Positions 1 to 64,000 of a stretch of DNA of 64,000 nt are shown here, piece after piece; position 1 is the first letter of the stretch, and each line of letters opens with the position of its first letter. The position numbers and the translations under genes were made by a program. The notes below the pieces were generated by a model. That model did not search any database. It was not told where the DNA came from and saw nothing but the letters and a program-made list of their open reading frames with translations. The DNA lies in NCBI GenBank assembly GCA_026392455.1, contig JAPLCB010000008.1, forward strand, positions 124,001 through 188,000, in the 5' to 3' direction. This DNA comes from Propionibacteriales bacterium. GTDB lineage: Bacteria; Actinomycetota; Actinomycetes; Propionibacteriales; Nocardioidaceae.

Positions 1-1
1 G

Positions 2-1225
2 GCCCCGGTCCCGAGCTGGAAGGAGCTCGAGCCCGAGCAGATCGACCTCGACTACCACTTCCGGCACTCGGCGCTTCCGAGTCCCGGCTCGCAGCGCGAG
101 CTCGGCGTCCTGGTCTCCCGGCTGCACTCGGCGAAGATGGACCGCCGCTACCCGCTGTGGGAGTGCCACATCATCGAGGGCATCTCCGACCCCGACCAGC
201 CGGGCCACCAGTGGTCGATGTACATGAAGGTGCACCACTCGCAGATCGACGGCGTCGGCGGGATCCGGCTGCTCAAGCGGATCTTCTCCGCCGACCCCGA
301 GCACCGCGACATGCTGCCCCCGTGGGCTGTCGGGACCCACGGTCCTGACCAGTCCGGGCTGCCGCCGCGGGAGCGGACGGTCGTGCCGGTCCAGCGAGCC
401 GAGGCGCCGATCACGGCCGCCGTCGCCAGCGCGAGTGCCGTGGTGGGTTCCCTCGGCCGGACCTACAGCGAGTCCCTGATCGGGACCCAGGACGCCGACC
501 GGGCGGTCCCGTTCCGCGCGCCGAAGACGGTCTTCAACGGCAGGATCCACACCCCCCGGCGGTTCGCCACCCAGCACTACCCGATCGAGCGGATGCGAGC
601 CGTCGCAGCAGCCACCGGCGGCAGCCTCAACGACGTCTTCCTGGCGATCTGCGGCGGCGCGATGCGGCGCTACCTGACCGAGATCGGCACCCTGCCGTCG
701 GAGTCGTTGATCGCGAACGTGCCGGTCTCGGTGCGCGAGGCCGGGGACGGCGCTGCCGTGGGCAACGCGATCACCTTCCTCTACTCCAGCCTCGGCACCG
801 ACGTGGCCGCGCCGGTCGAACGGATCCGTGCGATCCAGGCCTCCACCAAGCTCGGCAAGGAGCGGCTCCCCCAGGTCGGCACGCTCGCGATGGACGCCTA
901 CACCGCCGTCCTGATGGGCCCGTTCCTCTCCCAGGCGATCCTGGGCTTCGGCGGTCGGGGCCGACCAGCCTCCAACGTGGTGATCTCCAACGTGCCCGGA
1001 CCGTCCGAGCCGCGCTACCTGGACGGGTCCCGGTTGGAGGAGATCTACCCGGTGTCGCTGCTCTTCAACGGCCAGGCGCTCAACATCACCGCGGTCTCCT
1101 ACGACGGTGAATTCAACATCGGGTTCACCGGCTGCCGCGACTCGATCCCGTCGCTGCAGAAGATCGCGGTCAACGCCGGCGAGGAGCTCGTCGCGCTCGA
1201 GGCCGCCCTCAAGCTCCACCGCTGA
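2..1225 (+). CDS. WS/DGAT-family wax ester synthase/diacylglycerol acyltransferase (5' truncated by window edge)
   Basis: The reading frame is open from base 2, so the N-terminus lies outside the window and 407 codons remain. The family condensing motif HHxxxDG is present as HHSQIDG at about nt 233-250. The C-terminal half has the WS/DGAT signatures around NDVFLAICGGAMRRYL and SNVPGP. Family members join fatty acyl-CoA to diacylglycerol or fatty alcohols to make storage triacylglycerol or wax esters at the membrane or lipid-body surface. It converges with the next gene, the two stops being one base apart. Substrate preference cannot be read from the sequence. Confidence 0.9.
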   Translation, partial: APVPSWKELEPEQIDLDYHFRHSALPSPGSQRELGVLVSRLHSAKMDRRYPLWECHIIEGISDPDQPGHQWSMYMKVHHSQIDGVGGIRLLKRIFSADPEHRDMLPPWAVGTHGPDQSGLPPRERTVVPVQRAEAPITAAVASASAVVGSLGRTYSESLIGTQDADRAVPFRAPKTVFNGRIHTPRRFATQHYPIERMRAVAAATGGSLNDVFLAICGGAMRRYLTEIGTLPSESLIANVPVSVREAGDGAAVGNAITFLYSSLGTDVAAPVERIRAIQASTKLGKERLPQVGTLAMDAYTAVLMGPFLSQAILGFGGRGRPASNVVISNVPGPSEPRYLDGSRLEEIYPVSLLFNGQALNITAVSYDGEFNIGFTGCRDSIPSLQKIAVNAGEELVALEAALKLHR

Positions 1226-1226
1226 C

Positions 1227-2771
1227 TCAGGCGGGGTCCTTCTCGTTGAAGGTCGACCGGGGGTGCATCAGCCGGACGATCTCCTCGGCCAGCGGAGCGC
1301 CGAGCTCGCCCCACCCGTCCTTGTAGCCGTACACGCTGGCCAGGCTGCGGGCCTCGTAGTCGCCGCAGAAGATGTCGACGTCGTCGGCCGTGATCAGCGC
1401 CGGGTGCGCCACCCCCACGGCGGCCGAGACCTTGATCAGCTCCTTGCGCAGGGTGGTGATGTAGTTCGCGCAGCGCTCCGACTTCAACGTCGGGTCGAGC
1501 CCGTGCACCAGCCACGAGTTCTGGGTGGCCACCCCGGTCGGGCAGGTGTCGGTATGGCACTTCTGCGACTGGATGCACCCGATCGAGAGCATCGCCTCGC
1601 GGGCTACGTTGACCATGTCGGCGCCCAGCGCGAACGCCACCACCGCGTTGTCCGGCAGCCCGAGCTTGCCCGAACCGATGAAGGTGAGCTGGTCGGTCAG
1701 CCCGAGCTCGGCGAACGCGCCGTACACCCGGGAGAAGCCCATCCGGAACGGCACCGAGATCGAGTCGGTGAAGATCAGCGGCGCGGCGCCGGTGCCTCCC
1801 TCGCCACCGTCGACGGTGACGAAGTCGACCCCACGGTCACCGCGCGCCATCTGCCGGGTCAGGTCGAACCAGAAGCCCATCTCCCCGACCGCGGACTTGA
1901 TCCCCACCGGCAGGCCGGTCTCCGCGGCGATCAGCTCGACGAAGTCGAGCATGCTGTCGACATCGGTGAACGCCGAGTGCCGCGACGGGCTGGAGCAGTC
2001 CTTGCCCTCGGGGATGCCGCGGATCTCGGCGATCTCACGGGTGACCTTCGCCCCGGGGAGCAACCCGCCGAGGCCGGGTTTGGCGCCCTGGCTGAGCTTG
2101 ATCTCGATCGCCTTGACCGGGGCCGAGTCGACCACGTCCTTGAGCCGGCCCAGGTCAAAGGCGCCGCTCTCGTCGCGGCACCCGAAGTACGCCGTCCCGA
2201 TCTGCAGCATGATGTCGCCACCGCTGCGGTGGTACGGCGAGAGCCCGCCCTCGCCGGTGTTGTGCAGGCACCCGGCCTTGGCTGCTCCCTTGTTCAGCGC
2301 GATGATCGCGGCACTCGACATCGAGCCGAAGCTCATCGCCGAGACGTTGACCGCCGAGGCCGGCCGGAACGCCTTCGCGCGTCCTCGTGGACCACCCAGC
2401 ACCTTGGCGCTGGGCAGCCGACCGGTCGTGTCGTGGTCGTCGGGGAGCTGGTCGGCGAACGTCCGGTGCTTGATGTAGGCCAGGCCCTGGGTGTGCTCGA
2501 CGTCCTGGTCGGTCCCGAACCCGAAGTAGTTGTTCTCCTCCTTCGAGGACGCGTAGATCCAGGTGCGTTGGTCCCGGTTGAACGGACGCTCCTCCTCGTT
2601 GCTGGTCACGATGTACTGCCGCAGCTCGGGGCCGATCGTCTCCAGCCAGTAGCGGGCGTGCGCGATCACCGGGAAATTCCGCATCAGGGCGTGCTTCTTC
2701 TGGGTGAGGTCCCGGGCTGCGACGATGCCGACCGCCACCGCCGCTCCCCCGGCTACGCGACTCAGTTTCAT
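1227..2771 (-). CDS. FMN-binding glutamate synthase-family protein (GltB2-like)
   Basis: The 514-residue protein corresponds to the central FMN/3Fe-4S part of glutamate synthase without the N-terminal glutaminase domain. Visible marks are the FMN-barrel segment SAMSFGSMSSAAI, the GGEGGTGAAP loop, and a cysteine cluster CIQSQKCHTDTCPTGVATQ that matches the 3Fe-4S motif. The N-terminus carries a short hydrophobic stretch (about residues 7-20). Standalone members of this family are common in actinobacteria and their physiological reaction is uncertain. No NADPH-binding small subunit is adjacent, so a classical GltBD role is not supported. It is divergent from the PhaC-like gene. Confidence 0.85.
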   Translation of the reverse strand: MKLSRVAGGAAVAVGIVAARDLTQKKHALMRNFPVIAHARYWLETIGPELRQYIVTSNEEERPFNRDQRTWIYASSKEENNYFGFGTDQDVEHTQGLAYIKHRTFADQLPDDHDTTGRLPSAKVLGGPRGRAKAFRPASAVNVSAMSFGSMSSAAIIALNKGAAKAGCLHNTGEGGLSPYHRSGGDIMLQIGTAYFGCRDESGAFDLGRLKDVVDSAPVKAIEIKLSQGAKPGLGGLLPGAKVTREIAEIRGIPEGKDCSSPSRHSAFTDVDSMLDFVELIAAETGLPVGIKSAVGEMGFWFDLTRQMARGDRGVDFVTVDGGEGGTGAAPLIFTDSISVPFRMGFSRVYGAFAELGLTDQLTFIGSGKLGLPDNAVVAFALGADMVNVAREAMLSIGCIQSQKCHTDTCPTGVATQNSWLVHGLDPTLKSERCANYITTLRKELIKVSAAVGVAHPALITADDVDIFCGDYEARSLASVYGYKDGWGELGAPLAEEIVRLMHPRSTFNEKDPA

Positions 2772-2893
2772 GCCCCTGTACTACCGCGCCCGGGTGGCCG
2801 TGTCCACGACCGAGCTGCCGCCGTCCGGTCCCCAGAAGTCCACCGACAGGCCGACTGGCCCCGTGATCAGGGCATTGTTGGTAATTTTCCAGT

Positions 2894-4192
2894 ATGGATC
2901 TGATCCCGAAGCCGGACCAGGTCGCCTCCGCCGCCAGCAACGTAGCCCACAAGGTGCTGTACGGCGGGCTGGCCGACTTGCGCCCGATGCCCCGAACCCT
3001 CATCGACGACGGGCCCCTGCGGGAGGTCTACCACTACCGGCCCCAGAAGCAGGTGAAGAGCACCGGGGACCCCGTCCTGCTGGTGACGCCGCTGGCGGCG
3101 CCGGCGATCTGCTTCGACCTGCGTCGCGGTTGCTCCCTGGTCGAGCACTTCGTGAAGGCCGGGCGCCCGACGTACCTGGTCGAGTACGGCGAGGTCTCCT
3201 TCAAGGACCGCAACCTCGGCCTCGAGCACTGGGTCGACGAAGTCATCCCCGAAGCCGTCCGCGAGGTCAGCCAGCACGCCGGCGGACGGCCGGTCCACGT
3301 GGTCGGCTGGTCCCTCGGCGGGATCTTCGCCGCCCTGGTCGCCGCGTCCGACGCCAAGCTTCCGATCGCGTCGCTGACCATCGTCGGGTCGCCGTTCGAC
3401 GTCCGCCAGGTTCCCCTGGTCGCGCCGTTCCGGCCGATCCTGAAGCTGACCGACGGCGGCATCGTGACCCAGATCTACCGGGCGATGGGCGGCGCTCCCA
3501 AGCCGCTGGTTCGGCGCGCCTTCCAGCTGAGCAGCGGCACCAAGCTGCTCACCAAGCCGCTCGCCACCCTCCAGCACCTCGACGACGCCGAGTGGCTCGC
3601 GCAGATCGAGGCGGTGGATCGCTTCACCGCGAACATGATCGCGTACCCGGGTCGCACCTTCGGCCAGATGTACCACCGGGTTCTCAAGCACAACCAGCTC
3701 GTCACCGGCAAGGTCAACCTCAGCGGCCAGGAGATCAACCTGGCCGACATCAAGGTCCCGGTCCTGGTCTTCGCCGGGAACACCGACGGCATCGCACCGA
3801 TCCCGGCGGTCAGGGCGCTGGTGCCGCTGCTGAAGAACGCCCACGAGGTCCGGTTCGAGATCGTCCCCGGTGGTCACCTGGGCATGCTGACCGGGCGGGC
3901 CGCCCGGACGACGACCTGGGTCGTGCTGGACGAGTGGATCGGTCAGTACTCCACCCCGGACGACCGGGAGACCACCGCCAAGCCCGCCGCTGTGGCGAAG
4001 AAGGCTGCCGCCAAGCGAACCGCCACCGCCAAGAAGACTGCTGCGGCCAAGGCGCCGGCCAGGAAGGCGGCCGCGAAGAAGCCGGCCCCCAAGCCAGCCG
4101 TCGAGGTCGCCCCGGACCGGTCCGCGATCGGCTCCAACCGCGAGCGCCGGTTCAGCTCGACCTCGTCGCGCGACCTGGCCCCGAAGCGATGA
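2894..4192 (+). CDS. PhaC-like alpha/beta hydrolase with Lys/Ala-rich C-terminal tail
   Basis: Residues 1-350 form an alpha/beta-hydrolase resembling poly(3-hydroxyalkanoate) synthases (LLVTPLAAPAICFDLRRG). The nucleophile elbow is GWSLGG with Ser140, where true PHA synthases carry Cys, so polymerase activity is doubtful and a hydrolase or acyltransferase is more likely. Residues from about 350 on are a low-complexity basic tail rich in AKK and PAxKAA, like histone H1 or PhaM/HbhA tails. The ATG is preceded by TAATTT with a six-base spacer, which suggests a leaderless mRNA. The stop overlaps the next start (ATGA), implying an operon with the SGNH genes. Confidence 0.8.
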   Translation: MDLIPKPDQVASAASNVAHKVLYGGLADLRPMPRTLIDDGPLREVYHYRPQKQVKSTGDPVLLVTPLAAPAICFDLRRGCSLVEHFVKAGRPTYLVEYGEVSFKDRNLGLEHWVDEVIPEAVREVSQHAGGRPVHVVGWSLGGIFAALVAASDAKLPIASLTIVGSPFDVRQVPLVAPFRPILKLTDGGIVTQIYRAMGGAPKPLVRRAFQLSSGTKLLTKPLATLQHLDDAEWLAQIEAVDRFTANMIAYPGRTFGQMYHRVLKHNQLVTGKVNLSGQEINLADIKVPVLVFAGNTDGIAPIPAVRALVPLLKNAHEVRFEIVPGGHLGMLTGRAARTTTWVVLDEWIGQYSTPDDRETTAKPAAVAKKAAAKRTATAKKTAAAKAPARKAAAKKPAPKPAVEVAPDRSAIGSNRERRFSSTSSRDLAPKR

Positions 4193-5064
4193 GGCTGCGC
4201 GCACTCACCCTGGCCCTGACCTCGTTGGCCCTGGCCAGCGGGTGCGGCGGCGGTTTCGACAACTCCGCCCCCGAGAAGCCGTCCGGTCCGGCCACCTTCG
4301 CCCGTTACGTCGCCCTCGGCGACGGTTTCGCCTCGGGCCCGTACCTGGGCAAGGACAGCTCGGGCAACGGCTGCCTGCGGTCGGCCGACAACTACCCGGC
4401 CCAGGTCGCCCGAACCCTGAAGGTCGCCCAGGTCACCGACGTCACCTGCGTCGCCGCCACCACGGCTTCCCTGACCAGTCCGTCCCGCGCACCCGGGAGC
4501 AAGACCAGGCTGGCACCCCAGCTCGATGCCGTCACCAAGGACACCGACCTGGTCACCATCGGGATCGGCATCGAGGACGACGGCCTGCTCCAGAAGATGT
4601 TCCACATCTGCGAGGCACTGCCGTGCGGCAGCGACGTGGTCGCCACCGACCTGGCCAAGCAGCTCGACAGCTACGGCGTCGCGATCTCCTCGGCGGTCCG
4701 GACCATCCAGGACATCGCCCCGACCGCGACCATCGTGGTGGTCGGCTACCCCCGGATCATGCCCAGCAGCGGACTGTGCAAGGCGCTACCGGCGGTCAGC
4801 GAGACCCAGCTCGGGTACGCCAGCAAGATCCTGGACCAGGTGAACACCCTGCTGCGCGCCGCGGCCTTCCAGACCGGCTCCCAGTACGTTGACGTCGCCG
4901 AGCTCTCGCAGGACCGGACGGCCTGTGCCCAGGACCCGTGGGTCAGTGGTTCGACGACGAAGAAGGGACTGCGCCAAGGGTTCCACCCGGTGGCGGCCGA
5001 GCAGCAGGCAGTCGCTGCGGCCGTCGCCGACCAGATCAGGCTCGCTTCGAGCAGTGATCGATGA
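4189..5064 (+). CDS. SGNH/GDSL-like lipoprotein lacking the catalytic Ser
   Basis: The start ATG overlaps the upstream stop by four bases. The protein (291 aa) has a lipoprotein signal with lipobox LASGC near residue 20, so it should be anchored to the outer face of the membrane. The fold is SGNH hydrolase: block I reads YVALGDGFASG, block III-like text is GIGIEDD, and block V keeps DPW...FHP. In block I the nucleophile Ser of GDS is Gly46, so it is probably not a hydrolase. The adjacent downstream paralog keeps the Ser. It may bind a ligand or act as a partner of that paralog. Confidence 0.8.
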   Translation: MRLRALTLALTSLALASGCGGGFDNSAPEKPSGPATFARYVALGDGFASGPYLGKDSSGNGCLRSADNYPAQVARTLKVAQVTDVTCVAATTASLTSPSRAPGSKTRLAPQLDAVTKDTDLVTIGIGIEDDGLLQKMFHICEALPCGSDVVATDLAKQLDSYGVAISSAVRTIQDIAPTATIVVVGYPRIMPSSGLCKALPAVSETQLGYASKILDQVNTLLRAAAFQTGSQYVDVAELSQDRTACAQDPWVSGSTTKKGLRQGFHPVAAEQQAVAAAVADQIRLASSSDR

Positions 5065-5074
5065 TGGGCGCACC

Positions 5075-5971
5075 ATGACGTCATCGCTCGCGCCCCGTCG
5101 GCGGCCCATCCTCGCGCGCGGCCTGGTCGCCGCCGGTGTCCTGGTCGCGTTGGGGCTCACCGCCTGCGGAGCAGCAGAGCCGGGACGTCCGCTCAAGAAG
5201 GCCAACGAGTACGTCGCTCTCGGCGATTCCTACACCGCGGTCTCCGGGACGGGCCCGTTCACCGACCTGACCTGCCTGCGGTCGGAGTACGGCTATCCCG
5301 AGCTGCTCGCCGAGAAGCTGGGGATCGACGACTACGCGAACGTCTCCTGCGGCGGCGCTTCCTCGGCCGACCTGACCTCGACCCAGTACCTGGCAGGACG
5401 GGGCTCCAACCCGGCACAGCTCGAGGCCGTGACCCCGGAGACCACCCTGGTGACGCTCGCGCTCGGCACGAACGACTCCAACCTCTCGGTCGGGCTGCTC
5501 ACCGGCTGCCTCCTCGTCGACGGCCAGCAGCCCGCTGCGTGCACCGCACTGCTGGCTCGACCAAGCTCGACGTTCGACGACGATCTCGACCGGGTCGAAC
5601 GCGGCTTGCGCAAGGACGTCGAGGAGATCCGCGCAGCGTCTCCGAACGCGCGGATCGTGATGATCAACTACCCGCGGATCCTCCCGGACCGAGGCACCTG
5701 CCCCGCCCAGGTCTCGATGTCCGCCAAGGCCCTCTCCGTCAACCGCGAGATCTCTGCGCGTGCGGCCGAGCTGTTCCGGAAGGTCGCCTCCAGCGAGGGT
5801 GTCGACCTGGTCGACATGTACGCCGCCTCGGTCGGGCACGACGTCTGCTCCAGCGACCCGTGGGTGAACGGCCAGCGCCAGCTCGAGGGCAAGGCGTACG
5901 CCTTCCACCCGTTCCCCGAGTACCACGTCGCCGTGGCGGAGCGGCTCGCCGAGCTTCTCGCCCCGTCCTGA
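5075..5971 (+). CDS. SGNH/GDSL-family lipoprotein hydrolase
   Basis: This 298-residue secreted lipoprotein has a TAT-like arginine stretch (RRRP), a hydrophobic segment and the lipobox GLTAC. The catalytic set appears complete: GDSY with Ser52, a block II Gly in CGGASSADL, Asn in LALGTNDS, and a terminal DPW...FHP carrying Asp and His. Family members are esterases or lipases acting on lipids, acylated glycans or similar esters outside the cell. It starts ten bases after the catalytically defective paralog, with which it shares DPWV and the FHP region, so the pair looks like a tandem duplication. The substrate is unknown. Confidence 0.85.
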   Translation: MTSSLAPRRRPILARGLVAAGVLVALGLTACGAAEPGRPLKKANEYVALGDSYTAVSGTGPFTDLTCLRSEYGYPELLAEKLGIDDYANVSCGGASSADLTSTQYLAGRGSNPAQLEAVTPETTLVTLALGTNDSNLSVGLLTGCLLVDGQQPAACTALLARPSSTFDDDLDRVERGLRKDVEEIRAASPNARIVMINYPRILPDRGTCPAQVSMSAKALSVNREISARAAELFRKVASSEGVDLVDMYAASVGHDVCSSDPWVNGQRQLEGKAYAFHPFPEYHVAVAERLAELLAPS

Positions 5972-6008
5972 CCCAGCGGCAGCTCGGGCCGGGAATACTG
6001 GCTATTGG

Positions 6009-6020
6009 TTGAAGGTTCAA
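6009..6020. promoter_or_regulatory. Palindromic operator candidate (TTGAA-GG-TTCAA)
   Basis: A perfect inverted repeat, TTGAAGGTTCAA, ends one base before a -10-like TAATAT (6022-6027). That hexamer lies seven bases before the ATG of the dioxygenase gene. The position between the -35 and -10 regions is what a repressor site would occupy. MarR-type regulators often control this class of dioxygenase, but no such regulator is encoded next to it here, so the identity of the factor is an inference. Confidence 0.5.
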
Positions 6021-6034
6021 GTAATATGGATGCC

Positions 6035-6820
6035 ATGACCTCCGCCACCCGGATGCCCGCTCTCTACCTGGGCCACGGAGCTCCGCCGTTGCTCGACGAC
6101 CCGGTGTGGTCCGGCGAGCTCCGGGAGCTCGCTGCCTCGATCGCCCGCCCCAAGGCCATCCTGATCGTCAGCGCGCACTGGGAGTCGGCGCCGCTCTCCC
6201 TCAGCGCGAGCGGCCCGGGCACCGAGCTGGTCTACGACTTCGGCGGCTTCGACCCCCGCTACTACCGGATGCGCTACGACACCCCGGACGCGTCAGCGCT
6301 CGCCGGACGCGTGATCGCGATGATGCCGGACGGCGAGACCGTCCACCAGCACGCCAGCCGCGGCCTCGACCACGGCGCCTGGGTGCCGCTCACCATCATG
6401 TACCCCGAGGCTGACATCCCGGTCCTCCAGATGTCGCTGCCGACCCAGGACCCGTACCAGCTCCTGACCCTGGGGAGCCGGCTGCGGGAGCTGCGGGACG
6501 AGGGCGTCCTGGTGGTCGGCTCCGGCTTCCTGACGCACGGACTGCCGTTCCTCAAGGAGTTCCGGATCGAGGCTGCCGCACCGGGCTGGTCGAAGGACTT
6601 CGACCACTGGGCCTCCGAAGCACTGACCCGCGGAGACGTCAACGAGCTCGCGGCGTACCAGACGAGCGCGCCCGGCATGCCGTACGCGCACCCCACCGTC
6701 GAGCACTACACACCGTTGTTCGTCACCCTCGGCGCCGCCACCAACCCCGAGGCTCCCGGCAGCCAGATCATCGACGGGTTCTGGATGGGCCTCTCGAAGC
6801 GCAGCCTGCTGGTCGCCTGA
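6035..6820 (+). CDS. Class III extradiol dioxygenase, DODA/YgiD type (LigB family)
   Basis: The 261-residue protein has the LigB/DODA signature: YLGHGAPP at the N-terminus supplies a metal-ligand His, followed by SAHWES, RGLDHGAWVPL and GSGFLTHGLPF. Family members are Fe(II) or Zn-dependent dioxygenases cleaving catechols such as 4,5-DOPA or related aromatics. The ATG at 6035 is preferred over upstream in-frame starts because TAATAT lies exactly seven bases before it, consistent with leaderless initiation. The gene is monocistronic and followed by hairpins. The natural substrate cannot be told. Confidence 0.85.
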   Translation: MTSATRMPALYLGHGAPPLLDDPVWSGELRELAASIARPKAILIVSAHWESAPLSLSASGPGTELVYDFGGFDPRYYRMRYDTPDASALAGRVIAMMPDGETVHQHASRGLDHGAWVPLTIMYPEADIPVLQMSLPTQDPYQLLTLGSRLRELRDEGVLVVGSGFLTHGLPFLKEFRIEAAAPGWSKDFDHWASEALTRGDVNELAAYQTSAPGMPYAHPTVEHYTPLFVTLGAATNPEAPGSQIIDGFWMGLSKRSLLVA

Positions 6821-6821
6821 C

Positions 6822-6857
6822 CTGTCGGTTTCACACCAGTAGGCGTGAAACCGGCAG
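6822..6857. terminator. Long imperfect hairpin between convergent genes
   Basis: CTGTCGGTTTCACACC and GGCGTGAAACCGGCAG form a 16-base stem with about two mismatches around a four-base AGTA loop. It begins just after the dioxygenase stop and can serve as a terminator for that gene. The core GGTTTCAC/GTGAAACC recurs 60 bases downstream. Confidence 0.6.
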
Positions 6858-6886
6858 AACGGCCTGTTGCGACGTGCTGTCGACCC

Positions 6887-6912
6887 GGTTTCACACCAGA
6901 TGGCGTGAAACC
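6887..6912. terminator. Second copy of GGTTTCAC/GTGAAACC hairpin
   Basis: GGTTTCACACC-AGAT-GGCGTGAAACC repeats the core of the previous hairpin. It ends one base before the stop codon of the GMC oxidoreductase on the minus strand. The two hairpins frame the convergent junction, one for each transcription direction. Confidence 0.55.
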
Positions 6913-6913
6913 A

Positions 6914-8536
6914 TCAGTTGCCGAGGATGATCTGGGCGGCCTTCTCGCCGATCATGATCGCCGGTGCGTTGGTGTTGCCACCGGTGATGCTCGGCATGAT
7001 CGAGGCGTCGGCTACCCGGAGGCCCTCGACGCCCCTGACCTTGAGGTCCGGACTGACGACCGAGAGCTCGTCGACTCCCATCCGACAGGTCCCGACGCCG
7101 TGGTAGACCGAGGTCGCCCGGTTCAGGATCGCCTGGCGCAGGTCGGGGCCACGCAGGTCGACACCCGGGTGGATCTCCTCCTTGACCGAGCCGCCGAAGG
7201 CCTTGCCGCCCATGATCTCGCGGACCATCTCCGAGCCCTCGAGGAGCAGGTCGAGGTCGGCAGCGTCGCCGAGGTAGTTGAAGTCGATCAGCGGGGTCGA
7301 GGTCGGGTTGGTGTCCGCGAGCCGCAAGGTGCCCCGGCTGTGCGGGTAGATCAGGGTGACCAGGATCGTCATCGCGGTCCGCGGGTCGACGTCGTGCATC
7401 ACCGGAGCGTCCTGGTTCGGCGAGACGTAGGCCCACGGCAGCATGTGCAGCTGGAGGTCAGGGACGTTGTTGACCGACTGCGACGTCTTCACGAAGCCGA
7501 CGGACTCGAAGACCGAGTTGGCCAGGAACGTCGACCCGGGACGCAGGACCTCCTTGGCGACTCCCTTGGCGAAGAACGCCGGGCTTCCCTTCATCTTCGT
7601 CGAGGTGGTGTGGTACGTCATCGCGTGGAACATGTGGTCGTGCAGGTTGTCGCCGACCGGCAGGTCGGAGACCACCTGGATGCCATGGTCCTTGAGGTGC
7701 TGCGCGTGGCCGACGCCCGAGAGCATCAGGATCTGCGCGGACCCGACGAAACCGGCGGAGAGGATGACTTCCTTGCCGGCGCGGATCGTGCGCTTGCCGC
7801 CCTTCTTGTCGGTCACCTCGACGCCGGTCGCGCGACCGTTCTCGATGGTGACCTTGTTGACCATGACCTCGCTCTGCAGCTCGAGGGTGGCCGGCTTCAG
7901 GTTGTGCACGTAGCCGCGTGAAGCGCTGTAGCGCAGGCCCTCGGCCGCGTTCTGCTGCATCCGGGAGATGCCCTCTTGGGACTCACCGTTGTAGTCCTCG
8001 TTGATCGGTACGCCGAGTGCGTCCGAGGTCGCCTGGAGGAACTGGTAGGTCCCCTCCTGCGGGAACCTGTTCCGGGTGACCCGGATCGGCCCGCCGGAAC
8101 CGCGGTAGGCGTTCTCGCCGTCCTCGAAGTCCTCCATCCGCTTGTACGACGCGTTGACGCTGTCCGCGTCCCACCCGACGTTGCCCTCGGCGGCCCAGGA
8201 GTCGAAGTTCGCACGGTTGCCGCGGACGTAGACCATGCCGTTGATCGAGCTCGAACCACCGACGACCTTGCCCCGCGGGACCGGCATCTTCCGGTCGAGG
8301 ATGTGCTTCTGCGGCGTGGAGTAGAAGCCCCAGTCCACGGTCTTCTTGATCTGCGGGACGGCGTGCATCGGGCCGATCATCCCGGGCTTCTTGACCAGGA
8401 ACTTCTCGTCGCTCTTGCCCGCCTCGAGCAGGATGACCGAGTGACCGGCCTGGGCCAGGCGCCCGGCGACCGCACTACCCGAGCTCCCGGATCCAACGAC
8501 GATGTAGTCGGCTTCGTTGGAACGCTGCTTTGCCAT
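6914..8536 (-). CDS. GMC-family FAD oxidoreductase (choline/alcohol dehydrogenase-like)
   Basis: The 540-residue protein opens with the FAD Rossmann motif GSGSSGSAVAGRLAQAG, then has the GMC signatures GGSSSINGMVYVRG and SAGFVGSAQILMLSGVG. The C-terminal active-site region carries the His and Asn of YHGVGTCRMG and GNTNAPAIMIGE. Family members oxidise alcohols such as choline, long-chain alcohols or sterols, using FAD. The start chosen (MAKQRS) has GAGGAAACC directly upstream. A KstR-type 14-mer lies about 53 bases further upstream (8589-8602), which hints at a sterol or lipid alcohol substrate. That link is inference. Confidence 0.88.
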   Translation of the reverse strand: MAKQRSNEADYIVVGSGSSGSAVAGRLAQAGHSVILLEAGKSDEKFLVKKPGMIGPMHAVPQIKKTVDWGFYSTPQKHILDRKMPVPRGKVVGGSSSINGMVYVRGNRANFDSWAAEGNVGWDADSVNASYKRMEDFEDGENAYRGSGGPIRVTRNRFPQEGTYQFLQATSDALGVPINEDYNGESQEGISRMQQNAAEGLRYSASRGYVHNLKPATLELQSEVMVNKVTIENGRATGVEVTDKKGGKRTIRAGKEVILSAGFVGSAQILMLSGVGHAQHLKDHGIQVVSDLPVGDNLHDHMFHAMTYHTTSTKMKGSPAFFAKGVAKEVLRPGSTFLANSVFESVGFVKTSQSVNNVPDLQLHMLPWAYVSPNQDAPVMHDVDPRTAMTILVTLIYPHSRGTLRLADTNPTSTPLIDFNYLGDAADLDLLLEGSEMVREIMGGKAFGGSVKEEIHPGVDLRGPDLRQAILNRATSVYHGVGTCRMGVDELSVVSPDLKVRGVEGLRVADASIMPSITGGNTNAPAIMIGEKAAQIILGN

Positions 8537-8588
8537 GGTTTCCTCATTCGTCCGCACAGTGAGCCGGGTCACTCCCCGGTCGGCTAAA

Positions 8589-8602
8589 TGTAACAAGTTC
8601 TA
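8589..8602. promoter_or_regulatory. KstR-type operator candidate (TGTAACAAGTTCTA)
   Basis: The 14 bases fit TNNAACNNGTTNNA, the published KstR operator pattern in mycolic actinobacteria. It sits in the divergent promoter region between the GMC oxidoreductase (minus) and pdxY (plus). It could act on either gene. Other TetR regulators with the same half-site are possible. Confidence 0.5.
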
Positions 8603-8649
8603 GTTTCGGCGGCTAGGCCGGTCCGGGCGAGCGGTGGGAGGATCGGGCC

Positions 8650-9513
8650 GTGCGGATCCTCTCCATCCAGTCGGCGGTCGCCTACGGGCACGTCGGCAAC
8701 AGCGCGGCCGCCTTCCCGCTGCAACGCCTCGGCCACGAGGTACTGGCCGTCAACACGGTGCAGTTCTCCAACCACACCGGGTACGGCGCCTGGCGCGGCC
8801 CGGTCTTCGCCGGCAGCGACGTCCAGGACGTGATCATCGGGATCGAGGAGCGTGGCGCCCTCGCCGAGGTCGACCTGGTCCTGTCCGGCTACCAGGGCAG
8901 CCCGGAGATCGCCGCCGTCATCCTGGACGCGGTGGCGCGCGTCAAGCGCGCGAACCCGGCAGCCACGTACGCGTGCGACCCGGTGATGGGCAACGCCCGC
9001 AGCGGGTGCTTCGTCGACCCGGCCATCCCGCCCCTGATCCGGGAGCAGATCGTCCCGGCCGCGGATCTGCTGACCCCGAACCAGTTCGAGCTCGGCGAGC
9101 TGGTCGGCGCCGACCTGAGCGACGGGGAGCGCCCGGTGACCGACGTGCTCGACGCGGTGGAACGACTCCGCGACCGCGGCCCGCGAACCGTTCTGGTCAC
9201 GAGCGTCGACCACCACCAGGTCCCAGCCGACCAGATCGCGATGATCGCCGTCACCGACGCCGGCACCTGGCAGGTCCGGACCCCCCGGTTGCCGATGAAG
9301 GCCAACGGCTCGGGCGACGTCACGGCAGCGCTGTTCGCATCCCACCTGGGCAGCTCGGCCGATCCGTCGGGTGCCCTGGCGCGCACAGCGTCGAGCGTCT
9401 TCGACCTGCTCGACGCCACCCTGACCGCGGGTTCGCGCGAGCTGCTGCTGGTGGAGTCCCAGCAGGCCTTCGCCCATCCGGCGGAGCAGTTCGCGGTCGA
9501 GCAGCTCCGCTAG
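8650..9513 (+). CDS. pdxY: Pyridoxal kinase
   Basis: The 287-residue PfkB/ribokinase-like protein has the PdxY/PdxK hallmarks: ILSIQSAVAYGHVGNSAA at the start, HTGYGAWRG, VLSGYQG, YACDPVMG and LTPNQFELGEL. The C-terminal anion hole and catalytic Asp appear as KANGSGDVTAALF. It phosphorylates pyridoxal to PLP in the cytoplasmic salvage pathway. The GTG start follows GGGAGG at a good distance. Its stop overlaps the convergent ImmA-like gene by four bases. Confidence 0.92.
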   Translation: MRILSIQSAVAYGHVGNSAAAFPLQRLGHEVLAVNTVQFSNHTGYGAWRGPVFAGSDVQDVIIGIEERGALAEVDLVLSGYQGSPEIAAVILDAVARVKRANPAATYACDPVMGNARSGCFVDPAIPPLIREQIVPAADLLTPNQFELGELVGADLSDGERPVTDVLDAVERLRDRGPRTVLVTSVDHHQVPADQIAMIAVTDAGTWQVRTPRLPMKANGSGDVTAALFASHLGSSADPSGALARTASSVFDLLDATLTAGSRELLLVESQQAFAHPAEQFAVEQLR

Positions 9514-9944
9514 GCCGTGGCAGCGACCAGCCGACGGACACCGCGCAGCCGCCGCCGCTCGGCCGGGGTCAGCCCGGCCTCGCGGGTCTGCAGCGTGGCC
9601 AGGTCGACGCCGAGCTGGAGCGCGACCTCGCCCCGGTCCTGGGACCAGCGCAGCGCGTCGGCCAGCTGGTCGACCTCGATCAGCCGGCGGGCCGCCAGGT
9701 GGTCGGCCTGCAGCTCCTCCCGGTTCTCGAAGAAGCCCGCGACCGTGCGGCGGTGCCCGAGGTCGAGATGGGCCACGGCGTGGGCCAGCGAGCTCCGCTG
9801 CACCTCGGGAGACGAACCCGCCTCGATCAGGATGACGCGCCTGACCCAGCAGAGGACCTCAGGCACCAGTCCGCCCAGATCGACCAGCCCGACCACCCAG
9901 CCCGGGTGACGGTCGGCGAGGTCGGCTGCAGGGTCGTACCTCAA
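9510..9944 (-). CDS. ImmA/IrrE-like metallopeptidase-fold protein (degenerate HAVAH motif)
   Basis: The 144-residue protein contains LAHAVAHLDLGH, which aligns with the HExxH(x)nH zinc motif of ImmA/IrrE peptidases but has Val in place of the catalytic Glu. Zinc binding may remain while peptidase activity is doubtful. The start proposed is TTG at 9944, overlapping the stop of the upstream XRE gene (TTGA), giving MRYDPAADLADRHP. Pairing with an XRE repressor is the usual arrangement for this family, where the protease inactivates the repressor. Alternative upstream starts exist in frame. Confidence 0.65.
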   Translation of the reverse strand: MRYDPAADLADRHPGWVVGLVDLGGLVPEVLCWVRRVILIEAGSSPEVQRSSLAHAVAHLDLGHRRTVAGFFENREELQADHLAARRLIEVDQLADALRWSQDRGEVALQLGVDLATLQTREAGLTPAERRRLRGVRRLVAATA

Positions 9945-10342
9945 CGCTCCCGGACGGTGAGCTCGATCTGCCATTCGATGATGCCTCGCACCTTGTCCTT
10001 GACCTGGTCCCACTGCTCGTCGGTCAACCCGGCCGGACGCCGGAACCGCAACGAGTCGTCGGGCTCAGCACCATCATCGTGGCGAGCGCCGACAGCCGGG
10101 GCCAGGTCCGGGGCCGGACCACCCATGGCGATCGAACGCAACGTCCCGGGCGTCCACCCGAGCGCCTTCTCGATCCGCCCCTGGGTCCCGATCTTGGGCC
10201 ACCGCTTGCCGTTCAGGAAGTCGCCGATGGTGCCCGGGTCCGCCTCGGCCCTGGCCACCAGCTGGGTGTTGTTCCACTCGTGCTGGGCCATCCAGGCCGC
10301 CACGGCGTGGGCCGCGCGCTGCTGGTTCTTGGTCTGCGCCAT
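9941..10342 (-). CDS. XRE-like helix-turn-helix regulator paired with ImmA-like protein
   Basis: The 133-residue protein carries an N-terminal HTH (about residues 8-65: AHAVAAWMAQHEW, QLVARAEADPGTIGDFLNGKRWPK). The rest is a charged C-terminal region. The start at MAQTKNQQ is chosen because the upstream extension is compositionally unlike coding sequence. It probably represses its own promoter and is antagonised by the downstream ImmA-like partner. It is divergent from the aldehyde dehydrogenase gene. Confidence 0.7.
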   Translation of the reverse strand: MAQTKNQQRAAHAVAAWMAQHEWNNTQLVARAEADPGTIGDFLNGKRWPKIGTQGRIEKALGWTPGTLRSIAMGGPAPDLAPAVGARHDDGAEPDDSLRFRRPAGLTDEQWDQVKDKVRGIIEWQIELTVRER

Positions 10343-10657
10343 GGATCCTCTTGCGTCTCGACTCCCCGGCGTGTGCTTACCGAGGTCTTTCCTGGATGAT
10401 CGAGGCAACCGCAGAGCGCTCGGCCTTGTACACCTGGGCATTCTTCGAGGCAAGAGTTGGAACAGATCGGGATACCCAGCGAGAAATATGGGAAGGCTGC
10501 ACCGCTTTTCACCACAGAAGCGGGTAATAGGCCGGAATCGCACCCTCTCGGCAAGGAAGTCCTGGGAATAGAAAATCCCTTACTAGAACCTGTTCCACTT
10601 TCCGAGATCGCCGACTAACGTGGGCAAACGCCACACCCCGGACCGAACGAGGACCCG
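10343..10657. promoter_or_regulatory. 315-bp divergent intergenic region
   Basis: This gap between the XRE gene (minus) and the aldehyde dehydrogenase (plus) holds no convincing gene. It is locally richer in A/T than its surroundings (for example around 10480-10580). It contains a KstR-type 14-mer at 10584-10597 and should hold both divergent promoters. Confidence 0.6.
10584..10597. promoter_or_regulatory. KstR-type operator candidate (TAGAACCTGTTCCA)
   Basis: The sequence fits TNNAACNNGTTNNA exactly and differs in only two central bases from the copy at 51675-51688. It lies about 60 bases upstream of the aldehyde dehydrogenase start, a plausible operator position for that gene. Confidence 0.55.
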
Positions 10658-12151
10658 ATGACCCAGACCGCGACCGACACCTTCACGGTGACCAACCCCG
10701 CGACCGGCGAGTCCGTGGGCTCCTTCCCGGTGCACACCGCCGACGACATCGCCGAGCGGCTCGCCGCTGGGCGCGAGGCCCAGGTCTGGTGGTCCGGCCT
10801 CACCTTCGCCGAGCGCAAGACCCGGATCAACCGGTGGATCGCCGCGATCGCGACCCGGTCGGACGAGATCTGCGACCTGGGCTTCCGGGAGACCGGGCGC
10901 CCCCGCGGCGACGTGCAGTTCGAGCTGATCGCCGGCCTGGAGGACCTCCGCTGGGCCGCAGCGCACGCCAAGCGCGTCCTGAAGCCGCGCAAGGTCGCTC
11001 CAGGCATGGCGCTGTTCAACTTCGGCGCGGAGGTCTCCTACCCGCCACTCGGTGTTGCCGGCGTGATCGCCCCGTGGAACGTCCCGATCTACACGGTCCT
11101 CTGCGGCCTGGCCTACGCGCTGGCCGCGGGCAACGCCGCGATCGTCAAGCCGAGCGAGTACGCGCCGGCGAGCTCGGTCCTGGTGATGGACGCGTTCTAC
11201 GACGCGAACCCCGACGCACCACGCGGCCTGATCACCTGGGTCACCGGCTTCGCCGACACCGGCTCCGCCCTCTGCAGGGCGGGCCTGGACAAGATCGCCT
11301 TCACCGGCTCGGTGCCCACCGGGCGCAAGGTGATGGCCGCCTGCGCCGAGAACCTGACCCCGGTCCTGCTCGAGCTCGGCGGCAAGGACGTCACCATCGT
11401 CGCCGAGGACGCGGACGTCGAGAAGGCAGCGACCGCGGTGGTCTGGGGCGGCTACTTCAACGGCGGCCAGGCGTGCGTCGGGATCGAGCGCGTCTACGTC
11501 ACCCGCGCTGTGCGCGAGCCGTTCCTGGCCAAGGTCAAGGAGCTGGCCGAGCAGGTCACCGCCGGGCTGGAGGACGGCGCTTCGTACGGGCCGATGATCG
11601 TGCCGGCCCAGATCGACCTGGTCCGCCGCCACGTCAGCGCCGCGGTCGAGGCCGGGGCGATCGCCCTGGTCGGCGGGGTCGACTCGATCAGGGCACCGTT
11701 CGTGGACCCGATCGTGCTCGTCGACGTCCCGGAGGACAACGCGGCGGTCCAGGAGGAGACCTTCGGGCCGGTGATCGTGATCAACACCGTGGCCGACGTC
11801 GAGGAAGCGATCGCGAAGGCGAACGCCACCCGGTTCGGCCTGGGCTCCTCCGTGTTCTCCGCCCGGCGCGGCAAGGAGATCGCTGCCCGGCTGAAGGCCG
11901 GCGGAACCACCATCAACTCGGTGCTGACCTTCGTCGGCATGCCGTCGGTGCCGTTCGGCGGTATCGGCGACTCCGGCTTCGGGCGCTTCCACGGGGATGA
12001 CGGCCTCCGCGAGTTCGCGGCACCGAAGGCGACCACCACGAAGCGCTTCCAGCTGGGCCCGGACATGCAGAGCTTCCCGCGCCGCGAGGAGGACTTCGAG
12101 CAGGTTCGCAAGATGGTCAAGTTCCGCTACGCCAAGCGCCGCGGCGCCTGA
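10658..12151 (+). CDS. NAD(P)-dependent aldehyde dehydrogenase
   Basis: The 497-residue protein is a standard-length ALDH. It has the substrate/cofactor segment GVAGVIAPWNVPIY, the KPSEYAP loop, the general base Glu239 in LLELGGKD, and the nucleophile Cys273 in GGQACVGIER. The C-terminal PFGGIGDSGFGRFHG motif is also present. It oxidises an aldehyde to the acid with NAD(P)+. The substrate is not evident; the KstR-like site upstream suggests lipid or sterol breakdown and would fit use with the GMC alcohol oxidase nearby. It converges with the topoisomerase gene. Confidence 0.9.
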   Translation: MTQTATDTFTVTNPATGESVGSFPVHTADDIAERLAAGREAQVWWSGLTFAERKTRINRWIAAIATRSDEICDLGFRETGRPRGDVQFELIAGLEDLRWAAAHAKRVLKPRKVAPGMALFNFGAEVSYPPLGVAGVIAPWNVPIYTVLCGLAYALAAGNAAIVKPSEYAPASSVLVMDAFYDANPDAPRGLITWVTGFADTGSALCRAGLDKIAFTGSVPTGRKVMAACAENLTPVLLELGGKDVTIVAEDADVEKAATAVVWGGYFNGGQACVGIERVYVTRAVREPFLAKVKELAEQVTAGLEDGASYGPMIVPAQIDLVRRHVSAAVEAGAIALVGGVDSIRAPFVDPIVLVDVPEDNAAVQEETFGPVIVINTVADVEEAIAKANATRFGLGSSVFSARRGKEIAARLKAGGTTINSVLTFVGMPSVPFGGIGDSGFGRFHGDDGLREFAAPKATTTKRFQLGPDMQSFPRREEDFEQVRKMVKFRYAKRRGA

Positions 12152-12154
12152 GCG

Positions 12155-13126
12155 TCAGCGGGTCAGCAGCCTGACCACGGCCCGGTCCGCGGCGTCCTGG
12201 TCGACCGGTACGCGGGGCAGGGTCCGGCCGGCCTCGAAGAGATCGAGCACCCGGGGGTGGATGTACGCCGAGCGGGCCACGGTCGGGGTGTTGCCCAGCA
12301 GCGCCGCCGTCTCGACGACCGCGGCACGGACCTGCCTGGCACGGGCGGTCCGGGAGTCAGCTCGCGCCTCGGACGCCAGTGCGACGGCGGCCGCCACGGT
12401 TGCGTGCCAGGTCCGGAAGTCCTTCGCGGTGACTTCGAGCCCGAACAGGTCCCTGATGTAGCCGTTCAGGTCGTCGGCAACGACCGGCACCCAGATCCGA
12501 CCTTGCCTGACCGCGAGCAGTCGGGCGTCGGGGGCCCGGCGGCGGACGAGACGGTCCACGGCCCGGGCGACCGTGGGGTCCGAGATCCGTACGTCCTGCT
12601 CGACGCCGGACTTCCCGGTGAACTCGAACACGACTGCGTCACCGTCGCGCCGCACGTGGCGGCGCTCCAAGGTGGTCAGCCCGCGGCTGCCGTTCTCCTC
12701 GGTGTAGCTGTCGCTTCCGGGCCTGAAGCAGCCCAGGTCGACCAGGCGGACGCCCGTGGCGAGCACCCGGGTGCGGGGGTCGCTGCTGCTCTCGAGGTCA
12801 GCCACGACCTTCCGTCGGGCCCACGGCAGCCTGCGGGCCATCGCCAGCACCCGGTCGAACTTGGCGACGTCGCGCTTCTCGCGCCAGACCGGGTGGTAGA
12901 GGTACTGCCGACGGCCGGCATCGTCCGTGCCGACTGCCTGCAGGTGACCGCGCTCGTCGGGGCAGATCCAGACGTCGCTCCAGGCGGGCGGGATCACCAG
13001 GGCGCGAACCCGGTCGGCCTCCGCCGGTGGCAGGGCAGCACCGGATGCGTCGAGGTAACGGAACCCGCGACCGCAGCGCACCCGGCGCCAGCCGACGTCG
13101 TGCTGCGAGACCGTACGCAGCCTCAC
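12155..13126 (-). CDS. DNA topoisomerase IB (poxvirus-like)
   Basis: The 323-residue protein has the bacterial TopIB layout: an N-terminal clamp with IPPAWSDVWICPDERGHLQAVG and GRRQYLYHPVWREKRD, then the catalytic domain. The catalytic pieces are FTGKSGVEQDV (Lys), the KDFRTWHAT block (Arg/His region) and Tyr288 in RSAYIHPRVL. Such enzymes relax supercoils through a 3'-phosphotyrosine intermediate without ATP. The GTG start overlaps the stop of the upstream small membrane protein (GTGA), so the two are cotranscribed. Confidence 0.92.
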   Translation of the reverse strand: MRLRTVSQHDVGWRRVRCGRGFRYLDASGAALPPAEADRVRALVIPPAWSDVWICPDERGHLQAVGTDDAGRRQYLYHPVWREKRDVAKFDRVLAMARRLPWARRKVVADLESSSDPRTRVLATGVRLVDLGCFRPGSDSYTEENGSRGLTTLERRHVRRDGDAVVFEFTGKSGVEQDVRISDPTVARAVDRLVRRRAPDARLLAVRQGRIWVPVVADDLNGYIRDLFGLEVTAKDFRTWHATVAAAVALASEARADSRTARARQVRAAVVETAALLGNTPTVARSAYIHPRVLDLFEAGRTLPRVPVDQDAADRAVVRLLTR

Positions 13127-13266
13127 CGGAAGATGCTGACCCCTCCAGGCCCGACCAGCAGCCCGACGATGACGAGCGCGATCCCGACCGGGACGTCGCC
13201 CTTGACGGCCCGCACGATTCCGCTCACGACAAGGATGACGGCGATGATCCAGAGGATGAACAGCAT
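13123..13266 (-). CDS. Small hydrophobic membrane protein (47 aa)
   Basis: A 47-residue protein consisting of two hydrophobic stretches (about residues 2-18 and 26-41) linked by RAVKGDVP. It ends GPGGVSIFR, and its stop overlaps the topoisomerase start. It resembles small Pmp3/LMBR-like or DUF-type membrane proteins but has no specific signature I can name. The long open frame further upstream is not coding-like and overlaps the GAF-ANTAR gene antisense, so the ATG at 13266 is preferred. Confidence 0.6.
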   Translation of the reverse strand: MLFILWIIAVILVVSGIVRAVKGDVPVGIALVIVGLLVGPGGVSIFR

Positions 13267-13443
13267 GGGTGGGTGCCTACGGCTTTCTCTTGATTCGGCG
13301 TCGCCAACGGGCAGCGTTCCCCCGTTGCCGAACTCGTGGACCGGCGGTGGGCTTCCCGGGTGCCGGAGCCCCCGGATTACCCCGCGACCCGGAATCTGAA
13401 ACGAGTTCGTCCACGAAGCCGCGACGACCTTTAGGCTCTCTCT

Positions 13444-14133
13444 GTGACCGACCCGACGATCCTCGACACGCTCCGGGAGCTGGCAGAGCTCTCTGTCTCC
13501 GACGAGGACCTGGCCGACACCGCAGAGAGCGTGGTCGCCCTGGCCTGCGAGACCCTCGACTGCCAGTTCGCTGGTCTCTCGGTCTTCCGGGCCGGCGGGA
13601 CGTTCGAGACGATGGCGCCGACGCACCCGGTGGTCAGCGAGGCCGACCAGCTCCAGTACGGGCTCCAGGAAGGCCCCTGCGTGGAAGCCGCTTGGGAGGA
13701 GACCACCTTCCTCTCCTACGACCTGGCCCGCGATCCGCGCTGGCCGAACTGGGGACCGAAGGCTGCGGCACTCGGGTTCGGCAGCATGCTGGCAGCCCGC
13801 CTGAGCATCGGCGACCAGACCATCGGCGCCCTCAATCTCTACGCGACCGAGCTGCGGGACTACTCGCCCGACGACCGGGCGACGGCCGTCATCTTCGCCA
13901 GCCATGCCGCTGCGACCCTGGTCTCGGTCCGGGAACGCGAGAACCTCAAGGAAGCGATCGAAGGACGCACCGTGATCGGGCAGGCCCAGGGGATCTTGAT
14001 GTCCCGGTTCGACCTGGACGCCGACCGGGCCTTCTCGGTCCTCCGCAGGTTCTCGCAGACCCAGAACATCAAGCTGCGCTCCGTGGCGGAGCTCGTCATC
14101 AGCAACGGCGACCTGCCCCCGATCGAGAGCTGA
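13444..14133 (+). CDS. GAF and ANTAR domain protein
   Basis: The 229-residue protein has a GAF-type sensor domain (about residues 15-165; LQYGLQEGPCVEAAWEE is typical). A C-terminal ANTAR RNA-binding domain (about 170-220) includes AIEGRTVIGQAQGILMSRF and ALR-like helices. ANTAR proteins bind tandem hairpins in nascent RNA and prevent termination, here presumably under control of a ligand or redox signal at the GAF domain. TAGGCT followed by six bases and GTG points to a leaderless transcript. It precedes the sigma factor gene. Confidence 0.88.
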   Translation: MTDPTILDTLRELAELSVSDEDLADTAESVVALACETLDCQFAGLSVFRAGGTFETMAPTHPVVSEADQLQYGLQEGPCVEAAWEETTFLSYDLARDPRWPNWGPKAAALGFGSMLAARLSIGDQTIGALNLYATELRDYSPDDRATAVIFASHAAATLVSVRERENLKEAIEGRTVIGQAQGILMSRFDLDADRAFSVLRRFSQTQNIKLRSVAELVISNGDLPPIES

Positions 14134-14394
14134 CCGACGTACGGCGGTCCCGACGCTGTTAACTTCAACGTCGGGACCTAGGACGCCGAGGCCCCGCGCG
14201 TGGCCTCGCACCGTGATGAGGCTGTGCCCGCTGCGACGGATCCCACACCCGTTGTCCAGGGAACAAGATTCTTGGCGGAAAAGGATTAGGTCGGCCGAGG
14301 ACCGGGAAGAACCTCCCCGAACTCGTGGTCCAGAAACGTGCCACGTTCGCACTGACTCCCGAAAAGGGTGATCTCAGTGAATGGCAGCCCTTCC

Positions 14395-15183
14395 ATGACT
14401 CAGCACGAGCCCCGTCCCACCCCGAGCACCAACGCCGAGCGCGACCAGCGCACCGTCGAGCTTCTCCTGGAGGCTCGCGAGGCCAGCGACCCGGTCGACC
14501 GGTTGGCGGCGCGCGAGGAGGCCATCGAGCTCAACCTCCCGTTGGCGCGGTACCTCGCCAGTCGTTACCAACGCCGCGGGATCCCCAACGACGACCTCGA
14601 GCAGGTCGCCTGCGTGGGCCTGATGAAGGCGATCAAGGGTTTCTCGCCGGAGCGGACCAACGGTTTCGCGGCGTACGCGATCCCGACGATCCGTGGCGAG
14701 CTGCGCCGGCACTTTCGCGATGCCGGGTGGACCGTACGGCCTCCCCGCCGGGTGCAGGAGCTGCAGGCCCGGGTCCGGGCGGTCGAGGCCGAGCTGGTCC
14801 AGACCCTCCAGCGCACCCCGACGGCGGTCGAGCTCGCGGACTCCATCGGCGTCGAGATCGACGACATCCTGGAGGCGACGTCGGTGGACAGCTGCTACAC
14901 CCCGAACTCGCTCGATGCTCCGGTGCCCGGCAGCGACACCGTGTCCAGCGACCCCGGGTCCGTGGATCCGGCGTTCGCCAGGACCGAGGCCCGTCTGATC
15001 CTGGAGCCCGCTCTCCGGACGCTCGGCGACCGGGACCGCCGCATCCTGGAGATGCGGTTCACCGAGGGCCTGACCCAGCAGCAGATCGGCGACGAGATCG
15101 GCATCTCCCAGATGCAGGTCTCCCGGATCCTGTCGCGGGTGCTCGGCACGATGCGAGAGTCGATCGTCGGAGAGGCCGCCTGA
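14395..15183 (+). CDS. SigB/SigF-family RNA polymerase sigma factor
   Basis: The 262-residue group 3 sigma factor has region 2 (NLPLARYLASRYQRRGIPNDDLEQVACVGLMKAI and GFAAYAIPTIRGELRRHFRD), region 3, and region 4 with the HTH QQQIGDEIGISQMQVSRILSR. These features match actinobacterial SigF/SigB stress and development factors. Start choice is uncertain: the ATG at 14395 gives MTQHEPRP, while in-frame GTGs at 14368 and 14377 are possible. No anti-sigma gene is adjacent, so post-translational control is not visible here. Confidence 0.88.
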   Translation: MTQHEPRPTPSTNAERDQRTVELLLEAREASDPVDRLAAREEAIELNLPLARYLASRYQRRGIPNDDLEQVACVGLMKAIKGFSPERTNGFAAYAIPTIRGELRRHFRDAGWTVRPPRRVQELQARVRAVEAELVQTLQRTPTAVELADSIGVEIDDILEATSVDSCYTPNSLDAPVPGSDTVSSDPGSVDPAFARTEARLILEPALRTLGDRDRRILEMRFTEGLTQQQIGDEIGISQMQVSRILSRVLGTMRESIVGEAA

Positions 15184-15184
15184 C

Positions 15185-15280
15185 ATGGCCGAGGTTTCCC
15201 GTGAGGTCGTCGTCCTGGTCGCGCTTGTCCGGCTCCGGCTGGCGGAGCTGATCCTCGGCAGGGCCACCCTGCGCACCTGA
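15185..15280 (+). CDS. Possible 31-aa small ORF downstream of sigma factor
   Basis: ATG lies one base after the sigma-factor stop, and the frame encodes 31 residues rich in Val, Leu and Arg ending at TGA 15280. It reads as an amphipathic helix. Close coupling to the sigma gene is the only support, and no family is recognised. The stop region is followed by short TGACTC repeats. Confidence 0.25.
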   Translation: MAEVSREVVVLVALVRLRLAELILGRATLRT

Positions 15281-15309
15281 CTCGGTGCACCTGACTCAGG
15301 GCACATGAC

Positions 15310-15507
15310 TCAGGGCCCCTGGCTGGAACTTCCGGCCGGGGGCTCGAAGTCGATGTTCTCCTGGGTGTCCGCCACCCGTTGGCTGGCGACGAGCAGAGCG
15401 GCGATGAACACCATCCCCAGGATCAGCCAGGGAGCCTGGGCCCACTGCTTGGGGCGGTCCAGGTGACGCGGAACGCCGGCGCCGTGGGCACAGTGACGTG
15501 GCTTCAT
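15310..15507 (-). CDS. Small single-pass membrane protein (65 aa)
   Basis: The 65-residue protein has one hydrophobic segment (about residues 27-43, PWLILGMVFIAALLVAS) after a His/Arg-rich N-terminus and before an acidic C-terminus. The ATG is preceded on the minus strand by TAATAC six bases upstream, a near-consensus leaderless arrangement. No family is recognised. Confidence 0.45.
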   Translation of the reverse strand: MKPRHCAHGAGVPRHLDRPKQWAQAPWLILGMVFIAALLVASQRVADTQENIDFEPPAGSSSQGP

Positions 15508-15970
15508 GGCCGCGTATTACCCGGTCCCGTCGATTTCGAACGTCGCCGGCGCTCGTCGCTCCGGACGTGTCGGAGGTGCTTCGTACGGTGGCGCACCCAT
15601 CTCAGCGGTACCCCACCGATCCGCTGATCGAGCCGAGGAGGTCGCCCTGCCGGACAACCACGAGGTCGTCACTGCCTGCAGCCCCGCGACCGGGAGGTGC
15701 ACCAGCCACCACCCGGGACACAACACCCACACCGTGCGGTCGACCCTGGCCGGCCGGTCACCGCACGGCTGGCAGGAAGCCGTGATTCGGGAGATCCACG
15801 GGCTCGCCCTCACCCTCGACGTGCCCAGCACGCGCGAGGCGTTCCTCACCTGGCACCACCGACCGCTGGCCGCCCTGCTCGGACCCGGTGAGACGGTCCG
15901 GATCCATCGACCGCAGTGCCTGCTCGAGGTCGGCTCCTCCTGGCTGTCGATCGTGCACTCCGAGGCCTGA
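15506..15970 (+). CDS. Hypothetical protein (start uncertain)
   Basis: The frame codes for up to 154 residues. The downstream half looks protein-like: EAVIREIHGLALTLDVP, TREAFLTWHHRPLAALLGPGETVRIHRP and a C-terminal CLLEVGSSWLSIVHSEA. The first 45 residues are less convincing, and a good GAGGAGG at about 15635-15641 precedes an in-frame CTG at 15647 rather than ATG/GTG. The true start may therefore lie inside. No domain is recognised. Confidence 0.4.
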   Translation: MAAYYPVPSISNVAGARRSGRVGGASYGGAPISAVPHRSADRAEEVALPDNHEVVTACSPATGRCTSHHPGHNTHTVRSTLAGRSPHGWQEAVIREIHGLALTLDVPSTREAFLTWHHRPLAALLGPGETVRIHRPQCLLEVGSSWLSIVHSEA

Positions 15971-16220
15971 CCAGCAGGGGCGGATCAGCACCCGCGAGTT
16001 GACTAGACGTATGAATCAGTGAGCCTTCGAAGGACGTCCTCCCTGGTGTTCCATGGCATCTCACCGGACCCCTCCCACCCGGCACTGACCGGACCCCGCA
16101 CTTCGTCACACGTCTGCCGGACGAGCGCCCCGAACGCGTCGACGAAGCGCGACCTCGGCCGACTCGGCGGCCGACGATCAGTGCAGCACCCGGCTCGAAC
16201 TGAATCGGAGCTCACCGCCC

Positions 16221-16487
16221 TTGAACGACCTCACCCCCCGTGACCGCGAGATCATCGACTTCGAACGGTCCTGGCGTACCCACGTCGGACGCCGACCCGA
16301 GGCGATCCTCGAGACGTTCGGCGTCACGGTGGCGACGTACAACGCGTGGAGGCGGGCCACCATCGAGAAGCCCGAGGCGATGAAGTACGCGCCGGCGGTC
16401 GTGGCGCGGCTGCGCCACCAGAAGTGGCGCAAGAAGGCCGGGGATCCCGAATCCCAGCAGACCGCCGATCTCGAGGACATCGAGTAG
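16221..16487 (+). CDS. DUF3263 domain protein
   Basis: The 88-residue protein begins LTPRDREIIDFERSW and continues with AILETFGVTVATYNAW, matching the actinobacterial DUF3263 helix-turn-helix-like family. A basic segment (RLRHQKWRKKAG) and an acidic tail follow. The start is taken as TTG 16221, giving MNDLTPRDRE, with GGAG about ten bases upstream. Function is unproven; the fold suggests DNA binding. It ends 22 bases before the tRNA-Thr gene on the other strand. Confidence 0.8.
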   Translation: MNDLTPRDREIIDFERSWRTHVGRRPEAILETFGVTVATYNAWRRATIEKPEAMKYAPAVVARLRHQKWRKKAGDPESQQTADLEDIE

Positions 16488-16508
16488 GTTCACGCGGAGC
16501 CGATGCGG

Positions 16509-16581
16509 AGCCGATGACAGGAGTCGAACCCGCGACATCCTCATTACAAGTGAGGCGCTCTACCAACTGAGCTACATCGGC
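16509..16581 (-). tRNA. tRNA-Thr (anticodon TGT)
   Basis: The minus strand reads GCCGATG (acceptor), TAGCTCAGTTGGTAGAGC (D arm), an anticodon stem-loop with CTTGTAA and anticodon TGT at 16546-16548, GGTTCGACTCC (T arm) and CATCGGC closing the acceptor, then T. CCA is not encoded. The acceptor, D, anticodon and T stems all pair. Just beyond the 3' end the 11-mer GCGGAGCCGAT is tandemly duplicated. Confidence 0.97.
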
Positions 16582-16670
16582 CTGCCGGCGAACCGACCGC
16601 GTCATCGTACCGAGGTCCCGGCGTCTCCTGAGTGGCAGTACGAACTTGCAACTTCGGGGAGGATGGTCCC

Positions 16671-18431
16671 GTGGACCACTCAGCGCACCACCCGCACCAC
16701 GACGGATCGCCGCTGTACGTCGACCGCGAGCACGCGCCTCTCGGCAGCAGCATCAGTGTCCGGGTCCGGACGAGCAGCCAGCAACCGGCCGACGCGATCT
16801 GGCTGCGCACGGTCCGCGACGGCGAACCGTTCTTCGACGCCTGCGTCCGCGACCGCACCGACGGCGACACGGTCTGGTGGACGGCCCGGGTCCCGCTCCA
16901 CAACCCGACCCAGCGCTACCGGTTCATGGTGGTCACCGGCGAGACGTTCCGCTGGCTCAACCAGGCCGGCGTCCACGACCACGACGTCACCGACGCCCAC
17001 GACTTCACGCTGTCGATCCACCCGAGCCCGCCCGCGTGGGGACGCGAAGCCGTCGTCTACCAGATCTTCCCGGACCGGTTCGCCCGCTCTGCGGCTGCCG
17101 ACGCGCACCCGATCCCGGACTGGGCCGTCCCGGCGCAGTGGGGCGACGCCCCCATCTTCGAGGGCCCGCACACGCCGTTGCAGTTCTACGGTGGCGACCT
17201 CGACGGCATCACCGAGCACCTCGACCACCTGGTCCGCCTCGGGGTGAACACCGTCTACCTGACGCCGGTCTTTCCCGGCGAGAGCAACCACCGCTACAAC
17301 GCGAGCACGTTCGACTCGGTCGACCCGCTGCTCGGAGGAGACCAGGCCTACCGGCGGCTGATCGACGCGGCGCACGACCGCGGGCTCCGGGTGCTCGGCG
17401 ACCTGACCAGCAACCACACCGGTGACACCCACGAGTGGTTCACCACCGCGACCACCGACCCGACCAGCACCGAGCGCAGCTTCTACTACTTCGCGGCCGA
17501 CGGCAGCCACGAGGGCTGGAAGGGCCACGGCACCCTGCCGAAGCTCGACCACACCGCACCGGCCCTGGGCGAGCGGTTCCGCGGCGTGGTCGCCGACTGG
17601 ATGGAGTTCGGCCTGGACGGGTGGCGCATCGACGTCGCCAACATGACCGGCCGGCACGCGGACGTCGACATCGCCCACATCGTGGCCCGGGACGTCCGTC
17701 GTACGGCGACCGACGTGAAGCCCGACGCGCTGGTCCTCGCCGAGCACGGCCATGACGCCACCGGCGACCTGGCCGGGGACGGCTGGCACGGCACCATGAA
17801 CTACTACGGCTTCTCGTTCCCGGTCTGGGAGTGGCTGCGCGACCCGAAGAAGCCGACCCCGAGCTTCGGCCTGCCGGTGCACCTGCCCCGACGCGACGGG
17901 CACGCGATGGTCGCGGCGATGCAGGCCTTCACCGCCAGCTTCGGCTGGCGGGCGACCACGGCGAGCTGGAACATCCTCGGCTCCCACGACTCCCCACGGA
18001 TCCGCACGATCACCGGGTCGGCGACCCTGCACCACCTGGCTGCCGTGCTGCAGTTCACCCTGCCCGGCGTCCCGATGGTCTTCGCCGGCGACGAGCTCGG
18101 CCAGGAAGGCACCAACGGCGAGGACTCGCGCCGGACGATGCCCTGGGACGACCCGGATGCCTTCCGGACGCACACCCTGGAGGTCTACGCCGAGCTGGCG
18201 GAGCTGCGGCGTTCGCACCCGGCCCTGACCAACGGCGGCCTGCGCTGGGTGCACGTCGCCGAGGACGAGGTCGCCTACCTGCGCGAGCACCCCCGCGAGA
18301 CGCTGCTCGTGCAGGTACGTCGGACCGCAGGCGCCTTCACCGACCTTCCGGGTTTGCCGAAGGGCGAGCACCTGTTCGGGCTCGGCGAAGCCGGCCCGGT
18401 CCCGAAGGCCTCGGTCTGGAAGGTCGGCTGA
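16671..18431 (+). CDS. GH13 alpha-glycosidase (neopullulanase/maltogenic amylase-like)
   Basis: The 586-residue protein has an N-terminal beta-sandwich (about residues 1-125) and then a GH13 barrel starting at AVVYQIFPDRF. The catalytic residues are Asp321 in GWRIDVAN (nucleophile), Glu358 in VLAEHG (acid/base) and Asp440 in LGSHDSPR (stabiliser). A short C-terminal domain follows. There is no signal peptide, so it acts on cytoplasmic maltodextrins, glycogen-derived oligosaccharides or cyclodextrins. The GTG at 16671 is chosen because GGGGAGG precedes it. The exact specificity is not readable. Confidence 0.9.
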   Translation: MDHSAHHPHHDGSPLYVDREHAPLGSSISVRVRTSSQQPADAIWLRTVRDGEPFFDACVRDRTDGDTVWWTARVPLHNPTQRYRFMVVTGETFRWLNQAGVHDHDVTDAHDFTLSIHPSPPAWGREAVVYQIFPDRFARSAAADAHPIPDWAVPAQWGDAPIFEGPHTPLQFYGGDLDGITEHLDHLVRLGVNTVYLTPVFPGESNHRYNASTFDSVDPLLGGDQAYRRLIDAAHDRGLRVLGDLTSNHTGDTHEWFTTATTDPTSTERSFYYFAADGSHEGWKGHGTLPKLDHTAPALGERFRGVVADWMEFGLDGWRIDVANMTGRHADVDIAHIVARDVRRTATDVKPDALVLAEHGHDATGDLAGDGWHGTMNYYGFSFPVWEWLRDPKKPTPSFGLPVHLPRRDGHAMVAAMQAFTASFGWRATTASWNILGSHDSPRIRTITGSATLHHLAAVLQFTLPGVPMVFAGDELGQEGTNGEDSRRTMPWDDPDAFRTHTLEVYAELAELRRSHPALTNGGLRWVHVAEDEVAYLREHPRETLLVQVRRTAGAFTDLPGLPKGEHLFGLGEAGPVPKASVWKVG

Positions 18432-18440
18432 CCGCTCCTG

Positions 18441-18899
18441 CTAGTGCGACGTCCAGGCGTCGTCGTCGGCGGTCCGGTTGGTGACCGCCTTCGGGAGCTT
18501 GCCGTCGGCGAGCGCGCGGACCGAGACCTGCTCGAAGACGTCACGCAGCGAGTGCCGGCCTGCGATCCAGACGTGCTGGAGCACCGCTGCGGACTCGTTG
18601 TAGTTGACCGCCTCCGGGCGCAGCCCGTAGACCGAGACCAGCGGTCCGTCGACCGCCCGGATGACGTCGGCCACCGAGACCTCGGCCGCGTCCTTGTTCA
18701 GCCGCCAGCCGCCCGACTGCCCGCGCTGGGCGATCACGACGCCGGCCCGGCGCAGGTCAGCCAGGATCGCCTGCAGGAACCCGTGCGGAATATCCTGGAG
18801 ACGTCCGAGCTCCTCAGCGCTGACAGGGGCGCCGTCGGTCCTCCGGGCGATCTCGATGAGGGCACGGAGGGCGTAGTCGGACTTGGCTGTGACGCGCAT
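18441..18899 (-). CDS. Rrf2-family regulator without Fe-S cysteines
   Basis: The 152-residue protein has the Rrf2 winged-helix start MRVTAKSDYALRALIEIA, the recognition region GFLQAILADLRRAGVVIAQRGQSGGWRL and the dimerisation helix VADVIRAVDGPL. Rrf2 regulators such as IscR and NsrR bind Fe-S clusters through three Cys; this protein has none, so it is probably not a classical cluster sensor. It may respond through protein contact, as CymR does. Targets are unknown; it stands alone between a GH13 gene and rlmB. Confidence 0.88.
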   Translation of the reverse strand: MRVTAKSDYALRALIEIARRTDGAPVSAEELGRLQDIPHGFLQAILADLRRAGVVIAQRGQSGGWRLNKDAAEVSVADVIRAVDGPLVSVYGLRPEAVNYNESAAVLQHVWIAGRHSLRDVFEQVSVRALADGKLPKAVTNRTADDDAWTSH

Positions 18900-18956
18900 G
18901 CATCAAGTCTCTCAGATCAGTCGAGTAGATCGTTTCACCTGACCCGACCCAGTTTG

Positions 18957-19023
18957 TTGAGTAGGGCCTGACGCGCGCTTGAGTTGTGCCTTCTGCAACC
19001 ACAAGGCCCTACTCAAGCGCGCG
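18957..19023. repeat. Intergenic inverted-repeat element (copy 1)
   Basis: TTGAGTAGGGCCT (18957-18969) pairs with AGGCCCTACTCAA (19004-19016). A second nested pair is CGCGCGCTTGAG / CTCAAGCGCGCG. The element lies between rlmB's 3' end and the Rrf2 gene, so it can end rlmB transcription. A diverged copy is at 41047-41112. Confidence 0.6.
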
Positions 19024-19034
19024 GCGGGCGTGAT

Positions 19035-19985
19035 TCAGCTGGTGCGCTTCTGGGCGACCGCGTACAGCGCGATGGAAGCCGCGACACCGGCGTTGAGCGA
19101 CTCCAGCGACGAGCTCATCGGGACCGAGACGAGCTGGTCGCAGGTCTCCGAGACCAGCCGACCCAGACCGTCACCCTCGGAGCCGACCACGATCACCAGC
19201 GGGCCGTCGGCCAGGTCGAGGTCCGGGAGCGCGACCTCGCCGTCGGCCGCCAGACCGATCACCATGCAGCCAGCTTCCTGGTACGCCTTGAGCTGGCGGA
19301 CCAGGTTGACGACCTGGGCCACCGGGACCCGAGCAGCCGCACCGGCCGAGGTCTTCCACGCCGACGGCGTCATCCCCGCGGCACGTCGCTCCGGGATCAC
19401 CACACCGTGGGCGCCGAACCCTGAGGCCGAACGAACGACCGCACCGAGGTTGCGCGGGTCGGTCACCGAGTCGAGGGCCACGATCAGCGCCGGCTCACCG
19501 CGCTCGGCGGCGATGTCGAGAAAGTCCTCGGCATGCGCGTACTCGTACGCCGGGACGCGGGCAGCCAGGCCCTGGTGAACCGCACCGCCGGTCATCCGGT
19601 CCAGCTCGACCCGCGGCACCTCCATCAACGACACCCCGAGGTCGGAGGTCAGCTGGAAGGTCTCCCGGAGCCGGGCGTCGCGCTCAGCTCCCTCCGCGAC
19701 GTACACGGCGATGACCGGCATCTTGGCCCGGAGAGCCTCGACGACCGAGTTGCGGCCGGCGATCCACTCCGCCTCGCCGGGCTTCTGGCGGCGCTTGGGG
19801 CGCTTGGCGTCCGCGCGGGCGACCTTCTCGTTGGCCTTGAAGACCTTGTGGTTCGGACGGTCCTTGGCCTTGGGGGTCGGCCCGCGACCCTCGAGCCCGC
19901 GCTTGACGCGTCCGCCCGAGCCGGCGGTGGGGTTGCCCTTGCCGGTCTTCTTGATCGCGCCGCGTCGTGCGGAATTTCCAGGCAT
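19035..19985 (-). CDS. rlmB: 23S rRNA (guanosine-2'-O-)-methyltransferase, TrmH/SpoU family
   Basis: The 316-residue protein has a basic actinobacterial N-terminal extension (residues 1-70, rich in Lys/Arg/Gly). An RNA-binding domain starts at WIAGRNSVVEAL, followed by the SPOUT methyltransferase with VALDSVTDPRNLGAVVRSA, PLVIVVGSEGDGLG and the knot motif SLESLNAGVAASIALY. It methylates G2251-type positions in the ribosomal P-loop using SAM. It starts two bases after the cysS stop, the usual actinobacterial cysS-rlmB operon. Confidence 0.93.
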   Translation of the reverse strand: MPGNSARRGAIKKTGKGNPTAGSGGRVKRGLEGRGPTPKAKDRPNHKVFKANEKVARADAKRPKRRQKPGEAEWIAGRNSVVEALRAKMPVIAVYVAEGAERDARLRETFQLTSDLGVSLMEVPRVELDRMTGGAVHQGLAARVPAYEYAHAEDFLDIAAERGEPALIVALDSVTDPRNLGAVVRSASGFGAHGVVIPERRAAGMTPSAWKTSAGAAARVPVAQVVNLVRQLKAYQEAGCMVIGLAADGEVALPDLDLADGPLVIVVGSEGDGLGRLVSETCDQLVSVPMSSSLESLNAGVAASIALYAVAQKRTS

Positions 19986-19987
19986 TG

Positions 19988-21406
19988 CTAACTACTTTCC
20001 AAGGTCCACCGCGGGCCAGCCGCGGTGTCCTCGATCTCGATGCCGGCAGCCGCGATCTGGTCGCGGATGATGTCGGCGGTGGCGAAGTCTTTCGCCGTTC
20101 GTGCTGCTTGTCGTTGGTCGAGCAGTCCGCGCACCAGCACGTCGACCGCACCGGTCAAGCGCTCCGAGGAACTGCCCGCTTCCTGGCTCCAGTGTGGATC
20201 AGCCGGGTCCAGACCCAAAACCGAGAGCATCGCGCGCACGTCGTCGGCGATCACGAGGGCCTCCGCGGACTCGCCCGCGGCGACGTGCGAGTTGCCCTGA
20301 CGGATCGACTCGTGGATCACCGCGACGGCGGCCGGCGTACCGAGGTCGTCGTTCATCGCGGTCACGAACGCATCCGGCAAGGTGCCGTTCGCTGCCGTCC
20401 CGCCGACCTTCTCCAGGAACCGGTCGATCCGGCCGAACGCCGACGCCGCATCGGCCAGCGCCTCGAACGAGAACTCCACGTGCGAGCGGTAGTGGGCCGC
20501 CACCATGTAGTAGCGCAGCTCGATCCCGCGAACCTTCTTGAGCACCTCGGGGACCAGCAGCGAGTTGCCCAGCGACTTGCTCATCTTCTCGCCCGACGTG
20601 GTGATCCAGGCGTTGTGCAGCCAGTACGACGCGAACGCGCCCCCCGCTGCCCGGGACTGCGCCTGCTCGTTCTCGTGGTGCGGGAAGCGCAGGTCGACGC
20701 CACCACCGTGGATGTCGAAGGCCTCGCCGAGGTACTTGCCGGCCATCGCCGAGCACTCGATGTGCCACCCCGGACGACCGCGACCCCACGGCGACGGCCA
20801 GGAAGCGGTCCGCGGCTCGGTGGCCGACTTCCAGCCCTTCCAGAGCGCGAAGTCGCGGGGGTCGCGCTTGCCGCGCGGGTCGGCGTCGGTGGCCGCCTCC
20901 ATGTCGTCGATGCCCTGGTGGGTCAGCTCGCCGTACGCCGGCCAGGACCGGACGTCGAAGTAGACGTCGCCGGCGGCGGTCGAGTCCTTCGGAGCCGGGT
21001 AGGCGTGACCCTTCTCGATCAGCAGCTCGATCAGCTCGAGCATCTCCGGGACGTGTCCGGTCGCGGCCGGCTCGTACGTCGGCGGCAGCACGTGCAGGGC
21101 GTCGTAGGCGCGGTCGAGCTCGCGCTTCATGTCGTAGGCGAGGTTGTACCAAGGGCGGTCCCGCTCAGCGGCCTTGGTGATGATCTTGTCGTCGATGTCG
21201 GTGATGTTCCGGATGAAGGTCACCTGGTGGCCCGTGCCGGTCAACCATCTGCGCAGGACGTCGAAGTTCACCGCGGACCGGACGTGCCCGACGTGGGGCT
21301 CGCTCTGCACGGTCAGACCACACACGTAGATGCCGGCCCTGCCCTCGACCAGGGGCACGAAGTCACGGACTTCACCGGTAGCAGTGTCATAGAGCCTGAG
21401 AGTCAC
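19988..21406 (-). CDS. cysS: Cysteinyl-tRNA synthetase
   Basis: The 472-residue class I synthetase has [19 protein letters not shown] (zinc Cys plus HIGH-like HVGH), the other zinc ligands in HIECSAM and [13 protein letters not shown], and the KMSKS loop. It charges tRNA-Cys in the cytoplasm. The GTG start has TAGACT six bases upstream on the minus strand (21413-21418), which suggests leaderless translation. It heads the cysS-rlmB operon. Confidence 0.96.
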
Positions 21407-21480
21407 TGGAGGAGTCTACTGACGCGCGGGCGATGTGAGAATTGAGCACTTATGGGGCTTGTGGGGTTTACCGTTCTTGG

Positions 21481-22761
21481 GTGCACCTTCCCCTTTCGCA
21501 CTGGCCGGATCCCCGCGCCCGGATAGCCCGCGCACTGGCGTACCCGCGCGTCGCGGTCTCCTTGGTCGCACTGGCGGCGCTGCTGGTCGGACTGCTCGTC
21601 GTGCAGCCGGACCTCGGACGAAAGCCCGCCGACGCTCTCAGCCTGGCCGCGACCACCGCGTTGCCGAGCGACTACCGCCAGGTCTCGACGGCTCCGATCA
21701 GGTTCACCGCAGCCGCCGGCACCCGGACCTTCGGCGGACGCAGCTACGAGTACGCCACCTGGACGTCCGGCTGGACCAGCCCGGCGACGACCTTCACCCA
21801 GCTGGTGCCGTCCTGGAACGCCAGCACCCCGGTGGGGTCCTGGGTCCAGGTCCTGGTCCAGGTCCGCGACACCGCTGCGAAAACCAGCACGGTCAAGGAC
21901 CTCGGCCGTTGGACCCTCCCGGACTCCGGGCTCAAGCGCTCCAGCGCGGGGGCGCAGTCCGATGCCGTCGCCCGAGTGGCCACCGACACCCTCGTCTCGA
22001 CCGGAAAGCCCCTGAGGTCCTACCGGCTCTTCGTCAAGCTGATGCGGACCGCGGGCGGGTCCGCCCCGGTGGTGACCAGCCTCGGCGCGGTCACCTCCAC
22101 CCCCAGCACGACCCTGCCCCCGACCTCGACCCCGCTGAGGACGACGGCCGTCGCCCTGGCCGTGCCGGCGTACTCGCAGATGACGCACGTCGGACAGGCA
22201 CCGCAGTACGGCGGCGGCGGCGAGGCCTGGTGCTCCCCCACCTCGCTGGCGATGGTGCTCGGCTACTACGGCCGGCTGCCAGCGGCGTCGACGTACACGT
22301 GGGTGCCGCGCAGCTACTCCGACCGCTGGGTCAACCACGTCGCCCGGCTGACCTACGACTACGCGTACGAGGGCACCGGCAACTGGCCCTTCAACACCGC
22401 GTACGCCGCAACCCGGACCGGTAGCGCGTTCGTCACCCGGCTCGCATCCCTGCGGATGGCCGAGCGGTTCGTTCGCGTCGGCATCCCGCTGGTGATGTCG
22501 ATCAAGTTCAGCAGGGGCCAGCTCGCCAACGCCCCGATCTCCGCGACCGCGGGCCACCTGGTCGTCCTGGTCGGCTTCACCGCCGCCGGCAACCCGATCG
22601 TCAACGACCCGGCCGCCCCGAGGAACGGCACGGTCCGCCGCACCTACGACCGCGCCCAGTTCGAGCACGCCTGGCTGCGCGGCTCCGCCGGCATGGCGTA
22701 CGTCGTCCGGGACGCGAAGCACCCGCTGCCGCCCAGGCCGTCCGGCGTCACCAACTGGTAG
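21481..22761 (+). CDS. Secreted or membrane-anchored C39-like cysteine peptidase
   Basis: The 426-residue protein has an N-terminal membrane segment (about residues 25-42, VSLVALAALLVGLLVV), a central beta-rich region with Thr/Pro linker near residue 220, and a C-terminal peptidase_C39-like domain. Catalytic candidates are Cys251 in EAWCSPTSLAMVL and His359 in AGHLVVLVGF, with Asn/Asp in IVNDPAAP. Such proteins are predicted extracellular peptidases. The GTG start is supported by TACCGT six bases upstream. The substrate is unknown. Confidence 0.82.
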   Translation: MHLPLSHWPDPRARIARALAYPRVAVSLVALAALLVGLLVVQPDLGRKPADALSLAATTALPSDYRQVSTAPIRFTAAAGTRTFGGRSYEYATWTSGWTSPATTFTQLVPSWNASTPVGSWVQVLVQVRDTAAKTSTVKDLGRWTLPDSGLKRSSAGAQSDAVARVATDTLVSTGKPLRSYRLFVKLMRTAGGSAPVVTSLGAVTSTPSTTLPPTSTPLRTTAVALAVPAYSQMTHVGQAPQYGGGGEAWCSPTSLAMVLGYYGRLPAASTYTWVPRSYSDRWVNHVARLTYDYAYEGTGNWPFNTAYAATRTGSAFVTRLASLRMAERFVRVGIPLVMSIKFSRGQLANAPISATAGHLVVLVGFTAAGNPIVNDPAAPRNGTVRRTYDRAQFEHAWLRGSAGMAYVVRDAKHPLPPRPSGVTNW

Positions 22762-22779
22762 GCCGCGCCGCCCCCTGCC

Positions 22780-22984
22780 GGTTCAGGTGCGAGCGGAGCG
22801 AGCCTCGAAACCCGCGACACCACCGCCCCCTGCCGGTTGAGGCGCGAGCGGAGCGAGCCTCGAAACCCAGCGACACCACCGCCCCCCTGGTGGTTGAGGT
22901 GCGAGCGGAGTGAGCCTCGAAACCCGCGACACCACCGCCCCCTGCCGGTTGAGGTGCGAGCGGAGCGAGCCTCGAAACCCAGCG
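22780..22984. repeat. Four tandem 55-57-bp GGTTGAGG...CTCGAAACC palindromic units
   Basis: Units begin at 22780, 22835, 22892 and 22947. Each contains GGTT(G/C)AGG(T/C)GCGAGC, an inner GGAGYGAGC and CTCGAAACC, separated by CCGCGACACCACCGCCCCC-like spacers. A degenerate reverse copy follows at about 22994-23037. The region is between convergent genes and fills the 293-base gap. Similar palindromes recur at 33836 and 35257. Confidence 0.85.
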
Positions 22985-23053
22985 ACGTCGAACTCACCGG
23001 TTTCGAGGCCAGCGCCAGAGCGCCGACACCTCACCCAGTAGCGGCAGGACGCC

Positions 23054-23851
23054 TCAGGCGCCGTAGCCGCCGTCGACGTCCAGCTTCTGACCACTGATGA
23101 ACCCCGCCCGGTCGCTGGCCAGGAAGCACACCGCCTCCGCGACGTCGACCGCCTGGCCGAACCGTCGCAGCGGGATGTTCCCCCGGGTCACGGCGAGCGC
23201 GTGCTCATCGAGCTCACCGGAGCTGATCAACCGGTCGGCCATCCCGTCGGTGAGCATCCCCGGTCCGACGCAGTTGACCCGGACACCGAAACGACCTTCC
23301 TCGACGGCCAGTCCGCGGACCAGCGCCTCGACCGCGGCCTTGGGCGCGGAGGAAAGCCCGTCGCGGACCGGGAACCGGGAGGTCGCCGCCGTGGTCACGG
23401 CCACGATGCTGCCCTCGGCGGCACGCAACGCCGGAAGCGCAGCCGCCACGACCCGGAAGAACGCGCCGGTGTCAGCCTCGAGCTGCGCCACCAGGGCCGC
23501 CGGGTCGACTTTGCTCAGGTGCTGCATCGGGACGTGTGGGCCCGCGGCGTAGACGAGGGTGTGCAGGCCCCCGAAACGCGCCACGACGTGCTCGACGAGC
23601 TCCGTGCACGCACCCGGGTCTGACGTGTCCAGGGCCAGCGCCTCCGCGCGGACCCCGTACGCCGCCGCCTCAGCAGCAGCGAGCTCGGCCGCCTTCACAC
23701 CGCTGCGGTAGGTCGCGACGACGTGGCTGCCGCGTTCACCCAGCATCCGCACGATCGCCCGGCCGATACCGCCGCTGCCGCCGATCACCACCGAAGCCCC
23801 GGCGCGGCCGACGAAGTCGCTGGTGCCGTCGGCATGCAGGTGCGCACTCAT
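23054..23851 (-). CDS. SDR-fold protein with Tyr of YxxxK replaced by Ser
   Basis: The 265-residue protein has the classical SDR cofactor motif VVIGGSGGIGRAIVRML, an NNAG-equivalent YAAG, and the C-terminal DVAEAVCFLASDRAGFISGQKLDVDGGYGA. At the catalytic site the usual YxxxK reads SSAPK, so the Tyr is Ser while Lys is retained. Reductase activity is therefore doubtful unless another residue substitutes. It lies between the tandem repeats and the molybdoprotein gene. Confidence 0.85.
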   Translation of the reverse strand: MSAHLHADGTSDFVGRAGASVVIGGSGGIGRAIVRMLGERGSHVVATYRSGVKAAELAAAEAAAYGVRAEALALDTSDPGACTELVEHVVARFGGLHTLVYAAGPHVPMQHLSKVDPAALVAQLEADTGAFFRVVAAALPALRAAEGSIVAVTTAATSRFPVRDGLSSAPKAAVEALVRGLAVEEGRFGVRVNCVGPGMLTDGMADRLISSGELDEHALAVTRGNIPLRRFGQAVDVAEAVCFLASDRAGFISGQKLDVDGGYGA

Positions 23852-23895
23852 AGCCGCAGCGTAGGGCGTCCGGCGGGGGCTGAGAACGGTCAGGG

Positions 23896-25404
23896 TCAGA
23901 CGGTGCTGAACTCGACCTGGTGCCAGCCGGTGGCTCCGGACGGCTTGGGCTTCGTCTCGACATCGGTCTGGACCGAGCCGTTCCGATCGGTGGCCCGGAC
24001 GACCAGGACGTGGTCCCCCGGCTCGAGGTCGACCACGGCCGCCCACTGGACCCAGGTGTCGTTGGTCTTGGTGGCGGCGCCGAGCTCGGCGGTCTGCCAC
24101 GCGGACCCGTCGATCTGGAACTCGACCGTCCGGATACCGGTACGCGGCGACCAGGCCATCCCCCCGATCTGGACGGACCGCTCCGCGACCTCGGCACCCT
24201 GCTCGGGCAGGTCGATCCGGGACTGGGTCAGGACCGGCCCACGCTCGGCGTACCCGTCCTTGACACCGTCGCTCTCGATCTGGTCGAACCGGGTCACCTC
24301 GAGGTCGACGAGCCACTTCGTCGCCGAGGCGTAGCCGTACAGGCCGGGCACGATGCTGCGGACCGGGAAGCCGTGCTCGAGCTCGAGCGGCGCCCCGTTC
24401 ATCGCCAGGGCCAGCAGCGCCGGGCGGTCGTCGGTCAGGGCCGAGAGCGGGGTCTCGGCGGTCCAGCCGTCCTGCGAGGTCTGCAGGACCGCATCGGCTC
24501 CGGCCTGGACCCCTGCTTCGGCCAGCAGGTCGGCCACCCGTACGCCGGACCAGTAGGCGTTCCCGATGACGTCGCCGCCTACCTCGTTGGTGACGCCGCA
24601 CAGGGTGATCCAGGCCTCCGTGAACGGCCGGTTCACCAGGTCCTCGTAGGTGAGGACCAGCTCCTGGTCGACCAGCCCGTGGATGCGGAGCTGCCACTCG
24701 TACCAGGGGATCACCGAGACGCCCCCGGTCTTGTACTCGTAGAAGTCCTCGGTCGCGGTCTCCCAGGAGGTCAGCCCCGCGATCGCCAGGTCCGCTCCAG
24801 CAGGCGGGGTGCCCCGGGTGATCGGCAGCCGGAGCAGGAGCCGCTCCTGCTCGACCCGCTGACGTCTCCGGCGGGGCAGGCTCCCGACCACGCTGACCAA
24901 AGCGGTCACGACGGCGACAGCCCCGAACCGGATCAGGAAGCCTCGACGCCCCGGGTCGGCGACGTCCTCGCCGAGCGCGACCAGGGGACCGGTGAAGATC
25001 CTGGTCACCACCACCCAGGTCACCAGACCGACGGCCATCCCCAGCGCCGACTCGACGGTGGACTCACCCAGGCGCAGGATCGCTCCCAGCCCGATCAGGG
25101 CGAAGACCACGTAGGCGATGCCCGGCAGGAACGGTCGCTTGAGGAACTGGGTCCCGAGCCAGGCGCAGAGGGCGAGCAGCACCACGACCACGATGATCTC
25201 GACGATCGGGGCCTCGGGCTGACCGAACTTCCCGACGATCCACCGCCCCACCGATCCGGGGGTGTAGTCACCGACAGCATCGGCCACCGCGTCAATCGGT
25301 CCGCTCGACGACTGCAGCCCCCAGGCGGTCGCCTGCGCGGCCGCGAGGCCGGCGATCCCGGTCAGGACCCCGGCGCCGGCGAGGTAGGGCGTGCTGCGGG
25401 ACAA
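23896..25404 (-). CDS. Membrane-anchored molybdopterin (sulfite oxidase-like) oxidoreductase
   Basis: The 502-residue protein has an N-terminal membrane domain with about five hydrophobic helices (residues 5-180). A sulfite-oxidase-type Moco domain follows, with Cys in ITLCGVTNEVGGDVIGNAYWSGV and the segment HGFPVRSIVPGLYGYASATKW, and then an Ig-like C-terminal dimerisation domain. The active domain probably faces outside. Substrate and electron acceptor are unknown; sulfite or S-/N-oxides are typical. The TTG at 25404 is chosen because GGAGG lies seven bases upstream. Confidence 0.85.
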   Translation of the reverse strand: MSRSTPYLAGAGVLTGIAGLAAAQATAWGLQSSSGPIDAVADAVGDYTPGSVGRWIVGKFGQPEAPIVEIIVVVVLLALCAWLGTQFLKRPFLPGIAYVVFALIGLGAILRLGESTVESALGMAVGLVTWVVVTRIFTGPLVALGEDVADPGRRGFLIRFGAVAVVTALVSVVGSLPRRRRQRVEQERLLLRLPITRGTPPAGADLAIAGLTSWETATEDFYEYKTGGVSVIPWYEWQLRIHGLVDQELVLTYEDLVNRPFTEAWITLCGVTNEVGGDVIGNAYWSGVRVADLLAEAGVQAGADAVLQTSQDGWTAETPLSALTDDRPALLALAMNGAPLELEHGFPVRSIVPGLYGYASATKWLVDLEVTRFDQIESDGVKDGYAERGPVLTQSRIDLPEQGAEVAERSVQIGGMAWSPRTGIRTVEFQIDGSAWQTAELGAATKTNDTWVQWAAVVDLEPGDHVLVVRATDRNGSVQTDVETKPKPSGATGWHQVEFSTV

Positions 25405-25489
25405 GGCAGAGCCTCCGAGTGGCTGGGAGAGAAGCGACAATATCGTGGCTATCGTCGCGCATCGCGCCAACCACGGGCATGCTTGCCCT

Positions 25490-25643
25490 GTGATCATCGC
25501 TTCGCTCCTCAACAGGTCATCGACCACTCGGCCTCGAGCAAGCTCGGGCGCTCGGTGATCGTCGCTTTGCTCCTCAACGCTTCTCGCTACGCCGACAACG
25601 AGCAAGCTCCTTGCGGCTCCGCTCGTGCGCGTAGTCTCGACCT
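25490..25643 (+). repeat. Promoter-like repeat, two units, upstream of ispF
   Basis: Two units begin GTGATC(A/G)TCGCTT at 25490 and 25555. The first encodes an intact 22-codon micro-ORF ending at TGA 25556-25558. The second encodes a 30-codon frame whose TGA overlaps the ispF GTG. The last unit ends GTAGTCTCGACCT, with TAGTCT (25632-25637) exactly six bases before the ispF start. Both units are in the same orientation as ispF. Confidence 0.75.
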
Positions 25644-26132
25644 GTGATCCTGAGAACCGGCATCGGCACCGACGTCCATCGTCTGGTGCCGGGACGGCCG
25701 ATGCGGATCGCGGGCCTCGACTGGCCCGACGAGACCACCGGTCCCGAAGGTCACTCCGACGGTGACGTCGTGCTGCACGCGATGTGCGACGCCCTGCTCT
25801 CGGCAGCGGGCCTCGGCGACCTGGGCAGCAACTTCGGCACGGCCGAACCCCAGTGGGCCGGCGCCGCCGGTTCGGCACTCCTCGCCGAGACCCTGGTCCG
25901 GGTCCGCGCAGCGGGCTGGGAGGTCGGCAACGTGGCCGTCCAGCTGATCGGGAACCGTCCTCGCATCGGCGACCGCCGCCAGGAGGCCGAGGAGAAGCTC
26001 ACCGCCGACCACCAGATCAGCGTGTCGTTCTCGGCCACCACCACCGACGGCCTCGGCCTCACCGGACGCGGTGAAGGCGTCGCCGCGATCGCCACCGCCC
26101 TCCTCACCCGGAATGCGAGACTCGAACCATGA
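25644..26132 (+). CDS. ispF: 2-C-methyl-D-erythritol 2,4-cyclodiphosphate synthase
   Basis: The 162-residue protein has the IspF metal site [10 protein letters not shown] and [26 protein letters not shown], plus the C-terminal [19 protein letters not shown]. It cyclises CDP-ME 2-phosphate to MEcPP in the MEP isoprenoid pathway. The first unit of an ispF-hydrolase-ispD operon, it overlaps the next gene by ATGA. The promoter appears to come from the repeat immediately upstream, and the start looks leaderless. Confidence 0.96.
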
Positions 26133-26998
26133 AGACCTTCGACGGCCTGCGCCTGGACGTGCGCACCTACGGCCCCGAGGACGCGCCGATCACGGTCGTC
26201 CTGGCGCACTGCTGGACCTTCAACCAGGCGGACTGGCACTTCCAGGTCCGCGACCTGCTGCGCGAGTTCGGGCACCAGATCCGGATCGTCACCTGGGACC
26301 ACCGCGGTCACGGCAACTCCGACCCGGTCACCCGCGCCGACGCCCGGATCGTCAACCTGGCCCGGGACATGAGCGACGTCATCGACACCCATGCCCCGAA
26401 CGGCAAGCTGGTCCTGGCGGGGCACTCGATCGGCGGCATGACGATGATGGCGCTCGCCGAGCTCCGACCGGAGCTGTTCCAGCGGGTCGTCGGCGCTGCC
26501 TTCATCTCCACCTCGTCGGGCGCGATCGACACCGTCACCCTGGGGCTGCCGGAGATGGGCCCGCTGCTGCGCGCACAGATCCCGCGGATGCTGGCGTTCC
26601 GCTCCCGCACCCTGACCCGCAAGGCCCGGCGCCGCGCTCCCATCATCGAGCGCCAGGTGATGACCCGGTTCGTGTTCGGCCGGCCGTTGCGGCTGGCCGA
26701 CGTGGCGCTCGCGGTCGAGGGCCTGATCAACTCGCCCGGGGACACCGTGGTCGGCTTCTACAACGACTGCCTGCAGCACGAGCGGACCTCGGCACTGAAG
26801 GTGTACGACGGCATCCCGACCCACGTCGTCGTCGGCACCCGGGACGTCCTGACTCCCCCGAGCCACGCCCGGCGGATCGCGGAGAACGTGGAGGGCGCCG
26901 TGCTGACCGTGGTCCCGGACGCCGGCCACATGCTCCCCCAGGAGCGTGACCAGCTCGTCTCCGGCGTCCTGGTCAGGCTGGTCCGCCCGCACCTGTGA
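26129..26998 (+). CDS. Alpha/beta hydrolase within the ispF-ispD operon
   Basis: The 289-residue cytoplasmic alpha/beta hydrolase has nucleophile Ser100 in [11 protein letters not shown], an oxyanion-region HCWTF, a cap domain rich in Arg, Asp in [15 protein letters not shown] and His in DAGHMLPQE. It overlaps both neighbours by four bases (ATGA at the start, GTGA at the end), so it is translationally coupled with two MEP-pathway genes. A role in isoprenoid metabolism is only suggested by that position. Confidence 0.85.
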
Positions 26999-27705
26999 GC
27001 ACAGCAGCTGCGCCCCCGCCCAGGACGGCGATCGTCCTCCTGGCCGCCGGATCGGGACGCCGGGTGGGCGCCGAGCAGAACAAGGTGCTGCTGCCGCTGG
27101 CCGGGTCGGCGGTCCTGGCCCACAGCGTCCGCACCGCCCTGAGCGTCCCGGACGTCGTCCAGGTGGTGGTGGTCGTCCGCCCCGAGGACAGGGCAGCCGT
27201 CTCCACGGCCCTGGCCCCGCACCTCGGCGAGCACGACCTCTGGTTGGTCGACGGCGGCGCCGAACGCCACCACTCCGAAGCCCGCGCCCTGGCGGCACTG
27301 GGCCCGGCCATCGAGTCTGGCGAGATCACCGTCGTCGCCGTCCACGACGCAGCCCGACCGCTCGCGAGCACTGCCCTGTACCTCGCTGTGATCGCCGCTG
27401 CCGACCAGGACGGAGCGGCCGTGCCCGCCGTACCGACCGGGCGGCTGAGCAGCCTGGACGGCACCACCGTCGAGGCCGACCTGGTCGCCGTCCAGACACC
27501 GCAGGCGTTCGGCGCACGAGCACTCGTCGACGCCTATGCGGCGGCGACGGTCGACGGCTTCGTCGGTACCGACACCGCAGCGTGCCTGGAGCGGTACACC
27601 GACCTGGTGATCCGGGCCGTCCCGGGTGAACGGACAAACCTGAAGATCACCTTCCCCGAGGACGTAGCGCTCGCTACCGAGCTTCTCCCGCCAAGGAGCG
27701 GCTGA
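26995..27705 (+). CDS. ispD: 2-C-methyl-D-erythritol 4-phosphate cytidylyltransferase
   Basis: The 236-residue protein has the IspD nucleotide loop LLAAGSGRRVGAEQNKVLLPLAG, VHDAARPL, the VQTPQAF segment, TDTAACLE and the C-terminal NLKITFPEDVALA. It makes CDP-ME from MEP and CTP. GTG overlaps the hydrolase stop. Its 3' end overlaps by 32 bases with the convergent IspD-like gene. It lies on the opposite strand to carD, whereas carD and ispD are collinear in mycobacteria. Confidence 0.94.
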   Translation: MSTAAAPPPRTAIVLLAAGSGRRVGAEQNKVLLPLAGSAVLAHSVRTALSVPDVVQVVVVVRPEDRAAVSTALAPHLGEHDLWLVDGGAERHHSEARALAALGPAIESGEITVVAVHDAARPLASTALYLAVIAAADQDGAAVPAVPTGRLSSLDGTTVEADLVAVQTPQAFGARALVDAYAAATVDGFVGTDTAACLERYTDLVIRAVPGERTNLKITFPEDVALATELLPPRSG

Positions 27706-28243
27706 GGGCCTCCAGGACCCTGAGCTCCTCCGCGGAGCCGATCCGGGCGGCGAGCGCGGGGGCCTCGAGCCACTCGATCTCACCCAGGACGGCCAACCGG
27801 GCCACCAGTGCCGCGAAGTCGCTGAGGTCCAGGGCGTCCAGCTGTGCCAGCACCGGCGACGGAACCACCACCGGACTGGTCACGCACCGCAGGGCGGCCC
27901 GGTCCACCGTGTCACCCAGGGAGTCGCCCGCACGTCGCTTGACCGTGTCGGTGACCGGGCGGAACCCGACCACCGTGCGACCGGTCGTCCCGCAGATCTC
28001 GACCGCCTCCGCGAGGAAGTCCGCGGGCGTCAACGGGCAGAGCGGGTCGTGCAGCAGCAGAGGACGGCCCGAGGTGCGGACCAGCCCGAAGTCGACCGAG
28101 GCGTCGTACAGCTGGATGCCCGCTTCCCCGACGGCCCAGGACGCTGCGGCGATCAACGACTCGCCGTGCACCAGGGCGAAGGGCAAGGACCCACGACCGT
28201 CGAGCGGAACCCAGCCGAGCGCCTGCACATCGTCGTCGTCCAC
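27674..28243 (-). CDS. Reduced IspD-like protein (probable non-catalytic paralog)
   Basis: The 189-residue protein aligns with the middle of IspD: LLLHDPLCPLTPADF corresponds to VHDAARPL, and VTDTVKRRAGDSLGDTVDRAALRCVTSP corresponds to the segment ending VDRxxLxxVQTPQ. It lacks the N-terminal glycine-rich CTP loop and the C-terminal NxKIT motif, so cytidylyltransferase activity is not expected. It occupies the position just downstream of carD where ispD is normally found. It is preserved as an intact frame. Confidence 0.7.
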   Translation of the reverse strand: MDDDDVQALGWVPLDGRGSLPFALVHGESLIAAASWAVGEAGIQLYDASVDFGLVRTSGRPLLLHDPLCPLTPADFLAEAVEICGTTGRTVVGFRPVTDTVKRRAGDSLGDTVDRAALRCVTSPVVVPSPVLAQLDALDLSDFAALVARLAVLGEIEWLEAPALAARIGSAEELRVLEALSRSLAGEAR

Positions 28244-28257
28244 GGATCCAGGAAAGC

Positions 28258-28292
28258 AGAAGGCCCCCGATCGCGTAGATCGGGGGCCTTCT
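28258..28292. terminator. Strong hairpin terminator downstream of carD
   Basis: AGAAGGCCCCCGATC (28258-28272) pairs perfectly with GATCGGGGGCCTTCT (28278-28292) around a GCGTA loop, a 15-bp stem. It lies between the carD stop and the start of the IspD-like gene, so it would separate their transcription or attenuate it. Confidence 0.85.
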
Positions 28293-28306
28293 GGTGCAAC
28301 AGGTGC

Positions 28307-28792
28307 TCAGGAAGCGAGGACCTCGTCGAGGATGGCCTCGGCCTTGTCCTCGTTGGTGTGCTCGGCCAGGGCCAGCTCCGACACGAGGATCTGCCGGGCC
28401 TTCGCCAGCATCCGCTTCTCGCCGGCCGACAGGCCACGGTCACGCTCACGGCGCCACAGGTCGCGGACGACCTCCGACACCTTCATCACGTCACCCGAGT
28501 GCAACTTCTCCAGGTTCGCCTTGTAGCGGCGCGACCAGTTGGTCGGTTCGTCCGGGACGATCGCACGAAGTACGTCGAAAACCCGGTCAAGACCTTCCTT
28601 GTCGACCACATCGCGCACCCCGACCAGGTCGAGGTTGCAGGCGGGGACTCGCACCACGAGGTCCTGCTGGGCGACGATCCGGAGTACGAGGTACTCGCGC
28701 TCCTCGCCCTTGATGGTGCGCATCTCGATGTCCTCGATGATGGCAGCCCCGTGATTTGGATAAACAACCGTTTCGCCGACGGTGAAAGTCAT
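28307..28792 (-). CDS. carD: CarD-family RNA polymerase-binding regulator
   Basis: The 161-residue protein starts [23 protein letters not shown], the Tudor-like RNAP-interaction domain (residues 1-65). A helical DNA-interacting domain follows with [40 protein letters not shown] and the C-terminal helices. CarD stabilises open promoter complexes at rRNA and many other promoters. The ATG follows GAAAGGGG, with TAGACT (28820-28825, minus) as a likely -10. Confidence 0.96.
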
Positions 28793-28983
28793 ATGCAGTT
28801 AACCCCTTTCAAGGTGACCAGTCTAACACGGTCCCCGGCGCGTCGATTTCGCGTTTGCGCAGGTCAGACGGCTAATGAGGGGTTGACACATGCCGATGTT
28901 GTGTGCGTGACGGACTACGGTCCGCCGGACGACGTACCGCGTCGCGCCCGCAGCGGGATGCGCGATATGGATAGTTTTCGCCT

Positions 28984-29718
28984 ATGGGAGAGGCAACTGT
29001 GGCTAGACGATCGATCCAGCGCATCCGTGACCTGGTGCGATGCACGCACCCCAAGCAGGCCGTGGTCTTCGCGGTCGGACTGGGAGTCGCAGCCGGCACC
29101 TCGGGCCGTCCCTTCAACGAGGCCGTCACCGTGGCTCTCGCCGTCCTCACCGTCCAGCTGTCCCTGGGGCTGTCGAACGACCTCTGCGACGAGCGGCACG
29201 ACGCCCGCGCCGAGACCCCGGGCAAGCCGCTCGCCGCCGGCCGCATCGACCGGAGCAGCGTGAACTACTGGATGATGGTCCTGATCCTGCTCTCGGTGCC
29301 GCTGTCGGTGTACAGCGGCGTGACCGCGGGCATCGCCTTGCTGCTGACGGTGCCGATCGGCTGGGTCCACAACCGCTGGCTGCACCGGACCGCGCTCTCC
29401 TTCGTCGGCTGGACCGCGACGTTCGCCCTCTACCCCGCGTTCCTCTCGTACGGCGGCTGGGCCGGACACATCCACGGGGACGCGCCGACCTGGGCCGTGA
29501 CCCTGGCCGCGGCCGCCCTCGGCTTCTCGTTGCACTTCGTGACCTCCCTGGGCGACCTGGTCACCGACAACAAGTCCGGAGCCCGCACCCTGCCGCTGCA
29601 GCTCGCGCTCCGGGTCGGCGCACCACGGGTCCTGCTGGTCACCGTGCTGGCGACCGGGGGCGCAGCCTTCGGTCTCGTCACGGCCGCACTGTCCGCGGGT
29701 CTGATCCAGGGGCGGTAG
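28984..29718 (+). CDS. UbiA-family prenyltransferase
   Basis: The 244-residue polytopic protein has the first Asp-rich motif in SNDLCDERHDA and the second in SLGDLVTDNKSG, plus about seven to eight hydrophobic helices. UbiA enzymes transfer polyprenyl groups to acceptors in the membrane. At 244 aa it is shorter than the usual 280-300, resembling the decaprenylphosphoryl-ribose-type or small actinobacterial members. Its acceptor is unknown. TAGTTT six bases before the ATG suggests leaderless expression. Confidence 0.87.
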   Translation: MGEATVARRSIQRIRDLVRCTHPKQAVVFAVGLGVAAGTSGRPFNEAVTVALAVLTVQLSLGLSNDLCDERHDARAETPGKPLAAGRIDRSSVNYWMMVLILLSVPLSVYSGVTAGIALLLTVPIGWVHNRWLHRTALSFVGWTATFALYPAFLSYGGWAGHIHGDAPTWAVTLAAAALGFSLHFVTSLGDLVTDNKSGARTLPLQLALRVGAPRVLLVTVLATGGAAFGLVTAALSAGLIQGR

Positions 29719-29772
29719 GCTGCTGCCGCGTTCCACCCGTTTCTCACGCCTCCCGAGAGGACACGAGTTCTC

Positions 29773-30390
29773 GTGAAGTCCCACGCCCCCCGTAGCACCG
29801 CCCAGCGCCGTACGGCCGTCGTCGTCGCACTGCTGGCTCCGGCCCTGGCCGCTTGCGGTTTCAGCGCTCAGACCGACAAGATCTACCAGGCCGCGCAGGG
29901 AGTCGACGACCGGACCACCTCGGTCAAGATCCTGAACGCCGTGGTGGTCGCCGAGGAGAACGGGTCCGGCACGTTCGCGGGCAGCTTCGTGAACGAGTCC
30001 GGTGAGGCCCAGACCCTGACCCAGGTCGGCGCCGAGGGCGTCACCGCAGCGAAGGCCGTGGCCGCCATCACCGTGGCCCCGCGGCGCCTGCTCAACCTGG
30101 GCGACGCCGTCAAGGGCCCCCAGGGCGGTCCCGCGACCGTTCCCCTCCTGGTCCTGACCGGCACCCCGATCGAGATCGGCCGCTTCGTCCGGCTGACCTT
30201 CGAGTTCTCCGGCGCCGGCAAGGTCGTCCTCAACGTCCCGGTCGTCAGCAGCTCCTCCGAGGTCGGCCGCGAGTTCGAGAACGTTCCGCTGCCGACGAAG
30301 CCCGAGGAGAACAGCGTCCCCTCCCTCGAGGAGACGCCCGCCGGCGAGGTGACCCCGGAGGCCACCGAGTCCGAGACCCCGGCCGAATGA
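29773..30390 (+). CDS. Lipoprotein of unknown function upstream of gpmA
   Basis: The 205-residue protein has a lipoprotein signal with lipobox LAAC near residue 28, an Ig-like region containing [29 protein letters not shown] and [16 protein letters not shown], and a Glu/Pro/Thr-rich tail. The layout resembles copper-chaperone (PCuAC/DUF461)-like lipoproteins, but the Met/His copper ligands are not seen. The GTG follows GAGAGG. Its stop overlaps the gpmA ATG. Confidence 0.75.
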
Positions 30391-31130
30391 CCTACACCCT
30401 GGTCCTGCTCCGCCACGGCGAGAGCGAGTGGAACGCCACGAACCTGTTCACCGGGTGGGTCGACGTAGCCCTGACCGAGAAGGGTCGCGGCGAGGCCGTC
30501 CGCGGCGGCGAGCTCCTGGTCGAGGCAGGCATCCTCCCCGACGTCCTGCACACGTCGCTGCAGCGCCGGGCGATCACCACTGCCGCGCTCGCCCTCGATG
30601 CAGCCGACCGGCACTGGATCCCGGTGAGGCGATCCTGGCGGCTCAACGAGCGGCACTACGGGGCGCTCCAGGGCAAGGACAAGAAGCAGACGCTCGAGGA
30701 GTACGGCGAGGAGCAGTTCATGCTCTGGCGCCGCTCGTTCGACGTTCCGCCGCCGCCGATCGACGACGCCGACGAGTTCTCCCAGGTCGACGACCCCCGC
30801 TACGCCCACTTGGGCACCGAGCTGCCGCGGACCGAGTGCCTCAAGGACGTCATCGCCCGGCTGCTCCCGTACTGGGACGACGCCGTCGTGCCCGACCTGA
30901 CGGCCGGCAAGACCGTGCTGATCGCCGCCCACGGCAACAGCCTGCGCGCGATCGTCAAGCACCTCGACGAGATCAGTGACGAGGACATCGCCGGCCTGAA
31001 CATCCCGACCGGGATGCCCCTGGTCTACGAGCTGGACGAGGACCTGCGTCCGACCGTCCGCGGTGGCCGGTACCTCGACCCCGAGGCTGCCGCTGCTGCC
31101 GCTGCCGCGGTGGCGAACCAGGGCAAGTAG
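30387..31130 (+). CDS. gpmA: 2,3-bisphosphoglycerate-dependent phosphoglycerate mutase
   Basis: The 247-residue protein has the catalytic [18 protein letters not shown], the [14 protein letters not shown] segment, [16 protein letters not shown] and [14 protein letters not shown] with the second catalytic His. It interconverts 3- and 2-phosphoglycerate in glycolysis. The gene lies beside phoU/senX3/regX3, as in mycobacteria. A C-terminal Ala run precedes the stop and a strong terminator follows. Confidence 0.95.
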
Positions 31131-31143
31131 CTCCGAACGCAGA

Positions 31144-31172
31144 AACGGCCGCACCCCGAGGGTGCGGCCGTT
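31144..31172. terminator. Bidirectional hairpin terminator between gpmA and phoU
   Basis: AACGGCCGCACCC (31144-31156) pairs perfectly with GGGTGCGGCCGTT (31160-31172) around a three-base loop, a 13-bp stem. It sits between the convergent 3' ends of gpmA and phoU. Confidence 0.85.
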
Positions 31173-31217
31173 GCGCGTTGTCCGGCGTACGAGCAAGCTC
31201 GACGCGGACTCGCTAGC

Positions 31218-31871
31218 TCAGTTGATGTAGGTCGGCTGCTCGCCGGTGACCAGGAAGACGACCCGGCGGGCGATCGAGACGGCGTGGTCGGCGATCCGCT
31301 CGTAGTAGCGACCGAGCAGCGCGATGTCGACGGCAGGCTCGACACCGTGCTTCCAGTCGGAGCCGAGCAGCTCACGGAACGACGAGCGACGGAGCTTGTC
31401 CATCTCCTCGTCGACCTCCTCGAGCTCCTCGGCGGCGGCGATGTCGGAGTCGGCGATGACGTGACCGACCTTGGCGATCATCACCTCGGCGACAGCAGCC
31501 ATCCGGGCGATGGTCGGGACGACCTCGTCCGGGACAGCAACGTCCGGGACCCGGAGCCGGGCGATCTTGGCGACGTGCACCGCAAGATCTCCCATCCGCT
31601 CGAACTCGCTGACCATGCGCAGCGAGGCGACGAGCATCCGCAGGTCGCCCGCGACCGGGTTCTGCAACGACAACAGCTCGAAGCTGCGGTTCTCGATCTT
31701 GACCCGGAGATCGTCGATCGCGGCGTCGTCGGAGATGACCTGCTCGGCCACCGTCGCGTCGCCGTCGAGCAGTGCTCGGGTGGCGTGGGAGACCGCGGTC
31801 CCGACGAGTCGGGTCATCATCAGCAGGTCGTCCCGAATGGAATCGAGCTGGTCGGCGTAGGCATCGCGCAT
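31218..31871 (-). CDS. phoU: Phosphate transport regulator PhoU
   Basis: The 217-residue all-helical protein has the PhoU repeats MRDAYADQLDSIRDDLLMM and the two metal-binding clusters in FERMGDLAVHVAKIA and YYERIADHAVSIARRVV. PhoU transmits phosphate status from the Pst transporter to the sensor kinase. It is divergent from senX3, with PHO-box-like repeats between them. No pst genes lie in the window. Confidence 0.94.
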   Translation of the reverse strand: MRDAYADQLDSIRDDLLMMTRLVGTAVSHATRALLDGDATVAEQVISDDAAIDDLRVKIENRSFELLSLQNPVAGDLRMLVASLRMVSEFERMGDLAVHVAKIARLRVPDVAVPDEVVPTIARMAAVAEVMIAKVGHVIADSDIAAAEELEEVDEEMDKLRRSSFRELLGSDWKHGVEPAVDIALLGRYYERIADHAVSIARRVVFLVTGEQPTYIN

Positions 31872-31893
31872 GGAACACAGCGTATTCCTGTTC

Positions 31894-31974
31894 GGTGAAC
31901 AGCAGGGGGCGAAGCGTGAACGGGCGGCGAACAGTCTTTGAAAGGGGCTGCTCAGGGCCGAACAGCAGGTGAAA
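31894..31974. promoter_or_regulatory. PHO-box-like 11-bp direct repeats between phoU and senX3
   Basis: Heptamers close to GGTGAAC (GTTCACC on the minus strand) occur at 31894, 31915, 31926, 31957 (GCCGAAC) and 31968 (GGTGAAA). Two pairs are spaced exactly 11 bases. Actinobacterial PhoP/RegX3 sites are 11-bp direct repeats of GTTCACC, so RegX3 probably autoregulates this divergent promoter. Confidence 0.6.
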
Positions 31975-31994
31975 CCCTGCGTACGATCAGGGAC

Positions 31995-33152
31995 GTGAGC
32001 CCGACGACCCAAGCCCTCCTGTTCGCCCTCCTGGGCGCAGTTCTCGGTGGCGGCGTCGTCCTCGCGTGGCGCGTCAGCGAGTCCCAGACGCACCCCAAGG
32101 CCGGCCCGCCGGGCCCGTTGCCTCCCGGTGTGGCCGCGGTGCTCTCGGTCCTGCGCAGCAGCGCCCTGGTCGTGGACGCCAGCGACGAGGTCCTCAAGGC
32201 CTCCGCCCCCGCGATCGCGATGGGTCTGGTGCGCGAGCGCCGGATCGCCGTCCGCGAGCTGGAGGACCTGGTCCAGCAGGTGCGCCGCGACGGCCAGATC
32301 CGCGAGACCGAGGTCGTGATGCGTCGGGCCCCCGGAGTGCCCCCGCGCTACGTGACTGCCCGGGTGGCCCCGCTCAGCTCGACGCTCGTCCTGGCGCTGG
32401 TCGAGGACCGCACCCGCGAACGACGGGTGGAATCGATCCGCCGCGACTTCGTCGCCAACGTCAGCCACGAGCTGAAGACTCCGATCGGGGCGATCCGGCT
32501 GCTCTCGGACGCGGTGATCGATGCCGCCGACGACCCCGAGGCGGTCCAGCGGTTCGCCGGCCGGATGCACACCGAGAGCGAGCGGCTGTCCCGCTTGGTC
32601 CAGCAGATCATCGAGCTCTCCCGGCTTCAGGGCGACGACCCTCTCGACGAGCCGGTGGCGGTCGAGGTCGACACCATCATCAGCCGCGCGATCGACGAGA
32701 ACCTGACCGACGCGAACGCCAAGAGCATCACCCTGGTCCACAACGGCGAGCACGACCTGACCCTGCTCGGCAACCGCGAGCAGGTCGCGGTCGCGATCGG
32801 GAACCTGGTCGCGAACGCCGTCGCGTACTCGCCCGAGGGATCGACGGTCGTGGTGTCCGCGAAGCCCGGCGACACCACCGTCGACCTGTCGGTGACCGAC
32901 CAGGGGATCGGCATCCCGGCGACCGAGATCGACCGTATCTTCGAACGCTTCTACCGGGTCGACCCGGCCCGGCACCGCTCCACCGGCGGCACCGGCCTGG
33001 GCCTGTCCATCGTCAAGCACGTGGCGGCCTCGCACGGCGGCGACGTCCGGGTCTGGTCCGTGGAGGGCCAGGGCTCGACGTTCACGCTGACCCTGCCGAG
33101 GAAGTCACCCACCAGCAACTTCGAGACCAGAGCAGTGGAGGCACACTCATGA
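31995..33152 (+). CDS. senX3: SenX3/PhoR-like phosphate-sensing histidine kinase
   Basis: The 385-residue kinase has one N-terminal membrane helix (about residues 6-25), a PAS-like region (about 45-145), a HisKA segment with phosphoacceptor His158 in NVSHELKTPIGAIRLL, and a HATPase domain with GNLVANAVAYSPEG, DQGIGIP and GTGLGLSIVKH. It matches SenX3. GTG 31995 is chosen since TACGAT lies seven bases upstream (leaderless). It overlaps regX3 by ATGA. Confidence 0.93.
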   Translation: MSPTTQALLFALLGAVLGGGVVLAWRVSESQTHPKAGPPGPLPPGVAAVLSVLRSSALVVDASDEVLKASAPAIAMGLVRERRIAVRELEDLVQQVRRDGQIRETEVVMRRAPGVPPRYVTARVAPLSSTLVLALVEDRTRERRVESIRRDFVANVSHELKTPIGAIRLLSDAVIDAADDPEAVQRFAGRMHTESERLSRLVQQIIELSRLQGDDPLDEPVAVEVDTIISRAIDENLTDANAKSITLVHNGEHDLTLLGNREQVAVAIGNLVANAVAYSPEGSTVVVSAKPGDTTVDLSVTDQGIGIPATEIDRIFERFYRVDPARHRSTGGTGLGLSIVKHVAASHGGDVRVWSVEGQGSTFTLTLPRKSPTSNFETRAVEAHS

Positions 33153-33826
33153 CCCGAGTCCTGATCGTGGAGGACGAGGAGAGCTACAGCGACGCACTGT
33201 CGTACATGCTCCGCAAGGAAGGGTTCGAGGTCGCGATCGCGGCCACCGGACCGGATGCGCTGACCGAGTTCGACCGGGCCGGGGCCGACATCGTCCTGCT
33301 CGACCTGATGCTGCCGGGCATGCCGGGCACCGAGGTCTGCCGACAGATCCGGCAGACGTCCAACGTGCCGGTGATCATGGTCAGCGCGAAGGACGACGAG
33401 GTCGACAAGGTGGTCGGCCTCGAGCTCGGTGCCGACGACTACGTGACCAAGCCGTACTCGCCCCGTGAGCTCGTGGCCCGGATCCGGGCCGTGCTCCGGC
33501 GCGGTGTCGAGCCCGACCTGGCGCCGATGACCCTGGAGGCCGGGCCGGTCCGGATGGACACCGAGCGGCACGTCGTCACCATCTCCGGTGAGGACGTCCG
33601 GCTCCCGCTCAAGGAGTTCGAGCTCCTGGAGATGTTCCTGCGGAACCCCGGCCGGGTGCTGACCCGCGGCCAGCTCATCGACCGGGTCTGGGGGTCGGAC
33701 TACGTCGGGGACACCAAGACCCTCGACGTCCACGTGAAGCGCCTGCGCGCCAAGATCGAGCCGAGCCCGGCGGAGCCGGTCTTCCTGACGACCGTGCGTG
33801 GGCTGGGTTACAAGCTCGACCTGTAG
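33149..33826 (+). CDS. regX3: RegX3/PhoP-like response regulator
   Basis: The 225-residue OmpR/PhoB-type regulator has the acidic pocket VEDEES, phosphoacceptor Asp52 in LLDLMLPGMPG, Lys in VTKPYSPREL, and a winged helix with LLEMFLRNPGRVLTRGQLIDRVW and VDVHVKRLRAKIE-like text. It controls the phosphate-starvation regulon. It is translationally coupled to senX3. Confidence 0.95.
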   Translation: MTRVLIVEDEESYSDALSYMLRKEGFEVAIAATGPDALTEFDRAGADIVLLDLMLPGMPGTEVCRQIRQTSNVPVIMVSAKDDEVDKVVGLELGADDYVTKPYSPRELVARIRAVLRRGVEPDLAPMTLEAGPVRMDTERHVVTISGEDVRLPLKEFELLEMFLRNPGRVLTRGQLIDRVWGSDYVGDTKTLDVHVKRLRAKIEPSPAEPVFLTTVRGLGYKLDL

Positions 33827-33835
33827 TCACCCTGC

Positions 33836-33871
33836 TGGTTGAGGTGCGGGCGAAGCCCGCCTCGAAACCCG
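33836..33871. repeat. Single GGTTGAGG-type palindromic unit
   Basis: GGTTGAGGTGCGGGCGAAGCCCGCCTCGAAACC is an imperfect hairpin (GCGGGC/GCCCGC inner stem, GAGG/CCTC, GGTT/AACC). It lies just after regX3 and may end its transcription. It is the same family as the tandem arrays at 22780 and 35257. Confidence 0.75.
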
Positions 33872-33893
33872 GTTCAGGGTCTAGCCTCGACCC

Positions 33894-33971
33894 GTGATCG
33901 TCGCTTCGTTCCTCAACGGTTTCTCGGCCACTCGGCCACGAGCAAGCTCGGGCGCTCGGTAGCCTCGAACC
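33894..33971 (+). repeat. Promoter-like repeat with intact 22-codon micro-ORF, upstream of serine hydrolase
   Basis: The unit starts GTGATCGTCGCTTCG at 33894, encodes 22 codons and stops at TAG 33960-33962. That TAG is the start of TAGCCT (33960-33965), which sits six bases before the serine hydrolase GTG. The micro-ORF itself is preceded by TAGCCT (33882-33887) with a six-base spacer, so the motif TAGCCTCGAMCCGTGATC flanks the unit on both sides like a duplication. Confidence 0.75.
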
Positions 33972-35261
33972 GTGATCCGTTCGAAGCTCGTCCACGACAG
34001 TCTCGGCATCCCCGACCCGCTCCGCCGGGCACGGATCGTGAAGGACCTCGACTCCGTGACCACGGTCGGCACCGAAGCCGACCCGGCCGACGTCGGGATG
34101 ACCCGCGACAACGTCGAGGCGATCTGGAAAGCCGTCAAGAGCCTCTACCGCTCCGGCATCCACCCGGCTGTCAGCCTCTGCGTGCGCCGGGAGGGGCAGG
34201 TCGTCCTCGACCGCGCGATCGGGCACGCCCGGGGCAACGGCCCCAGCGACCACCCGGATGCAGCCAAGGTGCTGGCCACCCCCGAGACCCCGTTCTGCAT
34301 CTTCTCCGCGTCCAAGGGAACCACCGCGACGCTGATCCACAAGCTCGACGAGAAGGGCCTGCTGCACATCGGCGACCCCGTCGCGGAGTACCTGCCCGAG
34401 TTCGCCCGCAACGGGAAGTCGAACATCACCATCGGGCACGTCCTGTCCCACCGATCCGGCATCCCGAACGCACCCAAGGACGCCCTGAACTTCGACAACA
34501 TCGATGACTACGAGCTCCAGCGTGAGTTCATGTACAACGCCAAGCCACTGTCGCGCGCCGGGACCAAGCAGTCGTACCACGCCGTCACCGGGGGCAGCCT
34601 GCTCGGTGAGGTCGTCCGCGAGATCACCGGCCGCGGCATCCGCGAGGTGCTCGCCGAAGAGCTCCTCGACCCGCTCGGCTTCCGTTGGATGAACTACGGG
34701 GTCGCAGCCGAGGACCTCGGCAAGGTCGGCCTGAATTACCCCACCGGACCGACCCCGATCCCGCCGCTGAGCACCTTCCTGACCCGCGCCCTGGGGGTCC
34801 ACCCCGACGAGGCCACCCGGATGTCGAACGACCCGCGGTTCCTCTCGGCCGTCCTCCCGGCCGCGAACGGAGTCGCTACCGCGAACGAGCTCGGACGGTT
34901 CTACGAGATGCTGCGCTGCGGCGGTGAGCTCGACGGTGTCCGGGTCCTCGAGGAACGCACCATCCGACGCGCCCGGGTCGCCCAGTCCCACCTCGAGGTG
35001 GACGGGAGCCTCGGCCTCCCGATCGCGTTCAGCTACGGGTACATGCTCGGCGGCAAGGTGCTCAGCCTCTACGGCCCCAACACGACCAAGGCGTTCGGCC
35101 ACCTCGGCTGGATCAACATCATGGGATGGGCCGACCCCGAGCGCGCACTGTCGGTCGGGTTGATCACCACCGGCAAGTCGGTGGTCTACCCCGAGGTCGC
35201 GCGCTTCTGGGAGATCGGGCACCGGATCGGCCTGGAGGCCCGAGCGGACCGACGCCGTTGA
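33972..35261 (+). CDS. Serine hydrolase, beta-lactamase/esterase class C family
   Basis: The 429-residue protein has the SxxK nucleophile motif in FSASKGTTATLIH, the second motif Tyr region around SYHAVTGG, and the family block HVLSHRSGIP. The C-terminal HLGWINIMGW resembles the H-G third motif. No signal peptide is seen, so a cytoplasmic esterase is more likely than a cell-wall enzyme. The stop codon lies inside the first unit of the 44-bp tandem repeat that follows. Expression appears to start from the upstream repeat. Confidence 0.85.
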   Translation: MIRSKLVHDSLGIPDPLRRARIVKDLDSVTTVGTEADPADVGMTRDNVEAIWKAVKSLYRSGIHPAVSLCVRREGQVVLDRAIGHARGNGPSDHPDAAKVLATPETPFCIFSASKGTTATLIHKLDEKGLLHIGDPVAEYLPEFARNGKSNITIGHVLSHRSGIPNAPKDALNFDNIDDYELQREFMYNAKPLSRAGTKQSYHAVTGGSLLGEVVREITGRGIREVLAEELLDPLGFRWMNYGVAAEDLGKVGLNYPTGPTPIPPLSTFLTRALGVHPDEATRMSNDPRFLSAVLPAANGVATANELGRFYEMLRCGGELDGVRVLEERTIRRARVAQSHLEVDGSLGLPIAFSYGYMLGGKVLSLYGPNTTKAFGHLGWINIMGWADPERALSVGLITTGKSVVYPEVARFWEIGHRIGLEARADRRR

Positions 35262-35425
35262 GGTGCGGCCGCGCTAGCGGTCGCCTCGAGAACCCTGCGG
35301 GTTGAGGTGCGGCCGCGCTAGCGGTCGCCTCGAGAACCCTGCGGGTTGAGGTGCGGCCGCGCTAGCGGTCGCCTCGTGAACCCTGCGGGTTGAGGTGCGG
35401 CCGCGCTAGCGGTCGCCTCGAAACC
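35257..35425. repeat. 44-bp tandem palindromic repeat, three full units and one partial
   Basis: Units start at 35257, 35301, 35345 and 35389. Each reads GTTGAGGTGCGGCCGCGCTA then GCGGTCGCCTCG and a spacer with AACCCTGCGG. The units are nearly identical (one base change in the third). The core CCGCGCTAGCGG is a hairpin. Near-identity points to recent tandem expansion. The first unit contains the upstream gene's stop codon. Confidence 0.9.
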
Positions 35426-35452
35426 AGGTGACGACCGCCCCGAGGTACCACC

Positions 35453-35488
35453 AGGTTTCGAGGCAGGACTTCGTCCTGCGCCGCAACC
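35453..35488. repeat. Inverted-orientation GGTTTCGAGG...CAACC unit
   Basis: GGTTTCGAGGCAGGACTTCGTCCTGCGCCGCAACC carries a perfect CAGGAC/GTCCTG inner stem and outer GGTT/AACC pairing. It is the reverse orientation of the neighbouring units and lies just upstream of the sirtuin gene. Confidence 0.7.
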
Positions 35489-35509
35489 AGCAGCGTGGAC
35501 AATGAAGGG

Positions 35510-36337
35510 GTGACGAGCCCGTTCCGGACCCAGGAGGCGATGGCGGACGTCCTGGGCGACCGGCGCTGGTTGGTGCTCACCGGCGCTGGCGTGTCCACCG
35601 ACTCCGGCATCCCCGACTACCGCGGTCCGGGGGCACCGGTCCGCCGACCGATGAACTTCGCCGAGTTCCGTCGTACGCCGCAGGCGCGGCAGCGCTACTG
35701 GGCCCGCGCGTACCTGGGCTGGTCGGCGATGGGGACGGCCCGGCCCAACCTCAGCCACCGGGCCCTGGTCGACCTCCAGGCCGACGGCCGGCTCACCGGT
35801 CTGATCACCCAGAACGTCGACGGGCTCCACCGGGCCGCCGGTCACCGCGACGTCGTCGACCTGCACGGTCGGCTCGACACCGTGATCTGCCTGGACTGCG
35901 AGCAGACCTCGCCCCGTACCGAGCTCCAGGAGCGTCTGCGGGTGCTGAACCCTGGCTTCACCGCGGACGACCTGCTGATCCTGCCCGACGGGGACGTCGC
36001 TCTGGACGAGACCGCCGCCTTCGAGGTCGCTGCCTGCGAGCACTGCGGGGGCCCGTTGAAGCCCGACGTCACCTTCTTCGGCGAGAACGTTCCGGCAGAA
36101 CGGGTCCAGCACTGCCAGCAGCTGGTCGACCAGGCCGAGGCGCTGGTGGTGCTGGGTTCGTCCCTCCAGGTGTTCAGCGGACGACGGTTCGTGAAGCAGG
36201 CGCACGCGCGCGGCATCCCGATCGTGATCGTGAACCGGGGCGAGACGCGGGGCGACGACCTCGCGACGCTGAAGCTCGACACCGGCTGCGCCGAGGCGCT
36301 GACGGACTACGCGACGTTCGGGACCAGAGCGGTCTGA
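35510..36337 (+). CDS. Sir2-family NAD-dependent protein deacylase
   Basis: The 275-residue sirtuin has the NAD motifs GAGVSTDSGIPDYRGPG and TQNVDGLHRAAG, catalytic His119 in DLHGRLD, zinc Cys pairs CLDC and CEHC, and GSSLQVFSG. It removes acyl groups from lysines. The GTG at 35510 has GACAAT six bases upstream; an in-frame GTG at 35495 is the alternative. Its 3' end overlaps the convergent small gene by 31 bases. Confidence 0.93.
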   Translation: MTSPFRTQEAMADVLGDRRWLVLTGAGVSTDSGIPDYRGPGAPVRRPMNFAEFRRTPQARQRYWARAYLGWSAMGTARPNLSHRALVDLQADGRLTGLITQNVDGLHRAAGHRDVVDLHGRLDTVICLDCEQTSPRTELQERLRVLNPGFTADDLLILPDGDVALDETAAFEVAACEHCGGPLKPDVTFFGENVPAERVQHCQQLVDQAEALVVLGSSLQVFSGRRFVKQAHARGIPIVIVNRGETRGDDLATLKLDTGCAEALTDYATFGTRAV

Positions 36338-36591
36338 CGCGGGCCGGGCATCGGACGGGCGTCACTGTCGGCGGCCGGCTCCTCGCCGACGCCCTGGACC
36401 CGAACGACGGCGATCCGGTCGAGCCGGACCACGACGTGGGTCGTCCCGTCCTCGAGCACCACGCCTTGGCTGTCCGAGGCAACCACGCGGCCGCTGACCC
36501 ACGCTCCCTCGACCAGCAGGTCGACGCACGAGCCCTCGTGGTGGGCCCGGTCCAGTGCGGTCCCGATCGTGTACAACATCGACGTCTGCAC
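36307..36591 (-). CDS. Small conserved hypothetical, Sm-like beta-rich protein
   Basis: The 94-residue protein has alternating beta-rich text (CVDLLVEGAWVSGRVVASDSQGVVLEDG, HVVVRLDRIAVVRVQ) reminiscent of an Sm/SH3-like fold, followed by a Pro/Arg tail. The GTG at 36591 is chosen because GGAGGG lies about eight bases upstream. Function unknown. Confidence 0.6.
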   Translation of the reverse strand: MQTSMLYTIGTALDRAHHEGSCVDLLVEGAWVSGRVVASDSQGVVLEDGTTHVVVRLDRIAVVRVQGVGEEPAADSDARPMPGPRQTALVPNVA

Positions 36592-36678
36592 GGCTCTGCC
36601 CTCCTTGGCACCTGGTGCTTGGCGTACCACTCTCGCCGAGGACAGCCGGACCAGGCGACCGTTTCGCGAGGTTCGGGA

Positions 36679-37587
36679 CTAAGGACCCGGTGTGATCGAC
36701 ACCTTCGGCTTGCGGCGGGTCACCAGGACGCCGACGATGCACAGGGCTCCGCCGAGGAACGCCAGCGGCGGCGGCACCTCGTCGAGAAGCAGCCAGGCCA
36801 TCCCGGCGGCGATCACCGGCACCAGGAACGTCGTCAGCGACTGCTTGCCGGCGTCGGTGTGCCGCAGCGCGAACGCCCACGTGCTGAAGGCGAGCGCCGT
36901 CGGGAACAACCCCAGGTACCCGATCCAGAGCACCGTGTCCGCCGACCCGTGGTCGACGACGTCCACCAGGTCGCCGGCCCACGGGAGGCAGACGACCACG
37001 CCGATCCAGCAGGCGTAGGTCGTCACCTCCAGACCCGAGAGCCGTCGGAGCAGCACCTTCTGGCAGACGACCCCGATGGCATACGTCGCAGCGGCCAGGA
37101 GCGCGAGCAGCACACCGTCGAGGTCCGAACCACCGTCCCCACGCAGGGCGCTCCCGATCACCACCACGCCGGCGAAGGAGATCGCCATCCCGACCAGCAG
37201 CCACCCGGTGAGCCTCTCGCCCAGGAACAACGCCGCCAGGAAGGCGATCAGGATCGGGCCGACCTGGACGACCATCGCCGCCGTCGCAGCATCGATCTTC
37301 TGCTCACTGGCGTTCAGGGCCAGGTTGTAGATCCCGAACCAGGCGATCCCGCAACCGAGGAGCAGGAGCACCTCCTGACCGGTGAACCTGCTCCGCGACG
37401 ACCTCACCAGCAGCAGCGAGAGCGCCACGGCGGCGATCAGCAGCCGCCCCAGCGACAGCGCCCCCGGGCTGACGTCGTGGCCGAGGTGCCGGATCGCGAC
37501 GAAGGCCGAGGCCCACAGCACCAGCGTGACCGCGATCGCTGCCGGCGGCTGCCAGGTCGGCGGGGCGGCACTCGGATTCGTGGTCAC
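36679..37587 (-). CDS. EamA/DMT-superfamily transporter
   Basis: The 302-residue protein has about ten hydrophobic helices and the duplicated EamA fold, with WASAFVAIRHLG near the start and the second-half FLGGALCIVGVLV at the end. EamA proteins export metabolites or amino acids. Substrate cannot be told. Start GTG. Confidence 0.88.
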   Translation of the reverse strand: MTTNPSAAPPTWQPPAAIAVTLVLWASAFVAIRHLGHDVSPGALSLGRLLIAAVALSLLLVRSSRSRFTGQEVLLLLGCGIAWFGIYNLALNASEQKIDAATAAMVVQVGPILIAFLAALFLGERLTGWLLVGMAISFAGVVVIGSALRGDGGSDLDGVLLALLAAATYAIGVVCQKVLLRRLSGLEVTTYACWIGVVVCLPWAGDLVDVVDHGSADTVLWIGYLGLFPTALAFSTWAFALRHTDAGKQSLTTFLVPVIAAGMAWLLLDEVPPPLAFLGGALCIVGVLVTRRKPKVSITPGP

Positions 37588-37704
37588 CCGACGAATCTAG
37601 GGGGCAGCGCCGGCATCGGGCACGCGGTTTTCCGCCGTCCACCCGCCAGATCCGGACAACGTGTCGACGTGACCCGACCGCGCAGAGGTGCAACCCTGTC
37701 CCCC

Positions 37705-38382
37705 ATGACCGCCGACGTCCAGCGCCAGCGCCGCGCCCTGCTCGCCATCGTCGCCGTGGTGGCGCTGATCGGCCTCGGCGGCGTCACCATCGCCCTCCTC
37801 GCCGACGACGGCGGGGACCCGACAGCGGTCGGAGCCCCGGGCGTTTCGGTCGACCCGCTCAGCGCCGAGGGCCAGTGCGGTTCCGACCGGGTCGCCCGCT
37901 ACGCGATCGCCTTCAACCGACCAGCTCGGCTGACGGCCACAGCAGCAGCAGCGCCGTGGGTCCGTCCGGGCGAGACGACGCGGTCGACCAGCTCCGGCGA
38001 GTCCGGAAAGCTGGTCACCATCGGCAGACCTGCCGAGCCTCCGCGCGAGGTCCTCACCTTGCGCAAGGGCGCCCGCGGCTGGCAGATCGAGCAGACGACG
38101 GCGTGCCTGGACGCGACACCGGCGGGCAGTCCCTGCGCACCCGAGCGATTGACGGTCAAGGGTGTCGGCTACCGACGCGAACCACAACCGGCGGGCGTCC
38201 CGGGCGGCGTCGCGGCGTACGTCGGCCAGGCAACGCTGCAGGTCTGCGTCGAGGGCAAGTTCGTCTCCCGCGGAAGCATCGCCCCGGTCACGGTCTACAC
38301 AGCCAACGAGCAAGCTGCCAGCGACGGGGTGGTACTCGTCGAGGACGACGAACCGCCGTACTGGTTCGTGCCGGTGCGCTGA
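37705..38382 (+). CDS. Membrane-anchored protein of unknown function
   Basis: The 225-residue protein has a single N-terminal helix (about residues 10-32, LLAIVAVVALIGLGGVTIALLA) and an exported domain with four Cys spaced as two probable disulfides (GQCGSD, TACLD, SPCAPE, LQVCVE). The C-terminus ends PPYWFVPVR. No family recognised. It converges with the ybjN gene. Confidence 0.65.
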   Translation: MTADVQRQRRALLAIVAVVALIGLGGVTIALLADDGGDPTAVGAPGVSVDPLSAEGQCGSDRVARYAIAFNRPARLTATAAAAPWVRPGETTRSTSSGESGKLVTIGRPAEPPREVLTLRKGARGWQIEQTTACLDATPAGSPCAPERLTVKGVGYRREPQPAGVPGGVAAYVGQATLQVCVEGKFVSRGSIAPVTVYTANEQAASDGVVLVEDDEPPYWFVPVR

Positions 38383-38383
38383 C

Positions 38384-38878
38384 TCAGTCCGCCGGACCGG
38401 ACTCCAGCCAACCGCGGAACGCGTCCAGGTTCGCCGTCGACTCACCCTTCGCGATCCGCCAGTCCCACTCCTTGCGGATCGCCGTGGCGAACCCCAGCTC
38501 GAGCAGGACGTTGAACGACTCGTCGGCGTAGGTCAGCACCGACCCCAGGAGACGATCGATCTCGTCGGCGCTGACCACGCTCAACGGCAGACGGGCGTCC
38601 AGGAACAGGTCCCCCACAGCGTCGAGCGCGAAGGCGACCCCGAACATCTTCATGTTCCGCTCCAGCATCCAGCGGTAGACGGCCTCGAAGTTCTCGTCCG
38701 GCTTGCGGCAGACGAAGGCGTGCACGCTCAGGGCGTGCGGCCCGACCTCGAGACGGACCGGGGTCTGCAGCTTGCGCTCGCCGGGAAGCACCACGTCGAA
38801 GACGCCCGGGGTGAGTTCCTCCCAGTCCAGCTCGCCATCGATCAGGACCGTGCGGAGCACGGCGGCCGGGTCGGTCAT
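38384..38878 (-). CDS. YbjN domain protein, type III secretion chaperone-like fold
   Basis: The 164-residue protein has the YbjN hallmarks [34 protein letters not shown] and [19 protein letters not shown]. It overlaps mshA by four bases. The same pair (mshA then a YbjN protein) is adjacent in mycobacteria (Rv0486-Rv0487). Function is unclear; a link to mycothiol synthesis rests on context only. Confidence 0.88.
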
Positions 38879-40164
38879 CGGGAAGCCTCCACGGCGAGCA
38901 GCTGACGGGCACGTTCGTAGACAGCCAAGGTCGCGTCCGCGGTCCGCTCCCAGCTGAACCCGGCAGCCTGCGCGACCGCACCGACGGACAGAGCAGCCCG
39001 GAGCGCCGGCTGGTCGATCACCGTGGCGAAGACCCGGGCGTAGTCCACCGGGTCGTGGCCCTCGACCAGGAACCCCGACTGCCCGTCGACGACGGCCGTG
39101 GTGAGGCCACCGACCGCGGCGGCCACCACCGGCGTACCGACTGCCTGGGCCTCGACGGCCACCAGGCCAAAGCTCTCGTTGTACGACGGCACGCAGACCA
39201 GGGTCGCTGCGGCGTACCAGTCGACGAGCTCGTCACGACGGACCGGCGGCACGAACCGGACCAGGTCGTCGATGCCCAGGGAACGGGCCAGCTCGGCCAA
39301 CGCCTCGGGATGCTCCAGGCCGCTCCCCGAAGGCCCCCCGATCACGGCGACCACCAGACGGTGGCGCAGCGCCGGATCCCGACGGACCAGCTCGGCCGCC
39401 GCACGCAGCAGCACGTCGGGAGCCTTCAGCGGCTGGATCCGGCCCACGAACGCCAGCACCTCGGCGTCCTGCCGCAGCCCCAACCGGGCGCGCGCCGCGG
39501 CCATCGACGTCGGCCGGAAAGCTTCGAGGTCCACGCCCGGGTGCACGATCTCGACGCGGCCCGGGTCAGCGTCGTAGCAGTTGATCAGGTCCTTGGCCTC
39601 GTCGACGGTGTTCGCGATCAGCATGTCCGCCGCCGCGACCACCTGCTCCTCGCCGATCACCCGTGCCTGCGGCTCGGGCAGATCGCCCTCCGCCAGCAGA
39701 CCGTTCTTGACCTTCGCCATGGTGTGCATCGTGTGGACCAGCGGGACGCCCCACCGGTCCCGTGCCAGCGCACCCACCTGACCGGAGAGCCAGTAGTGGC
39801 TGTGCACGATGTCGTAGTGGCCGAGGTCGAACTGGGCCTCGGTCCGCAGCACCTCGCGGGCGAACGCGCAGAGCTGGCCGGGCAGCTCGTCCTTGGCCAA
39901 CCCCTCGAACGGTCCGGCCACCACGTGGCGCACGTTGACCCCCGGCGCGAACGGGACCAGCGCCGGTAGCTGCGAGTCGGTGGCGCGGGTGAAGATGTCG
40001 ACCTCGATGCCCCGCTCCGCCAGCCGGCGGGCGACCTCGGTGACGTACACGTTCATCCCGCCAGCGTCCCCGGTACCCGGCTGCTCCAGCGGTGAGGTGT
40101 GCAGGCTGATCATGGCCAGCCGTCGCAAAGTCGACGGACGGACGTCACGTACGTCACCGTTCAT
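38875..40164 (-). CDS. mshA: D-inositol-3-phosphate glycosyltransferase (mycothiol pathway)
   Basis: The 429-residue GT4 enzyme has the MshA N-terminal acceptor region [33 protein letters not shown], the donor-site [15 protein letters not shown] and the EX7E motif [13 protein letters not shown]. It transfers GlcNAc from UDP-GlcNAc to 1L-myo-inositol-1-phosphate, the first step of mycothiol synthesis. It heads the mshA-ybjN operon. This is strong evidence for an actinobacterium. Confidence 0.95.
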
Positions 40165-40269
40165 CGTTCACCTCCGCCTGCGACAACCACCGACCATTGT
40201 GGCCCATTCCCCGTGACACCATGTTCGCCGATGACCCCTCGGGGTCCTCCGAGGAGTCCAGGAGAGCCC

Positions 40270-41028
40270 ATGAGCACCCAGCACCACCCCGTCGCCGTCG
40301 TCACCGGCGCCAGCAGCGGCATCGGCGAGGCGACCGCACGCGCACTGGCCGGTGCCGGGTACCGCGTCGTCTGTGCTGCCCGGCGTACCGACCGGATCAC
40401 GGCGCTCACCGAGGAGATCGGCGGAACGGCGGTGACCTGCGACGTCACCGACGCAGGGTCGGTCACCGCCCTGGCGGAGGTCGTCGGTCCGCGCCTGGAC
40501 GTCCTGGTGAACAACGCCGGGGGTGCCTTCGGTGCGGATCGGGTGGAGGGCGCCGACCTCGACCAGTGGCGCCAGATGTACGAGGTCAACGTCCTCGGGG
40601 TCGTCCGGGTGACCCAAGCCCTGCTGCCGGCCCTGCGCGCCTCGCGATCGCCGTTGATCGTGAACGTCGGGTCGACGGCCGGACAGGTGGCCTACGTCGC
40701 CGGGGGCGGGTACACCGCCGCGAAGCACGGGCTGCACGCGGTGAGCCAGACGATGCGGCTGGAGCTCAACGGCGAACCGGTCCGGGTCACCGAGATCGTG
40801 CCCGGCATGGTGCACACCCCGGAGTTCTCGCTGGTCAGGTTCGGCGACCAGGCACGTGCCGATGCCGTGTACGCCGACGTCGACGGCCCGTTGGTGGCCG
40901 CTGACGTCGCCGAAGCCGTTCGCTGGGTGGCGAGCCTGCCGCGGCACGTGAACGTCGACGAGCTCGTGCTGCGCCCCGTCGCCCAGGCCGCGCAGCACCA
41001 GCTCCACCGCGGCCCGATCTTCCGTTGA
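40270..41028 (+). CDS. Short-chain dehydrogenase/reductase
   Basis: The 252-residue classical SDR has TGASSGIGEATARAL, the NNAG motif in LVNNAGGAFG, catalytic Ser in VGSTAGQV and YTAAK with Tyr and Lys. The C-terminal PGMVHTPEF is typical. It uses NAD(P)H on an unknown carbonyl or alcohol. ATG follows AGGAGAG. Unlike the SDR at 23054, its catalytic tetrad is intact. Confidence 0.9.
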   Translation: MSTQHHPVAVVTGASSGIGEATARALAGAGYRVVCAARRTDRITALTEEIGGTAVTCDVTDAGSVTALAEVVGPRLDVLVNNAGGAFGADRVEGADLDQWRQMYEVNVLGVVRVTQALLPALRASRSPLIVNVGSTAGQVAYVAGGGYTAAKHGLHAVSQTMRLELNGEPVRVTEIVPGMVHTPEFSLVRFGDQARADAVYADVDGPLVAADVAEAVRWVASLPRHVNVDELVLRPVAQAAQHQLHRGPIFR

Positions 41029-41046
41029 GTCAGGCCCAACACGCCC

Positions 41047-41112
41047 TTGAGTCGGGCCTTCCGCGCGCTTGAGCTCGTGGTCCGCGCGCAAAACGCCCTA
41101 CTCGTGCGCGCG
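41047..41112. repeat. Intergenic repeat element (copy 2)
   Basis: The first 27 bases (TTGAGTCGGGCCT then TCCGCGCGCTTGAG) differ from the element at 18957 in three positions. GCCCTACTCGTGCGCGCGG near 41089-41107 matches its right arm with two changes. It separates the convergent SDR and amidase genes. Confidence 0.55.
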
Positions 41113-41123
41113 GCAGGCCCTTC

Positions 41124-41933
41124 TCAACGGTGCAGGTAGGTGCGGATCCCGAGGACGACGGCCGACGCGTAGACCGCCCGGCCGTCGCTGCTCTTCATGA
41201 GCGCGGCGTCCTGGTGGTTGCGCATGTTGCCGAGCTCGATCATCGCGATCGGCACGTCGGACAGGTTCAGCGTGCCGAGGTCGGACCGCTTCACCAGCCC
41301 GGTGCCGCCGGCGAGGTACGTCGACCGCGGAACGTTGCGCTGGTCGAGCCCGTAGCGCAGCGCCTTGGCCAGGCGCAGCGACCTCACGGCGATGTCGTCG
41401 GTCCACGGCGCCCGTGAGACCGGCGCGATCACGTGGAAACCGCGCGCCCCGGCCCGTGTGGACCCGTCACCGTGCAGGCTGACCTCCAGGACGGCGCCGA
41501 CGCTTCCCCCGAACGCTCCTCGCTTGTTGACGCACGGCCCCCAGAGTCGTTCGCTGTTGCTGGTCCTGGTCATCCGCACGGTCGCCCCGAGGGCCTCCAA
41601 CCGGCGCTTCACCCCGGTCGCCACCGCGAACGCGAAGGTCGACTCGGGATAGCCGGAGCTGGTCGCGGTCCCGGTGGTGTTGCACGGCTTGGTGAAGCCT
41701 CCGGCCGGGACCGGCCGGTTGATCTCGGTCGGGAAGTTGTGGTTGCCCAGCTGGTGCCCCGGGTCCAGGGCGATCCGGATCCCGGTGAGCGGGAGGGCCG
41801 CAGCCCGGGGCGCCGCCTCGTCGCGAGCCCCCGCGGCAGCCGGCTGACGTTCCGAGGCGGCCAGCGACGGCGCGAGCGCGACCAGCAGCCCGGCCGCGGC
41901 GAACGCGACCGCGAGGCCGCGGGCCCTGATCAA
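41124..41933 (-). CDS. N-acetylmuramoyl-L-alanine amidase (amidase_3), secreted
   Basis: The 269-residue protein has a signal peptide (about residues 1-26 ending LAPSLAASE) and a zinc amidase domain with IALDPGHQ, a Glu in YPESTFAFAV, SLHGDGS and IELGNMRN. It cleaves the bond between MurNAc and the stem peptide of peptidoglycan. TTG 41933 overlaps the phosphatase stop (TTGA), so the two form an operon. Confidence 0.88.
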   Translation of the reverse strand: MIRARGLAVAFAAAGLLVALAPSLAASERQPAAAGARDEAAPRAAALPLTGIRIALDPGHQLGNHNFPTEINRPVPAGGFTKPCNTTGTATSSGYPESTFAFAVATGVKRRLEALGATVRMTRTSNSERLWGPCVNKRGAFGGSVGAVLEVSLHGDGSTRAGARGFHVIAPVSRAPWTDDIAVRSLRLAKALRYGLDQRNVPRSTYLAGGTGLVKRSDLGTLNLSDVPIAMIELGNMRNHQDAALMKSSDGRAVYASAVVLGIRTYLHR

Positions 41934-42481
41934 CGACTCAGACCCTTCGCGATCTCCAGGACGGCCCCGTTGATCGCCGCCGCCGCGGCGGCATGCACCT
42001 CGGCACCGCGGCGGAACGGATCGGGGACGTCCTGCTCCACGGCCGCCGCTGCGGACCGGTGCGCACCGGCCCACTTGACCACCTCGCCGGGGGTGCGGAC
42101 GTCACTCATCGCCGCCAGCGCTGCGAACTCCAGGATCGTGAAGGTACGCCGCAGCGCACCGGGCGACTCGGAGAGCACCTGGGACCGCAGCTCGCGGGTG
42201 GCGGTCAGGATGAGGTCAGCGTCCTGGATCAGCTCGGGCGTCAGCTGGCGCGCCGCGAACCCGGTCGGGTCGCCGCCGTAGCCACGGAGCTCGGCGGAGG
42301 CGTACTTGCTCATGGCGTACCCGACCATGGCACCGACCCCCGCGCTGGAGACCTCGAACCGCCCCCGCGGGAGCCGCGCGGCCAGCAGCCGTTCACCCAC
42401 CGGCGAGCGGCAGACGTTGCCGATGCAGACGAACAGCACCCGGAACGTGGGCAGGCCAATTGGCGGTGGCAGGTCGGGCAC
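41930..42481 (-). CDS. Low-molecular-weight protein-tyrosine-phosphatase-like protein
   Basis: The 183-residue protein has the P-loop VLFVCIGNVCRSPVGERLL (CX5R) and the C-terminal DVPDPFRRGAE with the general-acid Asp. Such phosphatases in actinobacteria act on phosphotyrosine proteins or cell-wall/EPS kinases; arsenate reductase is the alternative. The GTG at 42481 is chosen because TATCGT lies seven bases upstream on the minus strand. The gene may connect to the tyrosine autokinase near 60 kb, which is inference. Confidence 0.85.
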   Translation of the reverse strand: MPDLPPPIGLPTFRVLFVCIGNVCRSPVGERLLAARLPRGRFEVSSAGVGAMVGYAMSKYASAELRGYGGDPTGFAARQLTPELIQDADLILTATRELRSQVLSESPGALRRTFTILEFAALAAMSDVRTPGEVVKWAGAHRSAAAAVEQDVPDPFRRGAEVHAAAAAAINGAVLEIAKGLSR

Positions 42482-42584
42482 GAGACTCACGATAGACTTC
42501 CACGTCGCCTTGCGGCGCACACCCCAGTCAAGAAGACCCGTAACGAGACCTGTCTCACCCCTGCCCGGAAGGCTCCACCAGCTC

Positions 42585-44489
<1,905 letters not shown>

Positions 44490-44492
44490 GAG

Positions 44493-45482
44493 TCACCTGT
44501 TGAAGACGGAGCCCTCGGTCGTCACCGACTCCTTGGTCGGCGGGGCGTCAGCCTCGCAGTCGACGGGGTAGGTGCCGTCCGGCTCCGGCCACCGCTCGGC
44601 GTCGATCTCGGCGACCCCGGTGAGCCGGTCGGTCGTCGAGATCGAGGCCAGGAACTCCGTGCAGGTGCGGTCCAGCGCGGCCAGGGTCGCTGTCGGGACC
44701 TGCACGAACCGGCCCCGTGACCCGACCTTGATCGCCGACCTCCCCGGGAACTTCCGGGCCGCGACCGCAGCCCGCACGTCGATCACCGCGATCCGCTCCC
44801 GGTCGTGCTTGCGAGCGCAGTCGACGAAGAGCAGCGGGGAGTTGCTGATACAGGTACGGGCCCCGGTCGGGAACCCTCGGGTGAACACGCCGGCGTACCG
44901 GAACTGGACCGGCTGCTGGGAGGCAAGGGTGCAGGCGTAGACCCGCTGCCCGCTGTCCCACTGCGCCGGCGACGGCGGCGCCCAGCCGAGCTCGACCCCT
45001 TCGGGGAACGCAGGTTCGACGACGGCGCCCGGGATGCCCGAGCGCTGGGCCGCCGCGGCGAGGGACTCGTTCATGCAGGCCCGCTCAACAGCACGGGAGA
45101 GCGTGCGGTACTCCGGACCGGAGTACCGCAGCAGCGCGTCGTAGCCCGTCACCACCGGCGTGACCGTCGCCACCGGAACAACCTTGTAGACCTCGAGGTG
45201 GTGCGGCTTGCTGCACGCCTCGGTGAGCTTGAACGCCGGCCGGCCGTCCACGGCGTGCGCCACCGAGAAGTAGTCCACCCCGTAGGTCTGCGACAGGCCC
45301 AGGATCACCTGCGGATCCGCGCCCAGCGTCTCGGCGGTCCAGCAGGTTCCCGGCGCCAGGGCGACCGAACGACCGTCCTTGCCGGCGCCGTCGACACCGT
45401 CCGCCCCTCCGCCGCAGCCTGCCGCCAGCACCCCGAGCAGGACACCGAGCAGGACGGCGACCGGACGCGTCAGCGGGGGCAT
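44493..45482 (-). CDS. Septum-formation-like lipoprotein
   Basis: The 329-residue protein has a lipoprotein signal with lipobox LAAGC. A domain with GTCWTAE and ACSKPHHLEVYKVV matches the Septum_form family, in which Cys residues form disulfides. Multiple further Cys (RACMNE, YACTLAS, RTCISN, FVDCARK, RTCTEF, PVDCEA) suggest a second disulfide-rich copy. It faces outside the membrane. Function in septation is only by family name. Confidence 0.75.
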   Translation of the reverse strand: MPPLTRPVAVLLGVLLGVLAAGCGGGADGVDGAGKDGRSVALAPGTCWTAETLGADPQVILGLSQTYGVDYFSVAHAVDGRPAFKLTEACSKPHHLEVYKVVPVATVTPVVTGYDALLRYSGPEYRTLSRAVERACMNESLAAAAQRSGIPGAVVEPAFPEGVELGWAPPSPAQWDSGQRVYACTLASQQPVQFRYAGVFTRGFPTGARTCISNSPLLFVDCARKHDRERIAVIDVRAAVAARKFPGRSAIKVGSRGRFVQVPTATLAALDRTCTEFLASISTTDRLTGVAEIDAERWPEPDGTYPVDCEADAPPTKESVTTEGSVFNR

Positions 45483-45559
45483 GGCACGGTGCCTTTCGGG
45501 CCGGGCGGGTGACAAGGTTGGGCGTCATCGTAGGCCAACGCCGACCAGGCCCGGTGCGC

Positions 45560-47044
45560 TCAGTAAGCGCCTTCGGACACCAGGACCGCCTTGACGGTCT
45601 TCACGATGATCACCAGGTCGATCACCATCGACCAGTTGTCGACGTAGTACAGGTCCAGGCGGACCGACTCGGCCCAGGAGAGGTCCGAACGGCCGGAGAC
45701 CTGCCAGAGCCCGGTCATCCCGGGTCGCACCAGCATCCGCCGGTGGGTGTCCTTCTCGTACTTCTCCACGTCGGCCGGCAGCAGCGGACGAGGCCCGACC
45801 AGGCTCATCTCACCCTTGAAGACGTTGATCAGCTGCGGCAGCTCGTCGATCGAGTACTTCCGGATGAACCGTCCGAACGCGGTGATCCGCGGGTCGTTGG
45901 CCATCTTGAACAGGACGCCGTCGACCTCGTTGTGCGCCTCCAGGTCCGCACGCAACGCCTCGGCGTTGACCACCATCGAGCGGAACTTCACCATCTTGAA
46001 CTCGTGTCCGCGGATCCCGACCCGGGTCTGCCGGTAGAAGATCGGCCCCCGGTCCTGGAACCAGATCACGAACGCCGTGACGATGAGCAACGGCGAGAGC
46101 ATGAGCACCACGACCGATGCGGCGATCAGGTCGAAGGCCCGCTTCATCCAGCCGCCGGCGCGGTCGCTCTGCGGCTCCTCGACCTGGACGAACGGCAGAC
46201 CGGCCACGTGCCGCATGTGCACCCGCGGGCCAGCGATGTCGGTCAGCGAGGGAACCACCAGCATGTCCAGGTCGAGACCTTGGAGCGCCCAGCCGAGGCG
46301 GCGCAGGTCGGCGGCCGAGGAGTAGGAGCCGCCGGCGACGATGACACCGTCCGCGCCCAGGTCGATGGCCACCTGGCGGACGTCCTCGATGTCACCGAAG
46401 ACCGGGACGCCGATCTCCAGGTGGTCCCGGGCCCCGGGCACGCACATCCCGACCAGCCGGTACCCCATCCACGGCGCCCGACCGAGCACCTCGACCAGCT
46501 CCGCGACTGCTGCGGGCGAACCGACGGCGACGATCTTGATGGCCAGCCGGCCCTGCTTGCGAGCGCTGTGCAGGGTCCGCCGGTCGATGTAGCGCACCAG
46601 CAGCAGCAGCGGGGTCCCGAGGGCGAAGAAGATCAGGACGTAGCCGCGGGTCGGTTGGTAGTAGGACAGGAAGCCGACCATGCACGCGGTCCCGAAGGTG
46701 ATCGCGGAGGCGATCGTGATCGCCCGGAACTCCTCGAAGCCGGCCCCGTAGTTGCGGCTGCGGTAGGCACCGAGGAGCACCAGCATCACCAGCCAGGTGA
46801 TGATCAGGCACGGACCGAGCACGGGGGCCCAGTGGAACGGGTACGGCGGCTCGGGCCAACGGCTGTCGATCGAGCCCTGCCAGTACCAGGCCACGACCGA
46901 GGTGACGAACAGGACGCCGGCGTCGAGGAGGAAGACGCCGACCAGCATGTGCCGGATCTGCTGGTTGAGCCGGGTGCGCTGGACCGGCTCGCCGGGGTCA
47001 CCGGCGCGGGCCTGGTCGGTGTGCTCGCTCACGTCGCTGCTCAT
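45560..47044 (-). CDS. Polyprenyl glycosylphosphotransferase (WbaP/CpsE-like) initiating EPS synthesis
   Basis: The 494-residue protein has about five N-terminal membrane helices (residues 30-160), a CoA-binding-like domain, and a C-terminal bacterial sugar transferase domain with [50 protein letters not shown] and [18 protein letters not shown]. It loads the first sugar-1-phosphate onto undecaprenyl phosphate. The autokinase and polymerase genes at 59-62 kb may act in the same pathway. It overlaps the DUF2516 gene by four bases. Confidence 0.93.
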
Positions 47045-47322
47045 CGGCGCCGGGTTACCGCGACGAGCGCTGGCTTGACGTCGAGCAGGTAGACGAAGGC
47101 CGCCACCGTGCCGATCAAGGAGACGGTCAGGTTCGCCAGCAGGACGTGGGAGGCCACGGTGAGCCCGAGGATCCACAGCCAGGCCGGCTTGGTCAGCTTG
47201 TCGGCAGCGACGTACGCCGGGGCCGTCCGGAGGATCGCGTCGACGAGCGCCCACATCTTCACCCCGAACAGCACCAGGTACACCAAGGAGGCGAGGTTGG
47301 CCTGGAGCGAGTAGAAGAACAC
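47041..47322 (-). CDS. DUF2516 membrane protein
   Basis: The 93-residue protein has three hydrophobic helices and the DUF2516 pattern LVLFGVKMWALVDAILRTAPAYVAADKLTKPAWLWIL. In mycobacteria the homolog (Rv0476) follows hbhA, and the same order holds here. GTG has TAGGCT six bases upstream on the minus strand, so it is likely leaderless. Function unknown. Confidence 0.88.
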   Translation of the reverse strand: MFFYSLQANLASLVYLVLFGVKMWALVDAILRTAPAYVAADKLTKPAWLWILGLTVASHVLLANLTVSLIGTVAAFVYLLDVKPALVAVTRRR

Positions 47323-47388
47323 CTGCCAAGCCTAGAGCGGTTGGCGACATCGCGTGACAGCAACCACCACGTTGCCCCCGGCAATAGA

Positions 47389-47418
47389 GAAAGGCCCCCG
47401 GTTCCCCGAGGGCCTTTC
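47389..47418. terminator. Hairpin terminator downstream of HbhA-like gene
   Basis: GAAAGGCCC (47389-47397) pairs with GGGCCTTTC (47410-47418). On the minus strand it is followed by TCTATTG. It separates the HbhA-like gene from the DUF2516 gene. Confidence 0.75.
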
Positions 47419-47448
47419 GAGACGCCGGTCAGACGTCGTGCAGCGTGA

Positions 47449-48027
47449 TCAGGAGGCCTTCTTGGCGGCCTTCTTGGCCGGAGCCTTCTTGGCGGCGGCC
47501 TTCTTGGCCGGAGCCTTCTTGGCCGGAGCCTTGGTCGCGGCGGCCTTCTTGGCCGGGGCCTTCTTGGCCTTCACGGCGGCGACAGCCTTGACGCCGTCCT
47601 TGCGCACGGCGGCGACGAACTTCTCGCCGCGGACGGCCAGGTCGGCGTACGTGCTGTTCAGCTCCTTGAGCGCCTCGTTGAGCTTCGCCTCGAGCTTCGC
47701 GGGCAGCTCAGCGGCTTCCTTCTGGATCTCGGTCAGACGGGCCTCGAACTTGACCTGAGCGTCCTTGGCGTCGGCCTGGAGCTTCTCGACGCGGGCCTTC
47801 GCCTCGGTCTGGACCTTCTTGGAGTCGAACTCGACCTTCGACACGCGGGCCTGGACACCGGAGACCCGGGTCTGGGCGGCGTCGAGCTGAGCCTGGGTCG
47901 CCTTGGTCGCCTCGGTGGCGTAGCCGCGGGCGTACTCGACGGCGAGCTCGGTGGCGCCGGCCGCAGCGAACAGCGGCTTGACGGCTTCGGTCTTGATCTT
48001 GTCGGTGTTGAACTGGGTCTTCGCCAT
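47449..48027 (-). CDS. HbhA-like coiled-coil protein with Lys/Ala/Pro tail
   Basis: The 192-residue protein has a short N-terminal hydrophobic region ([17 protein letters not shown]), a long coiled coil (about residues 45-125) and a basic tail of [10 protein letters not shown] repeats from about 150. This is the architecture of heparin-binding hemagglutinin, with the tail able to bind polyanions including DNA. An XRE regulator lies upstream and DUF2516 downstream, as around Rv0475. Surface adhesion is not proven here; lipid or nucleoid binding is possible. Confidence 0.8.
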
Positions 48028-48028
48028 G

Positions 48029-48505
48029 TCAGTTTCCTTCGGTTGGGTTCGTCAGAGCGGGATCGTCGCCCTGGGCTGGTGCTCCGGCGTCTGGGGGTGA
48101 CGTCGGAACCTGGTCCTCGCTGCTGCTCGCGTCCGTGTCCTCATCGACAGCGGCCTCGGCACGGAAGGAGTGGTACACCGCGAGCAGTGCCTGCTTCTGC
48201 CGTGCTGTGAGCACCGGGTCGGAGAGCACAGCGAGCTCGACCGAACGGACCTGGTCGTCGTCGGGCTTGAGGATCCCGGCCTGGACGTAGATCTGCTCGG
48301 CGGAGATCCGCAGCGCCTTCGCGAGCTGCTGCAACACCTCCGCGGACGGCTTGCGCAGCCCGCGCTCGATCTGGCTCAAGTAGGGGTTCGAGACCCCGGC
48401 CTGCTCGGCAAGCTGACGCAACGACATTCCCGCGGCGTCACGCTGCTCGCGCAGGTATCCGCCGAGGGTCTCGACCGTCAGTCCGACGTTCAGTTTCTTG
48501 GCCAC
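48029..48505 (-). CDS. XRE-family regulator upstream of HbhA-like gene
   Basis: The 158-residue protein has an HTH_3 domain (about residues 9-65: LGGYLREQRDAAGMSLRQLAEQAGVSNPYLSQIERGLRKPS) and an acidic C-terminal tail. It ends one base before the HbhA-like gene, so they are cotranscribed. The mycobacterial counterpart is Rv0474. Direct repeats TTGCTAACTATTGCTAGCACTTAGCAA near 48515-48541 may be its own operator. Confidence 0.88.
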   Translation of the reverse strand: MAKKLNVGLTVETLGGYLREQRDAAGMSLRQLAEQAGVSNPYLSQIERGLRKPSAEVLQQLAKALRISAEQIYVQAGILKPDDDQVRSVELAVLSDPVLTARQKQALLAVYHSFRAEAAVDEDTDASSSEDQVPTSPPDAGAPAQGDDPALTNPTEGN

Positions 48506-48514
48506 GGACCCATC

Positions 48515-48541
48515 TTGCTAACTATTGCTAGCACTTAGCAA
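48515..48541. promoter_or_regulatory. TTGCTA / TTAGCAA operator-like repeats upstream of XRE gene
   Basis: The stretch contains TTGCTAA, TTGCTAGC and TTAGCAA within 27 bases, the outer pair TTGCTAA/TTAGCAA forming an inverted repeat and the inner one being palindromic. It is AT-rich for this genome and lies 10 bases upstream of the XRE start. Similar TTGCTAGCA sites are known for ClgR/RamB-like XRE regulators; autoregulation is likely but unproven. Confidence 0.5.
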
Positions 48542-48599
48542 ATTGTGGGGCGGTGAAACGAGTCACACCGCACCGATCGCGGTCTGGCACCATGGCCCG

Positions 48600-49778
48600 G
48601 TGCCACCCACACCGCCGACCGGCCCCGCCCAATTCTGTCCTTCCGCACGAGAGCTCGCCGACCTCGAGCTCCTCCTGAGCGGAGCCCTGGCACCCCAGCG
48701 GACCTTCGCTGCCGACTCGCCGATCACCCTGGAGCTCCCCGCCGAGCTGCACGGGGTCGACCCGCTCGAGCTGGTCGACCCCGAGGGACTGCCGTTGGCC
48801 CTCCTGACCGCCGACGGACTGACCGGGCTCGCCACCCCGACGTACGGGCCCTTCCGCCGACTGCACCTGACGCCGGAGCAGACCCGGGAGCAGTACGCCG
48901 GCGCCCTGACCGTCCCCGTCGCCAGCGCCCTCACCGACGAGGATCTGGCCGCGATCACCGCCGCTCGCGCCGGGCAGCCGGTCCTGCTGCTGGCCTTCGT
49001 CGGCACCGGCACACCTCAGGGCGTCAGCCCGGTCGGCCTCGTCCGCACGAGTCTGGCCGCGGCCGAGCTCCTCGGGGACGCCCACGTCGTGGCCGTGAAC
49101 CTCGCCTCCCGCGGCGACGCAACCGTGGACCACGCCCTCGGGCAGCAGGTGGCTGCCACCTATGCGCCGGGCGAGATCCTCGCCGTGCCCGGACTGGGCG
49201 AGCACCCCGACGAGATCGCGGCCGTGGTGGACAGCGACCAACCCGAGCAGCCCGGGGTGGTCGTCTTCTTCACCGGCCTCTCGGGCAGCGGCAAGTCCAC
49301 CCTGGCCCAGGCCCTCCTCGACCTGATCCTGGAGCAGGGCCAGCGCACGGCCACCAGCCTCGACGGCGACGTCGTACGACGCAACCTGTCGGCCGGCCTG
49401 ACGTTCTCCAAGGCCGACCGCGAGACCAACATCAGGCGGATCGGCTGGGTGGCAGCCGAGATCTCCCGGCACCGCGGGATCGCGATCTGCTCCCCGATCG
49501 CTCCGTTCGACCAGACCCGGCAGCAGGTCCGCGCGATGGTGACCGAGGCCGGCGGTGAGTTCGTCCTGGTGCATGTCGCGACCCCGCTGGAGGAGTGCGA
49601 GCGACGCGACCGCAAGGGGCTCTACGCCAAGGCCCGGGCCGGCGAGATCCCCGAGTTCACCGGGATCTCCAGCCCGTACGAGGTGCCGACCGACGCCACC
49701 GTCCGGGTGGACACGACCGGCCGGACCATCGCCGAGGCCCTGGCCGACGTCGTCGCGGTTTTGCCCTTCGACGTATAA
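48600..49778 (+). CDS. cysC: APS kinase fused to an ATP-sulfurylase N-terminal (PUA-like) domain
   Basis: The 392-residue protein has a C-terminal APS kinase (from about residue 218) with the P-loop GLSGSGKST, LDGDVVRRNLSAGLTFSKADRETNIRRIG and RRDRKGLYAKARAGEIPEFTGISSPYE. The N-terminal half resembles the N-terminal domain of ATP sulfurylase (ADLELLLSGALAP), but the catalytic HxxH sulfurylase domain is absent. It phosphorylates APS to PAPS, APS coming from CysDN nearby. CACCAT lies six bases before the GTG. Confidence 0.85.
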   Translation: MPPTPPTGPAQFCPSARELADLELLLSGALAPQRTFAADSPITLELPAELHGVDPLELVDPEGLPLALLTADGLTGLATPTYGPFRRLHLTPEQTREQYAGALTVPVASALTDEDLAAITAARAGQPVLLLAFVGTGTPQGVSPVGLVRTSLAAAELLGDAHVVAVNLASRGDATVDHALGQQVAATYAPGEILAVPGLGEHPDEIAAVVDSDQPEQPGVVVFFTGLSGSGKSTLAQALLDLILEQGQRTATSLDGDVVRRNLSAGLTFSKADRETNIRRIGWVAAEISRHRGIAICSPIAPFDQTRQQVRAMVTEAGGEFVLVHVATPLEECERRDRKGLYAKARAGEIPEFTGISSPYEVPTDATVRVDTTGRTIAEALADVVAVLPFDV

Positions 49779-49841
49779 AGTCCACTAATCTGATCGACCT
49801 GCCTATCGTTCTGCTTGACCAACAGACCGGGATTCCCTGAC

Positions 49842-50834
49842 GTGCTCGACTTCTTCTCAGACAACGCTGCCCAGATCGTGGTGGCCGGCTTCTTCGTCGG
49901 CGTGATCGTCGGCATCACCGGGATGGGCGGTGGCGCCCTGATGACGCCGGCCCTGATCTTCCTGGGCGTCGGCAACACCTCGGCGATCGTGACCGCCGAC
50001 CTGACCGCGGCGGCGGTCTACAAGACCGGCGGTGCCCTGGTGCACTCCCGCAAGGGCGCGCCCAACTTCCGGCTCGCCGGCTGGTTGATCGCCGGCTCGG
50101 TGCCGACGGCCTTCCTCGGCCCGCACCTGGTCTCGTGGGCGGTAGACCCCGAGGACGTCGAGGACCTGCTCAAGATGTGCATCGGGTTCGCGCTGCTGGT
50201 GGCGGCCTCGACCTACGCGATCCGGCTGTACATCCAGCTCGTGCGGGTTCGTGCCGGGACGCACTACGACGACTCGGACCCGCGGATCCGCCCGATCCCG
50301 ACCATGCTCACCGGCGCCCTCGGCGGCCTTCTGGTCGGCGTCACCAGCGTCGGTTCCGGGTCGGTCATCATGGTGATCCTGCTGATCCTCTACCCGACCC
50401 TGTCAGCACTGAAGCTGGTCGGGACCGACCTGGTCCAGGCCGTTCCGCTGGTCCTCGCGGCCGCGATCTCCAACATCATGGTCAACGGCCTGGACTGGGA
50501 CATCACGCTGCCGCTGATCATCGGCTCGGTGCCCGGCACCCTGCTCGGTGCACAGCTCGCCTCGAAGGTTCCGCAGTCCGTGATCCGACGCGGGATCGTG
50601 ATCGTGCTGACGATGTCCGGAGTAGCCCTCCTGGACAAGGCCGGGTGGGCGCCGCTCGGGGCGGGCAAGGACCAGACGCACCCGGTCCTGATCGCGGTGA
50701 TCGGGCTCGCGATGCTGGTGGTGGTCCCGGTCGTCTGGGGATTCCTCCGCAAGAGCCAGGGCCTGCCCATGTTCGGCGCCCCGACGGTCGCCGACCTGGA
50801 AGGCGTCCGTCCCGGCGAGACCAAGGTTCCGTAG
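49842..50834 (+). CDS. TauE/SafE-family sulfite/organosulfonate permease
   Basis: The 330-residue protein has about eight hydrophobic helices and the TauE signature VGVIVGITGMGGGALMTPALIFLGV, repeated in the second half as GALGGLLVGVTSVGSGSVIMVILL. Its position between cysC and cysDN suggests transport of sulfite or sulfate. GTG 49842 is chosen; an in-frame TTG at 49815 with TATCGT five bases upstream is the alternative. It is followed by a promoter-like repeat. Confidence 0.87.
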   Translation: MLDFFSDNAAQIVVAGFFVGVIVGITGMGGGALMTPALIFLGVGNTSAIVTADLTAAAVYKTGGALVHSRKGAPNFRLAGWLIAGSVPTAFLGPHLVSWAVDPEDVEDLLKMCIGFALLVAASTYAIRLYIQLVRVRAGTHYDDSDPRIRPIPTMLTGALGGLLVGVTSVGSGSVIMVILLILYPTLSALKLVGTDLVQAVPLVLAAAISNIMVNGLDWDITLPLIIGSVPGTLLGAQLASKVPQSVIRRGIVIVLTMSGVALLDKAGWAPLGAGKDQTHPVLIAVIGLAMLVVVPVVWGFLRKSQGLPMFGAPTVADLEGVRPGETKVP

Positions 50835-50842
50835 CAACGCCC

Positions 50843-50996
50843 CAGGATTCTCGCGTCGCTCGTCAACGGGTTCTCGGTCACTCGGTCACGAGCCGCTCGG
50901 ACACCCGCTGATCGTCGCTTCGCTCCTCAACGCACCTCGGTCGACCGTCTCCGGGCAAGCTCCGAGCGGCTCGCCTGGTTCGCGTAATCTCGACCC
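50843..50996 (+). repeat. Promoter-like repeat, two diverged units, upstream of histidine phosphatase
   Basis: The first unit (ATTCTCGCGTCGCTCGTCAACG) and the second (CTGATCGTCGCTTCGCTCC from about 50908) match those upstream of ispF. Both have lost the start codon of the micro-ORF and the first lacks its stop. The second unit ends GCGTAATCTCGACCC, with TAATCT (50985-50990) six bases before the phosphatase ATG. Confidence 0.7.
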
Positions 50997-51677
50997 ATGC
51001 GCCTCCTGCTGCTCCGCCACGGACAGACCCACAGCAACACGATCGGCGCGTTGGACACCGCCTTCCCCGGGGCAGACCTGACCGAGCTGGGCACCCGGCA
51101 AGCCCAGGCCGCGGCCAGCGTCCTGGGTGAACGCGGGATCACCGGGATCTACATCTCGCCGCTCGTCCGCACCGCTCAGACCGGCGCTCCGCTGGCCGAG
51201 GCCCTCGGCCTGGAACCGGAGAGCCTCGACGGCCTGCGTGAGATCTCCGCGGCCGACTACGAGATGGCCACCGACGAGGCGTCCATCCTGGGGTACATCG
51301 GCACCGTGGCCGACTGGATCGAGCGACGCCTCGACGTCCAGATGTCCGGGGGCGAGACCGGCCACGAGTTCCTGGCCCGGTACGACGACGCTGTCGGACG
51401 GATCGCTGCCGCCGGGCACGAGACCGCGGTGATCATCAGCCACGGCGCCGCGATCCGGACCTGGGTCGCCAACCGGGTGAGCGCCTCCAGCGTCCACGAG
51501 ATGGCGGCCGAGGGCTTCCACAACACCGCGTGCATCGAGCTCACCGGCCACCCCGACGAGGGCTGGGAGGTTCACTCCTGGATCCCGGACGCGATCGGCG
51601 GCCACCTGCTCGACGACGACTCGGCCCCGGACCCGACCGGCCAGGCAACCGACGAAGTCGCCGAACCGCAAAACTAG
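50997..51677 (+). CDS. Histidine phosphatase family protein
   Basis: The 226-residue protein starts MRLLLLRHGQTHSNTIG, the phosphoglycerate-mutase-like RHG motif, with second His in VIISHGAAIRTW. These are small-molecule or sugar phosphatases. The ATG is leaderless behind TAATCT of the upstream repeat. The stop TAG is part of the KstR-type 14-mer. The substrate is unknown; it lies among sulfur genes without an evident link. Confidence 0.88.
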   Translation: MRLLLLRHGQTHSNTIGALDTAFPGADLTELGTRQAQAAASVLGERGITGIYISPLVRTAQTGAPLAEALGLEPESLDGLREISAADYEMATDEASILGYIGTVADWIERRLDVQMSGGETGHEFLARYDDAVGRIAAAGHETAVIISHGAAIRTWVANRVSASSVHEMAAEGFHNTACIELTGHPDEGWEVHSWIPDAIGGHLLDDDSAPDPTGQATDEVAEPQN

Positions 51678-51688
51678 AACACGTTCCA
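51675..51688. promoter_or_regulatory. KstR-type operator candidate (TAGAACACGTTCCA)
   Basis: It fits TNNAACNNGTTNNA and is nearly identical to the copy at 10584. It overlaps the histidine phosphatase stop and lies about 40 bases upstream of a TACGAT (51728-51733) that could be the cysD -10. Control of sulfate activation by a KstR-like factor would be unusual. Confidence 0.5.
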
Positions 51689-51772
51689 CTCGTATGAGAC
51701 GATGTCGAGGCGGATCACGGAACTCGATACGATGTCCGCTGCCCCCGAGGGCGCACCACACGAGAGGCACCC

Positions 51773-52687
51773 ATGTCCCAGACCCACGCCGACTACCGGC
51801 TGAGCCAGCTCGACCAGCTCGAAGCGGAGTCGATCCACATCTTCCGCGAGGTCGCGGCGGAGTTCGAGAAGCCTGTCCTGATGTTCTCGGGCGGCAAGGA
51901 CTCCATCGTGATGATGCGCCTCGCGGAGAAGGCCTTCTACCCGGCGAAGATCCCGTTCCCGGTCCTGCAGGTCGACACCGGCTACGACTTCCCCGAGGTG
52001 CTGGCGACCCGGGACAACTGGGTCAACCGGCTCGGCGTACGCCTGATCGTCGCCAGCGTCGAGGAGGCGTTGGCCAAGGGCATCGTCGTCGACGACGGCA
52101 AGACCTCGCGCAACCGGCACCAGATCGGCACGCTGCTCGCAGCCATCGAGGAGGAGGGCTTCACCGCCGCCTTCGGCGGTGGCCGCCGCGACGAGGAGAA
52201 GGCCCGCGCCAAGGAGCGGGTCTACAGCCACCGCGACGAGTTCGGCCAGTGGGACCCGAAGATGCAGCGCCCAGAGCTCTGGAGCCTCTACAACGGTCGC
52301 CTGCACGCTGGCGAGCACATGCGGATCTTCCCGATCTCCAACTGGACCGAGCTCGACGTCTGGCACTACATCGGTCGCGAGGGCATCGAGATCCCCTCGA
52401 TCTACTTCTCCCACCAGCGCAGCGTCTTCGAGCGCGACGGGATGCTGCTCACCGAGAGCGACTTCAACCCCTGCAAGCCGGGTGAAGAGGCCTCGACGAG
52501 GACCGTCCGGTTCCGCACCGTGGGCGACCTGACGATGACCGGGTGCGTGGAGTCCACCGCCGCCACCGTCGACGAGATCATCGACGAGATCGCCGTCGCC
52601 CGCCTCACCGAGCGCGGCGCCACCCGCGGTGACGACCGGTTCTCCGAAGCAGCCATGGAAGACCGCAAGAAGGAAGGCTACTTCTGA
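51773..52687 (+). CDS. cysD: Sulfate adenylyltransferase subunit 2
   Basis: The 304-residue PP-loop ATP pyrophosphatase has SGGKDSIVMMRLA, VDTGYDFPE, FGGGRRDEEKARAKER and DPKMQRPELW. With CysN it makes APS from sulfate and ATP. ATG follows GAGAGG. It overlaps cysN by one base (TGATG). Confidence 0.96.
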   Translation: MSQTHADYRLSQLDQLEAESIHIFREVAAEFEKPVLMFSGGKDSIVMMRLAEKAFYPAKIPFPVLQVDTGYDFPEVLATRDNWVNRLGVRLIVASVEEALAKGIVVDDGKTSRNRHQIGTLLAAIEEEGFTAAFGGGRRDEEKARAKERVYSHRDEFGQWDPKMQRPELWSLYNGRLHAGEHMRIFPISNWTELDVWHYIGREGIEIPSIYFSHQRSVFERDGMLLTESDFNPCKPGEEASTRTVRFRTVGDLTMTGCVESTAATVDEIIDEIAVARLTERGATRGDDRFSEAAMEDRKKEGYF

Positions 52688-54021
52688 TGCCCGCCCCCAC
52701 CGATGGACGCTTTCACAACGACGCCCAGCTCATCAGCACGGCCCAGAACGTCGGCCGCAACATGGACCTGCTCCGGTTCGCCACCGCCGGTTCGGTCGAC
52801 GACGGCAAGTCGACCCTGATCGGGCGGCTGCTGCTGGACTCCAAGTCGATCTTCGAGGACCAGCTCGAGGCCGTCGAGGCGACCAGCGAGGCCAAGGGCT
52901 ACGACTACACCGACCTGGCGCTGCTGACCGACGGACTGCGTTCCGAGCGGGAGCAGGGCATCACCATCGATGTCGCCTACCGCTACTTCGCGACCCCGAA
53001 CCGCAAATTCATCATCGCCGACACCCCCGGGCACGTTCAGTACACCCGGAACATGGTCACCGGCGCCTCCACCGCCGACCTCGGCCTGGTGCTCGTCGAC
53101 GCGCGCAACGGCCTGACCGAGCAGTCCCGCCGGCACGCGGTGATCCTCTCGCTGCTCCGGGTCCCGCACCTGGTGCTCGCGGTCAACAAGATGGACCTCG
53201 TCGACTTCTCCCAGGAGGTCTACGACAACATCCAGGCCGAGTTCACCTCGTTCGCGACGAAGCTCAACATCCCGGACCTCCAGGTCATCCCGATCTCGGC
53301 ACTGGCCGGCGACAACGTCGTCAACCGGTCCGAGAACATGGACTGGTACCAGGGCCCGAGCCTGATGCACCACCTGGAGAACGTGCACGTGGCCTCCGAC
53401 CGCGACCTGGTCGACGCCCGGTTCCCGGTGCAGTACGTGGTCCGTCCGAAGTCCGACGAGTTCCACGACTACCGCGGGTACGGCGGGATGGTCGCCAGCG
53501 GTGTCCTGAAGCCTGGCGACGAGGTCGTCGTCCTCCCGTCGGGGATGACGTCGAAGATCGCCGGCATCGACCTGTTCGACTCCGAGATCACTGAGGCGTT
53601 CCCGCCGATGTCGGTCACGATCCGCCTGACCGACGACGTCGACGTTTCCCGCGGCGACATGATCGCCCGGGTCAACAACGCACCGAAGCCGAGCCAGGAC
53701 ATCGACGCGATGGTCTGCTGGATGACGAACGAGCCGCTGCGCAAGGGCCAGAAGCTCGCCATCAAGCACACCACCCGCAACGGCCGGGCCCTGGTCAAGG
53801 ACATCCAGTACCGCCTCGACATCAACACGTTGCACCGGGACACCGAGAGTGCCGCCGCCAACGGCCTCGGGCTCAACGAGATCGGCCGCGTCCAGCTGCG
53901 TACCACGGTGCCGCTGCTCTGCGACCCGTACTCGAAGAACCGCACCACGGGGTCCTTCATCCTGATCGACGAGGCCACCGGCGTGACCGTCGGCGCCGGA
54001 ATGATCAACGACCGAACCTAG
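52687..54021 (+). CDS. cysN: Sulfate adenylyltransferase subunit 1 (GTPase)
   Basis: The 444-residue EF-Tu-like GTPase has GSVDDGKSTLIGRLL, EREQGITIDVAYRYF, DTPGHVQYTRNM and NKMDLVDFS, then beta-barrel domains. It lacks a fused APS kinase, consistent with the separate cysC-like gene upstream. It drives APS formation by GTP hydrolysis with CysD. Confidence 0.96.
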   Translation: MPAPTDGRFHNDAQLISTAQNVGRNMDLLRFATAGSVDDGKSTLIGRLLLDSKSIFEDQLEAVEATSEAKGYDYTDLALLTDGLRSEREQGITIDVAYRYFATPNRKFIIADTPGHVQYTRNMVTGASTADLGLVLVDARNGLTEQSRRHAVILSLLRVPHLVLAVNKMDLVDFSQEVYDNIQAEFTSFATKLNIPDLQVIPISALAGDNVVNRSENMDWYQGPSLMHHLENVHVASDRDLVDARFPVQYVVRPKSDEFHDYRGYGGMVASGVLKPGDEVVVLPSGMTSKIAGIDLFDSEITEAFPPMSVTIRLTDDVDVSRGDMIARVNNAPKPSQDIDAMVCWMTNEPLRKGQKLAIKHTTRNGRALVKDIQYRLDINTLHRDTESAAANGLGLNEIGRVQLRTTVPLLCDPYSKNRTTGSFILIDEATGVTVGAGMINDRT

Positions 54022-54030
54022 GTCCCGAGC

Positions 54031-54132
54031 GGGCGCAGATGTCCCGCTGAAGTACGCCGACCGGGCGCAGATGTCCCACCTTGGTGGGACATCTGCGCCC
54101 GTTCGGCGTCGGATCCCGGGACATCTGCGCCC
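54031..54132. terminator. Nested palindromic terminator between cysN and manA
   Basis: CGGGCGCAGATGTCCCACC (54062-54080) pairs perfectly with its complement at 54083-54101, a 19-bp stem with a two-base loop. An additional left arm copy (GGGCGCAGATGTCCC, 54031-54045) and right arm copy (GGGACATCTGCGCCC, 54118-54132) flank it. The genes are convergent. Confidence 0.85.
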
Positions 54133-54140
54133 GGTCGGCG

Positions 54141-55325
54141 TCAGACCACGTCCACCAGGCGCGAGTGCATCGCCCGCGATGGCGGGACGTACGCATGGGC
54201 GACCTCGCCGAGACCCTCGACGATGGCACCACGGTCCTCGGCGCTCAGGTACAGGGACTCGCCACGGCTGAGCGTGACCTTGTCCCCGGCCTCGGTGCTC
54301 ACGATGACCTCGCCGCCGGTGCAGATCAGCACGCTGCCGTTCGCCCTCACCAGGTCCACCCCGTCCGGCGCGGCCGGGGAGATCTGCGAGACGGCGAGCG
54401 CGAACTCGACGTGCGCCGGCGAGAAGATCTCGGTGTCGACCACGAAGTCAGGCGTGACCCGAGCGATCCGGGCCATCCCGTCGGCCAGGCAGGCGACCAG
54501 CCCGGCCCGATCGATGTGCTTGCTGGTGAGGCCTGCCCGAAGGACGTTGTCCGAGGTGGCCATCACCTCCAGGCAGAGTCCGCTCAGGTGCGCGTGCATC
54601 ACACCGGTCTCGAGGTACGCGGCCTCTCCTGGCTGAAGCGTCATCCGGTTGAGCATCAGCGAGATGACGACACCGGCATCGCCGGGGTAGTGCGCGGCGA
54701 TCTCAGCGACCGTCGCATAAGCGCGCTTGACGTCCATCCCGAGGGCCGCGAGGCGCCGGCAGGCCTCCACGACCTCGCCGACCTGGTCGCTGCCGACCTC
54801 ACCACTGAGCAGGTACTCGACGCGACGCACGATCCCGGCGAAACCAGGATCGGCGCGAAGGTCGGTCACCAGACGTTCACTCAGCGGTGTGCCCAGCGGG
54901 CCGAGGACGCGCAGGATCTCGGCCGTCTTGCGGAAGCCGATCAGCGAGTCGAAGGTGCTCAGCGCGTAGACCATCTCGGGCTTGTGGTTGCGGTCCTTGT
55001 AGACCCGGTGCGGGGCGTCGAGCGGAACGCCGGCCGCCTCCTCGCGATCGAAGCCGGCTTCTGCGAGCGTCCGCGACGGGTGCACCTGGAGGGACAGCGG
55101 ACGGTCGGCCGCCAACAGCTTCACCATGAACGGCAGATCGCCGGCGACCTCGGTCAGCGGCTGCTCGGTGCCGTCCTCGTTGACCGCGGCGGACGGACTG
55201 AGCGGGTGCGTCCCGATCCAGACCTCGGCGACCGGCGACGCCGAGACGTCTCCCCCGAGGAAGTGCGGGATCGCGTCGGGCGATCCCCAGTCGTAGTTCT
55301 TGACGCCGTTGCGAAGCCGATGCAT
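54141..55325 (-). CDS. manA: Mannose-6-phosphate isomerase, class I
   Basis: The 394-residue type I PMI has the N-terminal NGVKNYDWGS, AEVWIGTHP, zinc ligands in LQVHPS and NHKPEM, and a C-terminal cupin with GEVIVSTEAG. It interconverts mannose-6-P and fructose-6-P, feeding GDP-mannose for glycans. Start ATG. Confidence 0.94.
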   Translation of the reverse strand: MHRLRNGVKNYDWGSPDAIPHFLGGDVSASPVAEVWIGTHPLSPSAAVNEDGTEQPLTEVAGDLPFMVKLLAADRPLSLQVHPSRTLAEAGFDREEAAGVPLDAPHRVYKDRNHKPEMVYALSTFDSLIGFRKTAEILRVLGPLGTPLSERLVTDLRADPGFAGIVRRVEYLLSGEVGSDQVGEVVEACRRLAALGMDVKRAYATVAEIAAHYPGDAGVVISLMLNRMTLQPGEAAYLETGVMHAHLSGLCLEVMATSDNVLRAGLTSKHIDRAGLVACLADGMARIARVTPDFVVDTEIFSPAHVEFALAVSQISPAAPDGVDLVRANGSVLICTGGEVIVSTEAGDKVTLSRGESLYLSAEDRGAIVEGLGEVAHAYVPPSRAMHSRLVDVV

Positions 55326-55380
55326 TGGTCAAGCCTAGATCAGGACCAGGGCGGACCCGTCGGCCTGCTCGACTTTGCGA

Positions 55381-56325
55381 TCAGCCGAGTCTGGGTCGCA
55401 CGTGCAGCCCGACGTCCGGGTCGACCACGACCTCCTGGGCAGCCGCGATGCCGTCGGCGTCGAGCGTCGCCTCCACCGGGACCGCGCGCTTGACCAGGCC
55501 CAGGGCGATCGGCCCCAGCTCGTAGTGCCGGGCGGAGGAACCGACGAAGCCGATCTCCCGGCCGGCGTGGACCAGCGGTGTCCCGACCGCCGGCAGACGG
55601 TTGTCCGAACCGTCCAGGTGCAGCAGGGTCAGCCGACGAGGCGGCCGGCCCAGGGTGTGCACCCGGGCCACCGTCTCCTGCCCCCGGTAGCAACCCTTGT
55701 CGAGGTGGACGGCGCCCGGGATCCAGCCGACCTCGTTCGGGATCGTGCGGTGGTCGGTGTCGAGACCCAACCGCGGTTCACCACGGGCGATCCGCAGCGC
55801 CTCGAACGCCCACATCCCTGCCGCGGGACCGGCAGCGGCGCCGTACGCCTCGAGCTCGGCCCGCGGCACCAGGTCGTACTTGCCGTCCCCCGCGGCGCCG
55901 GGACGCCAGGCCACGGCAATCTCGTCGGTGACCTCGGTGACCTCGACCCGGAGCATGAAGCGCATCCGGTCGAGCCACTCGACCAGAGCCGCTCCAGAAC
56001 CCGGCTCGACGTGGGCCGTGAAGGCCTCGCCGTCGTCAACGCCGTACAGGGCGTGCTCGACGTGGCCCTGCGGCGAGAGGATCAGCGCCACCGTGGGCAC
56101 GCCGGGAGCCAGATCGGTCAGGTACTGGGTCGTCAACGAGTGCAGCCAGGTCAGCCGGTCGGGGCCGCTGACCCGGACGACGTCACGGTGCGACAGGTCA
56201 ACGAAGCCGTCGCCGGAGACCAGGAGTCGCTGCTCGCCGTGGAAGGAGCCGTAGTGGGCGGCAACCGGGGCGTCGAGCCCGTCGCCGGCAACCGCACCGG
56301 GGAGAGCGAGCAACGGACTGGTCAT
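55381..56325 (-). CDS. ygfZ: YgfZ/GcvT-like folate-binding protein
   Basis: The 314-residue protein has the YgfZ signature DKGCYRGQETVARVHTLG and the N-terminal GcvT-type fold (DLSHRDVVRVSGPDRLTWLHS). YgfZ proteins use tetrahydrofolate in Fe-S cluster repair or assembly. The ATG at 56325 (MTSPLLALPG) is chosen. It is downstream of the Fur-family gene in the same direction. Confidence 0.92.
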   Translation of the reverse strand: MTSPLLALPGAVAGDGLDAPVAAHYGSFHGEQRLLVSGDGFVDLSHRDVVRVSGPDRLTWLHSLTTQYLTDLAPGVPTVALILSPQGHVEHALYGVDDGEAFTAHVEPGSGAALVEWLDRMRFMLRVEVTEVTDEIAVAWRPGAAGDGKYDLVPRAELEAYGAAAGPAAGMWAFEALRIARGEPRLGLDTDHRTIPNEVGWIPGAVHLDKGCYRGQETVARVHTLGRPPRRLTLLHLDGSDNRLPAVGTPLVHAGREIGFVGSSARHYELGPIALGLVKRAVPVEATLDADGIAAAQEVVVDPDVGLHVRPRLG

Positions 56326-56353
56326 GCTGGGTCCAACCACAGCGAGGAGCAGG

Positions 56354-56776
56354 TCATTCCGAAGCCTTCCTGGCACAGTCCGAGCAGGACCCGAACACGG
56401 TCAGGTGACCGTAGTCCGGAACGAAGCCGTGCGCTCCAGCCAGCGCCGTCAGAGCGCCCTCCATCGACTCCCGGCCGATGCTGATCACCTCGTGACACCC
56501 GCGGCAGACCAGGTGGGAGTGCTCGTGCCCGGCCGCCGAGTGGTAGGTCGGCGCCCGGTCGGTGAGATGGGCGTGCCGGATCAGGCCGAGCTCGTCGAGG
56601 AGCTCCAGGGTCCGGTAGACCGTGGACAGGTTGATCGCCTCGGACCTGGTCCGGACCTCGGCGTAGATCTCGTCCGGGGTCGCGTGCCCGAGTGCCTCGA
56701 CCGCGGCCAGCACCAGCTCGCGCTGCGGGGTCAGCCGGTGCCCGCTCGCCCGGAGCCGGGTCTGCCAGTCGGTCAC
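56354..56776 (-). CDS. Fur-family metal-dependent regulator
   Basis: The 140-residue protein has the Fur winged helix LRASGHRLTPQRELVLAAVEALGHATPDEIYAEV and INLSTVYRTLELLDELGLI, the metal site HEHSHLVCRGCHEV, and a second CSDC pair for structural zinc. It senses zinc or iron. Which Fur subgroup cannot be told reliably; the CxxC...CxxC pattern is shared by Zur and FurA. GTG start. Confidence 0.93.
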   Translation of the reverse strand: MTDWQTRLRASGHRLTPQRELVLAAVEALGHATPDEIYAEVRTRSEAINLSTVYRTLELLDELGLIRHAHLTDRAPTYHSAAGHEHSHLVCRGCHEVISIGRESMEGALTALAGAHGFVPDYGHLTVFGSCSDCARKASE

Positions 56777-56798
56777 GGCCCCGCACTGCTTCCTGGAG

Positions 56799-57299
56799 TC
56801 ACTGCCGGACCAGCTGCGCGTGGGTGTGTGGTTGCAGCTCCTTGCCCATCGCGGCCATGTCGTAGGCGTAGAGCAGGTCACCGTTGACGTAGCCGTAGAG
56901 GCGTTTGCCGGCGGTGTACTCCTTGGCCGTGCTGGTCCGGGCGACCGCATCGGTGACGATCTCGAACCGCGGCGCCTCGGGGTCCAGCTCACCGTGCCAG
57001 ATCTCGACGAACCCGAGGTTGTGGGCCATCACGACCTCCAGGGTTCCGTCGGGCTGCGGCCGGATGAAGCCGGTCTCCTGCGCGGCTTCCCGGACGTGGT
57101 TGCCGTCCGCATCGATGATCCACGACCGGCTCAGGTAGTGGATGAACGGACGGCCGTCCTGCTGGAAGATGACCTCCTGGCCGAACTCGAAGTCCTCCAT
57201 GCCCTCGTACTCGCCGTGCCCGTTCCCGGCCCAGGTGCCGATGATCCAGGCCAACCGAGCGCAGTTCGGGTGAATGTTCTCAGGGATCTCGAACGGCAC
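56799..57299 (-). CDS. Nitrobindin-like heme-binding beta-barrel (FABP-like) protein
   Basis: The 166-residue protein has the nitrobindin motif IGTWAGNGHGEY near residue 21 and a C-terminal LLYAYDMAAMGKELQPHTHAQL containing the probable heme His. Family members bind ferric heme and react with NO or peroxynitrite. It starts two bases after the small membrane gene, and precedes the Fur gene on the same strand. Confidence 0.9.
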   Translation of the reverse strand: MPFEIPENIHPNCARLAWIIGTWAGNGHGEYEGMEDFEFGQEVIFQQDGRPFIHYLSRSWIIDADGNHVREAAQETGFIRPQPDGTLEVVMAHNLGFVEIWHGELDPEAPRFEIVTDAVARTSTAKEYTAGKRLYGYVNGDLLYAYDMAAMGKELQPHTHAQLVRQ

Positions 57300-57301
57300 G
57301 G

Positions 57302-57415
57302 TCAGTCGTCTCCGGGGTGGTCGGTCAGGGTCAGCAGCTGCCGGATCGCGGCCCACGAGACGGCCGCGACGCCAAGCATCACGAGCGCCAGGACCACGAC
57401 GAAGAAGGCTTCCAC
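57302..57415 (-). CDS. Small membrane protein (37 aa) upstream of nitrobindin gene
   Basis: A 37-residue frame, mostly one hydrophobic helix (FFVVVLALVMLGVAAVSWAA) followed by an acidic tail ending DHPGDD. The GTG has TAGGAT seven bases upstream on the minus strand (57423-57428), and the stop is two bases before the nitrobindin start. It is likely cotranscribed with it as first cistron. No family recognised. Confidence 0.5.
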   Translation of the reverse strand: MEAFFVVVLALVMLGVAAVSWAAIRQLLTLTDHPGDD

Positions 57416-57438
57416 GCAGCACATCCTAGAGTGGTTCC

Positions 57439-57516
57439 ATGGTCCTCGCTTCGCTCGTCAACGCGTTCTCGCCCACTCGGCCACGAGCAAGCTCGGGCGC
57501 TCGCTAGGCTCGACGC
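57439..57516 (+). repeat. Promoter-like repeat with intact 22-codon micro-ORF, upstream of DsrE-like gene
   Basis: The unit starts ATGGTCCTCGCTTCG at 57439, encodes 22 codons and stops at TAG 57505-57507. That TAG begins TAGGCT (57505-57510), six bases before the DsrE-like GTG. The micro-ORF ATG is itself preceded by TAGAGT (57427-57432) with a six-base spacer. Confidence 0.75.
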
Positions 57517-57876
57517 GTGAGAAGCCTGGTGATCAAGTGCACGGCGGGTGCCGACGAACCGGAGCGCTGCTCGCAGGCGTTCACCGTCGCCACGGCCGCG
57601 ATCGTCGCAGGGGCCGAGGTCAGCGTCTGGTTGACCGGCGAAGCCGCGTGGTACGCCGTGCCCGGGAAGGCGGAGGAGTTCGCCCTGCCGTTGGCCGGCT
57701 CCCTGGCCGACGCCCGCGACCTGGTGCTCGAGGCCGGCAGTCTGACGGTCTGCGCCCAGTGCGCCGCCCGCCGGGGCATCACCGAGGAGGACCTGGTGCC
57801 CGGCGCCCGGATCTCCGGCGCCGCGGCCTTCGCCGAAGCGATCCTGACCGACGGCGTCCAGGCGATCGTCTACTGA
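57517..57876 (+). CDS. DsrE/DsrF-like small protein
   Basis: The 119-residue protein has the DsrE-type alpha/beta start SLVIKCTAGADEPERCSQAFTVATAAIVAGAEVSVWLTG and a C-terminal CAQCAARRGI, the position where DsrE sulfurtransferases carry the active Cys. Such proteins carry sulfane sulfur in sulfur-relay systems. GTG is leaderless behind the repeat. Sulfur transfer is a family inference. Confidence 0.8.
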   Translation: MRSLVIKCTAGADEPERCSQAFTVATAAIVAGAEVSVWLTGEAAWYAVPGKAEEFALPLAGSLADARDLVLEAGSLTVCAQCAARRGITEEDLVPGARISGAAAFAEAILTDGVQAIVY

Positions 57877-57880
57877 GCCC

Positions 57881-58801
57881 TCAGCGGGAGTACGGGTACG
57901 AACGGACGAGCGTCCCCGACAACGTCGTGGCCAGGTAGCCGGACTCCCCGAAGGTGTTGGACGCGTACACCCTGACGTTCGGTACGTCGTCGAACGCAGA
58001 CCGGAAGTCGATCGAGACGTGGCTGATGGTGGCGTCCTCGACGTCCAGGCTCCGCTTCGCCCGGCCCATGGTGCGCAGCAGGGCCGCCACGTCGAGCCGG
58101 GTCAGGTCAACGACGCGGGTCCCCGGGGAGGTGGCCCGGACCCCGCCGAACTCGGTCCAGCCGCCGTCGCGGTAGATCCAGCCCGCGTCGCGGTCCCTGC
58201 CCGGCACCGGCACCCGCACGATGGCGTAGTCCTCGTACATCGTCAGCTCGGTGGCCCTCGCGGTGCCGAACCGGTCGCGGTACTGCCGCAGGAAGGTGGT
58301 GATCCCGGCTGCCGTCCGTTCGAAACGGACCACGGTCACCGGGTCCCCGGGTCCCGCAGGGACCGGGTCCCCCGCGCTGGCGCTCTCGACGACGAACGGC
58401 GGCTGCTCGGCTCCCACCTCGTTGTTGCTGGAGGTGCTGAAGACGAAGAGGCCGGCCACGCCGACCAGCACCAGGAAGACCACCACGCCCAAGATCACCA
58501 GCGGGACGAACCGGCTCGCCGCGGGCTGACCGGGAGGAGGCGTGAACGGTGCCGCCTCGGACTGCGCCGGTGCCGGTGCCGCCACGGCGGCAGCACGGAC
58601 GGTCTGGGCCCGGGCGGCCTCGAGCTGGTCGAGGTCGCGCGCGATCAGGCTCAGCTCGGTCAGGCTCTGCGCGGACGAGACGTTGGCCAACCGGATGTCA
58701 CCGTCCACGGCCCCGATCTGGCCGGAGGCGACAGCACGGTTGATCCGCTCCCGGAGCTGTTTGCGATCACCTTCGCCGGGCGCGCGGTGCAGGTCGTCCA
58801 T
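57881..58801 (-). CDS. Single-pass membrane protein with N-terminal DUF1707-like region
   Basis: The 306-residue protein has an N-terminal helical region (GDRKQLRERINRAVASGQIGAVDGDIRLANV) resembling DUF1707, a Pro/Ala linker, one membrane helix (about residues 100-124) and an external domain ending RSYPYSR. DUF1707 proteins are actinobacterial membrane proteins of unknown role. It is divergent from dtd. Confidence 0.65.
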   Translation of the reverse strand: MDDLHRAPGEGDRKQLRERINRAVASGQIGAVDGDIRLANVSSAQSLTELSLIARDLDQLEAARAQTVRAAAVAAPAPAQSEAAPFTPPPGQPAASRFVPLVILGVVVFLVLVGVAGLFVFSTSSNNEVGAEQPPFVVESASAGDPVPAGPGDPVTVVRFERTAAGITTFLRQYRDRFGTARATELTMYEDYAIVRVPVPGRDRDAGWIYRDGGWTEFGGVRATSPGTRVVDLTRLDVAALLRTMGRAKRSLDVEDATISHVSIDFRSAFDDVPNVRVYASNTFGESGYLATTLSGTLVRSYPYSR

Positions 58802-58828
58802 CGCAGCAGCGTAGACCTACGCTGCCCC

Positions 58829-58906
58829 CGGATCCTCGCTCCGCTCGTCAAAGCGTTCTCGGCCACTCGGCCTCGAGCAAGCTCGGGCGCTCGATAGCCT
58901 CGACGC
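58829..58906 (+). repeat. Promoter-like repeat (micro-ORF start lost), upstream of dtd
   Basis: The unit matches those at 33894 and 57439, but the micro-ORF start codon position is CGG. The frame still ends at TAG 58895-58897, which begins TAGCCT (58895-58900), six bases before the dtd ATG. Confidence 0.7.
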
Positions 58907-59341
58907 ATGCGCGCCGTCCTCCAGCGAGTCACCCGGGCCTCCGTCACGGTGGACGGGACCGTGGTCGGCCAGGTCGACGAACCGGGTCTGGTGGTCCTGG
59001 TCGGGATCACCCACGACGACGGCCCGGAGCAGGTCGCCTGGCTGGTCCGCAAGATCCGGGACCTGCGCATCCTCCGCGACGAGCAGTCCGTGGCGGAGCT
59101 CGATGCCCCGGTCCTGGTGATCAGCCAGTTCACCTTGTACGGCGACGCACGCAAGGGCCGACGGCCGACGTGGTCGGCAGCAGCCCCCGGGATCGTCGCC
59201 GAGCCTCTGTACGACGCGCTCTGCACCGGCTTGCAGGACGAGGGAACGCGGATCGCCCGCGGGGTCTTCGGGGCAGAGATGGCCGTGGAACTGGTCAACG
59301 ACGGCCCGTTCACCGTGGTGATCGACTCCCCGGAACGCTAA
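58907..59341 (+). CDS. dtd: D-aminoacyl-tRNA deacylase
   Basis: The 144-residue protein has the DTD start MRAVLQRVTRASVTVDG, the catalytic-site SQFTLYGDARKGRRP and the Gly-cis-Pro region NDGPFTVV. It hydrolyses D-amino acids from tRNA. The ATG is behind TAGCCT of the repeat with a six-base spacer. Confidence 0.95.
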   Translation: MRAVLQRVTRASVTVDGTVVGQVDEPGLVVLVGITHDDGPEQVAWLVRKIRDLRILRDEQSVAELDAPVLVISQFTLYGDARKGRRPTWSAAAPGIVAEPLYDALCTGLQDEGTRIARGVFGAEMAVELVNDGPFTVVIDSPER

Positions 59342-59502
59342 GAATCCCGCACGAAAGGGCCAAATAGCACCGAACTGGCCCGGCACGCAGGGCATGATCG
59401 ACCTTGTCGTGACCGCGGGGACGGTCGCTGCACCCCTGCCCGACTCGCTCCGACTAGACTCCGGTGGTCGAGTTGTAAGAGCTCCGAGCCAGAAAGTTCA
59501 GC

Positions 59503-60882
59503 GTGGATTTCAAGGAACTGCTGCGTACGGCGCAGCGTCGATGGCTGACCATTGTTGTTTTCTTCCTCCTCGGGCTTCTCGGCGGCGGCGCTCTGACGTA
59601 CTTCCAGACGCCCAAGTACGAGTCGACCGCGCGCGTCTTCATCGGCGCGACGACCGGTACGACCGGCACGACGAACGACATCATCGCGTCGAGCTACTTC
59701 GCCGCCCAGCGGGTCCAGTCCTACGCCGAGCTGGCGACCAGCACCCAGGTGCTCCAGAAGGTCAACGACCGGCTGGACCGCCAAGGACTCGACCTCGGTC
59801 TGACGACCTCCCAGCTGCGCGACAAGATCGAGGCGACGGTCACCGAGCTGACCGTCATCATCGAGATCAAGGTCAAGGACCCCAAGCCGGAGAACGCCGA
59901 GGCGATCGCCCGGGCCGAGTCTGAGATCTTCACCCAGTACCTGGTCGAGGTCGAGCCGTCGCCGATCAAGGCCACCATCGTCGACAGCGCTTCGTACAGC
60001 TCCAACGCGGTCAGTCCGCGGCCCCTGCTGAACCTGCTCGTTGCCGGAGTCCTCGGACTGGTGATCGGTGCCGCCATGGCACTGCTGCGTGACCTGCTCG
60101 ACAACACCGTGAGCTCGGCGAGCGACGTCGAGAACACCATCGACGCACCGGTGCTCTCCAGCGTCGCCTACGACGCCGACGTTCCGAAGCACCCGCTGCT
60201 CACGGAAGTGGGCAGCCACTCCACCCGGGTCGAGGCCTTCCGGCTGCTGCGTACCAACCTGCAGTTCCTCGACCTCGACTCGCGCCCGCGCGCGCTGGTG
60301 ATCACCAGCGCGGTGCCCAGCGAGGGCAAGACCTCCACCGCGACGAACCTGGCGATCGCCCTGGCTCAGACCGGGCTGCGCGTCCTGCTGGTCGACGGCG
60401 ACCTACGGCGTCCGAAGGTGGCCAGCGTGCTCGGCCTGGAGCGCTCCGTCGGCCTGACCACCGTCCTGGTGGGCCGCAGCGAGCTGCAGGACAGCATCCA
60501 GAAGCACACCGACTCGGGGATCTACTTCCTGGCCAGCGGCCCGATCCCGCCGAACCCGACCGAGGTCCTGCAGTCCCGTGCGGCCCAGGAGCTCTTCGAC
60601 CGGGTCTCCCAGATGTTCGACATGGTGATCATCGACGGTCCGCCGCTGCTCCCGGTCTCCGACGCCGCGATCATGGCCCGCGACGTGGACGGCGCCATCT
60701 TGGTGGTCCGCCACGGCAAGACCACCAAGGAACAGCTGAAGCAGGCCGCCTCGCGCCTCGCCCAGGTGGACGCCAACCTCCTCGGTGTCATGGTGAACAT
60801 GACCCCGAAGCGGGGCGGCAAGGGCTACGGGTACGGGTACGGCTACGGCTACGGTTACGGGCCGGACAAGCAACGGTCCTGA
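59503..60882 (+). CDS. Polysaccharide co-polymerase with tyrosine autokinase (Wzz/BY-kinase)
   Basis: The 459-residue protein has a Wzz domain with two helices (about residues 17-34 and 175-196), and a cytoplasmic BY-kinase with Walker A SAVPSEGKTSTATNLA (Lys276), Walker A' VLLVDGDLRRPK and Walker B MVIIDGPPLL. The C-terminus is a GYGYGYG-type Tyr cluster (about residues 440-453) where autophosphorylation is expected. It sets chain length of EPS/capsule. GTG start. Confidence 0.92.
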   Translation: MDFKELLRTAQRRWLTIVVFFLLGLLGGGALTYFQTPKYESTARVFIGATTGTTGTTNDIIASSYFAAQRVQSYAELATSTQVLQKVNDRLDRQGLDLGLTTSQLRDKIEATVTELTVIIEIKVKDPKPENAEAIARAESEIFTQYLVEVEPSPIKATIVDSASYSSNAVSPRPLLNLLVAGVLGLVIGAAMALLRDLLDNTVSSASDVENTIDAPVLSSVAYDADVPKHPLLTEVGSHSTRVEAFRLLRTNLQFLDLDSRPRALVITSAVPSEGKTSTATNLAIALAQTGLRVLLVDGDLRRPKVASVLGLERSVGLTTVLVGRSELQDSIQKHTDSGIYFLASGPIPPNPTEVLQSRAAQELFDRVSQMFDMVIIDGPPLLPVSDAAIMARDVDGAILVVRHGKTTKEQLKQAASRLAQVDANLLGVMVNMTPKRGGKGYGYGYGYGYGYGPDKQRS

Positions 60883-60952
60883 CGGGCCCCGAGGGACCCT
60901 GAGGAACAGGGCTCGATGATCACCGGGCTACACGGCTCCGGGAGGGACTGAG

Positions 60953-62281
60953 ATGAAGAACTTCGCCATCAACACGGTCGGCGGCGTCGTCCTTCTCGTT
61001 CTCCTCGTCCTCGGGACCCAGGGATCTCTGCTGTTCAGCGGGCTCGCCGTCGGTGCCGCGGTGGGAGCAACACTGCTGGTCTACCTCGGACCGGACCGGC
61101 TCGGCATCGGCCTGCTCCTGCTGGCGACCTTGCTCGCGCCCGTGAACGCGTTGAAGCTGGGGGCCGGCGGGAACGTCACGTACGCGGACTTCGCCTACGT
61201 CCTCGGCATCGGACTCCTGATCCCGAAGCTCCTCACCTCGTCCTCGAAGATGCCGCGGCTGTACACGATCGGCGTCTCGATCCTCTTCGTGAACGCGATG
61301 GTCGTCAGCGTGCTGGCGGCCGACCCGGTCGCCAGCCTCACCGGTTTCGTCCGGGTGATCTACGCCGTGGTCCTGCTCCCGGTGGTGTTCCACCGGCTCC
61401 GGCTCTCCCGGAACCTGCTGAACGCCTTCGTCTGGGCCTACGTGATCGGGCACATCGCCAGCACTATCCGAGGTTCCCTGATGACCGGGCTTCTCGGCGG
61501 CGGTCGCGCGATCGGTCTGACCACCCACCCGAACTTCTTCGGCCTGGCCGGACAGCTGGCCTTCGCGCTCTGCGTGTTCCTCTTCTACCGGACTCCCCAC
61601 CAGTACCGCTGGATCGTCGTCGGGGCGGCCGGTATCTGCGGCCTGTCGGTGATCCAGAGCGGGAGCCGGGCCAGCCTGCTGTGCGTCGCGATCACCGTCC
61701 TGATCTGGCCGTTGGTCGAACGCACCGCGATCAGCTCCTACGTCCTGATCTCCTTCGCAGCCCTCGCGGCGGTCGCGGTCGGTCTGATCCTCCAGGACCC
61801 GCCCAAGGGGTCGGCCTTCGACCGGCTCCAGGGCGGCGGCTCGGCGACGGCGTCGAGCCAGGCCCGTGAGCTGTTGCTCACCAACGGCCTGGAACAGTTC
61901 TGGAAGAACCCGATCAAGGGCAACGGCTGGGTCACCGACATCCTGGAGTACCACAACGTCTACCTCGAGGTCGGTATCGCGGGAGGCGTCATCGCCGTCC
62001 TCGGCTTCCTGTACGTGATCGCGTCCCTGATCAAGCCGCTCTTCGACGAGCCGGTCCCGAACCGGCTCGCCTTCATGGGCGTCTCCTACGCCGTGTTCGC
62101 GATGCTGGGACCGACCCTCTACGACCGGGTCCTGTGGGGAGCGCTGGCGCTGACCTTCGCGCTGCACCACCGGCCCGAGGACGAGGTCGACGAGAGCGAG
62201 ACCCGGATCCGGCGCAGTGTCGAGAAGCCGGCAGCGGTGGCCGCGCCAGAGCCGACCCGCACCGGTCGTCTCGCCCGCTGA
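60953..62281 (+). CDS. O-antigen ligase/polymerase family membrane protein
   Basis: The 442-residue protein has about eleven hydrophobic helices with the Wzy_C/O-antigen ligase loop containing GNGWVTDILEYHNVYLEVGIAGG near the C-terminus. It follows the autokinase directly, as in EPS clusters, and should polymerise or ligate lipid-linked oligosaccharides at the outer face of the membrane. Start ATG. Confidence 0.88.
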   Translation: MKNFAINTVGGVVLLVLLVLGTQGSLLFSGLAVGAAVGATLLVYLGPDRLGIGLLLLATLLAPVNALKLGAGGNVTYADFAYVLGIGLLIPKLLTSSSKMPRLYTIGVSILFVNAMVVSVLAADPVASLTGFVRVIYAVVLLPVVFHRLRLSRNLLNAFVWAYVIGHIASTIRGSLMTGLLGGGRAIGLTTHPNFFGLAGQLAFALCVFLFYRTPHQYRWIVVGAAGICGLSVIQSGSRASLLCVAITVLIWPLVERTAISSYVLISFAALAAVAVGLILQDPPKGSAFDRLQGGGSATASSQARELLLTNGLEQFWKNPIKGNGWVTDILEYHNVYLEVGIAGGVIAVLGFLYVIASLIKPLFDEPVPNRLAFMGVSYAVFAMLGPTLYDRVLWGALALTFALHHRPEDEVDESETRIRRSVEKPAAVAAPEPTRTGRLAR

Positions 62282-62287
62282 GCTCCG

Positions 62288-63124
62288 TCAGACCGCCGCG
62301 GCGACGACCACGGAGCTGATCGCCGTGGTGTTACGGGGTCCGCGCTGCACGCTACGGATCTCCACGGTGACCTCGCTGGTCGCGGTCCGTGGCACCCTGA
62401 TCAGCTGAACGGACCGGTCCGCACGATCCGGGTCGAGCACTTGGTCCACCACCACGCCGTCGGCCAGGAACCACCGGACCCGGGTGATCCGGTTGTTCTC
62501 GGCGTACCGGTCGGTGCCGCTGATCGGATCAGTCTTCGCGTAGCCCGGGACGAGCCCGACCTCACCTACCTCGACGGAGCCCGGAAGGGTGAGGGTGATC
62601 GTCTCTCCGCGCGCCCGCCCGTTGCACCGCCAGGCCGTCGACGGGTCGTCGTCGATGGCGTTCTCGCTCGCGTAGCTGACGGGTCGGTTCGCGGAATCGA
62701 CTCCGGCCGGAGCTGTGCACGAGGCCAGGGCGGACTCGATCGCGACCGGCTCCACGGGCCCGTCCCACACCGGGCCGAGAGCGATCCTCGGCGTGGGGGT
62801 CGACGAGGGGGTCGGAGCCACCGGCGACCCGGTGACCGCCGACGGCTGGGACTGCGGGACCGGAGGCGACTCGTCGTCACCGGAGAGCAGGTCCCCGACG
62901 AGATAGGCAGCAACGATCAGGACCAGCGCCACACCGGCCAGGAGCAGCCAGAGCCGTGCTGAGCTGTCAGAGGATCGATCCTCGGCCTCGTCGAGCTCGG
63001 ACCCGGCCGGAAACTGGGTCACGGGCTCACCTTCCGCCAGCGCACGCAGGTAGGCGTCCCGGTAGACGTCCGCGTACTCCTCGGGGAGCTCGGGGGGTGC
63101 GCCCGGGTCGTCGATGCCTGACAT
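62288..63124 (-). CDS. Membrane protein with extracellular discoidin/F5-8C-like domain
   Basis: The 278-residue protein has an acidic cytoplasmic N-terminus, one membrane helix (about residues 59-79), a Pro/Ser/Thr linker and an external domain (about 125-278). That domain contains SYASENAIDDDPSTAWRC, typical of carbohydrate-binding discoidin domains. It may bind cell-wall glycan. It converges with the ligase gene. Confidence 0.75.
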   Translation of the reverse strand: MSGIDDPGAPPELPEEYADVYRDAYLRALAEGEPVTQFPAGSELDEAEDRSSDSSARLWLLLAGVALVLIVAAYLVGDLLSGDDESPPVPQSQPSAVTGSPVAPTPSSTPTPRIALGPVWDGPVEPVAIESALASCTAPAGVDSANRPVSYASENAIDDDPSTAWRCNGRARGETITLTLPGSVEVGEVGLVPGYAKTDPISGTDRYAENNRITRVRWFLADGVVVDQVLDPDRADRSVQLIRVPRTATSEVTVEIRSVQRGPRNTTAISSVVVAAAV

Positions 63125-63266
63125 GACCGTTGAGCCTACCCAACCGGGGCAGCGGCGACGACCACACTCCAGAGGTCCGCGGCCGTGAACAGGTTCGCCC
63201 CCGGAGCCTCGAGGGCTGCGGGGGCGAACCGGGCGCTGCCCGGAGCTGGTCCGGGTCAGCCAGGAC

Positions 63267-63563
63267 TCAGAGAGCGATCTCCAGCTCGGCGACGACGCCC
63301 TTGGCGGCCGTCACCACGTTGTCGACCGGCTCTGCCTGCGGGGCAAGCGTGCGCAGCGTCCACTCGCCGGGCCCGGCGAAGAAGCGGAAGTGCCCGGTAG
63401 CCGAGGTCGGGACCTCGGCGGTGAACTCACCGCTCTTGTCGAGCAGCCGGACGTAGGCGGTACCGACAGGCTCGCCACCCCTGGTCACCTGGCCCTGGAT
63501 GATCGCTTCCTTCGCCACGTCGATCCCGGCGAGGGAGAGCCCGCCGGCAGTCGCTCCGCACAT
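63267..63563 (-). CDS. DUF1416 protein downstream of sseA
   Basis: The 98-residue protein starts [42 protein letters not shown], the DUF1416 pattern, and reads as a beta-sandwich. The pairing with a thiosulfate sulfurtransferase is conserved in actinobacteria. ATG overlaps the sseA stop by one base. Role unknown. Confidence 0.9.
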   Translation of the reverse strand: MCGATAGGLSLAGIDVAKEAIIQGQVTRGGEPVGTAYVRLLDKSGEFTAEVPTSATGHFRFFAGPGEWTLRTLAPQAEPVDNVVTAAKGVVAELEIAL

Positions 63564-64000
63564 CAGGCTTCGCCCGGCTCGTCGCCCAGCGCGATCGGAA
63601 CACCGACGAGGGACCCGTACTCGGTCCAGGAGCCGTCGTAGTTCTTCACGTTCTGGTGGCCGAGCAGCTCCTTGAGGACGAACCAGGTGTGGCTCGAGCG
63701 CTCGCCGATCCGGCACAGCGCGATGGTGTCCTTGGAGTCGTCGAGACCGGCGGCGCCGTAGATCTCACGGAGCTCGTCGTCGCTGCGGAAGGTGCCGTCG
63801 TCGTTGGCAGCCTTGCTCCACGGGACGTTGATGGAGGTCGGGACGTGACCGGCACGCTGCGACTGCTCCTGCGGAAGGTGCGCCGGGGCCAGCAGACGAC
63901 CGGCGTACTCGTCGGGGCTGCGGACGTCGACCAGGTTGTGCACGCCGATCGCAGCGACAGCCTCGTCGCGGAAGGCCCGGATGCTGAGGTCCTGCTCGGT
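63563..64000 (-). CDS. sseA: Thiosulfate sulfurtransferase SseA-like (start outside window)
   Basis: The frame is open to base 64000, so the N-terminal half is missing; 145 residues remain. The C-terminal rhodanese domain has [21 protein letters not shown], the active-site loop with Cys in [15 protein letters not shown] and the final [11 protein letters not shown]. It moves sulfane sulfur to acceptors. Co-encoded DUF1416 supports the assignment. Confidence 0.93.

What the first reader, a model, noticed from the sequence alone, without database searches (positions are those of the whole stretch)
25490..58906. Dispersed repeat that appears to deliver leaderless promoters to five unrelated genes
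Units starting (G/A)TG(A/G)TC(A/G/C)TCGCTTCGCTCSTCAACG-like and ending in TANNCTCGAC precede ispF (25490-25643), a serine hydrolase (33894-33971), a histidine phosphatase (50843-50996), a DsrE-like gene (57439-57516) and dtd (58829-58906). In all five the repeat has the same orientation as the gene, and a TAGTCT, TAGCCT, TAATCT, TAGGCT or TAGCCT ends exactly six bases before the start codon, the spacing of a leaderless mRNA. This fixed geometry is not expected of ordinary REP elements, which usually sit at 3' ends. A mobile or copied promoter module is the simplest reading.
Basis: partly seen in the sequence, partly recalled or inferred. Interest (0 to 1): 0.75.

Follow-up and report, generated by a model that had tools for sequence, protein, structure and literature searches.

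The report
Mobile repeat carrying start-site promoters
A 78-base repeated DNA element in some soil actinobacteria sits exactly at the start codon of many genes and appears to bring a new promoter and start codon with it, replacing the gene's own start signal while leaving the protein intact.

Summary
A 78-bp element precedes co-oriented genes across this genome (24 model matches at E<=1e-7) and occurs in 10 of 23 other genomes of its genus, with no match in 221 genomes of 25 other genera of the family. Of 117 copies examined, 91 lie directly before a gene: in 84 a TANNNT ends exactly 6 nt before the start codon, in one 7 nt; the other six lack one T and carry GGAGG or GGACG. The left edge is as precise: a start codon in 96 of 104 copies, TANNNT behind it in 73. 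Element-free orthologs of six genes show insertion at the start codon, the old start region staying on the left. In the six-copy form the mini-ORF's stop overlaps the gene's start, as in mycobacterial MIRUs. So this is a MIRU-like, start-codon-inserting repeat, unlike MIRU in sequence, most copies of which carry a leaderless-type promoter where a MIRU carries a ribosome-binding site. Promoter activity and the means of spread are inferred, not shown. New variant of a known kind.

The parts
25478..25492 (+). remains of the old ispF promoter and start codon (CATGCT-TGCCCT-GTG), left edge of the insertion
   Evidence: 14 of 22 element-free ispF orthologs have CATGATC at the same place
25490..25554 (+). 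first unit before ispF, without a -10 at its right end
25555..25643 (+). second unit before ispF (variant 3' half), ending in TAGTCT (25632-25637) and a 6-nt spacer
25644..26132 (+). ispF, GTG start
   Evidence: Pfam YgbB, E 2.6e-50
33882..33896 (+). left promoter-like hexamer, spacer and start codon TAGCCT-CGACCC-GTG
33894..33971 (+). 78-bp unit before the serine hydrolase; -10 TAGCCT at 33960-33965
33972..35261 (+). serine hydrolase (beta-lactamase-like), GTG start
   Evidence: Pfam Beta-lactamase, E 1.4e-57
50844..50907 (+). first unit before the histidine phosphatase; its start codon has decayed to AGG
50908..50996 (+). second unit (variant 3' half), start codon decayed to CTG; -10 TAATCT at 50985-50990
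50997..51677 (+). histidine phosphatase gene, ATG start
   Evidence: Pfam His_Phos_1, E 6.3e-35
57427..57441 (+). old dsrE promoter and start codon TAGAGT-GGTTCC-ATG, left edge of the insertion
   Evidence: element-free orthologs have TANNNT there in 11 of 12
57439..57516 (+). 78-bp unit before the DsrE-like gene; -10 TAGGCT at 57505-57510
57517..57876 (+). DsrE-like gene, GTG start (ATG in 14 of 15 ortholog rows of other genomes)
   Evidence: Pfam DsrE, E 1e-12; starts
58818..58831 (+). left edge before dtd: TACGCT, spacer, start codon decayed to CGG
58829..58906 (+). 78-bp unit before dtd; -10 TAGCCT at 58895-58900
58907..59341 (+). dtd, ATG start
   Evidence: Pfam Tyr_Deacylase, E 3.2e-48

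Best explanation
The repeat is a short, non-autonomous mobile element that inserts at the start codon (RTG) of a gene, in the gene's orientation. It runs from ATCCTCGCTTCGCTCGTCAACG to GAGCAAGCTCGGGCGCTCGN-TAGNCT-CGNNNC-RTG, so its downstream end supplies a -10 hexamer, a 6-nt spacer and a start codon. After insertion the old promoter and old start codon read a 22-codon mini-ORF of no evident peptide function; the gene is expressed, most likely leaderless, from the element's own -10, whose TAG is also the mini-ORF's stop. A minority form lacks one T (CTCGGAGGCTCG): the -10 and that stop vanish, a Shine-Dalgarno-like GGAGG stands 8 nt before the start, and the mini-ORF runs on to a TGA overlapping the gene's start. 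This form can sit inside operons by translational coupling, as mycobacterial MIRUs do. Shown by sequence: insertion position, orientation, geometry, two forms, distribution. Inferred: promoter and ribosome-binding activity, spread by transposition. The enzyme is unknown.
For: Geometry: 84 of 91 copies directly before a gene have TANNNT at exactly 6 nt, 1 at 7, 6 the GGAGG/GGACG form; reverse-strand control 8 of 89. The search model contains neither promoter nor start codon. Left edge: RTG at the exact place in 96 of 104, TANNNT 6-9 nt before it in 73 of 104. Empty sites: nadA in G013 and G018 reads GTGGAAGGATGGACCC|ATGACC; filled G000 and G017 have the same 16 bases, then ATGATCC, the element and TAGGCTCGGC(C/G)C|RTGACC; dsrE, ispF, fpg and dtd likewise compared; an operon site has ACCGC|ATGA in 6 of 6 element-free genomes and ACCGC|ATGATCC-element-GTGACG in G020. 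Start codons left/right: ATG/GTG 9, GTG/ATG 0, same 29 of 38, as if GTG comes with the element. T, A, T of the right -10 invariant in 38 of 38 cluster representatives at offset 74. Mini-ORF stop is the TAG/TAA of the -10 in 68 of 80 promoter-form copies and overlaps the gene start in 6 of 6 of the other form. Non-orthologous copies in one genome are up to 97% identical, which speaks for recent spread. Five orthologous sites keep what look like 3' remnants with the -10 (by eye).
Against: No transcript data. By strict TANNNT the old promoter is seen in only 41 of 84 element-free orthologs: 0 of 22 at ispF (there CATGATC in 14 of 22 within 30 nt), 4 of 15 at nadA, 4 of 13 at dtd, so not every target was shown to be leaderless. 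Left and right spacers are more alike than permuted pairs (3.61 against 3.00 of 6, 0 of 2000 permutations as high), and 7 of 38 pairs are identical over 12 nt, which simple one-off insertion does not predict. Three GGAGG copies (two genes) have a -10 on their left and four -10 copies have a possible coupled ORF on their left, so form and context do not match strictly. For 7 of 117 copies no gene start was found and 3 of 19 farther ones lack TANNNT at 6 nt at the first long ORF. No transposase was sought.
Confidence: 0.78

Rival explanations
1. The element inserts at start codons but its right -10 is not used: the old promoter keeps working and the element is a 77-78-nt transcribed leader, as reported for a class I MIRU in M. 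bovis; the gene is translated by re-initiation or coupling after the mini-ORF.
For: M. bovis example (PMC4128351, passage). The mini-ORF starts at the old start codon and stops 12 nt before the gene start in 68 of 80 copies. The minority form fits this mechanism.
Against: The hexamer and its 6-nt spacing are kept in 84 of 91 copies, T-A-T invariant in 38 of 38 representatives, while the left start codon is lost in 8 of 104 and TANNNT is not seen 6-9 nt before it in 31 of 104. L135 has neither start codon nor TANNNT on its left and still precedes a gene.
Confidence: 0.13
2. Copies spread not by a transposase but by ectopic gene conversion or template switching between start regions that share TAGNCTCG...RTG.
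For: Left and right 12-mers are identical in 7 of 38 pairs and spacers are more alike than permuted; tandem units have the same junction as insertions; one insertion shared by five genomes has left and right equal in two of them, with different letters in each (L176, L190).
Against: nadA and dsrE sites had no resemblance to the element before insertion.
Confidence: 0.15
3. An ordinary REP- or MITE-like repeat that lands anywhere upstream of genes; the native promoter merely follows it.
For: Short, dispersed, GC-rich, genus-specific.
Against: One spacing and one orientation in 84 of 91; the old promoter lies on the far side at nadA, dsrE and ispF.
Confidence: 0.03
4. A conserved regulatory leader peptide or RNA attenuator in front of a regulon.
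For: An open frame begins at the old start codon and ends at fixed positions.
Against: No peptide-level constraint: 52 of 183 single-change codons synonymous (0.284) against 0.312 for random changes. No unusual RNA stability in 5 copies (z -0.87 to 0.52). Start codon lost in 8 of 104. Orthologs of the targets mostly lack the element (8 of 97 filled).
Confidence: 0.03

Closest known systems
Mycobacterial interspersed repetitive units (MIRU)
   Same: Short repeats (40-100 bp, PMC2734929 passage; 77 nt for class I, PMC4128351 passage) that insert at start codons, in gene orientation, with an internal ORF; tandem arrays; the minority form here has the MIRU arrangement, with stop and start overlapping.
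   Different: No sequence similarity in the same sense. Mycobacterial units read here bring GAGGAG and no -10; most units here bring a -10, 6-nt spacer and start codon. Different genus.
Putative mobile promoters (recalled; no paper seen)
   Same: A promoter found as repeated, moving DNA before unrelated genes.
   Different: Here the module also brings the start codon and lands at the old one; a search for the term listed no relevant paper (15 of 50 listed).
REP/REPIN elements and MITEs with outward promoters, such as Correia repeats (recalled)
   Same: Short, non-autonomous, dispersed.
   Different: Fixed position and orientation relative to start codons; no excess fold stability in 5 copies.

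Membership tests
MIRU | Length 40-100 bp | tested here: met
   77 bp (GGAGG form) and 78 bp (offset 74 in 67 of 91)
MIRU | Insertion at a start codon, same orientation as the gene | tested here: met
MIRU | Internal ORF coupled to the gene with overlapping stop and start (-4 spacing) | tested here: inconclusive
   Met in 6 of 6 GGAGG-form copies; not met in most promoter-form copies: 68 of 80 stop 12 nt before the start, 5 of 80 overlap
MIRU | Tandem copies | tested here: met
   Arrays in L019, L023-L025, L026-L027
MIRU | MIRU sequence | tested here: not met
   One mycobacterial unit (L342): local score 11 in the same sense, reached by 476 of 500 shuffles; 23 on the opposite strand, reached by 2 of 500, from a 14-base match
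MIRU | Found in mycobacteria | tested here: not met
   Exact core pattern: 36 stretches, titles only Marmoricola, Nocardioides and Nocardioidaceae
REP/REPIN | Stable hairpin | tested here: not met
   5 copies, z -0.87 to 0.52
REP/REPIN | RAYT (Y1) transposase in carrier genomes | not tested
Mobile promoter | Repeat carries a promoter | tested here: inconclusive
   TANNNT at 6 nt in 84 of 91; activity not measured
Mobile promoter | Has moved into new sites | tested here: met
   Filled and empty orthologous sites

The most novel reading that the evidence does not exclude
A family of start-codon-targeting mobile elements that exchanges both promoter and start codon of a gene in one step, in two forms one base apart: a promoter form for genes that begin a transcript and a ribosome-binding form for genes inside operons. 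After the body decays, the delivered promoter stays behind as the gene's promoter, so the element drives promoter turnover in its genus.
Probability: 0.5. Interest if true: 0.85.

Novelty: new variant of a known kind. Interest (0 to 1): 0.7.

Why it matters
Start-codon-inserting repeats are known from mycobacteria, where they serve as typing markers, but how they are tolerated and how they move is open. Here is a family of unlike sequence in another actinobacterial genus with the same insertion logic, which seems to solve tolerance by carrying its own promoter and start codon. Filled and empty sites in related and partly cultured species make promoter replacement, translational coupling and the insertion mechanism directly testable.

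Tried and rejected
RNA structure: five copies folded no better than shuffles. Rfam: one tRNA in the window, nothing at the repeats. Peptide function of the mini-ORF: no excess of synonymous changes. A core scan allowing 5 mismatches wrongly called L206, L217, L251 and L303 filled; judged again with the mismatch table and sequences. A table of the two forms with a too short regular expression missed all six GGAGG-form copies and was replaced. The first translation for the L319 gene used a wrong frame and was not used (right one). Left context against right form: Fisher P 0.014 on 65 copies and 0.013 on 44 clusters, leaving out 14 copies with both or neither context; only suggestive, since some 'coupled' calls on the left are probably chance ORFs.

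Rows dropped before counting. Of 32 pattern places, 30 were fetched and 29 used (L030 is a match inside a coding region). Of the 20 further own loci, 8 were used; 12 were left out as partial copies, a related class at gene 3' ends, or chance (among them L037, a GGAGG-form copy told apart). Of the 100 matches in relatives, 82 were chosen and 80 fetched and used; weaker matches and some neighbouring units of tandem arrays were not taken, so the set leans to well-kept copies. Gene starts were taken mechanically as the first RTG with an open frame of 80 codons (50 if it runs off the locus), on the element's strand.
Full report
What was reported. Five repeats before ispF, a serine hydrolase, a histidine phosphatase, a DsrE-like gene and dtd, each ending in TANNNT six bases before the start codon. 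This is correct and Pfam supports the gene names. Seven units make up the five sites. All 6 matches to TANNNT-N5-C-RTG in the 64-kb window are ends of these elements.

Anatomy. A typical unit is 78 bp from start codon to start codon: RTG-ATCCTCGCTTCGCTCGTCAACG...GAGCAAGCTCGGGCGCTCGN-TAGNCT-CGNNNC-RTG. The first three bases are a start codon, and the DNA in front of it is in most copies itself a TANNNT plus about 6 nt. Read from that left start codon, the typical unit is a 22-codon frame whose stop is the TAG of its own -10. Variants have another 3' half (GGAGCAAGCTCC...GCGTAACCTCGACCC) or a longer middle, and units occur in series.

Numbers. I built a sequence-only model from 13 cores that holds neither promoter nor start codon. 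It finds 24 places at E<=1e-7 in the own genome, and 11 of 24 genomes of the genus have such matches. In the family, 11 of 245 genomes match, all of this genus, none of the 221 genomes of the 25 other genera (where the filters were stricter). An exact degenerate core pattern over one genome for each of 84,980 species hits 36 stretches, with titles Marmoricola, Nocardioides or Nocardioidaceae bacterium (the own genome may be left out there). Of 117 copies taken (37 own, 80 from relatives), 110 have an ORF start on their strand 60-165 nt after the core's start, 91 of them within 90 nt, in 56 gene clusters. Of the 91, 84 have TANNNT at exactly 6 nt, 1 at 7 nt, and 6 have GGAGG (5) or GGACG (1) in its place. 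Of the 19 farther ones, many of them arrays or long forms, 16 have TANNNT at 6 nt; for 7 of 117 no start was found. The same procedure on the reverse strand gives TANNNT at 6 nt in 8 of 89. On the left, of 104 copies not preceded by another unit, 96 have RTG at the exact place and 73 have TANNNT 6-9 nt before it.

Empty sites. Orthologs of five target genes were fetched from the 24 genomes and 97 upstream regions compared. Eight carry the element (dtd 1, ispF 2, nadA 2, dsrE 2, fpg 1); five more look, by eye, like remnants that keep its 3' end (L198, L270, L271, L294, L301). nadA is the cleanest: G013 and G018 read GTGGAAGGATGGACCC|ATGACC; G000 and G017 have the same 16 bases, then ATGATCC, the element, and TAGGCTCGGC(C/G)C|RTGACC. 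At dsrE the element-free relatives have TANNNT before ATG in 11 of 12; G000 keeps TAGAGT-GGTTCC-ATG on the left and starts the gene with GTG after TAGGCT-CGACGC. At ispF 14 of 22 element-free relatives have CATGATC in the last 30 nt; G000 and G020 keep GGCATG on the left and have TAGTCT or TAGCCT on the right. At fpg 22 of 22 element-free orthologs have TANNNT (21 of 21, plus L303, miscalled there). Over the five genes, strict TANNNT at 5-9 nt is present in 41 of 84 element-free orthologs, with 0 of 22 at ispF, 4 of 15 at nadA and 4 of 13 at dtd, so not every target is shown to have been leaderless. A sixth site lies in an operon: 6 of 6 element-free genomes read ACCGC|ATGA, and G020 reads ACCGC|ATGATCC, element, GCGCT|GTGACG.

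Direction of the change. In 38 copies with both promoters readable, left/right start codons are GTG/GTG 21, ATG/GTG 9, ATG/ATG 8, GTG/ATG 0. With the empty sites this suggests that the left start codon is the old one and that GTG comes with the element; a later change of GTG to ATG would give the rest. Left start and -10 then look free to decay: RTG is gone in 8 of 104 and TANNNT is not seen in 31 of 104 (some of these may never have had one), whereas T, A and T of the right -10 are invariant in 38 of 38 cluster representatives at offset 74 (the GGAGG form, offset 73, is not in that set). Against a simple one-off insertion, left and right spacers are more alike than permuted pairs (3.61 against 3.00 of 6; 0 of 2000 permutations as high) and 7 of 38 pairs are identical over 12 nt. 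Growth and shrinkage of tandem arrays, or insertion beside an older remnant, could do this; it is not settled.

Two forms. Six of the 91 copies (five genes) read CTCGGA(G/C)GCTCGNNN(C/T)GTGA; a pattern search over the genus found these and two more places, one of them weak, and L037 is a further one. They differ from the promoter form CTCGGTAGGCTCGNNNCGTG by one T. The T makes both the -10 and the mini-ORF's stop. Without it the frame runs on to a TGA overlapping the gene's GTG (6 of 6) and GGAGG or GGACG stands 8 nt before that start. In L314, L315, L319 and L037, 4 of 9 loci looked at, the stop of a long upstream ORF overlaps the element's own RTGA. That is the arrangement described for MIRUs. 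Three of the six copies (two genes) instead have a -10 on the left.

Mini-ORF. In 80 promoter-form copies with an intact left start codon the frame stops at the TAG/TAA of the -10 in 68, overlaps the gene start in 5, and ends elsewhere in 7. Changes against the consensus are 52 synonymous and 131 not, 0.284 against 0.312 expected, so no peptide is conserved.

Comparison with MIRUs. A review passage says that MIRUs appear mobile, insert at start codons and couple their ORF to the gene with -4 spacing (PMC12548453, passage). Another passage reports that a gene leaderless in M. marinum has in M. [quoted passage not shown] With a motif recalled from memory I found units of the mycobacterial kind in 6 of 396 genomes of the phylum, all of one genus. 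In gene sense they read ...ATGA...GAGCGAAGCGATGAGGAGGAG...ATGA; 6 of 7 loci looked at have a gene start there, with a ribosome-binding-like GAGGAG (one GAGAAG) and no -10 before it. Against one such unit the element has no similarity in the same sense; a 14-base match on the opposite strand is reached by 2 of 500 shuffles and may be a shared compositional motif. So the element works like a MIRU with a promoter, but is not a MIRU by sequence.

Literature. Searches: MIRU with coupling, MIRU with small ORFs, leaderless with repeats, mobile promoter, MIRU with leaderless, Marmoricola with leaderless (0 papers), Nocardioides with repeats or leaderless, leaderless with MITE and insertion terms, MIRU-like (0 papers). 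The listings showed nothing that describes this family. Beyond listings I saw only passages of PMC12548453, PMC4128351 and PMC2734929. The library holds open-licence papers only; the original MIRU paper of 1997 was not seen.

What is not shown. No transcript, no protein, no enzyme for movement. 

Noticed in passing
L013/L014 (G000:C4:264850-264985), L043 (G000:C3:235005-235060), L036: A related but different repeat (GTGATCGTCGC...CGAGCAAGCTCGGCT...CTCGCTCCTAGGCGTAG) that in L043 seems to lie at a gene's 3' end, antisense to it, with TAGGCGT-like direct repeats at its borders; L036 resembles it beside what looks like a tRNA.
   Followed up: partly
cluster L033, L176, L177, L182, L190: One insertion before the same gene is shared by five genomes; in L176 and L190 left and right promoter 12-mers are identical to each other but differ between the two genomes, as if the two ends evolve in concert.
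   Followed up: partly
L198 (dtd), L270 and L271 (dsrE), L294 and L301 (fpg): Start regions that look like decayed elements of which only the 3' end with its -10 is left.
   Followed up: partly
window 35213-35421; 22773-22981; 33830-33871: 44-bp tandem units GTTGAGGTGCGGCCGCGCTAGCGGTCGCCTCGA..., and a related dispersed repeat GGTTGAGGTGCGAGCGGAGCGAGCCTCGAAACCC, one copy of which stands just before the serine-hydrolase insertion.
   Followed up: no
window 18957-18983, 41025-41073: Dispersed TTGAGT(A/C)(G/A)GGCC... repeats (D15).
   Followed up: no
window 47453-47587: 15-bp repeats inside ORF 47449-48027 on the minus strand, which reads as an alanine/lysine-rich tail.
   Followed up: no
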